A stretch of 64,000 bases of DNA from Owenia fusiformis (lineage: Eukaryota > Annelida > Polychaeta > Sabellida > Oweniidae). The position numbers and the translations under genes are program-made. Numbering within the stretch: the stretch's first letter is position 1; each line of letters opens with the position of its first letter. The notes below the pieces were generated by a model. It was not told the origin of the DNA and did not search any database. It saw only the letters and a program-made list of their open reading frames with translations. Below are positions 1 through 64,000 of the stretch, one piece after another. The stretch is from positions 2,995,525 to 3,059,524 of the forward strand of contig CAIIXF020000004.1 of NCBI GenBank assembly GCA_903813345.2, given 5' to 3'.

Positions 1-1
1 T

Positions 2-892
2 GTCGACCTCCACGGAAACCCACTATCATGCAAGTGTGGTGAAATCGAGTTCATCAGTTGGATACAGGCGAACAAATTTACATTTCACAAACCGAATTGG
101 ATGCTGTGTACAGATATTTTCAGCACTCAAGTTAATATAACAAAACTTAATCTCGCAGAACTCAAGTTTTACTGTATAAAGCCAATTATCATATCAGTGA
201 CAGCGACCGCTGGAACAATAGGCGTGATACTCTTGAGTACCGTTCTAATTTATAAGTACCGTTTTCGAATTCAATACCTTGCATTACTAGCACGTGCTCA
301 ATTCCGGCGCAGGAATGTCCCGGATGATGGATATTACTTTGATGCTTTTTTGAGCTACAGCAGCCTGGATAAGGAATTCTCACATAACACTTTGACACAT
401 CGTTTGGAAGGCGATTTTGGTTATAAACTCTGTTTTGATGAACGCAACTTCTTGGGAGGACACGTTCTAGAAGAACTTGTTACAGTTGCTATGAACCATA
501 GCAAGAAAATTATCCTCGTCATTTCTGAGCATTTCCTTCGCAGCAAATGGTGTACATTTGAAATGGACATTGCAAATGGGGTACTAGCCACTCGGGGCTG
601 CAATTGTATCATCCTTATACTAAGAGTGCCTTTGAATATGATACCAGCTCAGTTGATCAAGCCTAGACTACGCTCTTTATTAGAGAACCGTCTTTATATA
701 GAGTGGAGTGAGGAGAAGGACAGACAGCAATTGTTCTGGCAGAAGCTAAAGGACACTTTGGGCAGACCCTGCAATGCTGAACTAACGGATGAACATCGTA
801 GAAATGGGTATCTTGTATTTAATCAATTTGATACAGGCATCTGTGATGATGTGCAAGATGAATTGCAACCATTGCTTGAAAACTCTGTGTAA
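2..892 (+). CDS. Toll-like receptor, C-terminal part (5' end outside window)
   Basis: The frame is open from base 2 to the TAA at 890-892; the ectodomain is cut by the window edge. Bases 2-115 encode a leucine-rich-repeat C-terminal cap (NPLSCKCGEIEF, a Trp, then a further Cys). Counting from the Met at base 101, a single membrane helix spans about residues 29-51, followed by a basic stop-transfer stretch. A TIR domain starts near residue 78: box 1 is FDAFLSYS (80-87), box 2/BB loop is ERNFLGG (114-120), and a box 3 FW lies near residue 209. The TIR domain of the family recruits MyD88-type adaptors. The BB loop has Gly where most TLRs have Pro. The Met at 101 lies inside the cap and is not the true start. 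A 151-bp MITE begins about 20 bases after the stop, so the 3' UTR probably contains it. The gene lies upstream of, and on the same strand as, UGGT. Confidence 0.93.
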   Translation, partial: VDLHGNPLSCKCGEIEFISWIQANKFTFHKPNWMLCTDIFSTQVNITKLNLAELKFYCIKPIIISVTATAGTIGVILLSTVLIYKYRFRIQYLALLARAQFRRRNVPDDGYYFDAFLSYSSLDKEFSHNTLTHRLEGDFGYKLCFDERNFLGGHVLEELVTVAMNHSKKIILVISEHFLRSKWCTFEMDIANGVLATRGCNCIILILRVPLNMIPAQLIKPRLRSLLENRLYIEWSEEKDRQQLFWQKLKDTLGRPCNAELTDEHRRNGYLVFNQFDTGICDDVQDELQPLLENSV

Positions 893-912
893 CAGCATAA
901 GATAAACTATTA

Positions 913-1063
913 CAGTGAAACCTGTAAAGTTGAACTTCTGATTTTCTAGGTACCTCTAGTGGAACACTTGACTTAATGACCAATTGACTTAATGTTAAGT
1001 GAACCTACCAAGTGGTACACTTTTTAGAGGAACCAAAGTTGCTCTACTAAGACAGTTTTACTG
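913..1063. mobile_element. MITE, CAGTRAAAC family, copy A
   Basis: A 151-bp element with inverted ends CAGTGAAACCTG / ACAGTTTTACTG, flanked by TA at 911-912 and 1064-1065. TA target duplications and such ends fit a Tc1/mariner/pogo-type non-autonomous element. It starts about 20 bases after the TLR stop. Related copies lie at 15142, 28252 and 57828. Confidence 0.7.
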
Positions 1064-1196
1064 TAAATCACAACAAACAAACACATGATGTATATGTATG
1101 TATATTATCCAGGACTGTACTTTGATACCATTATGGCTACTTCTCATAAAACTTCAATATATTAGTTTGTGCCCCTAACTTGCCTCATTTTATGTT

Positions 1197-2529
1197 CCAC
1201 CCCAAAAACACTGGTCAGTATCAAGATGTGGTAACGGCCATTACCTTCTCATCTAATATGGTGGACGGAAAGTGTCGATTTCGATATTTTTGGTTTTCGT
1301 CAAATTAAACTACTTTATAATTGACATAATGCTTAGATATTTGAACTTGATAAGCCTTACATATTATGGAAACTTTGGAGTATAACCATTTGTTGGTAAA
1401 TCATATGTGGACGCCATAATTCAACTACATGTATATGTTACACCGCTTAAGGAAAAGTGACTGGAAATGCAGTTACTGTATGAAGTTAATAATCTAGATC
1501 TTTTTATTTCAGACCAAAATGATGCACTTCGCTATAATATGCAGTTTTTGTACATTACAGTTTGGAAAGTGTAGCATTTATCCTGGACCATACCATACGA
1601 TGCCATGTAGACGTCCCAGATAGCAACTTTTTTATCAAGCATAGCAGGTTTTGCTATGTGAACTGGCCCTCCATTATAAACTCTCATAACGTTACTGCAT
1701 CACCACAGATCAGTTATTGTATCATTTGCAAAATCAAAATCTCAGTTACCTTCCCTTAAGCGGTGTAACATATACTGTAGTTGAATCATGGTGCCCCCGT
1801 ATGATTCAAGAACAAATTGTCATACTCCAAAGTTTCCATGATATATAAGGCTTATGAAGTTCAAATATCAAAGCATTACGTCAATTATAAAGTAAGCTTT
1901 TCTCCATCTAAAATGTCACTCGACTTTTTGGCAATTAAAAGTCCCTGCCTGCATTTAGTAGTCATATATTGTCATGTGCATAATTTTGAAACCATATCCT
2001 AATTATTTCACAAACCCTTTGTTGATTCTGCCATAGTTTCCAATTTGTAAACAGCATTTAGCCTTTTTAATTGGGAACATTTTTGAAATTTCCAAAATGG
2101 CTGCCATGCGATTCCAGAATTAACATGAGTGTGACGTGACATCACAGTTGCTCGTTCCTAGGTAACAACAAGATCACAATTGCTCGTTTCTAGATAGCAA
2201 CAAGATTTTTTATAAAATGGCACAGAATTACCCTGATTAACACCCTTAAAATCCAATTTTCAAAGAAAATATTTGGAGAAACAATAAAAGGTAAGTGGAA
2301 TAAATTAGAAGATGGTTTCAAGTTACCACAGAAGTCAATTTGAAACTCAAGAATGCTTTCTTTGACTCATAATCACAAAAAAGTCGAGTGACATTTTAGA
2401 TGGAGAAAAGCTTAGTTTGATTCGAAGAAAACCAAAAATATAGAAATCGACACTTTCTGTCCACCATCTTAGATGAGAAGGTAACGGCTGTTACAGCATC
2501 TTGAAACTGACCAGTGAAAAACAAAGTGG
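1197..2529. mobile_element. Inverted-repeat (foldback) element, interrupted by a second element
   Basis: Left arm about 1197-1460 is mirrored by 1740-1893 plus 2414-2529. For example, TTCCTTAAGCGGTGTAA-type sequence near 1442-1458 recurs reversed at 1752-1772, and the stretch at 1215-1310 recurs reversed at 2415-2500. The right arm is split by the element at 1895-2412. The small ORFs inside are not coding. Confidence 0.75.
1895..2412. mobile_element. MITE inserted in the right arm of the foldback element
   Basis: 518 bp with near-perfect ends of about 35 bp, starting AGCTTTTCTCCATCTAAAAT, flanked by TA at 1893-1894 and 2413-2414. Removing it restores the right arm so that it matches the left arm of the host element; the insertion is therefore younger than the host. 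The TA target suggests a Tc1/mariner type. Confidence 0.85.
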
Positions 2530-4467
2530 ATTGGCTCCAGGAATTCTTTTCCAATTTTCCAGTGAATGAGTGGTCGGCTCTGACACACCCTTCGACATGA
2601 TCAGCCAAGAAATAGGGTTAGATTTATGTTCTGAATTTTATGTCATAACACGCACATTTAGCAATGTTTTGATTTTTATATGAGAATCAACTACTGGCAT
2701 TTTGATTTTAAAACACATCTATAATTAGCTTTCTGTAATCAGTTGTATAGTTGACCAAATAGTGAAGAATATAACAATAATTAATAAAACAAATATTTCA
2801 TTCTATTTTTCTATTTTGATTGAATACCTGTGTCACTTTCACAAATTAAATATTCCCGAAACTTGTTGGTTCCAAGGGAATATTATTTGTGAAGAATCCT
2901 GAGGCATATTCACCTCAAATGTCTCCTAAACACATTATGTATGACAAACTGTTACAAATACACTTATCAATATTGGATATAATTTTTTATTTATATATTC
3001 TGTTGATGGATGTTTCTTCAAAGTGTATGTCCATTAAAGTAATGCATTAATTACCTTTAATGCAAATTAAGAAACTTGTAACTGATATAAATATAGTAGC
3101 AATTGTTGGTTTTATTAATAAAATTTATTCAACTAATAAAAGTCGGTTAATGTTTCCTAATTAGAATAATTATTTTAGTTTATTGACACAATGTTTCATT
3201 AATTGAACTCTGATATTTTATTGATCTGTATGAAGTGGATTAAAAACAACATATACACTCCCCGTCATAAGTTTGGCAAGTTGACGTTTTAATTGGCCAG
3301 AATAAAATCATAAATTTTCCATAAATCACAGAATCGTGGTCTTTGTAAGAATTCTAATATGATAAATGAACCAGAAAAACAGCTTTTTAAATATGTGGTT
3401 ATTTATGCCCCAATGTAGACCAATAAATCAATGTTCCAGTTATTCTGATGTCACAAATCATATTAAAATCCTTAATTGCAATGATTCAAAAATCTTGATT
3501 TGATTTGATTGAAATTTTTAAACTGCCAAAGATAAATGACATACAGACAAAGACTGGCCTTGAAAATTTATCCAGACTTATTGGGTGAAGTATAACTCAT
3601 CAAACACATTGCATTACCTCGTAAAAGTGGCACCATTATATTTCATGGGTCAATAACACTCTTTTATTTCATGAAATACTGCCATGAAAATGGCAATTAA
3701 ATACCAAGGTAATATCAATATATTATAATATCAAATCCCAACTAGATCTGTATACCTTTGTCGAAATGGTTCTTTTCTTGTAAAATATATATTGAATAAT
3801 AATATTTATCCTATGGATGAATCATTTGATTGGGGATAACAGCACATGATAATTTTGCAATGTGCTGCTAAAATCTTAGCATGCTGATATGATGTGATAT
3901 CCAATTGTATCTGATGGATAAGTTTTTGATTGCTTATAAATTATAAAGGCAGAATAAGATCTCTAGGGGATGACAAAATTGCAAAATTCCATTTTTAATT
4001 GTAAGAATAGGGGTTCTTAAACAAGACATTTGGCTTGCTTTTAGAACTTTTTGTTGGTACGACATGGCAAGGAATGATATGAGCCCAAAATATTCTAAAA
4101 TTGCAACAATTTTTGTCAAGATGTGCCATCTTCCTGAATCTGATCCTGCCTTTAATTGATTTTATTGTGTTACTTTCTCACTGCACTCACGGAGATGGTC
4201 AATATCCACTCCTGGATGAAAATGATTTCCCTAAAAAATTGTTATTTCTTGATTTTGACTCCCTTTGATAATAGTAATATGAACCTTGTCATCGCATGTA
4301 TGGTGATATACCTAGAACACAGTTCTATGGTATCATGAAAGAACTATTGCTTGAAATGTATTACTCAGAATGGTATCATGATACAAGTGTTGCTCAAAAT
4401 GCATAAACAAGTATTGGTTATGACACTACTGTTGCTTATTTCTTGAAAATATGGTCATATATTTCAG
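2530..4467. other. AT-rich noncoding stretch
   Basis: I see no coding frame with homology, no clear repeat and no RNA gene. It would be the tail of the intron preceding the first visible UGGT exon. Upstream UGGT exons were looked for here and not found. Confidence 0.6.
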
Positions 4468-7400
4468 GTTATTGGGCCACTTGATGATGGAGAAGCATTC
4501 AATCTTGAAGATTTTAACCTGCTAGAAAAATTCACAGTTTCTTCATCTGCTGGAAAAATAAAAGAGAAAATTGCTGATATGCCAGACTCACTAAAAATGT
4601 AAGTTTTGAAAATCTCTTCTCACTTTGAATTTGAAATTTTGGGAGAAACTGGCACAGTCTTTCATTCATGAAGGTAGGCCTATCTGCATTCAGGGAATGG
4701 AGTCAGATTGGCCAAGAAGAAACAGTGTTTTGGCTTAATTGTTAGTTGTGGGCCTTTTACATGCTGTTTGTTCTGACATTATGCACGGACACTGACCAAT
4801 TCGAACCTTAGCTTTGTTTGGATGCATGGAAATTAAAAGACCTTGATATATGAACCGACTCACATAAATTCTTCAGACTCAACGTTTATTGTCCAATAAT
4901 GTCCAGTAAGTATTGGGATTCATCTATTTAATATCAGATGATGAAAAATCAAGCATGACATCTATAAATGAGACATCTAAAATAAGAAAATGATGAAAAT
5001 CATAAGGTATACCTTTGTACATACCAAATTGTAAAAGTTGGAATTACCATGAAAGACCAAGAAATCAACATGAGAGCCCACAGAATGTTGCTATTTTTGG
5101 CTCACATGGACAGGCTATGGTCTATGGAATAACCCACTATTCTTCCTTCCATCTGTCTATTCATCTGTCTATCTGTCAACAAGTTTTGTACAAATGAAAA
5201 CTGCCATTCATCTGAACAAATTCACCATTCAAAGGTTTGTAAAGCCTTGTTTACACTGACCAGTCTTTTTCACTGGACTTTTTAAGTCCTCTTGAGGTCT
5301 TTGATGACCGAAAGTCTCTTTTCCCGATACCCCAATGTGTCATCCTTAGACCTGTGGAGTCGTTCAAGTCCGATGAAATCCCCTTGGATCCTGTGACATC
5401 ATGCATGAAGGCCTCTTTTTCCATGGAAATATCACTCGATCAGACTTTGAACAGAAAAAGACCAACTAAGACCTTTGAAAGAATGGAACTTCTCCCCTTG
5501 GAAATATCATGATGCAGGGCATAAAAAAGTCAGTGTTAACGGGGCATTGGTGCACCCTATGTACAATCTTAGAGGAAGAGCAAGATAAATTTATATACAT
5601 ATTTTTTTATTTTCAGAGGGAGTGACCTCCTTATGAAAACAGCTGCCCTTCTGAGCTCAGTTCCCCAGAAAGAAGGACGAAAATCAATACAATATGACTC
5701 CGACCAATATAGGTAAATAAAGCTATTTGCTGGTTATATGCAATGTAGCTGATTTACACCCCAGTCACATTTCCTGCGGCCGCCGTGCGGTCTATCATTT
5801 CTGCGGCCAGTTGCTTTTCTACGCTCGCCGTAGAATTTCTGCGCTCTCATACTTTTGCAGTTACATTTCCCACGGCAGCCGCACGTTGAATTTTAAATTT
5901 CTGTTGATAAATAATACTTTTTTTCATTTTATTTACATCAGGACAACTTATAAATGTTATTCATAGTGCTAGGATGTAATATCAAATGAAAAGTGATCGT
6001 GAAACATTGACAAATAATGATTCAATCTTGTTGAGCCAGTTGATTTCTACGGGGACCTCAGAAATGAACAAATATTATAACTCCGAGTTATAATTTCTAC
6101 GGCGACCCTGCGGCCTGTAAAAAACCGGATACGCCGTACAGAGGCCGCAAGGCGAGCGTAGTTTTTCTACGCTCACTGCAGAAATTCACCGATTTAATTG
6201 ATCTGCGGCCGACTTGTGGCCGCCGTGCGACAAATGTGACTGGGGTGTTAGCAAGGATCCGATCATTAAGGAACTAGGCCTATTAAAAGTTCAGGGTTAG
6301 TGGTTGTTAAGTGACAATGATTATATCAAAATACAGTATAACATTTTGTTTTCACCAGAATAAATTTTTCCAATAAACCCTGTCACCTTTTGGAAGAAGC
6401 TATGATATATTGGCTAAATTGGTGATGTCATAGGTTGTAGGTAGCAATATGTCCTAGCAAAAATAGGATTAACGTATCGCTAATTTTGAAAAGGTGGAGC
6501 CAATGGCATCATCAATCAAGCCAAATAGACCTTTTCATAAACCCTGTCACCTTTTGGTACATCACTGAAGCTAGGATATATTGGCTAAATTGGTTGCAAT
6601 GTAGTTTTCAAAAATACCAATGTGTAATGCAGTAGGTCTGTAAGTTTAGCCTATTTTTGATTGGACCAATTGCCACCTACAACCAATGACATCATCAATC
6701 TTGCCATAGATAGATATTTTGACATACCAAAATGTTGCGTTGATTTAAAGTTTATTAAAAAGGTCTATTGTCTGTTGTTTTTAGAAGTTTTGCATGTTGA
6801 ATATAAATAAATAATTTATATATTGTGTCTTCCTTTATTTTGTCACTACCAGAAGTGGTGACATATTGTTATGGCTGTGTCTGGTGTTGATGTTCAGCAT
6901 TTGGTGTCTGTAACAGCGGTTGGCATCTGTAACAAATGGCAGGTGGTGACATTTTGCATGTTAATGCTTTGTTTTGTCTGTTGTAAAAAACTGTTTTGAT
7001 ACCCCAGTTATTGTGTATTTATTTCACTGTTATAAAGATAGAGGGTGAAAAACTGTTTTGAAACCCCTGTTATTGTGCATTTATTTCAGTGTTATAAAGA
7101 TAGAGGGGGACACTGAAACTCCTTCCTATGACCTAGTTGCTATAATTGATCCTGCTAGTCGAGGAGCACAAAAAATCACTCCACTTCTTATGGTAAGTCT
7201 TAATTCTTGTAATAAATTTTATTGTTTGCTTCTTGAATATCATGGTACTTTTTATTTTTGAAGAAGAATAATGTTACTAAAACAAGTGTCTTTAATAATA
7301 TTGGACTTACATTTGACTTATATTTGATATGAAAAAGATTAATGTACATGAAGTTAGTGTGGAAAAGTTGGTTTTTCAACATGTATTTTCCTGCCATATC

Positions 7401-10400
7401 TTCAAGAATTAATACCGGTATATTAACAGCTATTAAATATTAAATAATAACAGTTATACAATAAAATGTGTGAGAAGGTTAATATATTATGATCATGTAC
7501 ATGTACGAGTATATATTATTACACAAAAAGAACACATACTGGTATCATTTATAAACAGCTATGAAATATTAAATAATAACGTGCCACAGTTTCACATTTT
7601 TATGTTGTACAGTTTAATATTACAATAATTTATTTATGTCTGCCAATATACAATAAAATTTGTGAGAAGGTTAATAACTTAATATATTATGACAATGTTT
7701 ATTATTATACAAAAAGAACACATACCGGTATCATTCATTCAGCATAACATTTTTTCAATCTTGGCATATAGGGCTATATGTTTTATAGAAGTACATCTGT
7801 TCCACTCTCGTAAAGAAATAACCAGATCCTGATCTTTCATAAGGAACTGCACTGAATGTATACTGGTGTAATATTTTAGAAGCACATTAACTATACCATT
7901 AGGTTTTATAAAAAAAATCTCAAGTTTCAGACCACAAGTTTCAAGTTTTGTATAGTCTATTCTCTATACTTGTAGCATGTAGGTGAACTCCAGTGCCACT
8001 CTCTAAGAATTCTATCAAGATCTAGTGTTTTCAGTGCAACAAATATAAATTTTAATCAATCTTACTCTTCTCTATACTTATAAGTGAACACCTCTGCTGA
8101 TCCAAAAAGGACTTGAGTACCACTCACTAATTCTCCTTGATTGTTCACTGCAACTGCATTTGGAGTTTGCAACCCTGGTAGACTCCTTTCTTTGAGAGAT
8201 ATACCATTTTGAGTCAGAACATAAATATTAGTGCCAGCAATGAATATATGTCCAAGGCTGTCAACACAAACACTGCTTATCATTTCCATATCACCTCCTT
8301 TATAGCAGAAAACCTCTTCACCCTGTTTGTCAATACATGTAACATTTTGTTCATGTGCAACAACAATGTTATTATTTGGAGCAACTGCAATGCTCTGGAC
8401 CTCTTCAACACTTTCGTAGAATCTTTTATTTACAATCTCACCGGTTTGGATATCCAAGTAACATAGCTTACCAGGTTCACTATTGAATAGTATCTCATTT
8501 GGGTTAGTAAATGTCATTGATTTGGGTGATCCTGGTATTCGTATGTCTTTTGTGTGTTCCCCATTGATTTGAAACAATTTCACAGTCACATTGTTCTTTT
8601 CACCACACGCTACAGCGATGAGGTCATCTTTAGCTGCAACACTTAACACATCTTTTTCTACCAGTGTTTTCTTGGTCTTCCAGTTTGGATCACACAACAA
8701 GGCTATTTCTTTTGATGTAATCATCTTCGATTGTTTCTTCACCTCCAACAGAATGTCATCATTTTTAAGGAACTCAATTTTGTGAATTGTTTTTACATTC
8801 TGCAGTGTCTTTTCCTTTATTAACTTAATCTTTGCTAAGAGTTTAGCATCACCTTCTGGAAATTGGACAGCATTTTTATATGTGATTTTCTGTTTGGCTA
8901 CAGTTGGGTTTGTTTCTTTTGGATCTGAGCGTGCAGCAACTACCGAGTTATAGCCAGGTGGTAGCTCAATACTTGCAGCTGCATTAGGGGGAACATGATA
9001 GGGAGAGGAATATGCTTGTGAAGAATTTGGTGGGGAATAAGGGGGAGGTTGGGAGGGAGAAGAGTATGCTTGGCTAGCACTTGGAAGGACATTAGGGGGA
9101 GGTTGGTAGGGAGAGGAATATGCTTGAGGAGCACTTGGCGGAGCACTAGGAGGCATTTGGTAAGGAGAGGAATATGACTGATAAGCACTTGGTGTGGTAC
9201 CAGGGGGAGGTTGGTAGGGAGAGGAATATGCCTGAGGAGCACTTGTTGGGGCATTTGGGGGAAGTTTGTGGGGAGATGAATAACCTTGCGAACCTTGTGA
9301 TGGGGAATAAGGAGATGTATTGATAGAGGAACACTCTTGAGCTTCCAATTCCTTTTGCTTTGCAGTTGATGTTTGTGTTTCATTTGGCTCATCAGTTGGA
9401 CATTTTTGGAGGAGTGCTTCCACATTTCTTAAGATTTCTCTCAGTGTTTCCCCATCAGTCTGGGAAATTTCATAGGCTCGATTACCGTCTATGTTATTAG
9501 CCAATTGCATATAATACTTTGTTTGGTCTAAAATATTCCCCCATAACTCTTTCTCAATTTTCTTGACGAGAAACCCATAGTCTTCTCTGAGTAAATTAAC
9601 AAATGCATTGAATGTATTAACTGATTGAGTTTCGAAACAATCTATGAATTCCTTACACTGCTTTCGTGCAGAGGACCTTGCTAGGATCTTATCCTTCATT
9701 GAGTTTGTAATAATGTTTTCTTGAGAGCACATGTCCATTAATTGCTGCATATCAAGTGTGTCTGTCATTATAGATTTACATGCTTTAAGTGCACTGATAT
9801 GAGCACTTGTCAGAGGTGCTTCTTCTGTGTACCCTGTGGCCATTTTGGTTAGTTTCTAATGTTCCGAGAATATAAGGTTATTTACTGTTTCATCTATAAT
9901 GGATCTTCCTTACCCAGCCAGTGAGTTTTGCCCAACAATGCTATGGACTAGACTTTTGATGGATTTAATTTGATTAAAGGCTTCCACAATATCAGTTATG
10001 GTTATGATTTACAGTACCTGAGAAACCAAACCTGAGATGGATAAGTGATTTAATTACCCCGCCTAACTGTCTATATTTCACAGCCCTCTTGATTTGGCTT
10101 AGTAATGTTTGTAAGATATAGGTTAATAGTTAAATTGATATATAGAATGTCATTACATAATCGATGTCCAAATCCTTCACTATTTTAGAGTAGCAGGCCT
10201 GTAGTCATCTGGTAGCAGAGTATCCTCTATCATACATCGCATGTCCTTTTTCTGTAAATACAACATCGAACACTTTCATTTTCATATTTTTATGGTCATT
10301 TATAAGTTTCCCTCCGTTTAATATGACTGCATACATGCAGAATTTCACATAACTGACCTTGACATAACTCTTACCTTCATAATTCATATTAACAGCATCC

Positions 10401-13400
10401 AGATTTTCATAAGATCAAGAAAGTTATTCATCTTATAATTTTCAAATACTTGAACTTCCCGCTATTTTAGAAACAACATTTAGATTTTCAGATCAACAGA
10501 TATAACACCTAACACTGTTAACACAATTTTTGAATTGAAATGAATTCACAATTTGGTTTACACTTTAAACAGGGACCTTTAAATCTTATCTTACGATGTA
10601 CTTATTGTATTATGACCACAAACACTGGATATAGTTTTAAAACAGTAATTTCAGGAATCAGGATTTATGGGACAACAATCATATAAAATAATATTCTACC
10701 TAAAAATATTGACTTAAATTAAAAAAGTGAGGACTTAACTAAAAGGATCAACAGTTACTGATATCTATTATCTCAGAGACATATAAAACATGTTTGTCTG
10801 ATTATCTATACACTGTGACTAAGTTGAATTCTTCACTTACATTAAGCAAAGCTGTGGCAGAGTCACTGGATCAGCTACAGGTTCTCCTTTCTTAAACTGC
10901 GGTTCTGAAAAATGGAATGATAACAGTTATAACAGGGGGGAGGGGGGGGGGGGGGGGGGGTTCGATGGGGTCGGACCAAAATTGTCAAACTTGGCAAATC
11001 CTGGCTCAAGCCTGTCTTACATACCTTAGATATATCTTGAGACTAACTTATAGGTGGTGTCCCATTTAATAATTGCTTATATACTCGAGTATCTAGCCAA
11101 TTCTTGGCTAGAAGTAATTTCATTTGGAACACCGTGAATAATTTGAAAAAAGCTGGCCATCGTGTTATAAATTTATTTAATATTTTAAAAATCGCCAGAT
11201 AAATTTATCATGAATTAAAATGGAACTGGCTGGGCCCCTTGATGAGATATTGCATGATTTTTTAAGGATTTCGTCTAAAATTAAAATGAACGGCTCCAAA
11301 AAATGGCGATATTCGAAAAACTGGACAAAAAGTCGTTATTGTCTGACATTAGTAACCGGCTGTAAATTGTAAGTTGGCGATCCAGAAGATGTGAACTAAT
11401 ACATTGATCACTTCATGTGTGTTTTGGAATTTTTGTTGAGGTAATAAGACCAAAACTCGCAATTCAAATTGTGATGTGGAAAAATGGCGCACATTTGATT
11501 TCAAATTTTATGATTACGACATGACCAGTATATGTAGTAAAAAACATGCAGGGATTTATCTTTGGAAGAAGGCCACGATATAGAGGCCTTAGAAGAAGGT
11601 AGGCACAAAGAATCAGAAAACTCAGCGCACACCTTGACCTAGGCAACCAATCAGGTTCAAAACCAATTTCTTTTAGAATTTCCAGAACTGTACACAGCTA
11701 GTCTAGACAATATTGATTGACAAATTTAACAACAGTTTTATTAGAGACAATTCATTTCGTAAACAGAATGTATTTAATATTAGTATCCATGTATTGTGGT
11801 TGTAAATCGCAAAAACATCGGGAAATCATGAATTAGTAAGCCAGCCAGCCTTTGAAGGTAAGCCAGATCATTGGTAGTACAATGGCTGATTTTTCTGCTC
11901 AAAATATTTATTGAGCTACTACTGATATAAAAAGAAATAAAATGAACAATTTCAAAACTGAGTCCACGAAAGAAGCAAAATGTATTATCTAGACACAGAA
12001 AATAATGCATCTGGAAGCGGGAATCGAACTCGGTATCATGTGCATAGTAGCCTGGGACACTAACCACTATGTATCAGTAAACGATACAAACGACAGTGAA
12101 ACCTTAGTTTATAAGTACAGTTCGGGACAAAAGTAAATGACAGGTCGATTTTCGATCACCATTTCCTAATTATGGTGGTCTGAAAGCCCATAATTTCCAA
12201 TATTGTCTAGATACATATCCCTTAAAATTTGTATATTTTACATTTTGTATAATCTCATCCACTGATGTATGGCCTCTTGTAAATTCTCTTATTTTTAACA
12301 TGGGAAATCCTCACTTCAGCAAATCCACCTGTCATTTATTTATGTCCCCAACTGTACTGTAATTTCCCGTCCTAGGCAGACATTGCCTGTATGACAGTAC
12401 AGTGTGTCTATTTTTTAAAATGTTGGTCCTCTATCTTGCCCTACTAGGAGACAATAGAGTGACAACAATTGTCGGTACCCAAGCAAATACGAAATCAATG
12501 AAGTTACATCTAGCTGTAAGCTAGAGACTCGGGTAGGGTGAATGTGGTACTCAAAAATTATGCAAATAAGTTAGACTAGTCCAGTTTCAAACTGAGTTTG
12601 GATAATTTTCTGATTTGTTTTGTCAAACTAAAGTGTAATAAAATAAAGTATACCTTTCGATCGTGTGTGTCAACACTACTTTGAACAGCATCATGGTGTC
12701 GTCATCTTCTGATTTAATTTATTTTTGACTACAGGACTAAAATGTTGAAAAACGATAAAATCATAAATTTTTATTTTAGATAACATCCGGGAGCTACCCA
12801 GATTTGCAGCAGAATTACGAACGAGTGCTGAAATTCTGACTGTGTTATTGATTTTTAGTAAAACTCAGTTTATTGTCTTTTGTATTTGCAGGTTTTACAA
12901 GAGGTGGTAAATGCTGACATCAAAGTTATGTTTAACTGTAAAGATCAGCTGTCAGAAATGCCACTTAAAAGGTAATTTTTTGAGAACCCAGCAAATAAAA
13001 GTGTATCGAAATTGTTCGGTAATTCACCATTAGGCCTAGGTGGAAATAGTGATGAACCCGGAAGTAAGTTCTTAGCCAATATTTTGTGCCAATATCATTC
13101 GAAATACAAATCTATGCGTCCGGAAAAAATCATTAATAAATAGATATTATATTTTATCAATCAATACCTGTTAATAAGAATCACATCTGATCAATTTGTT
13201 TATAGTTTTAAAATTGTCAGTAGCATTCAGCAAGTCCATTATGGTCTAGTGGTTAGGATTCCTGGCTTTCACCCAGGCGGCCCGGGTTCGATTCCCGGTA
13301 ATGGAATGCTCATTTTTTTCTTTTTTATTTTATTTATAATACTCTAATGTTTTTTTCTTTCATGTACTAAATATTTTTATCGCACTTTGAAAAAGTGCTA

Positions 13401-16400
13401 TATTGTCGTCGTCTTGTGCTGCTGGGCGGGCGTACGGGCGTGCGGGCGGGCGGCACATAAAACCAAATCTTGTCATCAAATTTCCAGGATAACTGCTTAC
13501 CTGTTCAACTTGAAATTTTTACAGATGCAAGAGCAGACTAGTACCAAGATCTGATTAGGTTCAGGGCATGCTGGGTAAACTACGTGGCGGCCATTTTGAA
13601 TTTTTCAACAAATCTTGTCATCAAAATTCCAGGAAAACCACTTATCCGTTCAACTTGAAATTTTTACAGATGCAAGAGCAGACTATTGCCAAGATCTGAT
13701 TAGGTTTTGGGTATGCTGGCTGAATTACATGGTGGCCATTTTGAATTTTTCAATTTGGCGGCCATTTTGAATTTTTCAACTTGCTCCAAATTGACCAAAT
13801 TTTTTTTTTAAAAACATCTACAAGTTCTCAGAAGTTCAAATCTGACCTTAGATTTCAGATTTGACCTTTCATTCACCTTCAGTGACCTTGAAAAGGTCAA
13901 AAAAGTTGATTTTCTAAATTGATATTTTGGATTTAAATTTAGGTCAGCTTAATTACAAAACACCTACTGAGGTCTGAAAAAGTGAAATTTTCAAGGTCGA
14001 AGGTCAAGGTCATTAAACTAGGTCACAAATGATGTTATCCAAGTTTCTCAAAGTTTGAGACTACAAATCATTTCTTGTCATCAAAATTCCAAGAAAATCG
14101 CTAACCTGTTCAACTTGAAATTTTTACACATGCAATAGCAGACTAGTGCCAAGATCTGATTAGGTTTAGGGCATGCTGGGTAAACTACGTGGCGGCCATT
14201 TTGAATTTTTCAACAAATCTTGTCATCAAAATTCCAGGAAAACCACTTATCCGTTCAACTTGAAATTTTTACAGATGCAAGAGCAGACTATTGCCAAGAT
14301 CTGATTAGGTTTTGGGTATGCTGGCTGAATTACATGGTGGCCATTTTGAATTTTTCAATTTGGCGGCCATTTTGAATTTTTCAACTTGCTCCAAATTGAC
14401 CAAATTTTTTTTTTAAAAACATCTACAAGTTCTCAGAAGTTCAAATCTGACCTTAGATTTCAGATTTGACCTTTCGTTGACCTTCAGTGACCTTGAAAAG
14501 GTCAAAAATTTGATTTTCTAAATTGATATTTTGGATTTAAATTTAGGTCAGCTTAACTACAAAAGACCTACTGAGGTCTGAAAAAGTGAAATTTTCAAGG
14601 TCGAAGGTCATCAAATTAGGTCACAAACAATGTTATCTAAATTTTCCCAAAGTTCAAGACTACAAATAAATTCTTGTCATCAAAATTGCAGGAAAACTGC
14701 TAACCTTGTCAACTTGAAATGTTTACAGATGCAAGAGCAGACTAGTGCCAAGGTCTGATTAGGTTTTGGCCATGCTGGGTAAATTGCATGGTGGCCAGTT
14801 TGCTCTTCAAAGTGCGATATTTATCACTGTGTGTCTTGTTACTCTTATAAATCTTATGCTAGGATATATATTTTTCAGTTTTTACCGATTAGTCCTGGAG
14901 CCTGAGCTGGCCTTCGCATCTGATGGAGTATTATCTAGTGGTCCTGTAGCAAAATTCAACAAAATGCCATCCAGCCCAATTCTCACTTTGAATATGAACC
15001 CACCCGAGGGTTGGTTAGTGGAGGCGACTAGATCTCCATATGATTTAGATAATATTCATTTGGAGGAGGTGGAAAGTAATGGAATACATGGGGAGTTTGA
15101 ATTGGAGTATCTCTTATTAGAAGGTAAACCCAAAATAATTACAGTAAAACCATCTAAGTGGAACACCTCGGGAGGTGTTCCACTTATAGAGGTGTATTTA
15201 ACAAAAGTCAGTTAGTCTTGGGACTCTGAAAAGTGTTCTATAAAGATCTCACCACAGATTTAACTGTGCTACTCTTTGAAAATTTTATGATATCTAGTTT
15301 GATATTATATTTTGCAAACACACAGCTTCTAAATCTAAAAATTTAATCATGAAAATAGTTCACATTATCATTATCACATTACAATCACATTGATAATCAG
15401 TCTCATCATGATGAATATATCATATAAGTGCTGATATTGGAATTGTTCAAATTGAGGAGTATTTTCAATACAGAGATGTTCACATTTGAGAGCTAGGTGT
15501 TCATATTAAACAGTTGTTCACCTTTGAGATACATAGGAAAAGTTTGAGGTGTTTAGGGAATATAACTTAAGTGTTCGCTTTATTAAAGGAAGTGTTCACC
15601 TTGATTGAGAAGTGTTCCCAATAGAGAGGTGTTCACAATATAGTGAGGTGTATAGAATTACATAAACATTATCTTATTTATAGGATTTTCATGAGGAGTG
15701 GCAATGAAATGATGTGAGTGGAAATATTGAGAAACTTACTCATAAGCCATATCTGACCATTTTACGTCCTTGCTTTAATGCATATTATTTCTGTTTCAGG
15801 CCATTGCTTTGACTCTAGCTCAGGCCAGCCCCCAAGGGGACTACAATTCACACTGGGGACAAACAGTACTGCTTTGGTGCTTTAATGCACATTATTTCTG
15901 TTTCAGGCCATTGCTTTGACTCTAGCTCAGGCCAGCCCCCAAGGGGATTACAATTCACACTGGGGACAAACAGTACTTCTTTGGTGCTTTAATGCACATT
16001 ATTTCTGTTTCAGGCCATTGCTTTGACTCTAGCTCAGGCCAGCCCCCGAGGGGATTACAATTCACACTGGGAACAAACACTACTGCTTTGGTGCTTTAAT
16101 GCACATTATTTCTGTTTCAGGCCATTGCTTTGACTCTAGCTCAGGCCAGCCCCCGAGGGGATTACAATTCACACTGGGAACAAACACTACTGCTTTGGTG
16201 CTTTAATGCACATTATTTCTGTTTCAGGCCATTGCTTTGACTCTAGCTCAGGCCAGCCCCCGAGGGGATTACAATTCACACTGGGAACAAACACTACTGC
16301 TTTGGTGGACACTATAGTCATGGCTAATCTGGTAAGTTAACAGCATGGGATTGTGAGTAATGGACCCTGATATCCCCAAATGATGCTTGAAACAGCCTTG

Positions 16401-19400
16401 CCCAAGTCAGTCTCTTTTACTTATTTTGATTTCTATTATGACCGCCGGTAATAATTCAAGATCAGATAAGTAAAAAATACTGACTTGGGCAAGGCTATAT
16501 TGAAACTACCAGATTGAATCTAGTCTATTTCAAATAGCTGTTTAAACCCAGCTAGATCAGACCAGATCCCACTTTTTCGGAACCACTCTTAGCTTATAGC
16601 ACTGTTAACTTAATAGATAATTGAACCCAGAGTTAAGGGCTAAAGCACCAAATGAAGAATGTACAGGGTGTCCCGAAAGTATGGGCCCCCCCCCTAGGCA
16701 GACATACACCAATGTCCCCATAGTATGTGTCATATGTAATTTTAAAGCTTGTCCAAAGTTACATTGATTTGCCAAGTATCATGGTTCAACTCACAAATGG
16801 GAAAAAGTTACACACATTTCAAAATGTAGTGTTTTACCAAAATTAAAGTTTAGTTTTACACAAGATTAATAGTCGGCGTGTCTCCCATGGCCATGTTAAC
16901 AGCAGCATTTCCTTCCAGATATGACCTTAAATGCACTTCAAATAAGGGTATGGCATTTTATAATCCTCATAAAACCTTTTTAAGGCATTTTCGAAGAGTT
17001 TCCTTGGAGCATCTGCCCTTACCAACCTCTTTTTACAACTCAATATCCATCCTCTCTTTGATGATAGCACCCATTTTTTGGTCACATTCAGGTTAGCGGT
17101 GTTTCCTGGATACTGATTTTAACTTTAATTTTGGCCATACACTAAGTTTTGAAATGCCTGTAACTTTTTCCCATTTGTAAGTTGAAGGATGATACTTGGC
17201 AAATCAATGTAACTTTGGATAAGCTTTAAAATGATATATGACACATACTATGGGGACATTGGTGTATGTCTGTCTAGGGGGGCCCCATACTTTCGGGACA
17301 CCCTGTACATGTATTTGTACCCGATTTAGAATTTTGAAAATTGTTCAAAGTTTTGCAACAAGTTGTGAAAGAATTCTAGGAGAAATTAGAGAGAAAGTGT
17401 GATTATTATGTTATAATTGCACCATCTTTATTTACAGGGATATTTCCAACTCAAGGCAAATCCTGGTGCGTGGTATTTGAAACTTAGAGGGGGCCGATCG
17501 GCAGAAATATATGACATCACAAATCATGAATTTACGGACTCTCCATCCAATTCACCAGAAATAATTGTCGTTATGGACAGTTTTAAAAGTAAAATAGTTA
17601 AAGTTAAAGTAGCTAAGAAGCCAGAAATGGCGGGAGTGGATTTGTTGAGTGATGAAAAAGTCGGAAGTGGCGGAATCTGGGATTCCATCTCAAGGTAAAT
17701 TATATTCATCAGAAATACGATTTTCTGGAAATCTAAGATGAAAATAGAGTCAGTATATTTGAAAAAGTTGGACACATGGCTGTGAATTGGTATGATCCCA
17801 GGATAGATCTAGATAAAGTTTGTCATAGTAATGATGCATTGTGGGATTAATTTTGGAATTTATCCCAACATCTTTGGTGAATTCAAATAATCGTGAAGAA
17901 TGATTCTTATGCTAATTTCAATCCACCTACATAGGTGAATTAATTTTGGATAAAATTTATCCGAATTCCAATGTATCCCCCCCCCCCCGAATCCTAGGAT
18001 CATACCAATGTAGCAAATATTTATCTTGATCACTAGAAAAAAAAATTTAACCTAAAAGATTGACAGAGTAGTATTAGAACGGAGTTATTAATATAGAAAT
18101 GGTTAATTATAACACAGAATGAAATCCTGGGCTTGTGTGAAAAAGTCTCTCCACCCAGATCAAACCCAGGATGCCTTTATTTTTCGGGCGAATGCTCTTC
18201 TCTACTTGCATATCATTTGTTTGTATTACATTCTTTTGATTGCAGTCAATTCAGTGGAACTGAAGGAAGTGAGAGTAAAGATGAAGTTATAAATATTTTC
18301 TCTGTAGCATCAGGTCATCTTTATGAACGTTTATTAAGGTAAGTCATCTCTGTAAATATTTGTTAACCTTATAGCGCAGTCAGATGTCCCTTTGGTAGTT
18401 CGACTTTTTCAGGAAAGCAACAAACTTGGCACAGTTGTAGAAACATATGATCTGAATGAAAAATGATTTTGGGGCAAGTGATTCGGGATGGTCTTCATGG
18501 ATTGTAAGCCTCTGACCCCCACCCCTATCAGGCGGGGAGGGGGTACATTATAATAAAATAAATAAAAATAGTTGTAATGTATATTTCTTTAAATGACTTC
18601 ATTTGGTGATTGCTTTGAGCCTTGAAATTGAGAAAAATCTATTTTAGAAGTGGTGTTTAGGAAGGAAAATACATTTTAACCCAATTATCTAGCGTGAATT
18701 CATCTTTCAAAGGGTCAAATATGGGACATCAAGTACTGTATTTCAAGAATGTGATGTCTGATCATCCTGAAAAAATTCATACTAATAGAGATATAGGGGT
18801 TAATCACTCATATGATATATGGCTTGTGTAGCTCATGTAATTTTTGAGAAATAAATTATTGAAATATGGATATTTAAGCCCTTGCGGCCTAGGGGTGACC
18901 TTATTTTACCTTAATAATTTTTTAGATACGCAATGTTTGGGTCTCATATGAATTCCAAATGTTGCATTAAGTATTGTTTTGTCATATTATTCCTAATTAA
19001 ATGTAAAAAATTATTGGAAATTAAAAAAAAAATCAAATTTTCATTTTCGGTTCTAAAGGGCCAGGGGTAACCATATTTTACCCTAATAATTTCCCAGATA
19101 TGTAATATATGCATCTCAAATTAGCTCAAGATGTTGCATATAGTTCTGTTTTATCATACATCTTCCAATAAGATGTAGAAAATGATCGGATATATCTAAA
19201 AAATCAAAATTTTCACTTAAGCTCTTGATGGCCCTGGGGTTTACCTTATTTTACCTTAATAATTTTCTAAATATGAGACATAGTCACCTCAAATGAGCTT
19301 AAGATGGTATATTTAGTCCTGTTTTATCATATCATTCTCAAGGAGTGAAAAAATGATTGGAAATTATAAGAAAATGACATTTTCATATTACACCCCCAAT

Positions 19401-22400
19401 CCGCAACATCTTCTTGCAGCGCTGTAAACAGTACTGAACAGTGCAGTCAGAGTACTGCACTATATAGCAATGTACAATGCTATTCTAACACCATCTGTTT
19501 TGGACAGCGTAGTACAGTACTGTTTTTACAGCTCAGTACTGTTTTAGAAAACAGCTGTGTTCAGTACTGTTTTTACAGCACTGTTTATGAAACCATGCTG
19601 TTTGATGCAGTTTGAGATTGGTAGTGTAGTTTATGATAGGTCAGGAATGACCCAATTTTACCTTAAAAATTTAAACAAAGATATATCATATTGTCTACTC
19701 AAATGAGCTCAAAATAGTGAATATAGTCTAGTTTTGTCATATTATTGCTACTGAGATATACAATAATGATTAACAATTATAATAAAAAATGAACCTCAAC
19801 AGCCATTTATTCCTTTTAAGTACCATGGGCTCTGCGCTGATAGAGCCCACGTTAGTACCAATGGCAATACTATCTAGTTTTATAGAACATTTTCTAAGAT
19901 ATGAAAATGTTTGATAAGTCCAGTTCATACTCGCACGAGTAGTAGCATTGTTAAGATTCTGTATATTATCATTTGAGTATATAATCCAAATCTATAAAAC
20001 CTAATCAAAGGAGTCACAATTTATGGATTCTGACAGTCTCTCCTACAGCTACATAGCAAATCAGATCTGCTTTCAAACATTTGCATCTGTTCTCTTGACA
20101 CAGGTATCTACCCCATGACCTACATTTTATGTTGTGGCCTCAGTATCAGCAGTGGGAGTAGTCCAGCCACATTCATGTGGTGATAGAAACTGTGGGTAAG
20201 AATGCATCAGTATGAATAAGGACTCTAGTCTTCTAATTTTAGGGTATCAAAAAAGATTTAAAGCTTAAGAACACTTGCGTAACCTCTGGGTACACCTTCT
20301 ATTCCTGCAAATCAGTTGACTAAGAGTAGTAGCAGAATGCATCTGGCGATTGTATGAAAAATGGTAAGGGCTAAACTTCGTTCATGGCCAAGTGGCCTTG
20401 AAATATCTAAGGCAGGTCGTACATACTGGAGGAATTTCCCCTCAACATAGGCCATATGCTATCCAAATTGACATTTTCAGCACAAGTTACTGCCAGTTTA
20501 AACCTCATCAAAATCGACTGTATTGACTATGATTCTTATTAGGTCATGACAGAAGCAGTCTTTGGCATGCTTCTTCATATGAGCGAATGGTGATGGCAGA
20601 TACTTCACTATCGGGCTAAGATATTGCATTACTTCATTGTGAGGTCACCATCTTCTTGCCGTCTTCCTCCAGGGTTTCAGTTTTGATGCCTGGAAGGAAA
20701 ACAGCTCCCTCTTGTTCCAACTATCTTAGGAAATCTTGCCAATTCCACAGAAGAAAATTAGTAGGATATACTTTCCTCACTGTTCCAGTTTTGTGCTGTT
20801 TGTATCTATGCTCATTAACATCAAAGTTGAATGACTAAGCTACATAGTAGATGCCAAAATAATAGACAGGGCATGTAAAGTTAAACATGCTAACAGTGAA
20901 ATATAAAGAAAATTTGGTGATTATGCAAATATGATATTACCTACGTAAAAGTCTGCAAATAGTTCATTGCCTTGATGTCAGCTGGGATGTTTACAAGGAC
21001 ACTAGCTTAAAGGGGCAACAAGGTCTGTAGAAGATTCAATTTTTTACTTTTTCTGAGCTATAAGGGCAATATTTGGCTTTGACATACCTATTTTCTTAAA
21101 ATGTATGGATAAACTATCAATTTCAGCATTAAGAAGTGTAAATTCAGTTCAAAGCTTCTATAAAGGGAGTCCCACTTATAGGTTTTTAAGATCCAAAACA
21201 TTTCAAGAGGAATCAGCTGAAATAATGTTCATCCAGGGGATTTCTTTGGAAAAAAATAAACATATATGTTAGTCTTGATGAAATATCAAAACTTGAATAT
21301 ATTTTGACACTGGTCCATGATCGTTGAATGGCCCCTTTGCACTAATTGTTGCACCTTTAAAACAGCACTAGAGAGACTTGTGGAACTGGAACAAGGATAG
21401 TCTAAGGAGGAAACTGAAACCCTTGAAATGGATGGAAAGAAGATAGTGACCACATAAATTAAGGAGGCAATGGAATGTTTTAGCCCAACAGTGAGGTTCT
21501 GCCATCACCCTTGCTCTTATAAGAAGAAGCAGATTCAAGGATATTTCTCAATATTTTCAGTTAGACTGCTTCAATCATGGCCTTCAAGAGAAAGAATAAT
21601 ACTTCTTACATTTAATTCTGATGTGATTATCCTGGCATATATGTGATGTTAAAAAACTAAAAAAGTCAATTTGGATAGCATATGGTAAGGGAGAAAACAT
21701 ATCAATATCTACCTGCCCATGACCAAAGTTTAATCCTCCCCATTTCTCATACAATCATTGGATGTGATGTTACATCTGTATTCTACTGCTATGGAAAAAT
21801 GGCATAAAAGGATTGAGATTTAAATGTGTCACTGAATTTTCTAATTGTTGTTAATCATTATCTCAGTAGGAATAAAGTGAAAAACAGACTATTTTCCCCA
21901 TTTTGAGATCATTTTATCTTGAAAATTATTGTGATAACATTTGGCATTCTTGTGCCCAATCATTGACTGTCATTATTCACTGACAGAATCCTTGACAGAA
22001 GCAGCTCACATTTACCACTTGTGCACGCATTTACCACTTGTTCCTTCAAGCTCGCTGATTGGCTGAGAATAGGTCAGCATGGTTTATTGCAGCTTGGGTC
22101 ATAAATGCTCTAAGACCCAAGCTGCCAATGGCATCGGTCATGGGGACGGGGCTGCTAAACTCACTCCATTCTTTGCTTCTATATTATGGTAATACATGTA
22201 TATGATAAAATCACCCCTGACCTGTCAAAAGCTAAAAATGTAATTTTTCAAATTTCCATTATTTTTTACATCTCCTAAGGAATATTATGACAAAACAAGA
22301 GTATATGACACAATTCTAAGCTCATTTGAGATGCATACGTCTCATAATTAAGAAAAGTTCAAGGTTAAATAAGCCCCCCCCCAGGCCATCATAAGCTAAA

Positions 22401-25400
22401 ATGAATATTTCAAATTTTAAGAAATGTCCAATCATTTTCTACATCTTATTGGAGGTATAATGATTAAACAGAACTATATGCACCATCTTGAGCTAATTTG
22501 GGATACATATATTACAAACCTTGAAAGTTATTAAGGTAAAATATGGTTACCCCTGGTCCTTCAGAAGCGATACTGAATTTTTATTTTTTTTTGAAAAGTT
22601 CCAATCATTTTTCAATCCAATTAGGAATAATATGACAAAATAAGACTCAATGCACCATTTTGAGCTCATATGAGACCCATACATTGCATATCTTAAAAAT
22701 TATTAAGGTAGAATAAGGTTACCCCTAGGCCGCAAGTGCTTAAAAATTCAAATTTCGATTATTTTTATCTCAAAAAATACATGAGCTACCCAAGCCATAT
22801 TCTATATTTGTGATGAACACTTATACCCCTATTAGAATGAATTTTTCCAAGATGATCAGACATCACATTCTTGAAATACAGTACTTGATGTCCCATATTT
22901 GACCCTTTAAAAGATGAATTCACGCTAGATAATTGGGTCAAAATGCATTTTCCACATTAAACACCACATCTACAATCCGTTTGTCTCAATTTCAAGGCTC
23001 AGAGCAATCACCAAATGGAGTCATTTAAAAAAATTTACTTCACAACCATTTTTATTTATTTTTTATAATGTACCCCCTCCCCGCCTGATAGGGGTTGGGG
23101 TCAGAGACTAAAAAATCCATGAAGACCACTTCGGATCACTTGCCCCGAAATCATTTTCCACTCAGATCAAGTGTTTCTACAACTGTGCCAAGTTTGTTGC
23201 TTTCCTGAAAAAGTCGAACTATGAAGGGCTCATTTCTGGACATCTGACTGCGCTATTAAGGTACCCCATGCCAATCAAATATCAAAGTATCTATTTTTGA
23301 ATTATTAGGGTATCCAAAATTTAGTAGGTAGCTGTCTTGTATTTATTTAAAATTCGAACATGACTGTATTCACGCCTTCTATAAACTGTAAACAAAGTCA
23401 ATGCTTCAGCTGGGTTATATTCAAGATCAATAACCCAGTTAATATGTGTAATGTGTGACGTCATAACTTAACAGTGGGTCGTAGTAATGGCGGACCATGA
23501 TGAATATTTGAAACAATTTGGTGAGTTTTCATGTTCGAATCGTAATATAGACCTCAGAGCAGGGGTTATATCGTCGAATACACCCCTTGGGGCTAGGCAC
23601 AAAAGCTTTCGAACCCCTCACTCCCTTCGGTCGTTTGGGGTACAGAAAACGTTTGTGCCTAGTCCTGCGGGGAGTATTCGACGATATAACAACTGCTTTT
23701 CGGTCTATATTTTTTAAATAATTAACTATTCATTTTTTGGCTGGCTTGCACTCATGATGTACATGTACTTATTGAGCTGTTTAGTATTCCAATGTATTAT
23801 CGTCTTTTGTTCTATTTTATACATATGCTTCTTTAATGCATTTCCATTCACAAAACAGCTTTTCTGATCCACACACTAAATCACTTTCAGCCATAAGTTA
23901 CTGGTTTTTCAGGCATTTTATTTTTTTAGCTAAAAATGAGATTTACTTTTTTCCAGAATTATGATGCTGAGTGTACTAAAACATACAAAATCTAAAGTGA
24001 AGTTTTGGTTTTTAAAGAATTATTTATCTCCAACATTTACAGTAAGTAACTTATATTATAATACTACATGTATGTGAATTATCCTCAATTCCCATTATTT
24101 TAGTTGTATCATAGCTGTATATATGATATACATGATATACATGTATATGTAGTATATGGATATAGGGAAATATTACATAAGATTACATTTTTATTTCAAT
24201 AAAGACTTCAAAGTTCTGTAGTGCATCCTTGCATGCTAGATAATATTTTTTTTCTTAAGTTTATGTTTTTTATTTATAATACAATGTACTATCATTATAC
24301 AATGTCCGACAATGGGCCAAGGCCATTGGCATAAGTGGCCCATAGTATGTTATTGTAATTTTATGTATTTTGGTTGCTCTGCAACGCAATTTGATAGTAG
24401 GCACTGATTGGCCCACTTACTGAGGGTGTCAACTACAAATGTTTTGTAATGTTCCAATATGTTGTACATGTATAATGAAATAAACTATAAATATAACATT
24501 CCAGGAAACCATACCATATATGGCTGAAGAATATGAATTTGAATATGAGTTAGTTCAATATAAATGGCCCAGATGGCTCCACCAGCAGACAGAAAAACAG
24601 AGAATAATATGGGGGTATAGATATTTTGTTATTTTACATCTTTTAAAGTCTGTATATTCACCCTATGCAGACAGAGCCTGTGGGAAATATCGGGTGCGGA
24701 GCAAATGAGCGGAGGGTGCGGAGCTAACGGTCATTTTTGAATTTAAATTTGGGATATTTCTGAAACTAAGCCATTTTGGGACTTCAAATATACCAAGATA
24801 TGTGTATTTGACACCAAATATCAATACAATTGTGGAAATAGTAGCGCAATTCATTCTATAGCGACGCAGTGTGCCTTAAACCTTTCCCAGACCTATATAT
24901 TTTGAAATTATCCTTTTAATACTGAGTCCCCAGCATTCATAAAAATTGGTGTTCAAGGTACACTATCTGTACAAATTATATTTGCATCTTGGAAGCCAGG
25001 CAGTATCTGTGTGATTTTATAAAAATTCGGAAATGTTCTTCAGATATGAGCCCCCTCTAAATATTGGGTGCGGAGGAGCTCCATAAACGTACCTCTGCAC
25101 CCAATATTTAGAGGGGGCTAATATCTGAAGAACATTTCCGAATTTTTATAAAATCACACAGATACTGCCTGGCTTCCAAGATGCAAAAATAATTTGCATG
25201 GGTAGTGTATCTTGAACTCCATTTTTTATGAATGCTGGGGACGCAGTATTAAAAGGATAGTCTTAAAATATATAGGTCTGGGAAATGTTTAAGGCATACT
25301 GCGTCGCTATTAAATGAATTGCACTACTATTTTCACAATTTTATTGATATTCGGTGTCAAATACACATATCTTGGTATATTTGAAGTCCCAAAACGGCTT

Positions 25401-28400
25401 AGTTTCAGAAATATCCCAAATTTAAATTCAAAAATGACTGTTAGCTCCGCACCCTCCGCTCATTTGCGCCGCACCCAATATTTCCCACAGGCTCTGTCTG
25501 CATAGGGTGATATTATTTTATATGGTGGAATATTAACATTTATTCCACCCTAAGTGCTTTATATGATTGTATAATAGCATTGTATAACTGCAATATAAAT
25601 CCAACACTCATCGTGTACAACTCTTGAGCACGATATACAACTCCTGGATAGCGTATACAACTCCTGGGCAGTGTATACAACTCTTCGACTTGATATACAA
25701 CTGCTGAATTTAGATTAACCTTTTATTGATTACATATTAGGGTGGGATAATAAGATCATATAATGGTTGATTCTGTATATCGTTATACTCTCGTGAGTAT
25801 ATGATATATTCACTCGTTCCCTTCAGTCACTCGTGAATATATCACATACTCACTTGAGTATAAACACGATATACGGAATCAACCATTATATAACCTCATA
25901 GTATATTTTTGCTGAATTTATTTTAGAATGTAATAAGAAATATCACATCAACTTTCTTTTTCAAAAACCAATGCCATCATCAGGTTACCCAATATATCAT
26001 AGCTTCTTTGACACTGGCGCGGAACTAGGGGGGGGGGCATGGCTTGGGTGGGCCCAGAAAAAAATCTTTGGGGTCAAAAAATGTTGGGCTCAACAATTTT
26101 TAGGGCCTCAATTAGTGGGGCTTTTGGGCATTATTACTTGACCTTTTTTGGGCCAAATATGAGCCTTAAATGTTCAAAATTTCTAGGGGTCCAACATTTT
26201 TCTTCTGATTTGAAATATGTGCCTCCCCTTGTTAGCTTCTGGATTTGCCAGTGTTTGATGTGCCAAAATGTGGCAAGGTTTATTGGAAAGGTCTATTTCT
26301 GTCTATTGAAACTTTTTTTTATTACTTTCAGGTATAAAATTTTATTCCTGGATGTATTGTTTCCACTAGGTGTCCAGAAGATTATCTTTGTAGATGCTGA
26401 TCAGGTAAATTTATTAAATTTTACTTCTTTATTACCTGATTCCTGATTGGATAATATCTCAGAAGATGTATCCAAAGTAACCATTTTCAACTTGGTTTAG
26501 GCCCAATAAAATATTGATATTATAGTTCTTTCTACTTTTGAAGTGTTCTTTGTGCATAGCAATTTTAACTAGCCTGAATATGCATAGCAACTATCCTGTG
26601 CATGCATAGCAACTATCCTGTACATGCATAGCAACTATCCAGTATATGCAAAGCAACTATCCAGTATATGCATAGCAACTATCTCACACAATGCATAGTA
26701 ACTAGCTTGCACTTTCTCACGTACAGGTGTGATATGAAGACATTAGCCTAGATGTTATTTCATGGAAATCTAAACATACACTTTCTTGGTTAGGGAAGGT
26801 GTTTCATGATCATATTAAAATGATCTACTGTCTAAAATTTTGTATTATATTTTTGTGTTAAACTAAATATCTGCTTCAACTTAGCTTATTCACCTTTTGT
26901 AGATCATTTACCATGAAATATTGATATCTTGAGAAAGTCCCTCACACCTGGCAATCAATGTTTCAGATTGTTAGAGCTGATATGCAAGAGTTGGTAGATT
27001 TTGACCTAGAGGGCGCTCCTTATGGTTATGTACCATTTTGCGATAGTCGTAAAGAAATGGATGGATTCCGGTTCTGGAAATCAGGATATTGGGCTAGTCA
27101 TTTAGGTCACAGGAGATACCATATTAGGTAAGTGTCTTCCATATAATACCATATTAGGGTAAGTGTCTTTCAAGTAATACCATATTTGGTAAGTGTCTTC
27201 CATATAATACCATATAAGGTTAGTTTGGATATCAGTATATTCGGCTACTCAATTACACCACAGGAAATACCATTTTAGGTAACCATCGTGCATGAAATAC
27301 CATATTAGGTTTATTGGGAAATCATGACAAAAATAATGAAATATAATAAATGTAAGTCTAAATAGTGAATTTATACAGTGATCTCCTCAGTATCAGAGCA
27401 ACCGTTGCCACACTATTTGCACCCTGCCAATTCAGATATGGGTGAAATATATGGATATTTTGATTAAAGCAGATGAAATTACCATTCAGCACCCTGTTCA
27501 GAATACTCAATATTGTGACATACATGAACCTAAAACCCATGTGTTTCATATGGACAAATCGACATGAGCATTTTGGGCAAGCTTATAGCATTCTGAAGGG
27601 GTGTTAGGTGTCGTTTATTGTTCATAAAGAGTTTAATCAGAGATATTCAACTGTTTTAATGTTAGAGAGAACTTTTGTTTTACAAAATTGTATATCTCAT
27701 AAGAATACTTCAGTTTCGATTTTACAAATTGAGTGACTTCATCAGTCAGTATTGGCCTAGAAATACCTTTATTTTTTATCATACCTACATTTGCTTGAGT
27801 GAAATTTTGAATACCTTTGAAATAATCCGGAAGTATTTCACCGAGTGCCTTCAATGTTAAATTCATATGTTCAGTCAGACCAATGAAGGTGTATTTGTCA
27901 ATGTTTTTTAGTGCAATTTGAATGGCATTTGTTATATTCTTGCAATTATCATTATGTCCGCAGAACCATTCCGTGTAGAGTTTTGTGTAAAAGTGACATC
28001 TTTCCTGTAGGCTTTCTGAGTTATCCATGTGCTTTCGAAAACATTGCTCAAAAGTTTGGTTCCTTTCTTCTGCCGTTAACGTTTGTGTTCCTTGGCATTT
28101 ATCAAAGTAGTACCTGGAAAGAGATCCAAATATTTGATAATTTAGTTACTTTTATTTGAAAAATGGCGGGAAATTTGAATATTTGAGAAAAAAAGTTGAC
28201 AAATCTTGCATGATGGTTAAATGCAACCTCACCCCTCCGCAAAAAAAGTATACAGTACAACCTGTCTAATCTGAACCCAAATTGGACCACCTAAAAATGT
28301 TTAGATCGGCAGTTGTTTGCATTTTACAGTTTTTTGACATGGAAGTCTGTGGCAAATTAAAAAATGGAACCAAAATAAAGCATTCAGCTTGGTAGGTGTT

Positions 28401-31400
28401 CAGATTAGAGAGATGTTCTGATATACAAGTTTTACAGATTTTTGACATGTAATGGAAGTCCATGGCAAATTAAAAAATGGAACCAAAATAAAGCATTCAG
28501 CTTGGTAGGTGTTCAGATTAGAGAGGTGTTCTGATATACACGTTTTACAGATTTTTGACATGTAATGGAAGTCCATGGCAAATTAAAAAATGGAACCAAA
28601 ATAAAGCATTCAGCTTGGAAGGTGTTCAGATTAGAGAGGTGTTCTGATATACAACTTTTACAGATTAATGACATGTAATGGAAGTCCATGGCAAATTAAA
28701 AAAATGGAACCAAAATAAAGCATTCAGCTTGGTAGGTGTTTAGATTAGAGAGGTGTTCTGATATACAAGTTTTACTGTACCTTGATTGCACCTGCTCTAT
28801 CGGATCTCTGATCAGGTTGATATAAGCTGGTTGCTGGACGTCAAATGCTGTGAAATCCATGAAGTGAATATGGCGTTCAAATACAACTTTTTGTTGCTTG
28901 ATTCCAAATGATTTTATGAAAGCATTCATAGCATAGCCACTATCCAAATGATGCTCATGGAATTCTCGCGACTGTAAAAAGGTATAATTGTTCGTTTTTG
29001 ATAATATTTCAAAAATACTCCTGAGAGTTGTTGAGCCTGATTTTGGCAATCGATTATACAACACAAGCCATGGGTTTGTGTCTTTCGATAGTCCAAATGG
29101 TGAAACACCCACCATATTGTCATCATTCTTTGTAATTCCAGTTCTTGTGCTTTGAGATATGTGGTCGGCCATCTTGTTTTCTGGCAGCCATTTTGGAAAT
29201 ATGTTTTGATTTGATCCCTCTTGATGAGTGTTTCCAAGGTGATTTATGTCAACATTACTTAATCTTATTCGATTTGGTGTAATTATATTGTATCCTATAA
29301 TCCTTACAGATCCGATTGTATGTATGGTAATACATGCAGCACACATGATTAAGATCAAAAACCAACATTTTCTGTTAGTGTTATGGCACATTTTGGGGAA
29401 TGATTTTTTTTACTATTCTCGAGTACTAGTATACATGATCTCAAAAAATAAACTTAAGGTATTAAATATCTTATGTAATTCTGTATCTGTAGTATTTAAA
29501 TATACATCATTTGAGATATTTTATCCATACATTTGTTGAACATATAAGTTTTGGCCTGCAGGCACTCTAAATGTATCTCTACTTGCAGTTATCCCTTTCC
29601 ACTAGTTTGATCATTTATTGGGATGGTGTCAAAAACCTAATTTATTCCAGTAAGAGAAAAGAATATTTTTTTTTTTTTTTTGAAATCCAAATGAAACTTG
29701 AATCACCATTTTTGAGGGAGGTTAAAACTAGAGGTGTCACACCGACCCGAAGTTGTCCCAAACTTTGGTTTAAAGTCTCGTATCTGGTCACAAACTGCTA
29801 CTTCCCAAGTTCGGGTCAGGTCAGTTTTCTCAGAATTGCAATTTATCATAAAATGCAGTTTGTTCAAACTTTCAGCCATTTCCTATTTGGGGGAGGTTAA
29901 AAATTATGAAATCAACTTCATTTTTTCCATGACTGTAGATGTAAGGACATGATCACTTTGTTATATGATATGTGCTATGGAGAGAATGATAGACTGTTTC
30001 TCTAGGCAGCCATAAATAACTCAAGTACTACAGGGCAGAATGGATATATATAGGGCACTTTTTAAAAGCAAAAACAAAATTTTCTGAACCTATGTGTTCA
30101 TTAATGTTGAATGCTCATTTACCTGATGTTTAAAACTTTTGGAGTTCATTATAGGCCTACCTTATGACGTTGTAGGCTCTTTTACCTTATGTTTTTGAGA
30201 TTCTTATATCTTATGCTTAGAGGCTCTTATACTTTATGAGTTTAGGGTCTTATAATGTATGTATTGGAGGTTCTTATATCTTATGTTTTGGAAGCTTCTA
30301 TACTTATATGTTGTACTAATTTCTTGCCATATGTTGTACGCTCTTATACCCCATGTTTTAGAGGCTCATATATCTTCTGTGTTTTAGGCTTTTATACCTT
30401 ATCTTTTAGAGCCTGTTTTGAGGCTCTTAAAGCTTACCTCAATATACCCCTTTAAATTCATAAATTATGATGTATAATCACTTTGTAGAAACTGCCCCCT
30501 GGTGTACATGTATATTTCTCATGTATTTTCAGCGCTCTATATGTAGTTGACTTAGTAAAGTTAGAAACTGCCCCCTGATGTACATGTATATTCCTCATGT
30601 ATTTTCAGCGCTCTATATGTAGTTTACTTAGTAAAGTTAGAAACTGCCCCCTGGTGTTCATGTATATTTCTCATGTATTTTCAGCGCTCTATATGTAGTT
30701 AACTTAGTAAAATTAGAAACTGCCCCCTGATGTACATGTATATTCCTCATGTATTTTCAGCGCTCTATATGTAGTTGACTTAGTAAAGTTTAGGAAGATT
30801 GCAGCAGGTGATAGGCTCAGGGGTCAGTATCAAGGTCTGAGCCAGGATCCCAATAGTTTATCTAATTTAGATCAGGTATGTTCTAATGCATAAGGAAGAT
30901 ATATTTTTTTGCAATTTATAGCGACCACACAAATAAACAATTTTAAACTATAATGCTGTATTATATTAATTTACTATGATCTAAAAATATAAACTAAAAA
31001 GAGGTTGATGTCTCCCCCCTCATTGTATGTTTTGAACATATTTTACAATTTGAAATTTCAGGATCTGCCTAATAACATGATCCACCAAGTAGCCATAAAG
31101 TCCCTACCTCAGGAATGGCTCTACTGTGACACTTGGTGTAGCGAAGACACAAAAAAATATGCCAAAACTATAGATCTGGTAAGTTAGCTTTGATATTATA
31201 TGAATTTTATTAATTTTTCTTTGTCAGTCTACTGCATCCTCCTAAGCAGGTGTCCAGAATCCGTACCTCCTTCTTCCCCCTGCTATAACCAATTTGGAAG
31301 CGCCCGATTAAACTGAATCACATGATCTAATATTATGCGCAATGACTTATACATGATTTCTGTCACAGTGTTGCGACAGCCAATCAGATTGTGAGTTCTT

Positions 31401-32842
31401 AATCGGGAAATGCTCACTGCTTATCGCAGGGGGTAAAAAGGAAGAATATACTCTGGATTTTGAAGCCCTGTGATCGGAGGATGGTCTACTGTTGAGTATC
31501 TTGACGTCTACTGAGGTGGTTTCTTTTACAGAACTCATGTCAGTGATCTCCCCCCCCCCTCATTAGCATGATTGGGTTTGGTTTTGAATAACAGGTAGCA
31601 ATTTTTTCAACAAACCTGGGAGATTACTGACTTGTCATTGAAATAGGAAGACCATATGCTCAATTAATTTGAAAAGGTACTCTTGGAGAAAAATTAATAC
31701 ACATAGCATTTAACTAGTAACATTTTGGAAGGGCACAAATGGGCAATATGTGCACAGGTTTCGATTGATCAAAGTTTGCAGTAAATGCATGCTTAGATGA
31801 GGCCCTTAGCCAGCTTTTGTTAAGGGGATTCAGCTTTTAAAAATTCAAGCTTCACATGAATAGTGCTCAAAATAGTGAAAAACTGCATGATCTTGAAAGA
31901 ATGTATGGCCAAGGAGGAAAAATTTGCCCTAACTCACCCTTGGTATTGGCCTGAAGTTATATTTCCTTATCATTTACTTTACTACAGTTATATCAAAAAA
32001 TGTATTTTAAAATTAAAATCCATATGTAATTCTATTTTAGTGTAACAACCCCCGCACCAAAGAACCAAAGTTAGAGGCGGCAGTGAGAATCGCACCAGAA
32101 TGGGCCGACTACGATAGCGAATTAAAAGAATTTTTAGAAGACTTAAAAATTAAAAATAAATCCATTACACATTCCAACAATGGTATAACAGGTGAGACTG
32201 GGTAATCCAGAAGAATTTCAGAAAATGAATTATCATCCTCCTAAGCAGGTGTCCAGAATCCGTACCTCCTTCTTCCCCCTGGTATAACCAAATTGGAAGC
32301 GCCCGATTAAACTGAATCACGTGCTCTTATTATGCGCTGATGATGTATACATGATTGCTGTCACAGTGTTGCGACAGCGAATTAAATTGCAAGTTCTTAT
32401 CGGGGAAATCAAACTGCTTATCGCAGGGGGTAAAAAGAAAGAAGATATTCTGGATTTTGAAGCCCTGTGATCGGAGGATGATGAATTATGGACCAGTTAT
32501 ATTATTATTGCAATTTGAAAAAGTGCTATATGTTGTCATCTTGTGCTGCTGGGCCTGTGCCAGTGCAGGTCATATTGCTCTTCAAAGTTCGATAATCACC
32601 TCTGCATTTCCTTGTTATGAAATGTAGAAATGAAAAAGTGGGAGTTGTTTTGGCCCACTTTGTCCTGTATATGATACAGTAATCAGCTTGTTCATAGTGA
32701 AATTCACTGGACATTTTCCTATTGGTCAGTACTTTTTCAACCTTTGTATGAATGTTAATATTCATAGCGATGAAAACATGTAATACTCATTATCTTATTT
32801 TGTTTATTTTCAGAAACAACAGATAAACATGAGGAATTATAA
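4468..32842 (+). CDS. UGGT: UDP-glucose:glycoprotein glucosyltransferase, C-terminal 16 exons
   Basis: Adds glucose to N-glycans of misfolded glycoproteins in the ER so that calnexin/calreticulin rebind them. Exons: 4468-4598, 5617-5712, 7090-7192, 12892-12971, 14879-15123, 16228-16331, 17438-17694, 18246-18338, 23957-24041, 24505-24614, 26332-26404, 26967-27127, 30761-30875, 31062-31178, 32041-32191, 32814-32842. All junctions are GT/AG and the frame stays open for 650 codons, stop TAA. Recognisable blocks: [47 protein letters not shown] opening the GT24 catalytic domain, [19 protein letters not shown], the metal-binding [25 protein letters not shown], and the terminal HEEL, a KDEL-type retention signal. 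Animal UGGT is about 1,500 residues, so more than half is missing on the 5' side. Introns contain two antisense genes, a tRNA and many transposons. Several splice sites are tandem-duplicated. A possible poly(A) signal ATTAAA lies near 32911. Confidence 0.95.
5244..5546. mobile_element. Putative MITE with TTTACACTGAC ends
   Basis: Inverted ends GCCTTGTTTACACTGAC (left) and GTCAGTGTTAACGGGGC (right) bound about 300 bp in a UGGT intron. I could not fix the target-site duplication, so the class is open; such ends resemble hAT-type MITEs. Confidence 0.45.
5757..6247. mobile_element. GC-rich MITE with TTA target duplication (PIF/Harbinger-like)
   Basis: 491 bp with ends CACCCCAGTCACATTT and its reverse complement, flanked by TTA at 5754-5756 and 6248-6250. 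The interior is rich in GCGGCC and GCCGTGCGG blocks, unlike the AT-rich surroundings. The 3-bp TTA duplication is typical of PIF/Harbinger elements. The short ORF over its left end is not a gene. Confidence 0.75.
6358..6710. repeat. Composite repeat with direct and inverted copies
   Basis: AACCCTGTCACCTTTTGG occurs near 6377 and 6538, each followed by an ATATTGGCTAAATTGG block. A GATGTCATAGGTTGTAGGT block near 6423 recurs inverted near 6670-6700. A related sequence is near 53268. Confidence 0.5.
6842..6984 (+). repeat. GTGGTGACATATTG repeat family (family 1), short copy
   Basis: Starts with a CACTACCAGAAGTGGTG hairpin followed by ACATATTGTTATGG and ends with GGTGGTGACATTTTGCATG then a T/G-rich tail. 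The same head and tail bound copies at 43138-45672, 50875-51000 and 55148-55277. It ends just upstream of the duplicated acceptor of the UGGT exon at 7090. Confidence 0.65.
6989..7112 (+). repeat. Two-copy 62-bp duplication of a UGGT splice acceptor
   Basis: The polypyrimidine tract, acceptor and first exon bases recur at 62 bp spacing. In the upstream copy the acceptor reads TTTCAC (AC at 7026-7027); in the downstream, functional copy it reads TTTCAG (AG at 7088-7089). Both continue TGTTATAAAGATAGAGGG. Confidence 0.85.
7428..7740. repeat. Imperfect direct duplication in a UGGT intron
   Basis: A block containing AACAGCTATTAAATATTAAA, ACAATAAAATGTGTGAGAAG and AAAAAGAACACATACTGGTA occurs at about 7428-7545 and again at 7555-7732. 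The second copy has extra sequence. No coding potential. Confidence 0.7.
8051..8056 (-). terminator. Candidate poly(A) signal ATTAAA of the CARD/propeller gene
   Basis: Reverse strand reads ATTAAA within 12 bases of the stop codon at 8062. It is a common variant signal; the distance is unusually short, and an AATAAA near 7630 is an alternative. Confidence 0.35.
8062..9843 (-). CDS. CARD, 18-residue YSSPYQPPP repeats and beta-propeller protein
   Basis: A single open frame of 593 codons. Residues about 12-100 look like a caspase-recruitment (CARD) helical bundle: [49 protein letters not shown] short acidic/helical linker follows. Six 18-residue tandem repeats (188-295, consensus [16 protein letters not shown]) form a Tyr/Pro/Ser-rich flexible region. 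From about residue 340 to the end there are NHL/WD-like beta-propeller blades ([47 protein letters not shown]). It may be a cytosolic innate-immune scaffold, but that is inferred from domains only. The start has a good context (AACCAAAATGG). A 5' UTR splice may lie just upstream (ATTAG at about 9864). ATTAAA lies 6 bases past the stop. The gene is intronless and antisense within a UGGT intron, which suggests retroposition or local gene birth. Confidence 0.87.
   Translation of the reverse strand: MATGYTEEAPLTSAHISALKACKSIMTDTLDMQQLMDMCSQENIITNSMKDKILARSSARKQCKEFIDCFETQSVNTFNAFVNLLREDYGFLVKKIEKELWGNILDQTKYYMQLANNIDGNRAYEISQTDGETLREILRNVEALLQKCPTDEPNETQTSTAKQKELEAQECSSINTSPYSPSQGSQGYSSPHKLPPNAPTSAPQAYSSPYQPPPGTTPSAYQSYSSPYQMPPSAPPSAPQAYSSPYQPPPNVLPSASQAYSSPSQPPPYSPPNSSQAYSSPYHVPPNAAASIELPPGYNSVVAARSDPKETNPTVAKQKITYKNAVQFPEGDAKLLAKIKLIKEKTLQNVKTIHKIEFLKNDDILLEVKKQSKMITSKEIALLCDPNWKTKKTLVEKDVLSVAAKDDLIAVACGEKNNVTVKLFQINGEHTKDIRIPGSPKSMTFTNPNEILFNSEPGKLCYLDIQTGEIVNKRFYESVEEVQSIAVAPNNNIVVAHEQNVTCIDKQGEEVFCYKGGDMEMISSVCVDSLGHIFIAGTNIYVLTQNGISLKERSLPGLQTPNAVAVNNQGELVSGTQVLFGSAEVFTYKYREE
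9844..11340. other. Noncoding intron stretch upstream of the CARD/propeller gene
   Basis: Presumably holds the promoter of the antisense gene; no element can be assigned. A G-homopolymer lies at about 10936-10961. One minus-strand segment (10841-10904) looks like an internal exon and is listed separately. Confidence 0.5.
10841..10904 (-). other. Orphan exon-like segment (64 bp)
   Basis: On the minus strand, TTTTTCAG precedes and GTAAGT follows a 64-bp segment with one open frame, reading [21 protein letters not shown] do not recognise it. It could be a 5' exon of the CARD/propeller gene or a relic. Joined to the candidate acceptor near 9864 it does not extend that coding frame. Confidence 0.3.
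11340..11640. repeat. Dispersed repeat, copy 1
   Basis: Shares with 40700-40890 a series of blocks in the same order: GCGATCCA, TTTGATCAC-like, AATAAGACCAAAACTCGC, GGAAAAATGGCG and CGACATGAC. No terminal structure was resolved. Confidence 0.55.
11760..12075 (-). repeat. Putative tRNA-derived SINE
   Basis: On the minus strand the head (about 12072-12004) carries an A-box-like TAGTGGTTAGTG and a B box GAGTTCGATTCC, in tRNA order, but the stems do not fold well. An AT-rich body without coding potential follows toward 11760. The right boundary is uncertain. Confidence 0.45.
12118..12354. mobile_element. MITE with CAGTTGGGGACA ends and TA duplication
   Basis: 237 bp, ends CAGTTCGGGACAAAAGTAAA (left) and TTTATGTCCCCAACTG (right), both followed internally by the ATGACAGGT block. 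Flanked by TA at 12116-12117 and 12355-12356, so Tc1/mariner-like. Confidence 0.75.
13235..13306 (+). tRNA. tRNA-Glu (UUC)
   Basis: 72 nt folding as a full cloverleaf: acceptor stem TCCATTA/TAATGGA, D arm with GTCTAGTGGTTAGGAT, anticodon arm CCTGG-CTTTCAC-CCAGG with anticodon TTC at 13268-13270, T arm with GGTTCGATTCC. Discriminator A. A T-rich run from 13312 can stop RNA polymerase III. It sits on the sense strand of a UGGT intron. Confidence 0.95.
13380..14823 (+). mobile_element. AAAAAGTGCTATATTG repeat (family 2), long copy with internal duplication
   Basis: Head CGCACTTTGAAAAAGTGCTA then ATTGTCGTCGTC and GGGCGGGCG runs; tail CTCTTCAAAGTGCGATATTT. Inside, a block of about 580 bp (from 13480) is repeated from 14060, with a third partial copy from about 14640. 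It contains GACCTT/AAGGTCA motifs also found in the 43 kb array. The tail lies about 55 bp before the acceptor of the UGGT exon at 14879. A short derivative is at 32512-32605. Confidence 0.7.
15142..15266. mobile_element. MITE, CAGTRAAAC family, copy B
   Basis: Starts CAGTAAAACCATCTAAGTGG, 18 bases inside the intron following the UGGT donor at 15124-15125, and ends near TTAACTG. An internal palindrome joins GGAACACCT and AGGTGTTCC. The left TA is present; the right one appears mutated. Confidence 0.6.
15771..16305 (+). repeat. Five-copy 107-bp tandem array of a UGGT acceptor plus exon start
   Basis: Units 15771-15877, 15878-15984, 15985-16091, 16092-16198 and 16199-16305. Each has 29 bp of intron end (TTTAATGCACATTATTTCTG, TTTCAG) and 78 bp of exon start. 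Acceptor AGs end at 15799, 15906, 16013, 16120 and 16227. Only the last copy continues into the full exon and its donor; use of an earlier acceptor reaches an in-frame TAA after 28 codons. Copies 1-2 and copies 3-5 form two sequence subgroups, so the array grew stepwise. Confidence 0.95.
16664..17305. mobile_element. Mariner-like MITE with CAGGGTGTCCCG ends
   Basis: 642 bp with long inverted ends starting CAGGGTGTCCCGAAAGTATG, flanked by TA at 16662-16663 and 17306-17307. GGGTGTCC ends and a TA target are typical of mariner-type elements. The short internal ORF has no transposase features. Confidence 0.85.
19396..19628. mobile_element. CACCCCCAATC element with CAGTACTG palindromes
   Basis: Begins CACCCCCAATCCGCAAC and ends near TTGAGATTGGTAGTGTAG. 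The interior is built of CAGTACTGTTTTTACAG-like palindromic units. It sits in the left arm of the foldback. A related element is at 46690-46913. Confidence 0.5.
20040..20850 (-). pseudogene. Degraded coding relic inside the foldback
   Basis: On the minus strand, fragments such as [10 protein letters not shown] (about 20720-20760) and [15 protein letters not shown] (about 20050-20110) lie in order but with stops and frame changes. A Cys-rich tail of this type is seen at the C terminus of some transposon-associated invertebrate proteins with CXC-like motifs; this link is from memory and tentative. A second degraded copy of part of it is on the plus strand at 21370-21580. Confidence 0.3.
23549..23711. 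repeat. 163-bp hairpin element
   Basis: ATAGACCTCAGAGCAGGGGT and TTATATCGTCGAATACACCC on the left are mirrored by GGGGAGTATTCGACGATATA and GCTTTTCGGTCTATAT on the right. GGCTAGGCACAAA and TTTGTGCCTAG pair in the stem. Confidence 0.75.
24658..25510. mobile_element. 853-bp near-perfect foldback element
   Basis: Two arms of about 425 bp, nearly identical in inverted orientation, meet near 25086. Ends are TCACCCTATGCAGACAGAGC and its complement, with possible 3-bp TAT duplication (24655-24657, 25511-25513). The high arm identity suggests recent insertion or gene conversion. It starts 43 bp after the UGGT donor at 24615. Two mirror-image short ORFs on its arms are not genes. Confidence 0.85.
25600..25712 (+). 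repeat. Short tandem repeat, TATACAACTCCTG units
   Basis: Five imperfect units of about 22 bp with the core ATACAACTC(T/C)TG. Confidence 0.7.
25757..25892. repeat. Palindrome of about 136 bp
   Basis: ATAATGGTTGATTCTGTATA on the left is mirrored at the right end, with ACTCTCGTGAGTATATGATA paired inside and a short CCCTTCAGT loop. TA-rich flanks suggest a small MITE. Confidence 0.65.
26555..26705 (+). repeat. Tandem repeat of TGCATAGCAACTATCC
   Basis: About seven imperfect units of 20 bp containing GCATAGCAACTATC. Confidence 0.8.
27071..27312 (+). repeat. Donor-site ladder with degenerate exon-end copy in UGGT
   Basis: The true donor (GT at 27128-27129) is followed by donor-like copies of ATACCATATTAGGTAAGTG with GT at 27159, 27189, 27219, 27279 and 27309, on a grid of about 30 bp. 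The copy ending at 27278 extends back about 57 bp with clear similarity to the exon end (GGATATCAGTATATTCGG against GGAAATCAGGATATTGGG). Reading past the true donor meets an in-frame TAA at once. Confidence 0.8.
27614..27619 (-). terminator. Poly(A) signal AATAAA of the sulfotransferase
   Basis: Reverse strand AATAAA about 14 bases past the stop at 27633; implies a very short 3' UTR. Confidence 0.55.
27633..29391 (-). CDS. Uronyl/heparan 2-O-sulfotransferase-like protein
   Basis: Two exons on the minus strand: 29391-28781 and 28113-27633, joined AG|G in frame, giving 363 residues, similar in size to animal HS2ST/UST. A type II Golgi membrane protein is predicted: the short cytosolic tail is followed by a helix at about residues 9-29. 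[18 protein letters not shown] is the 5'-phosphosulfate-binding loop for [13 protein letters not shown] is a family block, and [14 protein letters not shown] is the 3'-phosphate-binding segment. The second exon has paired Cys residues and ends [15 protein letters not shown], as in uronyl 2-sulfotransferase. Expected role: transfer of sulfate to uronic acid in heparan or chondroitin chains; the acceptor cannot be told. It is antisense in a UGGT intron. A MITE starts in its donor. AATAAA lies 14 bases after the stop. Confidence 0.9.
28252..28780. mobile_element. MITE, CAGTRAAAC family, copy C, with 113-bp internal tandem array
   Basis: Inverted ends TACAGTACAACCTGTCTAAT (left) and AAGTTTTACTGTA (right). 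Inside, a unit with CAGCTTGGTAGGTGTTCAGA and CCATGGCAAATTAAAAA is repeated four times at 113-114 bp. On the minus strand the right-hand TA is part of the GTA of the sulfotransferase donor (28780-28778), so the element supplies intron bases from position +4 on. Confidence 0.8.
30120..30440 (+). repeat. Degenerate tandem repeat, GAGGCTCTTATACCTTATGTTTT
   Basis: About eleven diverged units of 23-30 bp with the core GGCTCTTATA(C/T)CTTATG, just upstream of the 76-bp acceptor array. Confidence 0.7.
30487..30796 (+). repeat. Four-copy 76-bp tandem array of a UGGT acceptor plus exon start
   Basis: Each unit has GAAACTGCCCCCTG, a CATGTATTTTCAG acceptor and about 33 bp of exon start CGCTCTATATGTAGTT. 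Acceptor AGs end at 30532, 30608, 30684 and 30760. Only the last continues into the full exon. Earlier copies run into in-frame stops. Copies 1 and 3, and 2 and 4, share variants, so a 152-bp dimer was duplicated. Confidence 0.95.
31235..31483. mobile_element. hAT-like MITE with CATCCTCC ends, copy 1
   Basis: 249 bp, ends CATCCTCC/GGAGGATG, perfect 8-bp target duplication GTCTACTG at 31227-31234 and 31484-31491. An 8-bp duplication is typical of hAT elements. Confidence 0.85.
32234..32480. mobile_element. hAT-like MITE with CATCCTCC ends, copy 2
   Basis: Same orientation and very similar to the copy at 31235. Flanked by ATGAATTAT at 32225-32233 and 32481-32489. It lies in the next UGGT intron, 40 bp after the donor. 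Confidence 0.85.
32512..32605 (+). repeat. Family 2 repeat, short deletion copy
   Basis: Head TTGAAAAAGTGCTATATGTT, the CTTGTGCTGCTGGG block, then directly the tail ATTGCTCTTCAAAGTTCGAT. It is the 13380 element without its interior. Confidence 0.7.
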
Positions 32843-34047
32843 CAATGCTTAATCTTAGGATAATCCATCAACATTTTTTCATATACGAACTCAAAACTTT
32901 GACAAAAAGATATTAAACTTTATTCAAATCATTTGGAGACTATTTTCAATGCAGAAACCAATGGAGCATTTTGGAGTTAAGAATAACCATCATCGACATT
33001 CATTCATACATGGACTCAAAACTTTCAAGTCGAATTATGACATTTTAATTCAACATTTGGAGATGATTTTCAATTGAGAATCTGATGGAGCATTTTTGAA
33101 TCAAGAACAATCGTCTGAACTCTCAATATGCAGGGGTATAACCAGACCTCATGAAACTTCCTTTACAGTATAATGACTAAGGCATGGGGCATATACAAGG
33201 CACAGGCATATAATGTATATGTATCAAGCTTGGCAATATGTTCAGCTCAACATGGATCCTCAAATGCTCACTGGATGTTGGGGTCTGGTTTGTACCCGTG
33301 AATATGGCTCTCATGCATGGATCCACCATAGGATACAACAAGGGATATTACCGTCAATAATTACTGGCATATTAATCCACTGTTTTTGTGACTAGCCTAC
33401 AGTCACAGTGGTGGTATTGGAGGTCAATGACAGAAACTGTAGCAATTGTCTAACTTTTGTAACCATTTCCAGATTGTGACATTTTGTCTTCTTAATGGCT
33501 TGTTTAACATATGTAACATGTTAGAGATTAATGGATGGAAAAATGATCATAACCCTTAACTTGCTCAATTTCTGGAAATTCTGGCTTGCTCTTTGTATCA
33601 GTTGAACATCATTTGTTCCTTCAAATAATGAATTGAAATTTTTAGCTATCAAAATCAGTAATCAAGTAATAATGTTAAGTTAATGTTAAAGTAATCATGT
33701 ACCCAATCTAGTTGGAAAATTGTATCACCATCAAAGAAAAAATATTTGTTAAAAATTTTATGATGGATTTCTCATTTTGTTTAAAATTCTCATTGTTTCA
33801 TACTCATTCGAGAAATGAGAATATTTGCTCATTTTGTGAAAATATATGAAAAATATATTACATGTACATCACTTCTTGTTGTAAGCGTTTATGTAATGAG
33901 CTTAATGCACGACTTCACTATATACATATAATGTAATGTAGGTCATAATTTAAATTCAATGTAGGTTATGTACATTAAATGTTTGTGAAATATATATGAA
34001 TGTATATTGTGTACATTGAATGTATGTTGAGTTCTCTACTTTTTATT
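32843..34047. other. UGGT 3' flank and intergenic DNA
   Basis: Contains the UGGT 3' UTR; ATTAAA near 32911 is a possible poly(A) signal. A diverged direct repeat with CATTTGGAGA..GATTTTCAAT motifs lies at 32870-33110. No other gene seen. Confidence 0.5.
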
Positions 34048-34257
34048 CAGGCCCATAGCCAGGAGGGTTAGATGGGTTTGAGCGAACCCCCCCCCCCCCA
34101 CTGGCCAAAAAAACTTTCAAAATCATGCTGTTTTACACCATTCATAGCACTTTTTAAGTGATTTTGGCCATTTTTGGACCAAAATTTTCAAAAGTGAACT
34201 CCCCTGGAATTTTTCAAAAAGTGAACCCCCCCTTGGCAAATCCTGTCTACGGGCCTG
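34048..34257. mobile_element. MITE with CAGGCCCATAGCCAGGA ends
   Basis: Inverted ends CAGGCCCATAGCCAGGA and TCCTGTCTACGGGCCTG around C-rich internal tracts. A short TTATT may be duplicated on both sides. Elements with such ends are widespread in marine invertebrates, to my knowledge. Confidence 0.65.
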
Positions 34258-35931
34258 TTATTTATAAGTCAAGACTTTTTTTGTTAATCATTTATTTCAC
34301 ATATTTATATGATACATACAATAGTACAATAGTAAAGTTTGACTAGGTTAGAAGTAACATTATTGTCAAACTGAAAGACTGAAAGTCAAGAATATTTAAG
34401 GAATCACACTGCTAGTTTCTGTACATATCACTTGTAGTCCAGGTGCAGGTTACTAACCACTTACTCTTCCAATATTCATTTATTAGACAACTGTTTGGTT
34501 TAGTGTAAAATCAAATATGATGAAAATTTGAGCAATAAGTTTTTTTAAGTCCTACACGAAGGATACATGTTTGCAAACAAAAATTGGAATTACTTATTTA
34601 AAAAAAACAAATAAAAAAGTGAAGTGCATAAGCCACAGTTATGTGTTTTATATTAATTGAGTTCCACCATATGTCCTGTCCTTACTCCTTTGTGTCTGTT
34701 GTAAGATTTTTGGCTCTGATTGTTCTAAAGTTAGGCTCAAACTGTGTGTTTACCCATTCACGTCAATTATAATCAATACATATTTGCTGGAGGGTAAGTG
34801 GGTCATCTCAAGCTCAACATCTCAACCCTTTGTCAAATACTACATATGTACTACATAGGCATTTATTGTATGATCTGTAAAATGAAGCCCTCTGATTGGT
34901 CAGTTATTGTGCTGTACCAATCTGTATTGCCTCTGAGATTGTCCCCATTGTTCATCTCCGTAGCAATACAGAAAACATTGGTGCGGAGGGACAATCTCAG
35001 TAGCAACACAGAGAATACAAAGTATTTCTTCGGGATAAAATGTATTTGCGAAAGATAACATGATAAAAACGTTATTGAATGATTTGAAGTGCAATACAGG
35101 ATATATTCTGTCTCGATATTCTGTATTTACACTAGACTCCATCTCATTCCAATAGTACAGAATTTCTCAAGCAGAATATATCCTTTATTACACTTCAAAT
35201 CATTCAATAACTTATAGTATTATAGTTGGGGAGTTGCACAATGGTTTTATGTAAGACTATTATTCCTTTATTTATTTGCTGTACTGTATGACATTAGATC
35301 ATGTACATTTACACGTAATAAAATTGTGAATATTATGTATCTGTCCATAAACAATAAAAGATAAATTACAAAAATTGATTTTTGTTAATTTTATGATTGT
35401 ATATCAATGTATAGGTTAGTTATTCATTTGGGATCATATTTTGAACTTTTTAAACTTTCACTTGCTTCAATTTCCCCGAATTCTAAGATACCCATTGTGA
35501 AAATTTTTAAATTCTTTAGTTTTTCCTGATGTTTCACTGGCCATTGCAAACCTGAATTCGATACTATTTCACTAGAATGTTTAATATTAAATTGTGAGCT
35601 CAACTGGATCGGACTCATGAATTTTTGTAATAACTTTCAAAAAATAAGAGAAATCTTTTAGCTTCAAAATTATTTCTTTCGTAATGGTTATTGCCATCCA
35701 ACTAATATTTCCAGTTTCACGGGAGTGCTATTGAAGCTTACTACGGCCAAGATAAAAAATGAAAAGAGGCAGGTCTTGCATCAAGCACTAAAAGTATCAT
35801 TTAGAGAGGCAAAAGGGGAATAATGAGGCTTGATGCGAGACTTTTTCATATATTGCCCACATACCGGTAGCTGGAAAATGTCTTCTTAAAAAAATTAAAA
35901 AATCACTGATAAAAATATAATTAATGAACGC
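34258..35931. other. Intergenic DNA with small inverted repeats
   Basis: An inverted repeat joins GTTATTGAATGATTTGAAGT (35072) with its mirror at 35190-35212. Another pairs CTGAGATTGTCCC (34934) with GGGACAATCTCAG (34988). A small one pairs TCTTGCATCAAGC (35772) with GCTTGATGCGAGA (35828). No gene seen. Confidence 0.5.
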
Positions 35932-35937
35932 TTTATT
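35932..35937 (-). terminator. Poly(A) signal AATAAA of dolichol kinase
   Basis: Reverse strand AATAAA begins about 11 bases after the stop at 35948; implies a very short 3' UTR. Confidence 0.55.
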
Positions 35938-35947
35938 AATATGTCCA

Positions 35948-37681
35948 TCAAATGCATCTCAAAATAGTGTACATAAATATTGGAAGTACTAAATTATCAA
36001 TTTGTGATGTAAAAGCTTCAAGTAATGATGTACTTATAATCGCTATGGTTACCACAAGATATCTATAAATCCATAATGCACCATTTGGTAACAATGGCAT
36101 CAGTGTATCACCTAAAATTTGTGTTGTATTTCCAAATGAAATCCAACCACTATGAAGTAAAATTATCACAAAAATCCCTTGCAAAACTATAGCTGCTACT
36201 GTCCCCTCTACTGATTTTTTACTGTTTGGCCATTTTGTTTTTCCAAATTTTGTGCCAAATATTGAGGCAGTTGTGTCCCCTATTCCGATTGAGATAATTC
36301 CACTAAAAAGTGCAATAGGTGGCTCTGATTGTAGTTTTTGACTCAACCACAATGGGACAGCACAACCAATGAGAAGATAAATATGAGTCAGTATGACTAT
36401 ACCGCCATCTTTTTCATCCACAAATACTTGAAAAGCATTGTGAATTGCATCTCCAAATGGCCACACTCTTATAATACGTATACATTCCAGAACAATCACA
36501 ACAACTAATACACATGAGGTCGCAACAGAAAGCATTTTTGAGTCAACCAAAATTCCTGGTGTGAAAACGATGATTGCTAATATATGGAAGTATTTGCGGA
36601 TGATAGTTGAGCCTTTGTTTTTCGCAAAATTATAGCAGACAGTTGCAATAATGGCAGACACAGCTGAACACACAGCCCAATACAAGAATAAAAGTTGCCT
36701 GTGTGTCTCATCAGTTAAATATCTTAAAAGCCACATTAAAGGGTTTTGTTGCATCATATATCCTAGCAATATGGTTACTATAGCAATTAATGTAAACAAC
36801 AAAGGGTAAAATGCAAGTGTGAATTTTTTCATCCATTTTCCCAGCAAGTAGGATGTTACAGCTACTATAGCACCCCCTATTACTGCCAAGTTTGTAAAGA
36901 AAAATATTTCTTGATCTTCGTCCAATTTTCTAGGAATTGTATATGTTGTTGGATCAAACTTGGATAATTTGTAGACGACTGAAATCAAATAGATGGCAGC
37001 ACTTTGGGTGATGACTTCATTTTCACCAGATGTAAAACTTAATGGCAACAGTTGAGGAAGTTTCACACAGCTATATTGAAACACAACAAATATGATAAAA
37101 ACCAGCAATGTTTCCATGGTATCCAATCCAAACAAAAAACCTTGTTGTTGTATCAATGTAAATAATCCAATTGATTTCAATGATAATGTCTCGACTTTAA
37201 GGTGTGATAGAATCTTGTACATTAATATATTGTTTATAAAGGATATATGTAAGGTGTTTAATACACTTTTGTCATACAACCCATCTGTGATCATTACAAA
37301 TGGTAGAAGTAAGGTGCACCAATATCCTTGATCTCTTGATTTTCTCCATTGAAGATCATTAAGATTAATTGTCATACAAGTTGACAATTTGCTTGAGCAT
37401 CCCATAGCTGGATCACTCTTTGGAATAGATTTTTCCATAGTTTTACTTCTGTTTGGATTTTCATTGTTTGACTCTTCATTTTCTTTTAAATTACTATCCT
37501 CTATGGATATTGAAGAGGCACATATCCAAATGTATAACATGCACAAGGCTAGTGTAATCCATTCTAGTTTGAAGAAGACAGGGACTTCACTATAGTATCC
37601 CACCAAGAGTTGTTGCAATGTGATAATTACTGGAACTGTAATTACTGTTAATAGTTCCATGGTTTGTATTGTTTGTGACAT
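35948..37681 (-). CDS. DOLK: Dolichol kinase
   Basis: CTP-dependent phosphorylation of dolichol in the ER membrane, making the dolichyl phosphate needed for N-glycosylation, O-mannosylation and GPI anchors. The 577-residue single frame has more than ten hydrophobic segments, and is slightly longer than the human enzyme (538). The C-terminal CTP-binding signature is clear at about residues 465-500: SIGIGDTTASIFG followed by FGKTKWPNSKKSVEGT. RKYFHILAIIVFTPGI is a second family block, and TSLLEAFTSQIDNLVLP closes the catalytic part. Single-exon DOLK is usual in animals. The first Met (AATATGTC context) and one seven residues later are both possible starts. It is transcribed away from PEPCK, so the 37.7-38.4 kb interval may serve both. 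Confidence 0.95.
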   Translation of the reverse strand: MSQTIQTMELLTVITVPVIITLQQLLVGYYSEVPVFFKLEWITLALCMLYIWICASSISIEDSNLKENEESNNENPNRSKTMEKSIPKSDPAMGCSSKLSTCMTINLNDLQWRKSRDQGYWCTLLLPFVMITDGLYDKSVLNTLHISFINNILMYKILSHLKVETLSLKSIGLFTLIQQQGFLFGLDTMETLLVFIIFVVFQYSCVKLPQLLPLSFTSGENEVITQSAAIYLISVVYKLSKFDPTTYTIPRKLDEDQEIFFFTNLAVIGGAIVAVTSYLLGKWMKKFTLAFYPLLFTLIAIVTILLGYMMQQNPLMWLLRYLTDETHRQLLFLYWAVCSAVSAIIATVCYNFAKNKGSTIIRKYFHILAIIVFTPGILVDSKMLSVATSCVLVVVIVLECIRIIRVWPFGDAIHNAFQVFVDEKDGGIVILTHIYLLIGCAVPLWLSQKLQSEPPIALFSGIISIGIGDTTASIFGTKFGKTKWPNSKKSVEGTVAAIVLQGIFVIILLHSGWISFGNTTQILGDTLMPLLPNGALWIYRYLVVTIAIISTSLLEAFTSQIDNLVLPIFMYTILRCI

Positions 37682-38290
37682 ATTATTGCAAAGTGGTTTG
37701 GCGATCTAATAACAACGTAAATGTAAGATTGTTGAACTGCGAGCACAAATGATCACTTTGATTTTGGTTATAAATTTCAAATAGTTCAAGAGTTTGCATT
37801 ATAGGATTCGTAATAACCTCTATTTCTGGAATATATAGTGTAACCCTAGTTGGAGCACAAACCATGTCCATTTGAAATATTGGTTTGTCGATCTGGAAGT
37901 GTATCCAAATGCCTCCTTTCTAAACAAAACCATACTCCTACTTCTGTTGTAGCTTATCTGAAATAACAAAAGGAATGAAATTATTTTGCAATAAATTGTT
38001 GAGATGATGAAATGTTCAATATCAAAGTCTAACATGACAATAACTTGTGACTGACTGCATGCACATTTCCAGTAAACAATTTGTAAATATCAGAAAAATA
38101 TCTCCACTAAAACACCGAGTATTTTGAGAAGTGCACAAGCTAAAATCATGCAGTCTTTTCCAAAAGTAGCCTGAAGTATTCATACTCACCAAAATGTTTT
38201 CCGAATTATGATGCTTTCTCATTAATAGGGTGAATTAACGTTTTTAAATCGAGCTTATTTTGATCATTTTGAAGACTTTCTACTTCCGGT
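37682..38290. other. Upstream region of dolichol kinase
   Basis: Presumed 5' UTR and promoter of DOLK on the minus strand. No TATA box or certain splice site can be fixed; short ORFs here have no protein-like composition. Confidence 0.4.
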
Positions 38291-38299
38291 GTTGATTCC

Positions 38300-38440
38300 A
38301 GAGGGATTCCCCAAAACGTCACAAGTCACGTGGTGTTTTTGAAGAGTTCAAGCTGAAGGTCATAACAAGGTGCTCTTCGCAAGATCATTCGCTTGAAGGC
38401 AGTTATTGACGAAACGCTCGACTAGCTCATCTTGAATTGG
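38300..38440 (+). promoter_or_regulatory. Candidate promoter/first noncoding exon, perhaps of PEPCK
   Basis: ACGTCAC (38326-38332) resembles a CRE, CACGTG (38337-38342) is an E-box, and GAAGGTCATAAC near 38355 holds a nuclear-receptor half-site. A consensus donor TTG|GTAAGT has its GT at 38440-38441, as at the end of an untranslated first exon. cAMP/CREB and nuclear receptors control PEPCK in vertebrates. The assignment here is an inference; the next recognised exon is more than 7 kb away. Confidence 0.35.
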
Positions 38441-38441
38441 T

Positions 38442-40690
38442 AAGTAACATTTACCTTAATGTTTCTAACACAAATTAACGGCAAAATCAGCACATTTAAG
38501 AACACACTGTTTGCAAATCGGCATGAAAAACAATGCCGCAAATTCTGTAAACAACTCCCGAAACAAATAAAAATGTCACGTTTATCCCAGACAAATAAAT
38601 CAGAAATTTTAGACCGGTTTTATACACCATGAACTCTATTTTAACCGGTAAAAGTGGGGTACATTGACGTTATATTATATTTGCCTAGTTTGAGATATTT
38701 AGCTGTCACTGTCAGTTTTGAAATCAGAAGAATTTGACATTCAGTTTCAAATATTTGACCTTGATTGACTTCAAAGTTTCAGCTGTTGACAAAGGAATAT
38801 TTCTTGGTTGAATATTTTTATTTTATTGAATTTTGGTTCACTGCAAAAGTGTCAATCACTACTAATACTTCTTGGAATCCTTTACTTCCCTAGCAGTTTG
38901 ATATTATGGCATGAACGATTGCCAGGCATATTCCAGATCAATATACTGTATTCCAGTGGCCTCCAGTTCAGTCTCGTTCCAATTTGTTGATCTGTATGTT
39001 CTTGTCTTGCGTGCATAGAATAGAATAGAACAACACTTTATTTTTCAAAAGTAAAAAGATTATTGGCACTAGCTGTACGTATTCCTCAAAAATGATTTCT
39101 TAAGTTCATTGATGGGGGACATTTTGAAACTTGTTTTTTCAGAAGATGACCATAACTGTCCATGGCATTTCTTAAATCCTTTTCAAAAATTATGTATTTT
39201 TTTCGTCGTTCATTGACCTTACATTTAATATGTATGTATTCTGTAGTTCTCTTATGACCTTATATCAACTCAGTCAGTACTGTTGAGTACTTGAAAACAT
39301 GATTGTGTACATATGATAACTATTGACACGATAAAGACCAATACCATAAAGAGTATTAACGTTGGAGATATATATTCTGAATGTCAGGTTCTACAACTAC
39401 CGTTCACAGAACTATGACTTCAACTATATATGCACTGCAGGTTAAATTAGATGAAAAATTAAACATTTATCCTTCTATCCTTCTTATATTCGAATGTTGT
39501 TTCTGTCTCATTGAAAACATTCAATTCATATTCTCCTATTAAAGGCTATGAATGATCCATTTAAGGTTATAAGGACCTTTTAGCTTCAGTGCAAAGCTAG
39601 AGTCAGAGTGTTTGTAACCAATCAGATTTCAGGGTAACTACATAGCTACAATATCGGAGAGCTATAATTTATGAATTTTTTAACTACCACTATCAGGAAC
39701 TCTACAAACTAAATAGTGTTTCATTTACACTATGCTAACAAAAAGCGAGAAATGTTTTCATTTTAAGAGCAAGAAATTTCTCGTATGCTATTTCTATGAT
39801 AGGGGAAAAATGGAGCTCTCTAGAATTTATGTCTGCTTAAATTAGAACAGGAACAAAACACTTTAATTGTAGAACTCATTTGTTATCTGGCTTTGCATTC
39901 ATAAATAACCACAACATTGAGCTACCCTTTTAAATGAATCTTGAGATTTTGAAACATTTTTAGACAATTACAAAGGGCAGTTCTGGAAATTGATAAGGGT
40001 GTGAGTTTATGTTAGTAACCACAATTGTTTTTCTTATTTTAACATGAGTATACCAAACGGGGGGAGGGGGTGTTGGGGGGAGGTGCATGGGGTCTTTTTG
40101 AGCTAAGTTTACTCTCATGGATTTTGTTCATGGAATTTAAGGAAAATGAGATCAGAGGAAAAAAGAATTATGTGGAGAAGATCTTTTTAGATTTAGGAAA
40201 AAATTCTGGGTAATCATTAAGTTTAGAGTTATGTTAAAACATCCTAAATTTCAATTCAAATGAATCTTAGTAACTTCTAGATTTGGTCAGATACTCAATT
40301 TACTTTCAGGATATAAGTAAGTAGTGTAAAGAGAACATTTGCATGAATTTACATGTATACTCTTTCCTGCCTGTTAAAGTTTTGTAAATGATTAAACATT
40401 GTTGGCATTTTAATCGAAAACAATACCATTAAAACATGTATCTGATTTGACCTAAACTCTTCATTTTGATAAAACAAAAAACTGTGCTGCTAAGTAAACA
40501 CAACTAAGTATACAATCTTAGTAAAGTTTTCTGTTAATGATTCACCTTGTTCAGTTATAAGTGAATAATTTCAAGATTTTTTTTAAGAAATAGTCCTTTT
40601 GGGGGTCCATGTATTCATTTTCAAAGGAGAATTGGTTCCCAGACCTCCAACTTGATATTCAACCTTGACCTTGATCGACGACAACCTTGA
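38442..40690. other. Noncoding DNA, no feature recognised
   Basis: AT-rich; G-run near 40060. Short ORFs are unremarkable. Could be the first PEPCK intron if the exon ending at 38439 is real. Confidence 0.5.
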
Positions 40691-40699
40691 AAATGTCAT

Positions 40700-40895
40700 C
40701 ATTTCAATTTTGACATTGTAACCGATAAATTCATATTCAGCGATCCAAAAGATTTGAACTAATATTTTGATCACATCTTCTGTGTTGATTTTTTTGTTTG
40801 GAAATAAGACCAAAACTCGCGATTGAATTTCTAAATTGGAAAATGGCGGTTGCTTGATTTCTAAATTTGTGATCACGACATGACTCCATATATGG
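40700..40895. repeat. Dispersed repeat, copy 2
   Basis: Shares the ordered blocks AATAAGACCAAAACTCGC, GGAAAATGGCG and TCACGACATGAC with 11340-11640, same orientation. Confidence 0.55.
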
Positions 40896-41399
40896 CAGAA
40901 TATTAAGATGGAACCCTGGGAGCCAACCCTCCTTGACTCTTCTAGATTTTGAATTTTGTGTTCATATACTTTTAAAATCTATTTCAAAGTATAAAAGGTC
41001 TACCTAAATGCAATAATAAAAATGAACCTATATACATTTTATAAGAATATACTACATGTATATATAATTTCCCTCATCCAAAATTAAACAGTAACGTTGA
41101 TTATTTGGCCTTATGTTAGACTTTACGCAATATGACAAATCCTAATTCATAAATTCTTGTGAAGTGACAGTTAAATGTTTCAAACTCCTTTAAAATAACA
41201 TGAGATTTATTGACTACAGATAGATATGAAGAAATGTGGACCCTTTAGGGGACCATGTCAACAGCAAATGTTTGTGGGTCTAAAGTAAAATTTGTTTGGA
41301 ACTACATTTTTGTACTTTGAATCAAGAAAATAAGCAATTAAAGGACCTAATTGAAACAGAATTTGTAAAAATTGAAACATTTATATACATGTCCTTTTT

Positions 41400-42925
41400 A
41401 TGTCCCCACCACATAGTGTGGGGCCATATTGTCGGCCTAGGCGCGTCCGTCTGTCCGTCTGTCCGTCTGTCTGTCCGTCTGTCTGTCCGTACGTCCGGCA
41501 GTTTTCTCCAAAACCGCTACAGATATCACCTTCAAATTTTCAGGGATAACTTATGAGTGCATACAGATGTGGATGAAAAAAAATTAACTCGATACCTACT
41601 TCCTGTCGGCCATTTTGAAGTCAAATGCTAAAATCCTTGTCTGCAAACTTTAAGAAAAACTGCTTCACAGTTGCTTTTAAAACTTTAACATCTTGTTCAG
41701 CTCACTTCATTCTAGATCTGATTAGGTTTTGGACCTGCTAGCTCAGTCATGTCAGCCATTTTGAATGTCTTAAGAAAAGTTAGCGCGCGATAATACTTTG
41801 TATCATATTGAATGGTGTTTTTGAGTTTTCATACTTTAACTATTTAGTAGCTTTATAAATAATTTCAGATGTACTTTGCTGTAAAAGCCTACTTTATTGT
41901 TAACAGTAGTTATATGTGATAATTTTGTAAAAAGAAATCAGCAAAAACTCATAAGGACTTTTTTATTGTCGGCCATTTTGGATTTTTCGGTCCCAGAATG
42001 TCAAATTGAAGATTTTTCGGTCCTAAAATCTTGTCTGTGAAGTCTTGTCTGCGCGTTTTCAGGTGAACCGTTTGGTGGATTAATTTCAAATTTTCAGGGA
42101 TGATTCTTAGTATAAAAATCTAGATCTCATTAGTTTTTTGGCATTCTGGGTAAATGTCAAGGCAGCCATTTTGGATTTTCCGTCCTAAAATCTTGTCTGT
42201 AAAGTCTTGTCTACTCGTTTTCAGGTGAACCGTTTCGTAGATCAATTTCAAATTTTCAGGAATGATTCTTAGTATGAAAATCTAGAACTGATTAGTTTTT
42301 TTGCATTCTGGGTAAATGTCAAGGCAGCCATTTTGGATTTTCCGTCTTAAAATCTTGCCTGTAAAGTCTTGTCTACGCGTTTTTAGGAGAACGGTTTGAT
42401 AGATCAATTTCAAATTTTCAGGGATGATTCTTTGTATGAAAATCTACATCTGATTACTTTTTTTGCATTCTGCGTAAATGTTAAGGCAGCCATTTTGGAT
42501 TTTCTGTCCTAAAATCTTGTCTGTAAAGTCTTGTCTACCCGTTTTCAGGTGAACCGTTTGGTAGATCAATTTCATATTTTCAGGGATGATTCTTAGTATA
42601 AAAATCTACAAACAGATTAGTTTTTTGACATTCTGGGTAAATGTCAAGGCAGCCATTTTGGATTTTCCATCCTGAAATCTTGTCTGTAAAGTCTTGTTTA
42701 CATGTTTTCTGGTTAACTGTGTGACGGATCAATTTCAAATTTTCAGGGGTGGTTCTTAGTATGAAAATCTAGAACTGACTAAATTTTTGGCATTCTGGGT
42801 AAATTTTAAGGTGGCCACTTTGGATTTTCCGTCCTCAAATTGTGTTGGTAAAGTCTTGTCTACTCATTTTCAGGATAACCATTTCACGGGATCACCACTT
42901 GGTGGGGACATTTTGTACACATTTG
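41400..42925 (+). mobile_element. CCCCACCACATAGTGTGGGG repeat (family 3) with 180-bp tandem units
   Basis: Head: hairpin CCCCACCACATAGTGTGGGG, then CCATATTGTCGG and a GTCCGTCTG run. Tail: CACCACTTGGTGGGGACATT then TTGTAC. Inside, about five units of 160-185 bp contain GCCATTTTGGATTTTCCGTC, AAAATCTTGTCTGTAAAGTC and CAAATTTTCAGGGATGATTC. No transposase or reverse transcriptase frame. Confidence 0.75.
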
Positions 42926-43137
42926 TGTTCTTGTTGTATATTTTAGTTTGTTTTGTAGTTTAGCTATCATATCTGTGGCCTCTTATATTTTGATGCTTCT
43001 CTGCCATGTTATTTTCGGAAAAATTAACATGGCTGAAACTCCTTAAATTACAAAAGGCCACATTTATTCCTGCACATTATACATAACTATCTGAAATATA
43101 CAAAAGTTAGGACTTATACATATGTTTCCATTTTTAT

Positions 43138-45672
43138 GTCACCACCAAAAGTGGTGACATATTGTTATGGTCTCCGTTTTTTTTGCGACGGCGTCCGGCG
43201 GTTGGCGTCCGGCGGTTGGCGTCCGGCGTCTGTAACAATTTCTTACAACTTCCTATAACTTAACAAATACTGTTTAGACTGACTTCAATTTTTTTCTAAA
43301 TCATCTACATGTTCTCAGAAGTTCAAATCTGACTTTAGATTTGACATTTGACCTTCAATGACCTTCTCAAGGTCAAAAAGGTCTTTTTTTTCAACTTGCT
43401 TCACATTGACTAAATTTTTTTTCAAAATCATCTACATGTTCTCAGAAATTCAAATCTGACTTTAGATTTGACATTTGACCTTCAAATCTGACTTTAGATT
43501 TGACATTTGACCTTCAATGACCTTCTCAAGGTCAAAAAAGGTAAAAAAGGTCGGTTTTCAACTTGCTTCAAATTGACTAAATTTTTTTTTCAAAATCATC
43601 TACGTGTTCTCAGAAATTCAAATCTGACTTTAGATTTGACTTAAAATTTGACATTTGACCTTCAGTGACCTTCTCAAAGTCAAAAAAGGTCAAAAAGGTC
43701 TTTTTTTAACTTGCTTCAAATTGACTAAATTTTTTTTTCAAAATCATCTACATGTTCTCAGAAATTCAAATCTGACTTTAGATTTGACATTTGACCTTCA
43801 ATGACCTTCTCAAGGTCAAAAAAGGTCAAAAAGGTCTGTTTTCAACTTGCTTCAAATTGACTAAAAAAAATTTTCAAAATCATCTACGTGTTCTCAGAAA
43901 TTCAAATCTGACTTTAGATTTGACTTAAGATTTGACATTTGACCTTCAATGACCTTCTCAATGTCAAAAAAGGTCAAAAAGGTCTTTTTTCAACTTGCTT
44001 CAAATTGACTAAATTTTTTTTTCAAAATCATCTACATGTTCTCAGAAATTCAAATCTGACTTTAGATTTGACATTTGACCTTCAATGACCTTCTCAAGGT
44101 CAAAAAAGGTCAAAAAGGTATTTTTTCATCTTGCTTCAAATTGACTAAATTTTTTTTCAAAATCATCTACATGTTCTCAGAAATTCAAATATGACTTTAG
44201 ATTTGACATTTGACCTTCAATGACCTTCTCAAGGTCAAAAAAAGGTCAAAAAGGTCTTTTTTCAACTTGCTTCAAATTGACTAATTTTTTTTTTCAAAAT
44301 CAACTACATGTTCTCAGAAATTCAAATCTGACTTTAGATTTGACATTTGACCTTTAATGACCTTCTCAAGGTCAAAAAAGGTCAAAAAGGTCTGTTTTCA
44401 ACTTGCTTCGAATTGACTAAAAAAAAATTTCAAAATCATCTACGTGTTCTCAGAAATTCAAATCTGACTTTAGATTTGACTTAAGATTTGACATTTGACC
44501 TTCAATGACCTTCTCAATGTCAAAAAAGGTCAAAAAGGTCTTTTTTCAACTTGCTTCAAATTGACTAAATTTTTTTTTCAAAATCATCTACATGTTCTCA
44601 GAAATTCAAATCTGACTTTAGATTTGACATTTGACCTTCAATGACCTTCTCAAGGTCAAAAAAGGTCAAAAAGGTATTTTTTCATCTTGCTTCAAATTGA
44701 CTAAATTTTTTTTCAAAATCATCTACATGTTCTCAGAAATTCAAATATGACTTTAGATTTGACATTTGACCTTCAATGACCTTCTCAAGGTCAAAAAAGG
44801 TCAAAAAGGTCTTTTTTCAAATTGACTAATTTTTTTTTTCAAAATCAACTACATGTTCTCAGAAATTCAAATCTGACTTTAGATTTGACATTTGACCTTT
44901 AATGACCTTCTCAAGGTCAAAAAAGGTCAAAAAGGTCTGTTTTCAACTTGCTTCGAATTGACTAAAAAAATTTTCAAAATCATCTACGTGTTCTCAGAAA
45001 TTCAAATCTGACTTTAGATTTGACTTGAGATTTGACATTTGACCTGCAATAACCTTCTCAAAGTCAAAGAAGGTCAAAAAGGTCTTTTTTCAACTTGCTT
45101 CAAATTGACTAAATTTTTTTTTAAAATCATCTACGTGTTCTCAGAAATTCAAATCTGACTCTAGATTTGACATTTGACCTTCAATGACCTTCTCAATGTC
45201 AAAAAAGGTCAAAAAGGTATTTTTTCATCTTGCTTCAAATTGACTAAATTTTTTTTCATAATCATCTACATGTTCTCAGAAATTCAAATATGACTTTAGA
45301 TTTGACTTTTGATTTGACATTTGACCTTCAATGACCTTCTCAAGGTCAAAAAAGTTCAAAAAGGTCTTTTTTCAACTTGCTTCAAATTGACTAATTTTTT
45401 TTTCAAAATCATCTACATGTTCTCAGAAATTCAAATCTGACTTTAGATTTGACATTTGACCTTTAATGACCTTCTCAAGGTCAAAAAAGGTCAAAAAGGT
45501 CTGTTTTCAACTTGCTTCAAATTGACCAAATTTTTTTTTTCAAAATCATCTACATCTTTTCAGAAGTTCAAATTTGACTTTACAAGTTTTCAGAAATTCA
45601 AATCTGACTAGAGTTTGAACTCATAATATTGTGAGCAACTAGGTGGTGACATTTTGTCATGTTAATGCCTTG
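43138..45672 (+). mobile_element. GTGGTGACATATTG repeat (family 1), long copy with satellite interior
   Basis: Head GTCACCACCAAAAGTGGTGA then CATATTGTTATGG and GGCGTCCGGCGGTTGGCG repeats; tail TAGGTGGTGACATTTTGTCA. The interior, about 43280-45600, is a tandem array of roughly 17 units of about 140 bp, consensus blocks AAAATCATCTACATGTTCTC, AGAAATTCAAATCTGACTTT, TGACCTTCAATGACCTTCTC, AAGGTCAAAAAAGGTCA. Larger periods show that groups of units were copied together. No coding frame. Confidence 0.85.
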
Positions 45673-46689
45673 TTTCATATACTGTTGCAATATGGTCATT
45701 TGATTGCTTATTTTTTAAATTCAAAGTGGTTCCAAACATATACAATTTTACTGTACATTATATATAACATTGACATTGCAGCCTATACTTTGCCCATATT
45801 GCATGTACATATGTTTGAATAAAACTTGTATTTCAGCATAAAAATGGAACTTGGGATAGGAGATGACAAAAGTGTAGAGCAGGTATTGTATACTATAGTT
45901 ACCATGGCAACCTTTGCAACTGGCACTGTTACCATGGCAACCCTAGCACATTGCATCTAAATGAACACCCTTGTTTAATCACCCTGGTTACTATCTTTGC
46001 CTTTTAATTAGATGTATATTGACTGTAAAAGGCGAGAAAAAATCTTGTTTTTGGTCAACAGGCTTTAAAAATGGATCTGCCAGCAAGGCCAATTTTTTAA
46101 AATTATTTTTTGTTCAAAAATATAATGTCTCAAAATAATAAAAACCACCAAAATTATAACAAAATTGGTGTTTTTGTTTTGAAAATTAAAATGGACTAAT
46201 ATGGAAAAGAGATTTGAAGGGAACAGTTTTGTAAGTTTATGAACTGAGTTAAACATCTTCAAAATTTTTCACAAATGTACACTTTTTCAGGTCAACTCTT
46301 CACCTTTACATTTTTGCAACCCTCTAAATGACCAGAAACAACGCTTTATTCTTGGCCTTACATCATTTAAACTAAAACATCTTTGAAAACTCGCTTATTA
46401 TACATCTACATTCTACAAAGCTTTGTCTCATTGACCCACATTAAATTCTACGTAATACCGACATCGTTATCAGATTTTCATTTCATAATAAGGTGATAGT
46501 CACTTTGTTAATAAATAATTCCTGAAATCATTTTAACACTAGAGGCTATTAAAAAGCCCTCTCAAAGAGAATACACTATTTATAAGGGTGGATGGGTGAA
46601 GCAGTAAATGAAATAGTTTATATGAACAATTTAGTATGAGACTTTTGAGATGATCCCTAATGCCTCAATGGAACACATATTTACATTGT
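45673..46689. other. Noncoding DNA around a candidate PEPCK exon
   Basis: Apart from the candidate exon at 45837-45882 and a short ACCATGGCAACC direct repeat (45900-45945), nothing is recognised. Confidence 0.4.
45837..45882 (+). CDS. Candidate upstream coding exon of PEPCK
   Basis: Preceded by TATTTCAG and followed by CAG|GTATTG. ATG at 45844 opens MELGIGDDKSVEQ. Joined to an acceptor TTTTGTAG ending at 49586, the frame runs on through ten codons (YPYQQGETPG) into the Met at 49617. Frame agreement plus two splice signals make it plausible, but the evidence is short. Confidence 0.5.
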
Positions 46690-46913
46690 GGCATACACAA
46701 CCAATCTGCAACATTACTGTATGATACCGTTTTAGAAATGGTACTGTACGGTACCGTGAAATATGGTATTGTATGGATCATAGACTAAAACGGTACCATA
46801 CGGTACCGTGAACACTGAATGGCACTATACTCTAAGGGTACTGTACAGTACCATACTCTTAATGTACCATACGTTACCGTGACTCTAAAGTGCCGATTGG
46901 GGGTGTGAAAATG
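46690..46913. mobile_element. GGTACCGT palindrome-rich element with CACCCCCAATC end
   Basis: Left CACAACCAATCTGCAACATT, right GTGCCGATTGGGGGTGTG. The interior repeats CGGTACCGTG, TACTGTACAGTACC and similar self-complementary units. The same end type is seen at 19396. Confidence 0.55.
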
Positions 46914-49586
46914 GAAAGAACTAAGAAATAATTTATATAACAGGAATTTAATAATAAGACTAAATACTTTCTAGATGCAGAAGTAGAAATGGTAAAATTA
47001 ATATAAATCAAAAACCAGGATGTCGTCTGAATTCTAACATTAGAAAATAAAGATGGCCTAAATTCTTGCTTGGGATTGGAAGCTAACTATTATTAGTTTA
47101 TATTAGTCTTAGAAGTATAAGATATATAACAAACTAGTACTACACAACATTTCGATCAGCCAGAGTAATGGCTTCGAGAGTGAACAGCCGCACACAATTT
47201 GACACTGGCTTCAAAGGGTTAATCGGGAAATCAGTGCATCAATTCTATAATAAACTAATAGTTTTAATGATTTTATTTTACATTTTAACTTTTAAGTAAA
47301 CTATATGTAAGATGAGACAATAAATCATGATAATCCATATTATTATTCATTTCAAATTATTCATAATTTCAAGCAGACTTTAACCATACACCCATAGACT
47401 GTAGGTATAACGACCACACATTTCTGTAAATGATTTTTGTATTGTTTTTACAAAAAGTAAAAATTTCTCAACTAGAAAATTAATTGTATATTTCTTATAA
47501 TGGCAAAAACTAGACAAAATTATATGTCTCTGGCTAGCTAGACTATGCTATCGATATACATGTACCCTGTATGTATTTTGCAATTTCAATGTTGTCAATC
47601 ATTTGTGCTCTTATGCTCTTAATCATGAAGCTTTTGAGAAATATGAGGCATTTTGTTGTGGTCCGCAATATTGTCTTCCACCATGGGCTTTCCTAAGAAC
47701 GGATTGCTTGTTTTGTTGACATTTATAATGATAATGACCATGCCTTCCATATTCATGATTCAGTATTTGAGATGCATCACATTAAAGAGTGAATCTAGAA
47801 TCAGTTCAAATTAAAATGAACCCATAGTAAAAATGAATAAGTTGAACTAAGGAGTCCCATAGCCCATGGTTGTTCTTTAGTATGCAATGGGAACATCTTA
47901 ATGAATGCATGGTTGATTTCCATATGTTTCAATGGGTGTATGAACCTAGGATAGCCAGTGATTCAAAATTTCAAAAAATTCTGGCTGACATTGATGCCAT
48001 TATAATATACCGCTTCTATTCACATATTGCTTTACATGCATTTATTAAGAGTTTATATTTTAGTATATATTCACAAGACTTGATTGTTTTTAGCTCATAT
48101 TGAGCTATTTTTATGGAGCACAGATATAATACATGCATTCTGTTGATTCGTCTCTCCGTCTGTCCATCTGTCCGTGAATGATATTGAACACATTTTTGAA
48201 TGTGAATTGGCTACCCTTTTTTAAAAGTTTACTTTCACATCTAGGCTTAGTAATTTGTACTTCTAACCTCCTGATTGCAGGGAAGGAATCACTTTAAATG
48301 AAATCTTATTCAAATTAATGTGATATGTAATCATTTTTTTAAGCATTTGACATTTTCCAAATGTGACCATATTGTGAGCCTTTTTTTTAAAAGCAATAGT
48401 TATATTTATTTATGAAATGACAATCACTCAGTTTGTCTTGTAAAAATTATCAATATTTATCAACAACTCCTTGGCTGATAATTTCAGGTAACCACATATC
48501 AGAGCATATTGCATTTCCAATTAATCAGAATCATTTAGGGAAACTACCATTTTAGCCAACTACCCCCCCCCCTCCCCCCATGTTAAAGTCACATGTGTGT
48601 GTTAAATATGTGACTGAGTGAACATTGTTATTATCTGATTGTATTTAAATATCCAGAGTGTTTCAGTAGTATTGCATGTATAAAAAGTGTAATTTGGATC
48701 TTTCTCTTTTTCAGTTTTTGTAACCTCGACATTTTACATTTTCAGTTTTTACAAGAAGTCATCCGTAGTATTTGACTAGTAGGGATTGGGTCAAAACATG
48801 AATGTCCGTCAAAATGTATAAACAATTTTTTTTATGAGAGCAATAAAAGGCAATTTTATTTTATTTTCACGTGTCACTAATTCTAGAGATTTGTTCGCAA
48901 ACAAATTCTTTCAAATTTTGTGGTTTGAAAATATGAGGAAGGGTCAAAATATTGTTTTGTTTTTACTGGACAGAAATGTTAACCCAATCCATTGTTAGTA
49001 GAAACATGGGCATTCTATTGAAAGCCCATGGTAGAAATTTATTAATCATATAGCATCCGGTTCCATTATCCTTTTTATTCCTCTATGACCATCAGAACTT
49101 TATACACAATTGATTATTTATCAGTAAACAGTCATAATGAACTATTCTTTTCTCCAAAAAATGTCATTTACTTTTTTCTATCCACATGTTTTATAGTAGT
49201 CTTCATCGAGTTATGTTTTATCTTTAGGAGCTACATTGATTAAGTTAATATGCTTTTTTGAACCCATGTTCCAGTTCTCTCCAATGTTGTTGTTTCAATT
49301 GACATTAAAATGCCTGTTCCTATAGTTACATGAAGGCCTGAGATTGTGATTTCTGTACTCTTTTGGATACATAATATCATGATGGTATTATTGAGAACAT
49401 TTTTTTAACTATGACAAAGAAAACATTTCCTTTTCATGAATTTTTCAAAAGGATTTTATTCAACATATCACAACCTGATATTATGAAAAAAGATTGTACA
49501 AAAATTCAAAATCGACTCTCGAGCACTCATATCCATTCATATCCATATCCATACCAATCACACACGTTTATGGATCTCTTTTGTAG
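46914..49586. other. Noncoding DNA, no feature recognised
   Basis: AT-rich with short homopolymers (C-run near 48565). Presumed PEPCK intron or upstream region. An ORF at 49411-49674 overlaps exon 1 of PEPCK in another frame and is not real. Confidence 0.5.
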
Positions 49587-49616
49587 TATCCATACCAACA
49601 AGGAGAAACACCAGGC

Positions 49617-52600
49617 ATGGCTCAAGTCGAAGAAGAAACAGAAATTCCCTTCTATGAAGTTCACGAGATTGTAGTTCCTCATCTAGGGCATGTACCCATT
49701 GCAAAAGGTGACTTCCATCGCCTTCCTAAGAAGGTGCAGAAGTTCATCGCATATTACGTAAGTATATTCGTAATTTTGATAAATTTAACAATTTTAAAGT
49801 TTAGAGACCTGGAGGAAATATATGTATTTGTTAGTAAATAAGGGTTATGTACTGGGAGGTTTTGGATATGGGGTTTATCCAGAGGGAGATATGCATATCT
49901 ACCTGAGGGACCGTAGGGACCGAAGTTAGATGTGCATATCTCACGAGGGATGAACCCAATATCCAAACCGACCGTACATAACTGCTTTATCCTATACCAA
50001 GTAGAGTTTTCAGGGGCAGATGGCCATTTCAATAGTACAAGGTGTAAAAATAAACAAATCATTCATATGCAAAGTCATTTTATTGCATTTCCACTACTTA
50101 CCGGAAGCGGGAAGATATGCACTGAAGCGGGAAGATATGCACCGAAGCGGGATATATGGCGGGAGATATGGAGGTTCTGGATATGGAAACCTCAAAATCA
50201 GGATGTGGCATATATCTTACCAACTTATCTCCCTAAAACTCTACTTGGCATAGGATAAATCTGGTTATTTAAACAGTGGATATTCTCTCTAAAAGAACAC
50301 ATTAATTTAGAAAATTACATTTCATATTCTCCAATCAAAAACTTTTAATGAGATACTTTCTATGAATATATAAAACTTTGAAAGGTTTTTGTGAAAACTC
50401 TACATGAATATGAAGGTTTTGCACATTGGCCTATGAATAAAAATTCAATTACTGAGGAATGTGTATTTCCTAGTAGATGAGCCTTAAATACAAAGGCTCA
50501 TCCAGTTGTATAATATCTTTTATAGTGTGATTTGCTGACACCAAGGGGTCTCTATATATGTGATGGTACTGTGAAGGAAGCTGATGAAGTTGTACACAAA
50601 CTTCTAGAAAGAGGAACCCTTGAACCATTAGAGAAACTAGACAACTGGTAACATTTTTAGTTCATTACAATTTATGAATGAATTATGAATGCTTTGATAT
50701 ATCATTTTCAGAATTCTTTTCATCTTTGTTTTGATTTTTTAATTGTATGGCCGCATTTTATCTTTTTCAATTCAGTTTATGTCACAATTATTTCAATGTC
50801 TCGGTTTATGTTACCATTATTTCAATGTCTCAGTTTATGTTACCATTATTTCCATGTCTCAATTTAACTCACCACCAAAAAGTGGTGACATATTGTTATG
50901 ATCTTTGTTGTTTGTGATGGCTGATGGTGAACAGTAGTTGGCGATCGTCATCTGTAACAATATTGTGAGCAACTAGGTGGTGACATTTTGTAAATGACTT
51001 GTACTTCAGTGCTTCAGTGAATTCACTTGTCAACAAAATGGATGGTATTCAAAAACTTTTGAGAAAATAAACTTGATTTGTTTGAGGAAGTAAATGATGA
51101 TTTTGTCAGAGGAAATGTAAACCTGCACATCGCTCCAAAACGAAATATTTTGACATATATTGTTTTTACATTTTCAAGCTCTAAAATGAAGTTTCTGTAA
51201 ATAAAAATTGTTTTTTCTGTGTAATATCAAAGAACAATCACTTAGTAAAAAAAGAAAAAAAGTACATGCGGGATTCGAACCCGGGCCGCCTGCGTGCTTA
51301 GCGAGCATTCTACCGCTGGGCTACCAATTCATTATGAATGGCGAGCGTAATTAAACGCTACTTATTTTGAATGCTATAATTCGGAAGTGACGTCACGTTC
51401 TTAATTTAGAAACCTTCCAAAAATCATATTGTCGTCGACAATCGAAGCAATTCAATGAATAATCGTTGTAATGACACATTTATCGTGAGTATTTATACAC
51501 AAGATTTGCCCCATTTGTTCATCATTCTATAATCTTTCATTAAGCTCAAAATGATAAAGTTCACCCCCGAAACAACCCAAGATTGCGTTTTGGAGCAATG
51601 TGCAGGTTTAATTTTCAAGTGTAATTTAGTCAGCATGTTGTTACATTAGGAGAGGAGGTTGGGGGTTAAAAAAATATTTAAATAAATATTGCTTTTCTAC
51701 AACCTTCAACATTTGGACACATTGGTTCCAGTTACACAAGAGGATCAATGTTTGGTTACAAAGCTTCATGACAAAGGTGTTACTCAGGGGTCTTTTTTTA
51801 TTTATCAAAAAGAAGTCTTGGTTTTCTTGGAATCACAAGCTTCAACCATACTAAAAATGAACTCTAGGTACATATTCCTTTGTAAGGAAGCTTTCTTGGT
51901 TAAAATTCTTTGTAATGAAGCAATTTATACCCACTGTGTTACATGTACCAACATTTCTACCATCAATCCTATTATCACATTTCAGTTTTATCTGTCGTAC
52001 CGATCCCGCTGATGTTGCGAGAGTAGAGTCTAAAACCTGGATTTCTACCAAACAAAAGCATGATACTGAACCCGACTGCAAAGAAGGAGTCAACACTATA
52101 ATGGCTCACTGGAGGTCACCTGAGGAGGCCAAGAAGGAGACCAGTGAACGCTTCCCAGGATGCATGGCAGGTAGGTCTTTCTTCATACAATTTTGTTCCC
52201 CTCTAGCTAAGGGAGTACAGCTGACTAGAGGTGTCCCTGTCCCTTTCTGATTGGGACGTGAAATGTCGGGCCGGGTCAGAAGAAAATGGAAAAATGAATC
52301 TGACTTAATTGTTAAGTACTAGCAACTGAAATGACCGGGTCATAATACATGGCACATTATAAGGCTGTTTAAGCCTGCATTGCTGCGTATTATTCTTTGA
52401 TAAAATGAAAAATGATAGAAACTTAACATTAAATTGTTCCGGAACAACCATGAATTATTTTCCATTCACAATTTATACAAGAAATAGGCCAGCTAGAAGT
52501 CTGAAATTTCTGTTGGGAATATAAAGCATTTTACAATTGTTTTTGATATTCCTGCTAAGTAGTTGTTTGTGACACAATTGAGCCTTCTGATCAAAGATTC

Positions 52601-55600
52601 CTGTCAACTTGATGTGGGTGTGACAAGTTTACAGTTAACTGACTCTAACTATATACTTATTGATCACCCTTTGTATTTTGTGTTGTAGGACGTATGATGT
52701 ATGTTATACCATTCAGTATGGGACCTATTGGTTCCCCTCTAGCTAAGGTTGGAGTACAGCTTACAGACTCTAACTATATACTTATTGATCACCCTTTGTA
52801 TACTTTTGTGTTGTAGGACGTATGATGTATGTTATACCATTCAGTATGGGTCCCATTGGTTCCCCTCTAGCTAAGGTTGGAGTACAGCTTACAGACTCCA
52901 ATTACGTACTGCTCTGCATGAGGGTGATGGCCCGTGTCAGTGAGAAGGTGATTTATTTATTAATCCACCAAACGATTTGAAGGGTTATAGGGAAGCCATT
53001 AATTTGTTTGTTCATCCATCCATTCGTATGTTCATAATGAAAATGATGCCATCAAACACTATTTTTCAAAGATAAACATACATTCTTTACAAATCTATTT
53101 TCAAACAGTTTTTGATTTTTATAAAAGGCTAATATATGGTTCCAGTTTTGTTTTGGTTAAGTGACTGGATTTGCTTCTTGCCTATTGAAACATCCTATGC
53201 CCAATTTGTATTAAATTTCTTTCAACCGTGTAGGTAATACCATCTATCAATTCAATTCAATTCAAATCCTGTCACCTTTTGATATATCAGAAAAATATGG
53301 GCTATCTAGATGAAAATGTCATTGAAAACTTGAGAATTAGAAAAAGTATGAAAAATGGGCATATTTTGACCAATTTTGGTCTGTATCATGAAAATTAAAA
53401 TCCTGTGGAGAATGCTGAAAGATGTGACCAAATAAACTATTTGGAAATGAACAAATTTTGTTATTTTTTCAGGTATGGGATGCTCTAGGTGACAATGACT
53501 TTGTAAAATGTGTTCATTCTATGGGATGCCCCCGACCATGGAGAAGTAAGTACACTCATTACCTTAAATACACCCCCCAAAAGGCAATCTGATTTTCGAC
53601 GCCGTTTCGGTGCCAAATTTCGCTGTGGTTTCGGCACCAAATGGACTGACTAGTCTGGTGCCAAATTTTGGTATCGATAGGTTTCAGTGCCGGAACGGTG
53701 CCGGAACAAATGGAATTTTTTCGATGCTGAAAAGGCGCCGAATTATATTGCTGGCTGTTTAAATAGAACTCTGAATAGATTTATCCAGTTCAGAAGTCCC
53801 TAAAACCATGATACAAACTTGTGTCAGTGTTAAAATTGTTTTAAGAAAAAATGTGTTTTATTATTACTTTTTACGAACATGCCAGATTTCAGATGCTTGG
53901 ATTTTGCCAAGTTTCACATGCTTGTTTAACATGTTTAGTGAGCTCATTTCACATAAATGCCCATTTCACATGTATGCCAAGTTCCACATGCCTGTTAAAC
54001 ATATCCTTTGAGCCCATTTCACAAGTCTAATCACTTGTACTTACAGAGAAGGTGGTGAACCATTGGCCATGCAACCCTGAGAAAATTCTCATTGCCCATT
54101 TCCCTGAAGAAAGAAAGGTAAGCAGATATGATTATATGTTTGAAGCATGTGCTCCAGAAGCCCCTGTATCAGTTGTCACAAAACAAAACCCCTTCATTTT
54201 ATTATGTAAGAAAAAGAAGTTGCCAAATAATAATTGTGCTTAAACAGTCTTTTTGTTGTACATTTAGTATATGCAGCTAGCCCCTCATTGTATTGTCACA
54301 AAACCCCTTTATATTGTTATGTAGGAAAATGAAGTTGCCAAAAAAAAGTTGTGATGACACTGTCTGGGTAGTGCCATATTGAATTTGGTGTTATGGATCT
54401 ATTTTGCATACTACTTCTCATTATAGGTGAAGTCATATGGCAGTGGCTACGGTGGTAACTCGTTGTTAGGAAAGAAGTGTTTCGCTTTGAGAATCGCCAG
54501 TGTGATCGCTAGAGATGAAGGATGGATGGCTGAACATATGTTGGTAGGTGAAAATGTGTAGGAAAAATGTTAAATGTTAAAGTGGAATTTTGCTAGTAAA
54601 ATTGTTTGTCGAAAGCAAAACCCAAGTGACTGCTTAGTTATGAGAATCTTTGTTTCAAAGCAATGTGATATGCCACATGATTATCAATGTCACATGAATA
54701 TGAATGTCACATGATAATGAATGTCACATGATTATGAATGTCCCATGATTATGAATGTGACATGATTATGAATGTCACATGATTATCAATGTCACATGAT
54801 TAGGAATGTCACATGATTATGAATGTCACATGATTATGAATGTGACATGATTATGAATGTCACATGATTATCAATGTCACATGATTAGGAATGTCAGATG
54901 ATTATCAATGTCACATGATTATCAGTGTCACATGATCATCAATGGCACCATCGTTTTTAAATTGTTTATAAATTGCTAGCACATTGCTCAAATCTGTCAG
55001 TGTTCGTGATTAATTGGGTATTGAGTGTGTGTCTCACAGGCTAATTCAACCAATTTCTACCACGATATATAACCTCTTTCCTCAATTTAATTTTCATTTC
55101 TGATATACTAGAAGGGTAATGTTTTATTCTAAGGTTGATGTAATTACGTCACCACCAAAAAGTGGTGACATATTATTTGTTATGGTGTCTGTTTTTTGTG
55201 ACGGCAGTTAGCGATCGGCGGTTTGCGTCTGTAACAAATGGTGGTGACATTTTGCATTTTAATGCCTTGTTTTGTCTTGTTTTCAGATCATGGGGCTGAC
55301 TGACCCCCAAGGACGTGAACATTACCTAGCTGCAGCTTTCCCCAGTGCTTGCGGAAAAACCAATTTGGCTATGATCAAGCCAGGACTCCCAGGATGGAAG
55401 GTTCTTTGTGTTGGTATGTTATTTGGACAAATGAGTGGTTGCTATGGTGTCTTAATGTTGAAAGTTTCATAAAAATGAATGACATATAACTTCATTATTG
55501 TTGACTCCCACTTCCCCTATATATTATAATAAAAACTGTATTATGTCATTTAACAAAAGATATCATGAATCTGAACATATTAAGTGTTTTTTTTTGCAAT

Positions 55601-58600
55601 TTGCCACTCTTTATCTGCGATAGATAGATAATAATATAATAGGGCATGATAATAACCAGTGTAATAATAGGGCATGATTTACTGAAATATTATTTCACTT
55701 GTAGGTGATGATATTGCATGGATGAAGTTCGATGAAACTGGCCAATTATTTGGTATTAACCCAGAGGCTGGATTTTTCGGAGTCGCTCCTGGAACTAACT
55801 GGAAGACGAACCCTAACGCCATGCACTCCTTCCAAGCGAACACTGTCTTCACAAACATAGCAAAGACAGAAGATGGTGGCTACTATTGGGAAGGTCTAGA
55901 AGATGAACTGCCAAAGGTTTGGAAAATCTTTTTCTTAATGGAGAAGCCCCATAGCTTTTGTCAAGGGAGTTAACTTTTCAAAAAATTTCAGAGGTGTTCA
56001 CATTTGACAACTTTGACTCAAAATCATTTAAAAAGTGCTCAGAATGGTGAATAACTGCATGATTTCGAGAGGCTTTGGCAAGGGGGATTACAGGCCTGAG
56101 CCTGGACGAAAAACATTGTTTCTCTGAATTTTTTCTCTAAATTGCAGTCATTGTTGCTGCACACATACTATAGCTCCATGTTTCTGTAGTTTCACACATC
56201 AGAGCACCTATCAACAGTCAAATCTTCGCAAACTTTACACTGAAGTTTCCAACTAAATTGAAAATGAGAAGTTATTTTAAAATTAGAGAGTTCAGTTTTT
56301 GTCACTGTATGTGTAATACTGAGGGACCAAAAAATGGCAACTTTGTATTTTCCTCACATTTGACCACCCTGTAGGTGCTTCGAAACAGAGTCAAATGTAT
56401 AACTTCAACATGACAAGTTCATTCAAACCATTCAACATTCAAACCATTCAACCATCAAATTAAAACAAATTAAGAAAAGTTGTGTTTTTTTTCATTTTAT
56501 CCCATGTTAATGCTTTAAAAACATCCAACTTTAAAACCAACTCATGGTTTTCACTTTATCCCATGTTAAATCTTTAAAAAACATCCAACTTTAAAACTCT
56601 GTTATATTACAGGACACCAAGATAACTACATGGCGAGGTGAACCATTCAAGATAGGCGATCCAATTAAGGCGGCCCATCCTAACTCACGATTCTGTTGTC
56701 CTGCTGCACAATGTCCCATAATTCATCCCAAGTGGGAGGACCCCAAGGGAGTACCCATTGACGCACTTATCTTCGGTGGAAGGAGACCTGAGGGTATTAC
56801 TATATTATTGATTTTAATGAATTCTAGCATTCAGAATTCTAAATGGGTCTTCTGACAATATTATACATTTTACTCTAAACTTAACTTTTGTAATACTGAA
56901 GAGTAATGAGTTTTTACTCAGAGAGTTGAAATAAGATTAACTTGAAATTCACGCAGTTATGACATGAAGCTGCTCAGATTTTAGGCAATATCAGTTACCA
57001 TGACAATGAATTACATCCATTTTCTCCATTTCTTTATTTCATTTCATATTAATACATGCATATATATCAAATCTGCAGATTATATTTTTTTATTTGCATT
57101 GTTAATTTAACGGAATGATCTCGACACATTCAGGTGTACCATTGGTGTATGAGTCTTTCGACTGGAACCATGGTGTCATGGTTGGCGCACAATTGAAGTC
57201 TGAGACAACCGCAGCTGCAGAGTTCAAAGGTCAGATATTAAGAAATCCTACGTACCTGGAATACTTTTTTTATGACTCTAATTGTCAATTCCAACTGGAC
57301 TTAAATGCATATCATGTGGTTTTAGATTTAAAAAGAAATTGATTGCAGTCAAGACTATACATCTCTGAATCAGTTACATGTTCTGAGTAACTTTTTTATT
57401 GAAATTTATTTATTTTAAAACATTTATACATTACAAATTCTGAGTAACCAGTGGTTTTGTCTTTTCTCAGTAACATGTATTTAGGGTGAGGAATTTTTCA
57501 GCTGCTTTCGGAGATTTTTTTTTTCAAAATAATACTGGCTTGCAAACACAGTCCAACTTAACAGAAAATAACAGTCAGAATATTGTTCAATATTGAAAAA
57601 ATAGGTCTATTCTTGAAGATCTTAATAGAAAAATAGACCTCATTTTGAAAAATAGCACTATATACAGTATTCAACAGTAGACTGCTGAGAGTTTATAACA
57701 ATATTTCCATTTACAGGCAAGAATATCATGCATGACCCAATGGCTATGAGACCTTTCATGGGCTACAACTTTGGGCATTACCTACAGCATTGGCTCAACC
57801 TAAACAAGGCCCCAAATAAAGTAAGTACAGAAAAATCTGCCCAAGTGGAACACCTTCGGTACCTCTTAAAAGTGCTCCACTTGGGAGGTTTTCTACCTAT
57901 TATGGGCTACAACTTTGGCCATTACCTACAACATTGGCTCAACCTCAACAAGGCCCCAAATAAAGTATGTATAGAAAAATCTGCCCAAGTGGAACACCTT
58001 CGGTACCTCTTTAAACTGTGCTCCACTTGGGAGGTATTCTTCTTATAGAGGTTCAATTAATATAAGTCAGTTGATCTTGGGACTCTGAAAAGTGTTCCAC
58101 TAACGAAGGTGTTTGACCTTCCACTTTTCACTGTAATGTTAACAATTTTCTAGATGCCAGTAGGTAGTTGACAGTTTTAGCTAATTTAGGTCAGATTACA
58201 AGGCAAACAATTGCAGAAGAGGAAAATGTTTTCCTCAACTTGAATTTGCAATTGCAAGATTTAGTGGATCAAATAGTCAGCCATCTTGGATGAAGAGTGT
58301 GTATGTTGGAGAGTCCAATTTATTTTTAAAAAAAATTTCTATGAGGTGACCATAGGCTATATGACATTAAAAACAGGAAAACCCTATAAATTAATTATTA
58401 GTCTATGTACATGGCATACTTTTAGGTGCCCAAGATCTTCCACGTAAATTGGTTCCGTGTTGACAAAGAGGGCAAATTCTTGTGGCCAGGATTCGGAGAG
58501 AATGTCCGTGTACTCGACTGGATTTGCAAGAGAGTTCGCGGAGAAGATGTTGCTTTCAAATCACCTATTGGATATATGCCAAAGAAAGGTATAAAAACAA

Positions 58601-59296
58601 AAATAACATTTAACTAATATAAAGATGCTGTTAACGCCGTTTTTGACATTTTTGAAGATTCAATGGGATGAGACTTGGGACTGATGTGTTACTTTATGGG
58701 TGCATGTGTGTTAAAGATAAATAATAATACATCTTTTATTTGTTTCAGGCACAATTAACCTTGAGGGTTTGGGGCCCATAGATTGGGACGCACTATTTGA
58801 TTTGCCCAGAGAGTACTGGCAACAGGATTGTAAGGAGACCCAAAAGTTCCTGGAGGACCAGGTGAGTTATCGGCATAAATTGAGTTGAATTTTTTTATGA
58901 ATGGATCAGAATTTTTTACTTCAAAATGTATTGTTTGGATTTCGGAATAGTTCAATTAGAGTCTGCGTGTGGCCTGGGCAAATTCTATATAAGCTGAAAA
59001 GGTCTGACCTTGCCTACAGTACATACGTGTGAAATAAACAGTTAATTGGCTCATTAGGATATGGTGTTACATTTTTGTTAAAATCTGATTTTTATTTGAC
59101 GTGAATTTTATATTCTTGTCCTGTTTAATAAAAAAGTACATATTGCAGTTCATAATCACCATTACTTTGGGGACAAACTTAATCTCATATGATTTTAAAT
59201 CTTTTTTAATTTACCATTTTTCAGCTTGGAAAAGACCTTCCCAAAGAAATTTTGGAAGAGTGCAAAAAACAAACGGAGCGCATTTCCAAGATGTAA
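49617..59296 (+). CDS. PEPCK: Phosphoenolpyruvate carboxykinase (GTP)
   Basis: Converts oxaloacetate and GTP to phosphoenolpyruvate, the committed step of gluconeogenesis. Exons: 49617-49757, 50526-50647, 51986-52170, 52817-52947, 53473-53545, 54047-54117, 54427-54543, 55287-55413, 55705-55916, 56613-56793, 57134-57229, 57717-57820, 58426-58588, 58749-58861, 59225-59296. Together 636 codons with stop, close to the 622 residues of human PCK1. Key blocks: [30 protein letters not shown] (substrate site), [17 protein letters not shown] (metal-binding region), [14 protein letters not shown] (P-loop with the reactive Cys), [11 protein letters not shown] (second metal-binding motif), [21 protein letters not shown] and KIFHVNWFR. 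The Met at 49617 has a fair context (AGGCATGG), but an upstream coding exon is possible. No clear mitochondrial presequence. The donor after 55916 is weak (GTTTGG). Exons at 52817 and 57717 are partly duplicated at their splice sites. Confidence 0.97.
49846..49984. mobile_element. Short palindromic MITE in PEPCK intron 1
   Basis: GTTATGTACTGGGAGGTTTT on the left is mirrored by CCGACCGTACATAAC on the right, and GGATATGGGGTTTATCC by GGATGAACCCAATATCC; the centre GAGATATGCATATCT is also palindromic. Confidence 0.7.
49986..50259. mobile_element. MITE with TATCCTATACCAAGTAGAG ends in PEPCK intron 1
   Basis: Left TATCCTATACCAAGTAGAGT mirrored at 50236-50257 by CTCTACTTGGCATAGGATA. The interior carries repeated GAAGCGGGAAGATATGCAC. 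It directly abuts the MITE at 49846-49984. Confidence 0.65.
50875..51000 (+). repeat. Family 1 repeat, short copy
   Basis: Head CACCACCAAAAAGTGGTGAC then ATATTGTTATG; tail GCAACTAGGTGGTGACATTT. Same family as 43138-45672, without the satellite. Confidence 0.7.
51120..51608. mobile_element. MITE enclosing a tRNA-like sequence
   Basis: Ends AACCTGCACATCGCTCCAAA and TTTGGAGCAATGTGCAGGTT, flanked by TA at 51118-51119 and 51609-51610. The 489-bp interior contains the tRNA-like segment 51261-51330. Confidence 0.75.
51261..51330 (-). tRNA. tRNA-like sequence, probably a pseudogene
   Basis: On the minus strand it carries an A box TAGCCCAGCGGTAGAATG and a perfect B box GGTTCGAATCC at the right spacing, followed by a run of T. 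The anticodon region CTCGCTAAGCACGCAG resembles tRNA-Ala (AGC), but position 33 is A rather than T and the anticodon stem has a mismatch. The two acceptor strands (GAATTGG, ATGTACT) do not pair. A functional tRNA is unlikely; a tRNA pseudogene or SINE head fits better. Confidence 0.45.
52193..52232 (+). pseudogene. Relic of PEPCK exon 4 in the preceding intron
   Basis: GTTCCCCTCTAGCTAAGG followed by GAGTACAGCTGAC matches the exon interior (52860-52895) with a small deletion. It lies about 20 bp after the donor of exon 3. Confidence 0.7.
52617..52816 (+). repeat. Duplicated acceptor and partial copies of PEPCK exon 4
   Basis: A first acceptor TTGTGTTGTAG ends at 52688 and is followed by 71 bp almost identical to the start of the exon, then AACTATATACTTATTGATCA and a second acceptor ending at 52816, 128 bp later. 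A third partial copy of the ACTATATACTTATTGATCAC block precedes the first acceptor at about 52643. Use of the first acceptor ends at the TAG of the second. Confidence 0.9.
53570..53735. repeat. GGTGCC/GGCACC-rich short repeats
   Basis: Repeated CGGTGCCAAATTT, TTTCGGCACCAAAT and CGGTGCCGGAAC, self-complementary in part. It recalls the palindrome-rich elements at 19396 and 46690, but no ends were found. Confidence 0.45.
54150..54345 (+). repeat. Diverged direct duplication in a PEPCK intron
   Basis: A block with TGTCACAAAA, CCCCTT, TTATGTA and GAAGTTGCCAAA occurs at about 54165-54240 and 54285-54350. Confidence 0.6.
54664..54945 (+). repeat. Minisatellite of ATGTCACATGATTATGA units
   Basis: About seventeen tandem units of 15-16 bp with single-base variants (TCACATGATTATCAATG, TGACATGATTATGAATG). 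In a PEPCK intron. Confidence 0.9.
55148..55277 (+). repeat. Family 1 repeat, short copy next to a PEPCK acceptor
   Basis: Head GTCACCACCAAAAAGTGGTG, tail GGTGGTGACATTTTGCATTT then AATGCCTTGTTTTGTCT. The tail forms the pyrimidine-rich tract before the acceptor of the exon at 55287. Confidence 0.75.
56487..56604 (+). repeat. Two-copy intron-end duplication before a PEPCK acceptor
   Basis: TTTATCCCATGTTAA followed by AAAACATCCAACTTTAAAAC occurs twice about 59 bp apart, ending 8 bp before the acceptor AG at 56611-56612. Confidence 0.8.
57758..58020 (+). repeat. 144-bp tandem duplication of a PEPCK exon end, donor and MITE start
   Basis: Exon end ATGGGCTACAACTTTGGGCA to AAATAAA plus donor (GT at 57821) recurs at 57902-57964 with donor GT at 57965, 144 bp later. 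After each donor come the same bases of MITE copy D. The frame is open across both copies. Confidence 0.93.
57828..58133. mobile_element. MITE, CAGTRAAAC family, copy D
   Basis: Begins CAGAAAAATCTGCCCAAGTG after TA at 57826-57827, five bases into the intron, and ends TTTTCACTG followed by TA (58134-58135). The tandem duplication above happened after this insertion, so its left part is present twice. Confidence 0.7.
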
Positions 59297-60166
59297 ACGA
59301 TATAAACATTACATATTTCGGCATTCTTGGCAGTTAGAACCATTTGCCCTCACATTGAATGGTGGATTGGAATTTGACCGCACATTGAATGCTGTTCTGA
59401 CATTTATGTTACATGAATTATACAATGTATAGGAGGCCTCTAGTTTAGATTTGAACAATGTTTGATGTATATGTATGTGAATAAGAATTGTGGCTGTTTA
59501 AATAGATTCATGTTAAGCGAGGGCCATTTTTGAATTTTGTGAATTTTGATTTATGAAACTCATTTTGTATCATGATTATAACATGTGTAAGAATCTCTTG
59601 GATCAAAATTCACAATTTTTGATTGAATTGTTGTCTCTAAATCTATGGGAAAAGAAGAAGAATGACAAATTTTAGTGTATCTATAGTTGCAATGGTTGCA
59701 TAGAAATGATTTGGATTTAGATATGACTTAAAAAAGAATGATAAATTTTAGTGACAATTTTATCGACATTGCAATGTTGCCTGATTATTTTGCCTAATCC
59801 AGAAGAGTGAATGTCACATTGATAGTGTGTATGGCAGCTAAAATACAGGCTAGGCAATTAATTGTAAATCTCATTTATTATTTAGTTTGTAATTGTATAG
59901 TCTAGCTATAAGCCCCTATGCCCCCCCCCCCTCCTCGACATGACTACACACCTTCTCAAACTTGTTGGGATTTGTAGTGTGGGGGGGGGGGGGTCACTAG
60001 GGTCTGTAGCTACACTAGTAAGTGTATGTGTCTCAATATCACCTTCATTACGCCATTCAGAATATGCAAATTAATTAAGAGGACCAATCCGTGTTTGGGC
60101 TCATTAAAGTTAACTATGACATCATAATCACAATATTTCACAGTCCAAAGAAGATTGTATGGTGTA
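59297..60166. other. PEPCK 3' flank
   Basis: Presumed 3' UTR and flank; no AATAAA is seen close to the stop (the first clear ones are near 61554 and 61896). A small palindrome pairs a C-run (59922) with a G-run (59981) around CACACCTTCTCAAACTTG. Confidence 0.5.
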
Positions 60167-60250
60167 TTACTGGATGGCCCAAAAGAAGGCTCACTGTTAT
60201 TCAGCAATCTCTTTCTGTAAACTGTAAACCTGCTTTTGGGCCAACCTGTA
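60167..60250. repeat. Short hairpin with GGCCCAAAAG ends
   Basis: TACTGGATGGCCCAAAAGAA on the left mirrors CTGCTTTTGGGCCAACCTGT on the right. GGTTGGCCCAAAA resembles the ends of mariner-type elements. Confidence 0.55.
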
Positions 60251-60789
60251 TTGTGATACATGGTCCATATTCATTTTCTGCCTGTCAAACCTTACAATCA
60301 AATTTTCTTTTGGATTTGACAGGTTATTATTCCATGAAAAGGTTGTGTGTGTATTGGCTAAATTAATATGTACAAAACCCACCATTGTAACCATAGTACT
60401 ATAGCTGAATAATGAGATGGAAATTCATGATAAAACCCTTTATTGTCTCAAGCTCTGTGTTGTACAATGACTAACTTCTACGGACTCACAAATTTGTAAA
60501 AATGAGTAGATAAATTAATGTGAGATTCTGCAGTACACTGGACACCCTGTATGTGCATTTATTAAATCATGATCAAATATCACTGCCAGCACTTACATAT
60601 ATGTACGTACAGTAGTTATATAGGGTAAGTATTATGATTCGCTGTTAAAGATTTTTTCTTTATTAATTAGAATTCTTTTGGTTATTGAAATCAGGTTCAA
60701 GGTTTGAATTTATCAAAGTGGACTCTGAACTGAATTAATGCATTCATTGTATCATTTGTGAAGAATTAAAAAAATATTTGTGCCATTTG

Positions 60790-61455
60790 TAAACTGTATT
60801 CTAAATGCATTTTCACCTCTTGATAAGAAACTTTGAAGGTTGTTACTGTATCGTGAACTGTGTTCTAAATGCATTTCCACTACCTATAAGAACCTTTTAT
60901 GGTTGTATTTGTGGCATTTTGAAATGTATTCTAAATGCATTTCAGCACTTGAAAAGACCAAACCTTAAAAGGATATATTTGTGCCATTTTAAATTGTATT
61001 CTAAATGCATTTTCACCATTTGATAAGACCAAACCTTAAAAGGTTGTATTTGTGGCATTTTGAAATGTATTCTAAATGCATTTCAGCACTTGAAAAGACC
61101 AAACCTTAAAAGGATATATTTGTGCCATTTTAAATTGTATTCTAAATGCATTTTCACCATTTGATAAGACCAAACCTTAAAAGGTTGTATTTGTGCCATT
61201 CTGAACTGTATTCTAAATGCATTTCACCATTTGATAAGACCAAACCTTAAAAGGTTGTATTTGTGCCATTTTAAATTGTATTCTAAATGCATTTTCACCA
61301 TTTGATAAGACCAAACCTTAAAAGGTTGTATTTGTGCCATTCTGAACTGTATTCTAAATGCATTTCACCACTTGATAAGACCAAACCTTAAAAGGTTGTA
61401 TTTGTGCCATTTTGAACTGTATTCTAAATGCATTTCACCACTTGATAATATCAAA
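60790..61455 (+). repeat. Tandem array of TGTATTCTAAATGCATTT units
   Basis: About ten units of 58-64 bp, each with TGTATTCTAAATGCATTT, TTGATAAGACCAAACCTTAA and AAGGTTGTATTTGTGCCATT. Alternating variants suggest duplication of multi-unit blocks. Lies 1.5 kb after PEPCK. Confidence 0.88.
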
Positions 61456-63875
61456 CCTAAAGAACTGAATTTAAAGTATATTATCTCCACATTCTAAATT
61501 TATTGTTAATCAAGCCCTTAAATTGTATTTTTGCTTAATTGGGCTGTATTTTGAATAAATGTTTACTAGTTGATTAAATAGTACAGCTTTGCAAAATTAT
61601 TGGATTATTTGACCTCAATCTTATAGAATTACTATTTAAACCAACTTCATGTATATGTACATTGTATATGTAAACATCAAGGAATCATTAAAGTTGACTT
61701 TCTTATTACTAAATACATTACAGTGTACTTTAACATAAATGTTAAGATTCTTTTTTCGTTTTTTTAACAAGAATATTGTAGTTATCATTTAGATGAATGT
61801 GTTTCTCAGATGTTTGAATTCATGTCTGCTTGGATGAAAGCGTATAATCAATTATATATTAGAAAAATAAACAAGTATTATACAATACCGAAAATAAAGT
61901 AATTTGTTGTTTACCTACATGTACTTACGGTATGTTACTTGTATAAGTACATGTATATATTTTGCTGAAAATAACTTTTTACTTCTACTAAGGCCCATTA
62001 CTTCTACTAAGGCCCATATGAAGTTTAAACCACTTTGGCTTATATTGAAGTCTTGACCAATGCTATATCAGAATTTGATATGTGAAGCTTTTTTTATTTC
62101 AAAAGTGATATTTGAAGGACTTTTTACTAAAAAAATTGTGGATTTATTTACAACACATATCTTTTAATACTAAGAGATAATTCACACCAATGTATCTAAC
62201 ATCCCCACATGAAAAATGGTGACACTGTATGCAATGCTTTTGATGAAATCATTCAATGTAATGCTTCCTATGAAACCATTGAACCACAGAAGCCAAATTC
62301 CATTACTGGAATTCAGAAGGGAATATAATGGTTACATTCAAGGTGTATTGATTGCACTGCATAGGCACTTTGTGGACAAGAGAGGCAGGATTTCTCCCCG
62401 ATTTTTCGCATGGAGTTTAATAAAGTGGTATTTAGCTGAGTACACATATGCACTTAACTCTTTCCCAATGTGAATATATTAAGAGGAAAGTGATAGCCTG
62501 TTGAGTGTTGACGGATAAGTGAGAGTTGTTTTTAGGGGAAAGCTGCAAATTACAGTACCTATACCCTAAGACCCATACCTTATATTTTATCACTTTGGTG
62601 TATAAATACTGAATAGAACTGGAGATATTGGCATTTCATTAATGTATGTAAATGAAATAATGGTGCCAAAATGCCAAACAGAGCCTATCGTCCTGAAAGG
62701 TATTACGTAATAGGGCTCCATAAGGAGCCCATAGTCGTAAAAGGGTTAATAGGTGCAAATACATGTTACAACATATGCCAGGGGAAAAGTACTACTGAGT
62801 TCATGAACTAAACAGTACTTTTCCCTTGGCCTCTGTGTAATAGTACATGATCATGAATTTCCCGGGAATCGGGATCAGTTTAATTTTGTTTCGTCTAGTG
62901 TAAAATCTAGCGTATATTCTCGCAAAATCTCGCGAGATCAAGTAGTACTTACGAGACCTGGGATTTTAAGCGTCGTCAAGGTAAATTCTGATATTATTTC
63001 GAAGATTTCGGCAACCATTTGGTTTATTTCTGAATAAAAAATGAATGGAATAAAACGGGAAATGTATGTTGCGTTCATGGTAGAACACTGAGACGTTTTA
63101 AAGGAACAATGATGATGAAATATTACGTTCATCGGTTGCCATATAATTTTTTTCAAATTTTTCATTTTTGCAGGTGCTTGCAATTTTGCAATTTTTTCAA
63201 TGTATTATTTCTTTGCTCTGTTATTCTTCATTGATTATTTGCTTCATTTAAGAGCCTCAACTGTCGTTCATAGCTAGCCAATAATTCAGATCGGAAATAT
63301 TTGTGTAAGCAAGCGCAGTGTTTGAAAATCAAGGATCACTCTCACGTCACTGCTCTCTGCACCATTTTTCATCAACCTTGTTCCGTTACTTCGGCCTAGG
63401 CCTGAGACTAAAATAAAAATTTAGAGTATTTTATTATTAGTCTCAGATTAGGCCTAAAAGCTAAACGAAAATGCCGTTCTGTCTGCCTGTGCATTGCTTT
63501 AGTGGCTTTAGGGCTTCGAGTTGGTTCTATTTCCTCATTCTCGCCCATAATTTCCTAATTACAAAATTAAAACCTCCATTACATCTACATTTTTGGGCAT
63601 TTAAAGCTGCAGTTTTGTAAACACCCTCACATCTATTAAAAATTGATCAATACGTGCCATCGTTGGGAAACAATGAGATATATTATCAATTTGAATAAAT
63701 GTGTGGATGATTTCGAAACTGCTGCGTGTAATGGCAAAAATGTGATGTCTCAGTGATAGAGAACAAAGCTTTGAAAAGAACTAATAAAAGAATGGTCATG
63801 GGCTTGCCTCGTACTACATGACTGTAACGACCCTTGATAGCAAATTGCTACTACGGCCCAGCTGTAGTGGCTTAA
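61456..63875. other. Noncoding DNA, no gene recognised
   Basis: AT-rich to about 62.9 kb. A hairpin at 62779-62831 pairs CCAGGGGAAAAGTACTACTG with its mirror. From about 62880 to 63550 base composition is more even and CpGs are denser (TCTCGCGAGA near 62928), which could mark a promoter, but no exon can be fixed. Confidence 0.45.
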
Positions 63876-63948
63876 GCCTCTTTAGCTCAGTCGGTAGAGC
63901 ATCAGACCTCGGATCCAAGGGTCCTAGGTTCGATTCCCACACGGGGCA
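63876..63948 (+). tRNA. tRNA-like sequence, probably a pseudogene
   Basis: The acceptor stem GCCTCTT/ACGGGGC pairs at six of seven positions with one G-T. The D arm GCTCAGTCGGTAGAGC is intact and the B box GGTTCGATTCC is perfect. The anticodon arm (TCAGA-CCTCGGA-TCCAA) has two mismatches, lacks T33, and the T stem has two mismatches. It resembles a decayed tRNA-Lys-like gene or a SINE head. Confidence 0.45.
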
Positions 63949-64000
63949 TTGAATTTAGCACACTTTCTTTCAATTTCTTTATCTGGCTTGTTACACTATG

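Follow-up and report, generated by a model that had tools for sequence, protein, structure and literature searches.

Local tandem duplications cross 22 of 351 exon-intron junctions (6.3%; bootstrap over loci 3.7-8.7%) in 88 pooled loci of the Owenia fusiformis genome, and the exon edge is no duplication hotspot in this sample. With a probability of roughly 0.8, the arrays are mirages, that is, minisatellite-like tandem duplications which happened to cross one exon-intron boundary and were tolerated, with the exon-proximal copy being the one selected. The arrays are real as sequence, ordinary in their likely mechanism, and of a kind that has already been described.

Tandem duplications at six junctions of UGGT and PEPCK

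The window, which is the whole 64-kb stretch of DNA that was analysed, corresponds to positions 2,995,525-3,059,524 of its contig within the 498-Mb genome. Exons of the two genes that were modelled in it were placed by open frame, splice signals, and phase (Table 1). The first exon of PEPCK was represented by its donor only (49757|49758), the last modelled PEPCK donor was at 58861, and 13 exons of this gene share one continuous open frame in the window model. The UGGT and PEPCK models together gave 57 splice junctions, which could be placed exactly because the exons join into continuous open frames.

Table 1. Modelled genes and junction-spanning arrays in the window. A vertical bar marks a splice site between two positions.
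Feature	Position	Strand	Description	Seen in
UGGT gene (part)	4468..32191	+	15 exons modelled; open frame continuous; best PDB match UGGT 6ts2_A, E 1.9e-158	
UGGT exons 1-5, modelled	4468-4598, 5617-5712, 7090-7192, 12892-12971, 14879-15123	+		
UGGT exons 6-10, modelled	16228-16331, 17438-17694, 18246-18338, 23957-24041, 24505-24614	+		
UGGT exons 11-15, modelled	26332-26404, 26967-27127, 30761-30875, 31062-31178, 32041-32191	+	donor of last exon less certain	
62-bp x2 acceptor duplication	6986..7107	+	UGGT exon 3; functional acceptor 7089|7090 (TTTCAG)	TRF, raw sequence
107-bp x5 acceptor array	15771..16307	+	UGGT exon 6; functional acceptor 16227|16228	TRF, raw sequence
30-bp x3.6 donor ladder	27116..27224	+	UGGT exon 12; functional donor 27127|27128	TRF, raw sequence
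76-bp x4 acceptor array	30486..30790	+	UGGT exon 13; functional acceptor 30760|30761; 3 intact decoys	TRF, raw sequence
PEPCK (GTP) gene	49757..58861	+	14 exons modelled; best PDB match cytosolic PEPCK 9ej6_A, E 1.1e-204	
128-bp x2.1 acceptor duplication	52630..52898	+	PEPCK exon starting 52817; decoy acceptor 52688|52689	TRF, raw sequence
144-bp donor duplication	57751..58015	+	PEPCK exon 57717-57820; functional donor 57820|57821; decoy donor 57964|57965	

A junction was counted as spanned if it lay in a local direct duplication with a period of 12-600 and with at least 8 nt on either side of the junction. Six of the 57 junctions (10.5%), all in UGGT and PEPCK, were spanned in this sense: four acceptors (7090, 16228, 30761, and 52817) and two donors (27127 and 57820). 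The earlier note on this DNA had reported at least six such junctions with the periods given in Table 1, and six were confirmed by TRF, the raw sequence, and direct comparison. The 144-bp pair in PEPCK (copies 57751-57871 and 57895-58015) was missed by TRF and was seen by direct comparison. One Markov-shuffled copy of the 64-kb window contained no local repeats at a score of at least 14.

The arrays differed in the state of their extra copies. At UGGT exon 3 the decoy is already dead, the upstream copy having CAC where the functional copy has CAG. UGGT exon 6 has four intact decoy acceptors, located 107, 214, 321, and 428 nt upstream. At UGGT exon 12 a further donor copy, located 151 nt downstream, has diverged more. 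The duplicated exon portion in the six arrays was 12-82 nt, which is less than the exon length. In all six, the copy that adjoins the exon body continues into the remaining exon and, judged from the sequence, is the only one that would give the conserved protein. A 113-bp array at 28339-28775 was a candidate for a seventh junction but was rejected; it begins approximately 5 nt into the intron past the donor of a sulfotransferase-like exon on the minus strand, and the splice site itself lies outside it.

Junction duplications in other genes

The 88 loci consisted of the two window genes together with sampled CCT chaperonin, adaptin, kinesin, and class-I tRNA-synthetase genes from the same genome. 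In the first sample (CCT and adaptin), for which 82 of 98 family matches were used, the other 16 lying outside the analysed loci, 8 of 130 junctions were spanned, as were 22.5% of 59,292 intron positions and 3.9% of exon-interior positions. The second sample (kinesin and synthetases) was made up of 96 of 171 matches, picked by hand with the aim of avoiding internal stops and with repeated kinesin copies omitted, and at least one match without a stop (C6:33674507) was overlooked in this selection. Here 7 of 163 junctions were spanned, compared with 10.8% of 83,538 intron/flank positions and 2.2% of exon-interior positions. The extra copies in these seven cases were solely upstream of acceptors or solely downstream of donors. 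Exon ends lacking a good splice score were excluded from the two samples (34/164 and 31/194).

The earlier description of the duplications as a feature of two unrelated genes was too narrow. The same arrangement was present at 16 of 294 junctions in the other sampled genes, which was not significantly different from the 6 of 57 in the window (Fisher P = 0.14). In this sample, junction duplications are genome-wide and not peculiar to two genes. One kinesin gene (L042) contained a 159-bp unit in 17.9 copies with a 97% match, in which 17 decoy acceptors and partial exons precede the real acceptor; this array escaped the automatic step and was added by hand. None of its 17 decoys would keep the reading frame, as 14 meet a stop and 3 shift the frame. 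A donor array in a CCT gene (L008) had a step of 53 bp and 24 decoy donors, some of which lie 2 kb away. The real site is uncertain in a second kinesin gene (L034), in which an upstream in-frame AG outscores the chosen acceptor (10.4 vs 7.5).

Decoy splice sites and the possibility of regulation

The real splice site does not stand out by its strength. When scored with a splice matrix whose training set was the 57 window junctions, 99 of 107 decoys were within 0.5 bit of the functional site or above it, and 17 of the 21 arrays had at least one decoy of such strength. The AG or GT was kept in 110 of 113 decoys; it was lost in UGGT exon 3, in L005, and in one decoy of L008. Among intact decoys, 92 of 105 would break the reading frame if used, either by a shift or by a stop. 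The 13 that would keep it were found in four loci, namely PEPCK, the CCT gene L008, and the kinesins L034 and L069, and longer products from these decoys are possible. The PEPCK decoy donor at 57964|57965, for example, is in frame and open, and its use is predicted to add 48 residues.

The retention of AG and GT could indicate that selection keeps competing copies because they adjust splicing or route transcripts into decay. This regulatory reading also receives some encouragement from the variants that distinguish decoys from one another, as none of 112 events fell in the splice dinucleotide when 2.6 were expected (P = 0.07). However, when comparison with the functional copy was included, 2 of 175 events over 21 arrays fell there, with 4.0 expected (P = 0.23). 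A column-wise test of the dinucleotide gave P = 0.05-0.06 when the other intron columns were the reference and P = 0.15-0.46 when exon columns were. Counted as events over whole units (P = 0.07-0.23), decoy dinucleotides showed neither faster loss nor significant conservation. In addition, the genes that host the arrays are unrelated housekeeping genes, the density of arrays at junctions is below that of introns, and most of the intact decoys would be frame-breaking. A regulatory role, which had been raised earlier as one option, is not demonstrated by these results and appears improbable.

A first count of variants in core cells (3/226 vs 323/4859) had suggested conservation, and was set aside; cells within an array are not independent.

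It is likewise improbable that the arrays serve as rapidly mutating switches that toggle transcripts between a productive form and unproductive or longer ones, with part of the decoys kept by selection. This idea draws on the absence of splice dinucleotide variants among decoys (P = 0.07) and on the in-frame, open decoys in PEPCK, the CCT gene, and the two kinesins.

Distribution of duplications around exon edges

If exon edges were preferentially duplicated, for instance as a side effect of repair or transcription at splice sites, duplications should be more frequent there than in introns. The window had 29,106 intron-interior positions, and 13.1% of them were spanned, compared with 10.5% of junctions. 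Circular shifting gave a mean of 3.77 spanned junctions in UGGT, where 4 of 30 were observed (P = 0.52), and 3.05 in PEPCK, where 2 of 27 were observed (P = 0.85). The TRF rows merged into 29 arrays, of which 21 were inside the two gene spans and 5 of these touched a junction, while random placement led to an expectation of 3.8 contacts (P = 0.33; 39 of 44 TRF rows were taken, the remaining five overlapping included rows). The concentration on exon edges that the earlier note had implied was not borne out by these comparisons, and the impression of arrays at junctions probably arose from the fact that junctions were what was being read.

That note had also proposed a genome-wide scan for an excess of tandem repeats at exon edges, and in the 88-locus sample there was no excess. 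Spanned positions made up 29,097 of 198,120 intron/flank positions (14.7%), a figure in which flank positions may contain unmodelled exons, as compared with 6.3% of junctions. The ratio of the two rates was 0.43 (bootstrap 0.24-0.67), and 0 of 4000 bootstraps reached 1. Coverage sloped upward from exon to intron and did not peak at the edge. Inside the exon it was 3.0% at a distance of 40-80 nt and 5.6% at 8-20 nt, the edge itself had 6.3%, and in the intron it was 8.0% at 40-80 nt and approximately 10% at 160-640 nt. The junction rate was about 0.63 of that in this last interval. The place of the junction within the repeat unit could not be distinguished from uniform (exon share 9-80%, mean 0.496; KS P = 0.30, n = 22), and spanned acceptors (14/176) and donors (8/175) were not significantly different in frequency (P = 0.27).

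The many copies at some junctions, such as the 17 decoys in the kinesin gene, and the presence of copies of different ages at one junction, as at UGGT exon 12, might be expected of a mutational hotspot. Nevertheless, the ratio, the lack of an edge peak, the lack of a significant departure from uniform in the placement of junctions within units, and the random-placement result contradict a hotspot in this sample, and it is very unlikely as an explanation.

Copies made or inflated by assembly or polishing have to be considered, as array copy numbers in amphioxus PGBD5 are reported to vary between assemblies (PMC3902484) and one globin mirage is described as aberrantly assembled in the draft (PMC3087553). 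Such errors are similarly unlikely to account for the Owenia arrays because the copies are not identical to each other (175 variant events across the 21 arrays) and the pattern recurs across many loci. The UGGT exon 6 array was found at one place only. No second allele of the arrays was found, and the first 14,500 bases of contig C222 were allelic to no analysed locus.

Production of an additional intron or exon from a duplicated boundary, for which there is a precedent in a potato gene reported to have acquired an intron through intron-exon boundary duplication (PMC4974935) and with which the in-frame, open 144-bp copy in PEPCK would agree, has very little probability here, as the exon-proximal copy alone is predicted to give the conserved protein in the six window arrays, the conserved frames of UGGT and PEPCK appear continuous without an extra intron, and the inspected exon edges of the 16 sample arrays fit the family frame without an additional intron.

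A proposed mechanism for the origin and tolerance of the arrays

Under the mirage reading, local tandem duplications would arise across the introns of the whole genome. A duplication over an acceptor would produce n repeats of intron end plus exon start, followed by the remaining exon, and a duplication over a donor would produce the mirror-image arrangement. The exon-proximal copy alone would be joined to the remaining exon, and the old mRNA could still be made. Crossing one exon edge would often be tolerated by selection because the exon-proximal copy still permits the normal mRNA.

Position, most simply through exon definition, would decide among the copies because only the exon-proximal site pairs over a short distance with the other end of the exon. 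The short real exon would be recognised, and the upstream acceptors or downstream donors would end up intronic. Since most decoys score as high as the real site, it is position, probably by way of exon definition, that would make the selection. The decoys are presumably little used because splicing to 92 of the 105 intact ones would cause a frameshift or introduce a stop.

Duplications were common in introns, rarer across exon edges, and rarest in exons. Such a gradient would be expected from a broad supply of duplications combined with selection against those that harm the mRNA. Among the four options that the earlier note had listed, tolerance through splicing fits best, but equal tolerance at junctions and in introns is not supported. 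Junctions reached 0.43 of the coverage of all intron/flank positions and about 0.63 of that found 160-640 nt away. Many of the duplications at junctions are therefore probably non-neutral, or else the edges are distinct in another respect.

The sampled rate, the negative hotspot test, and the extreme case with 17 decoy acceptors in a kinesin gene are new, as probably is the annelid host, which would extend mirages to a further phylum. The genome has a match to the annelid erythrocruorin-linker family PF16915 (E 5e-7), in agreement with such a host; molluscan haemocyanin PF14830 had no match, in a search whose control was likewise empty. Extrapolated to the whole genome, the sampled rate would put thousands of splice sites beside decoys of equal strength. 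A true rate of approximately 6% would provide a set of natural experiments on how the spliceosome chooses between equal sites at set distances, and these could show whether exon definition is sufficient, what decoys cost, and how frequently new introns or exons come from arrays. The arrays also carry a warning for gene annotation, in that decoy copies with intact sites may yield false exons.

Comparison with known systems

Tandem exon duplication, including that which gives rise to mutually exclusive exons, places head-to-tail exon copies inside a gene, as do the Owenia arrays. In that system the unit is a whole exon with both splice sites, whereas the unit in the six window arrays has only one of the exon's two splice sites, and a copy is not a complete exon. 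Intronic minisatellites are similar in array type and in range of periods; the Owenia arrays differ in that the array crosses an exon edge. Intron gain by boundary duplication (Rogers 1989 and Gao & Lynch 2009, as cited in PMC3087553) likewise involves a tandem copy that supplies spare splice sites, but the Owenia arrays need no new intron. A literature search with these terms surfaced no report outside amphioxus besides the potato case, and others may exist.

The first paper on mirages is said to be that of Canestro et al. 2002. The earlier statement that no system of this kind had been described was mistaken, as the mirages of amphioxus (Branchiostoma) share the architecture of the Owenia arrays. 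They are described in the globin genes BflGb6 and BflGb9, Adh3, TnC, and PGBD5 (PMC3087553, PMC3902484), the PGBD5 (60 and 108 bp) and TnC mirages having been added in PMC3902484. According to PMC3087553, the Adh3 mirages have 10-72-bp units, the copy number of the BflGb6 mirage differs between two haplotypes, and RT-PCR suggests that splicing is normal.

The amphioxus mirages and the Owenia arrays both have minisatellite-like units of approximately 10-160 bp that consist of an intron end and part of an exon, both are found at 5' or 3' boundaries, and in both many copies keep the AG or GT. In Owenia the unit spans one boundary (6/57 junctions in the window and 16/294 in the other genes), boundaries of both types are affected, and many, though not all, copies (110/113) retain the dinucleotide. 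Splicing is reported to be undisturbed in the amphioxus mirages, while in the Owenia arrays it is a prediction from the sequence. The Owenia arrays differ further in that they are located in an annelid genome of 12 large contigs, reach as many as 17-24 extra copies, and have a measured rate, based on 351 junctions.

Decoy splice sites and further arrays

At two other loci of the genome, arrays held decoys (extra tandem copies of a splice site) that were open and in frame: five decoy donors at donor 752 of a kinesin gene (L069) and three decoy acceptors at acceptor 7993 of a CCT gene (L008), both in coding-strand locus coordinates. Judging from the sequence, each of these donors and acceptors would add in-frame repeats if used. 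Another locus, L088, carried an array that is possibly a further boundary array, that is, a tandem duplication spanning one exon-intron junction, and this array was left out of the boundary-array count.

The donor copies of UGGT exon 12 differ in age. There were two sets, a 30-bp ladder, which is recent, and a more diverged copy approximately 151 nt downstream. The 113-bp array only adjoins a junction. The exon concerned lies within an intron of UGGT, on the minus strand, and is sulfotransferase-like (PF03567 match, E 3e-6); the array starts about 5 nt past its donor, and the splice site lies outside the array.

Other elements in the region

The open frame nested in a UGGT intron contained a CARD domain (PF00619, E 1e-8) and a coding, proline-rich repeat; its beta-propeller matches were weak and under their cut-offs. 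A short palindromic stretch (AAGTGGAACACCT...) was found directly past one donor in each gene, and the PEPCK occurrence falls within the 144-bp duplication of that donor. The short inverted-repeat element had at least about 40 more rows elsewhere in the genome (40 of the 969 candidates scored). Because tandem arrays of one 20-bp unit, GAAGCGGGAAGATATGCACC, occurred at two unrelated places, the data suggest that this minisatellite is carried by a mobile element.

Positions of the arrays, elements and open frame
Feature	Position	Strand	Context
Open frame, 597 aa	8062-9855	-	UGGT intron
54-bp x5.6 repeat	8981-9282		open frame
Palindromic stretch	15150-15195		UGGT exon 14879-15123
Palindromic stretch	57836-57890		PEPCK exon 57717-57820
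Inverted-repeat element	16394-16496		
Donor copies	27116-27320		UGGT exon 12
113-bp x3.9 array	28339-28775	-	UGGT intron
144-bp duplication	57751-58015		PEPCK exon 57717-57820
20-bp unit	50104-50152		
20-bp unit	L087:1979-2053		
136-bp x7.0 array, 99%	L088:813-1765 (contig C222)		close to CCT exons
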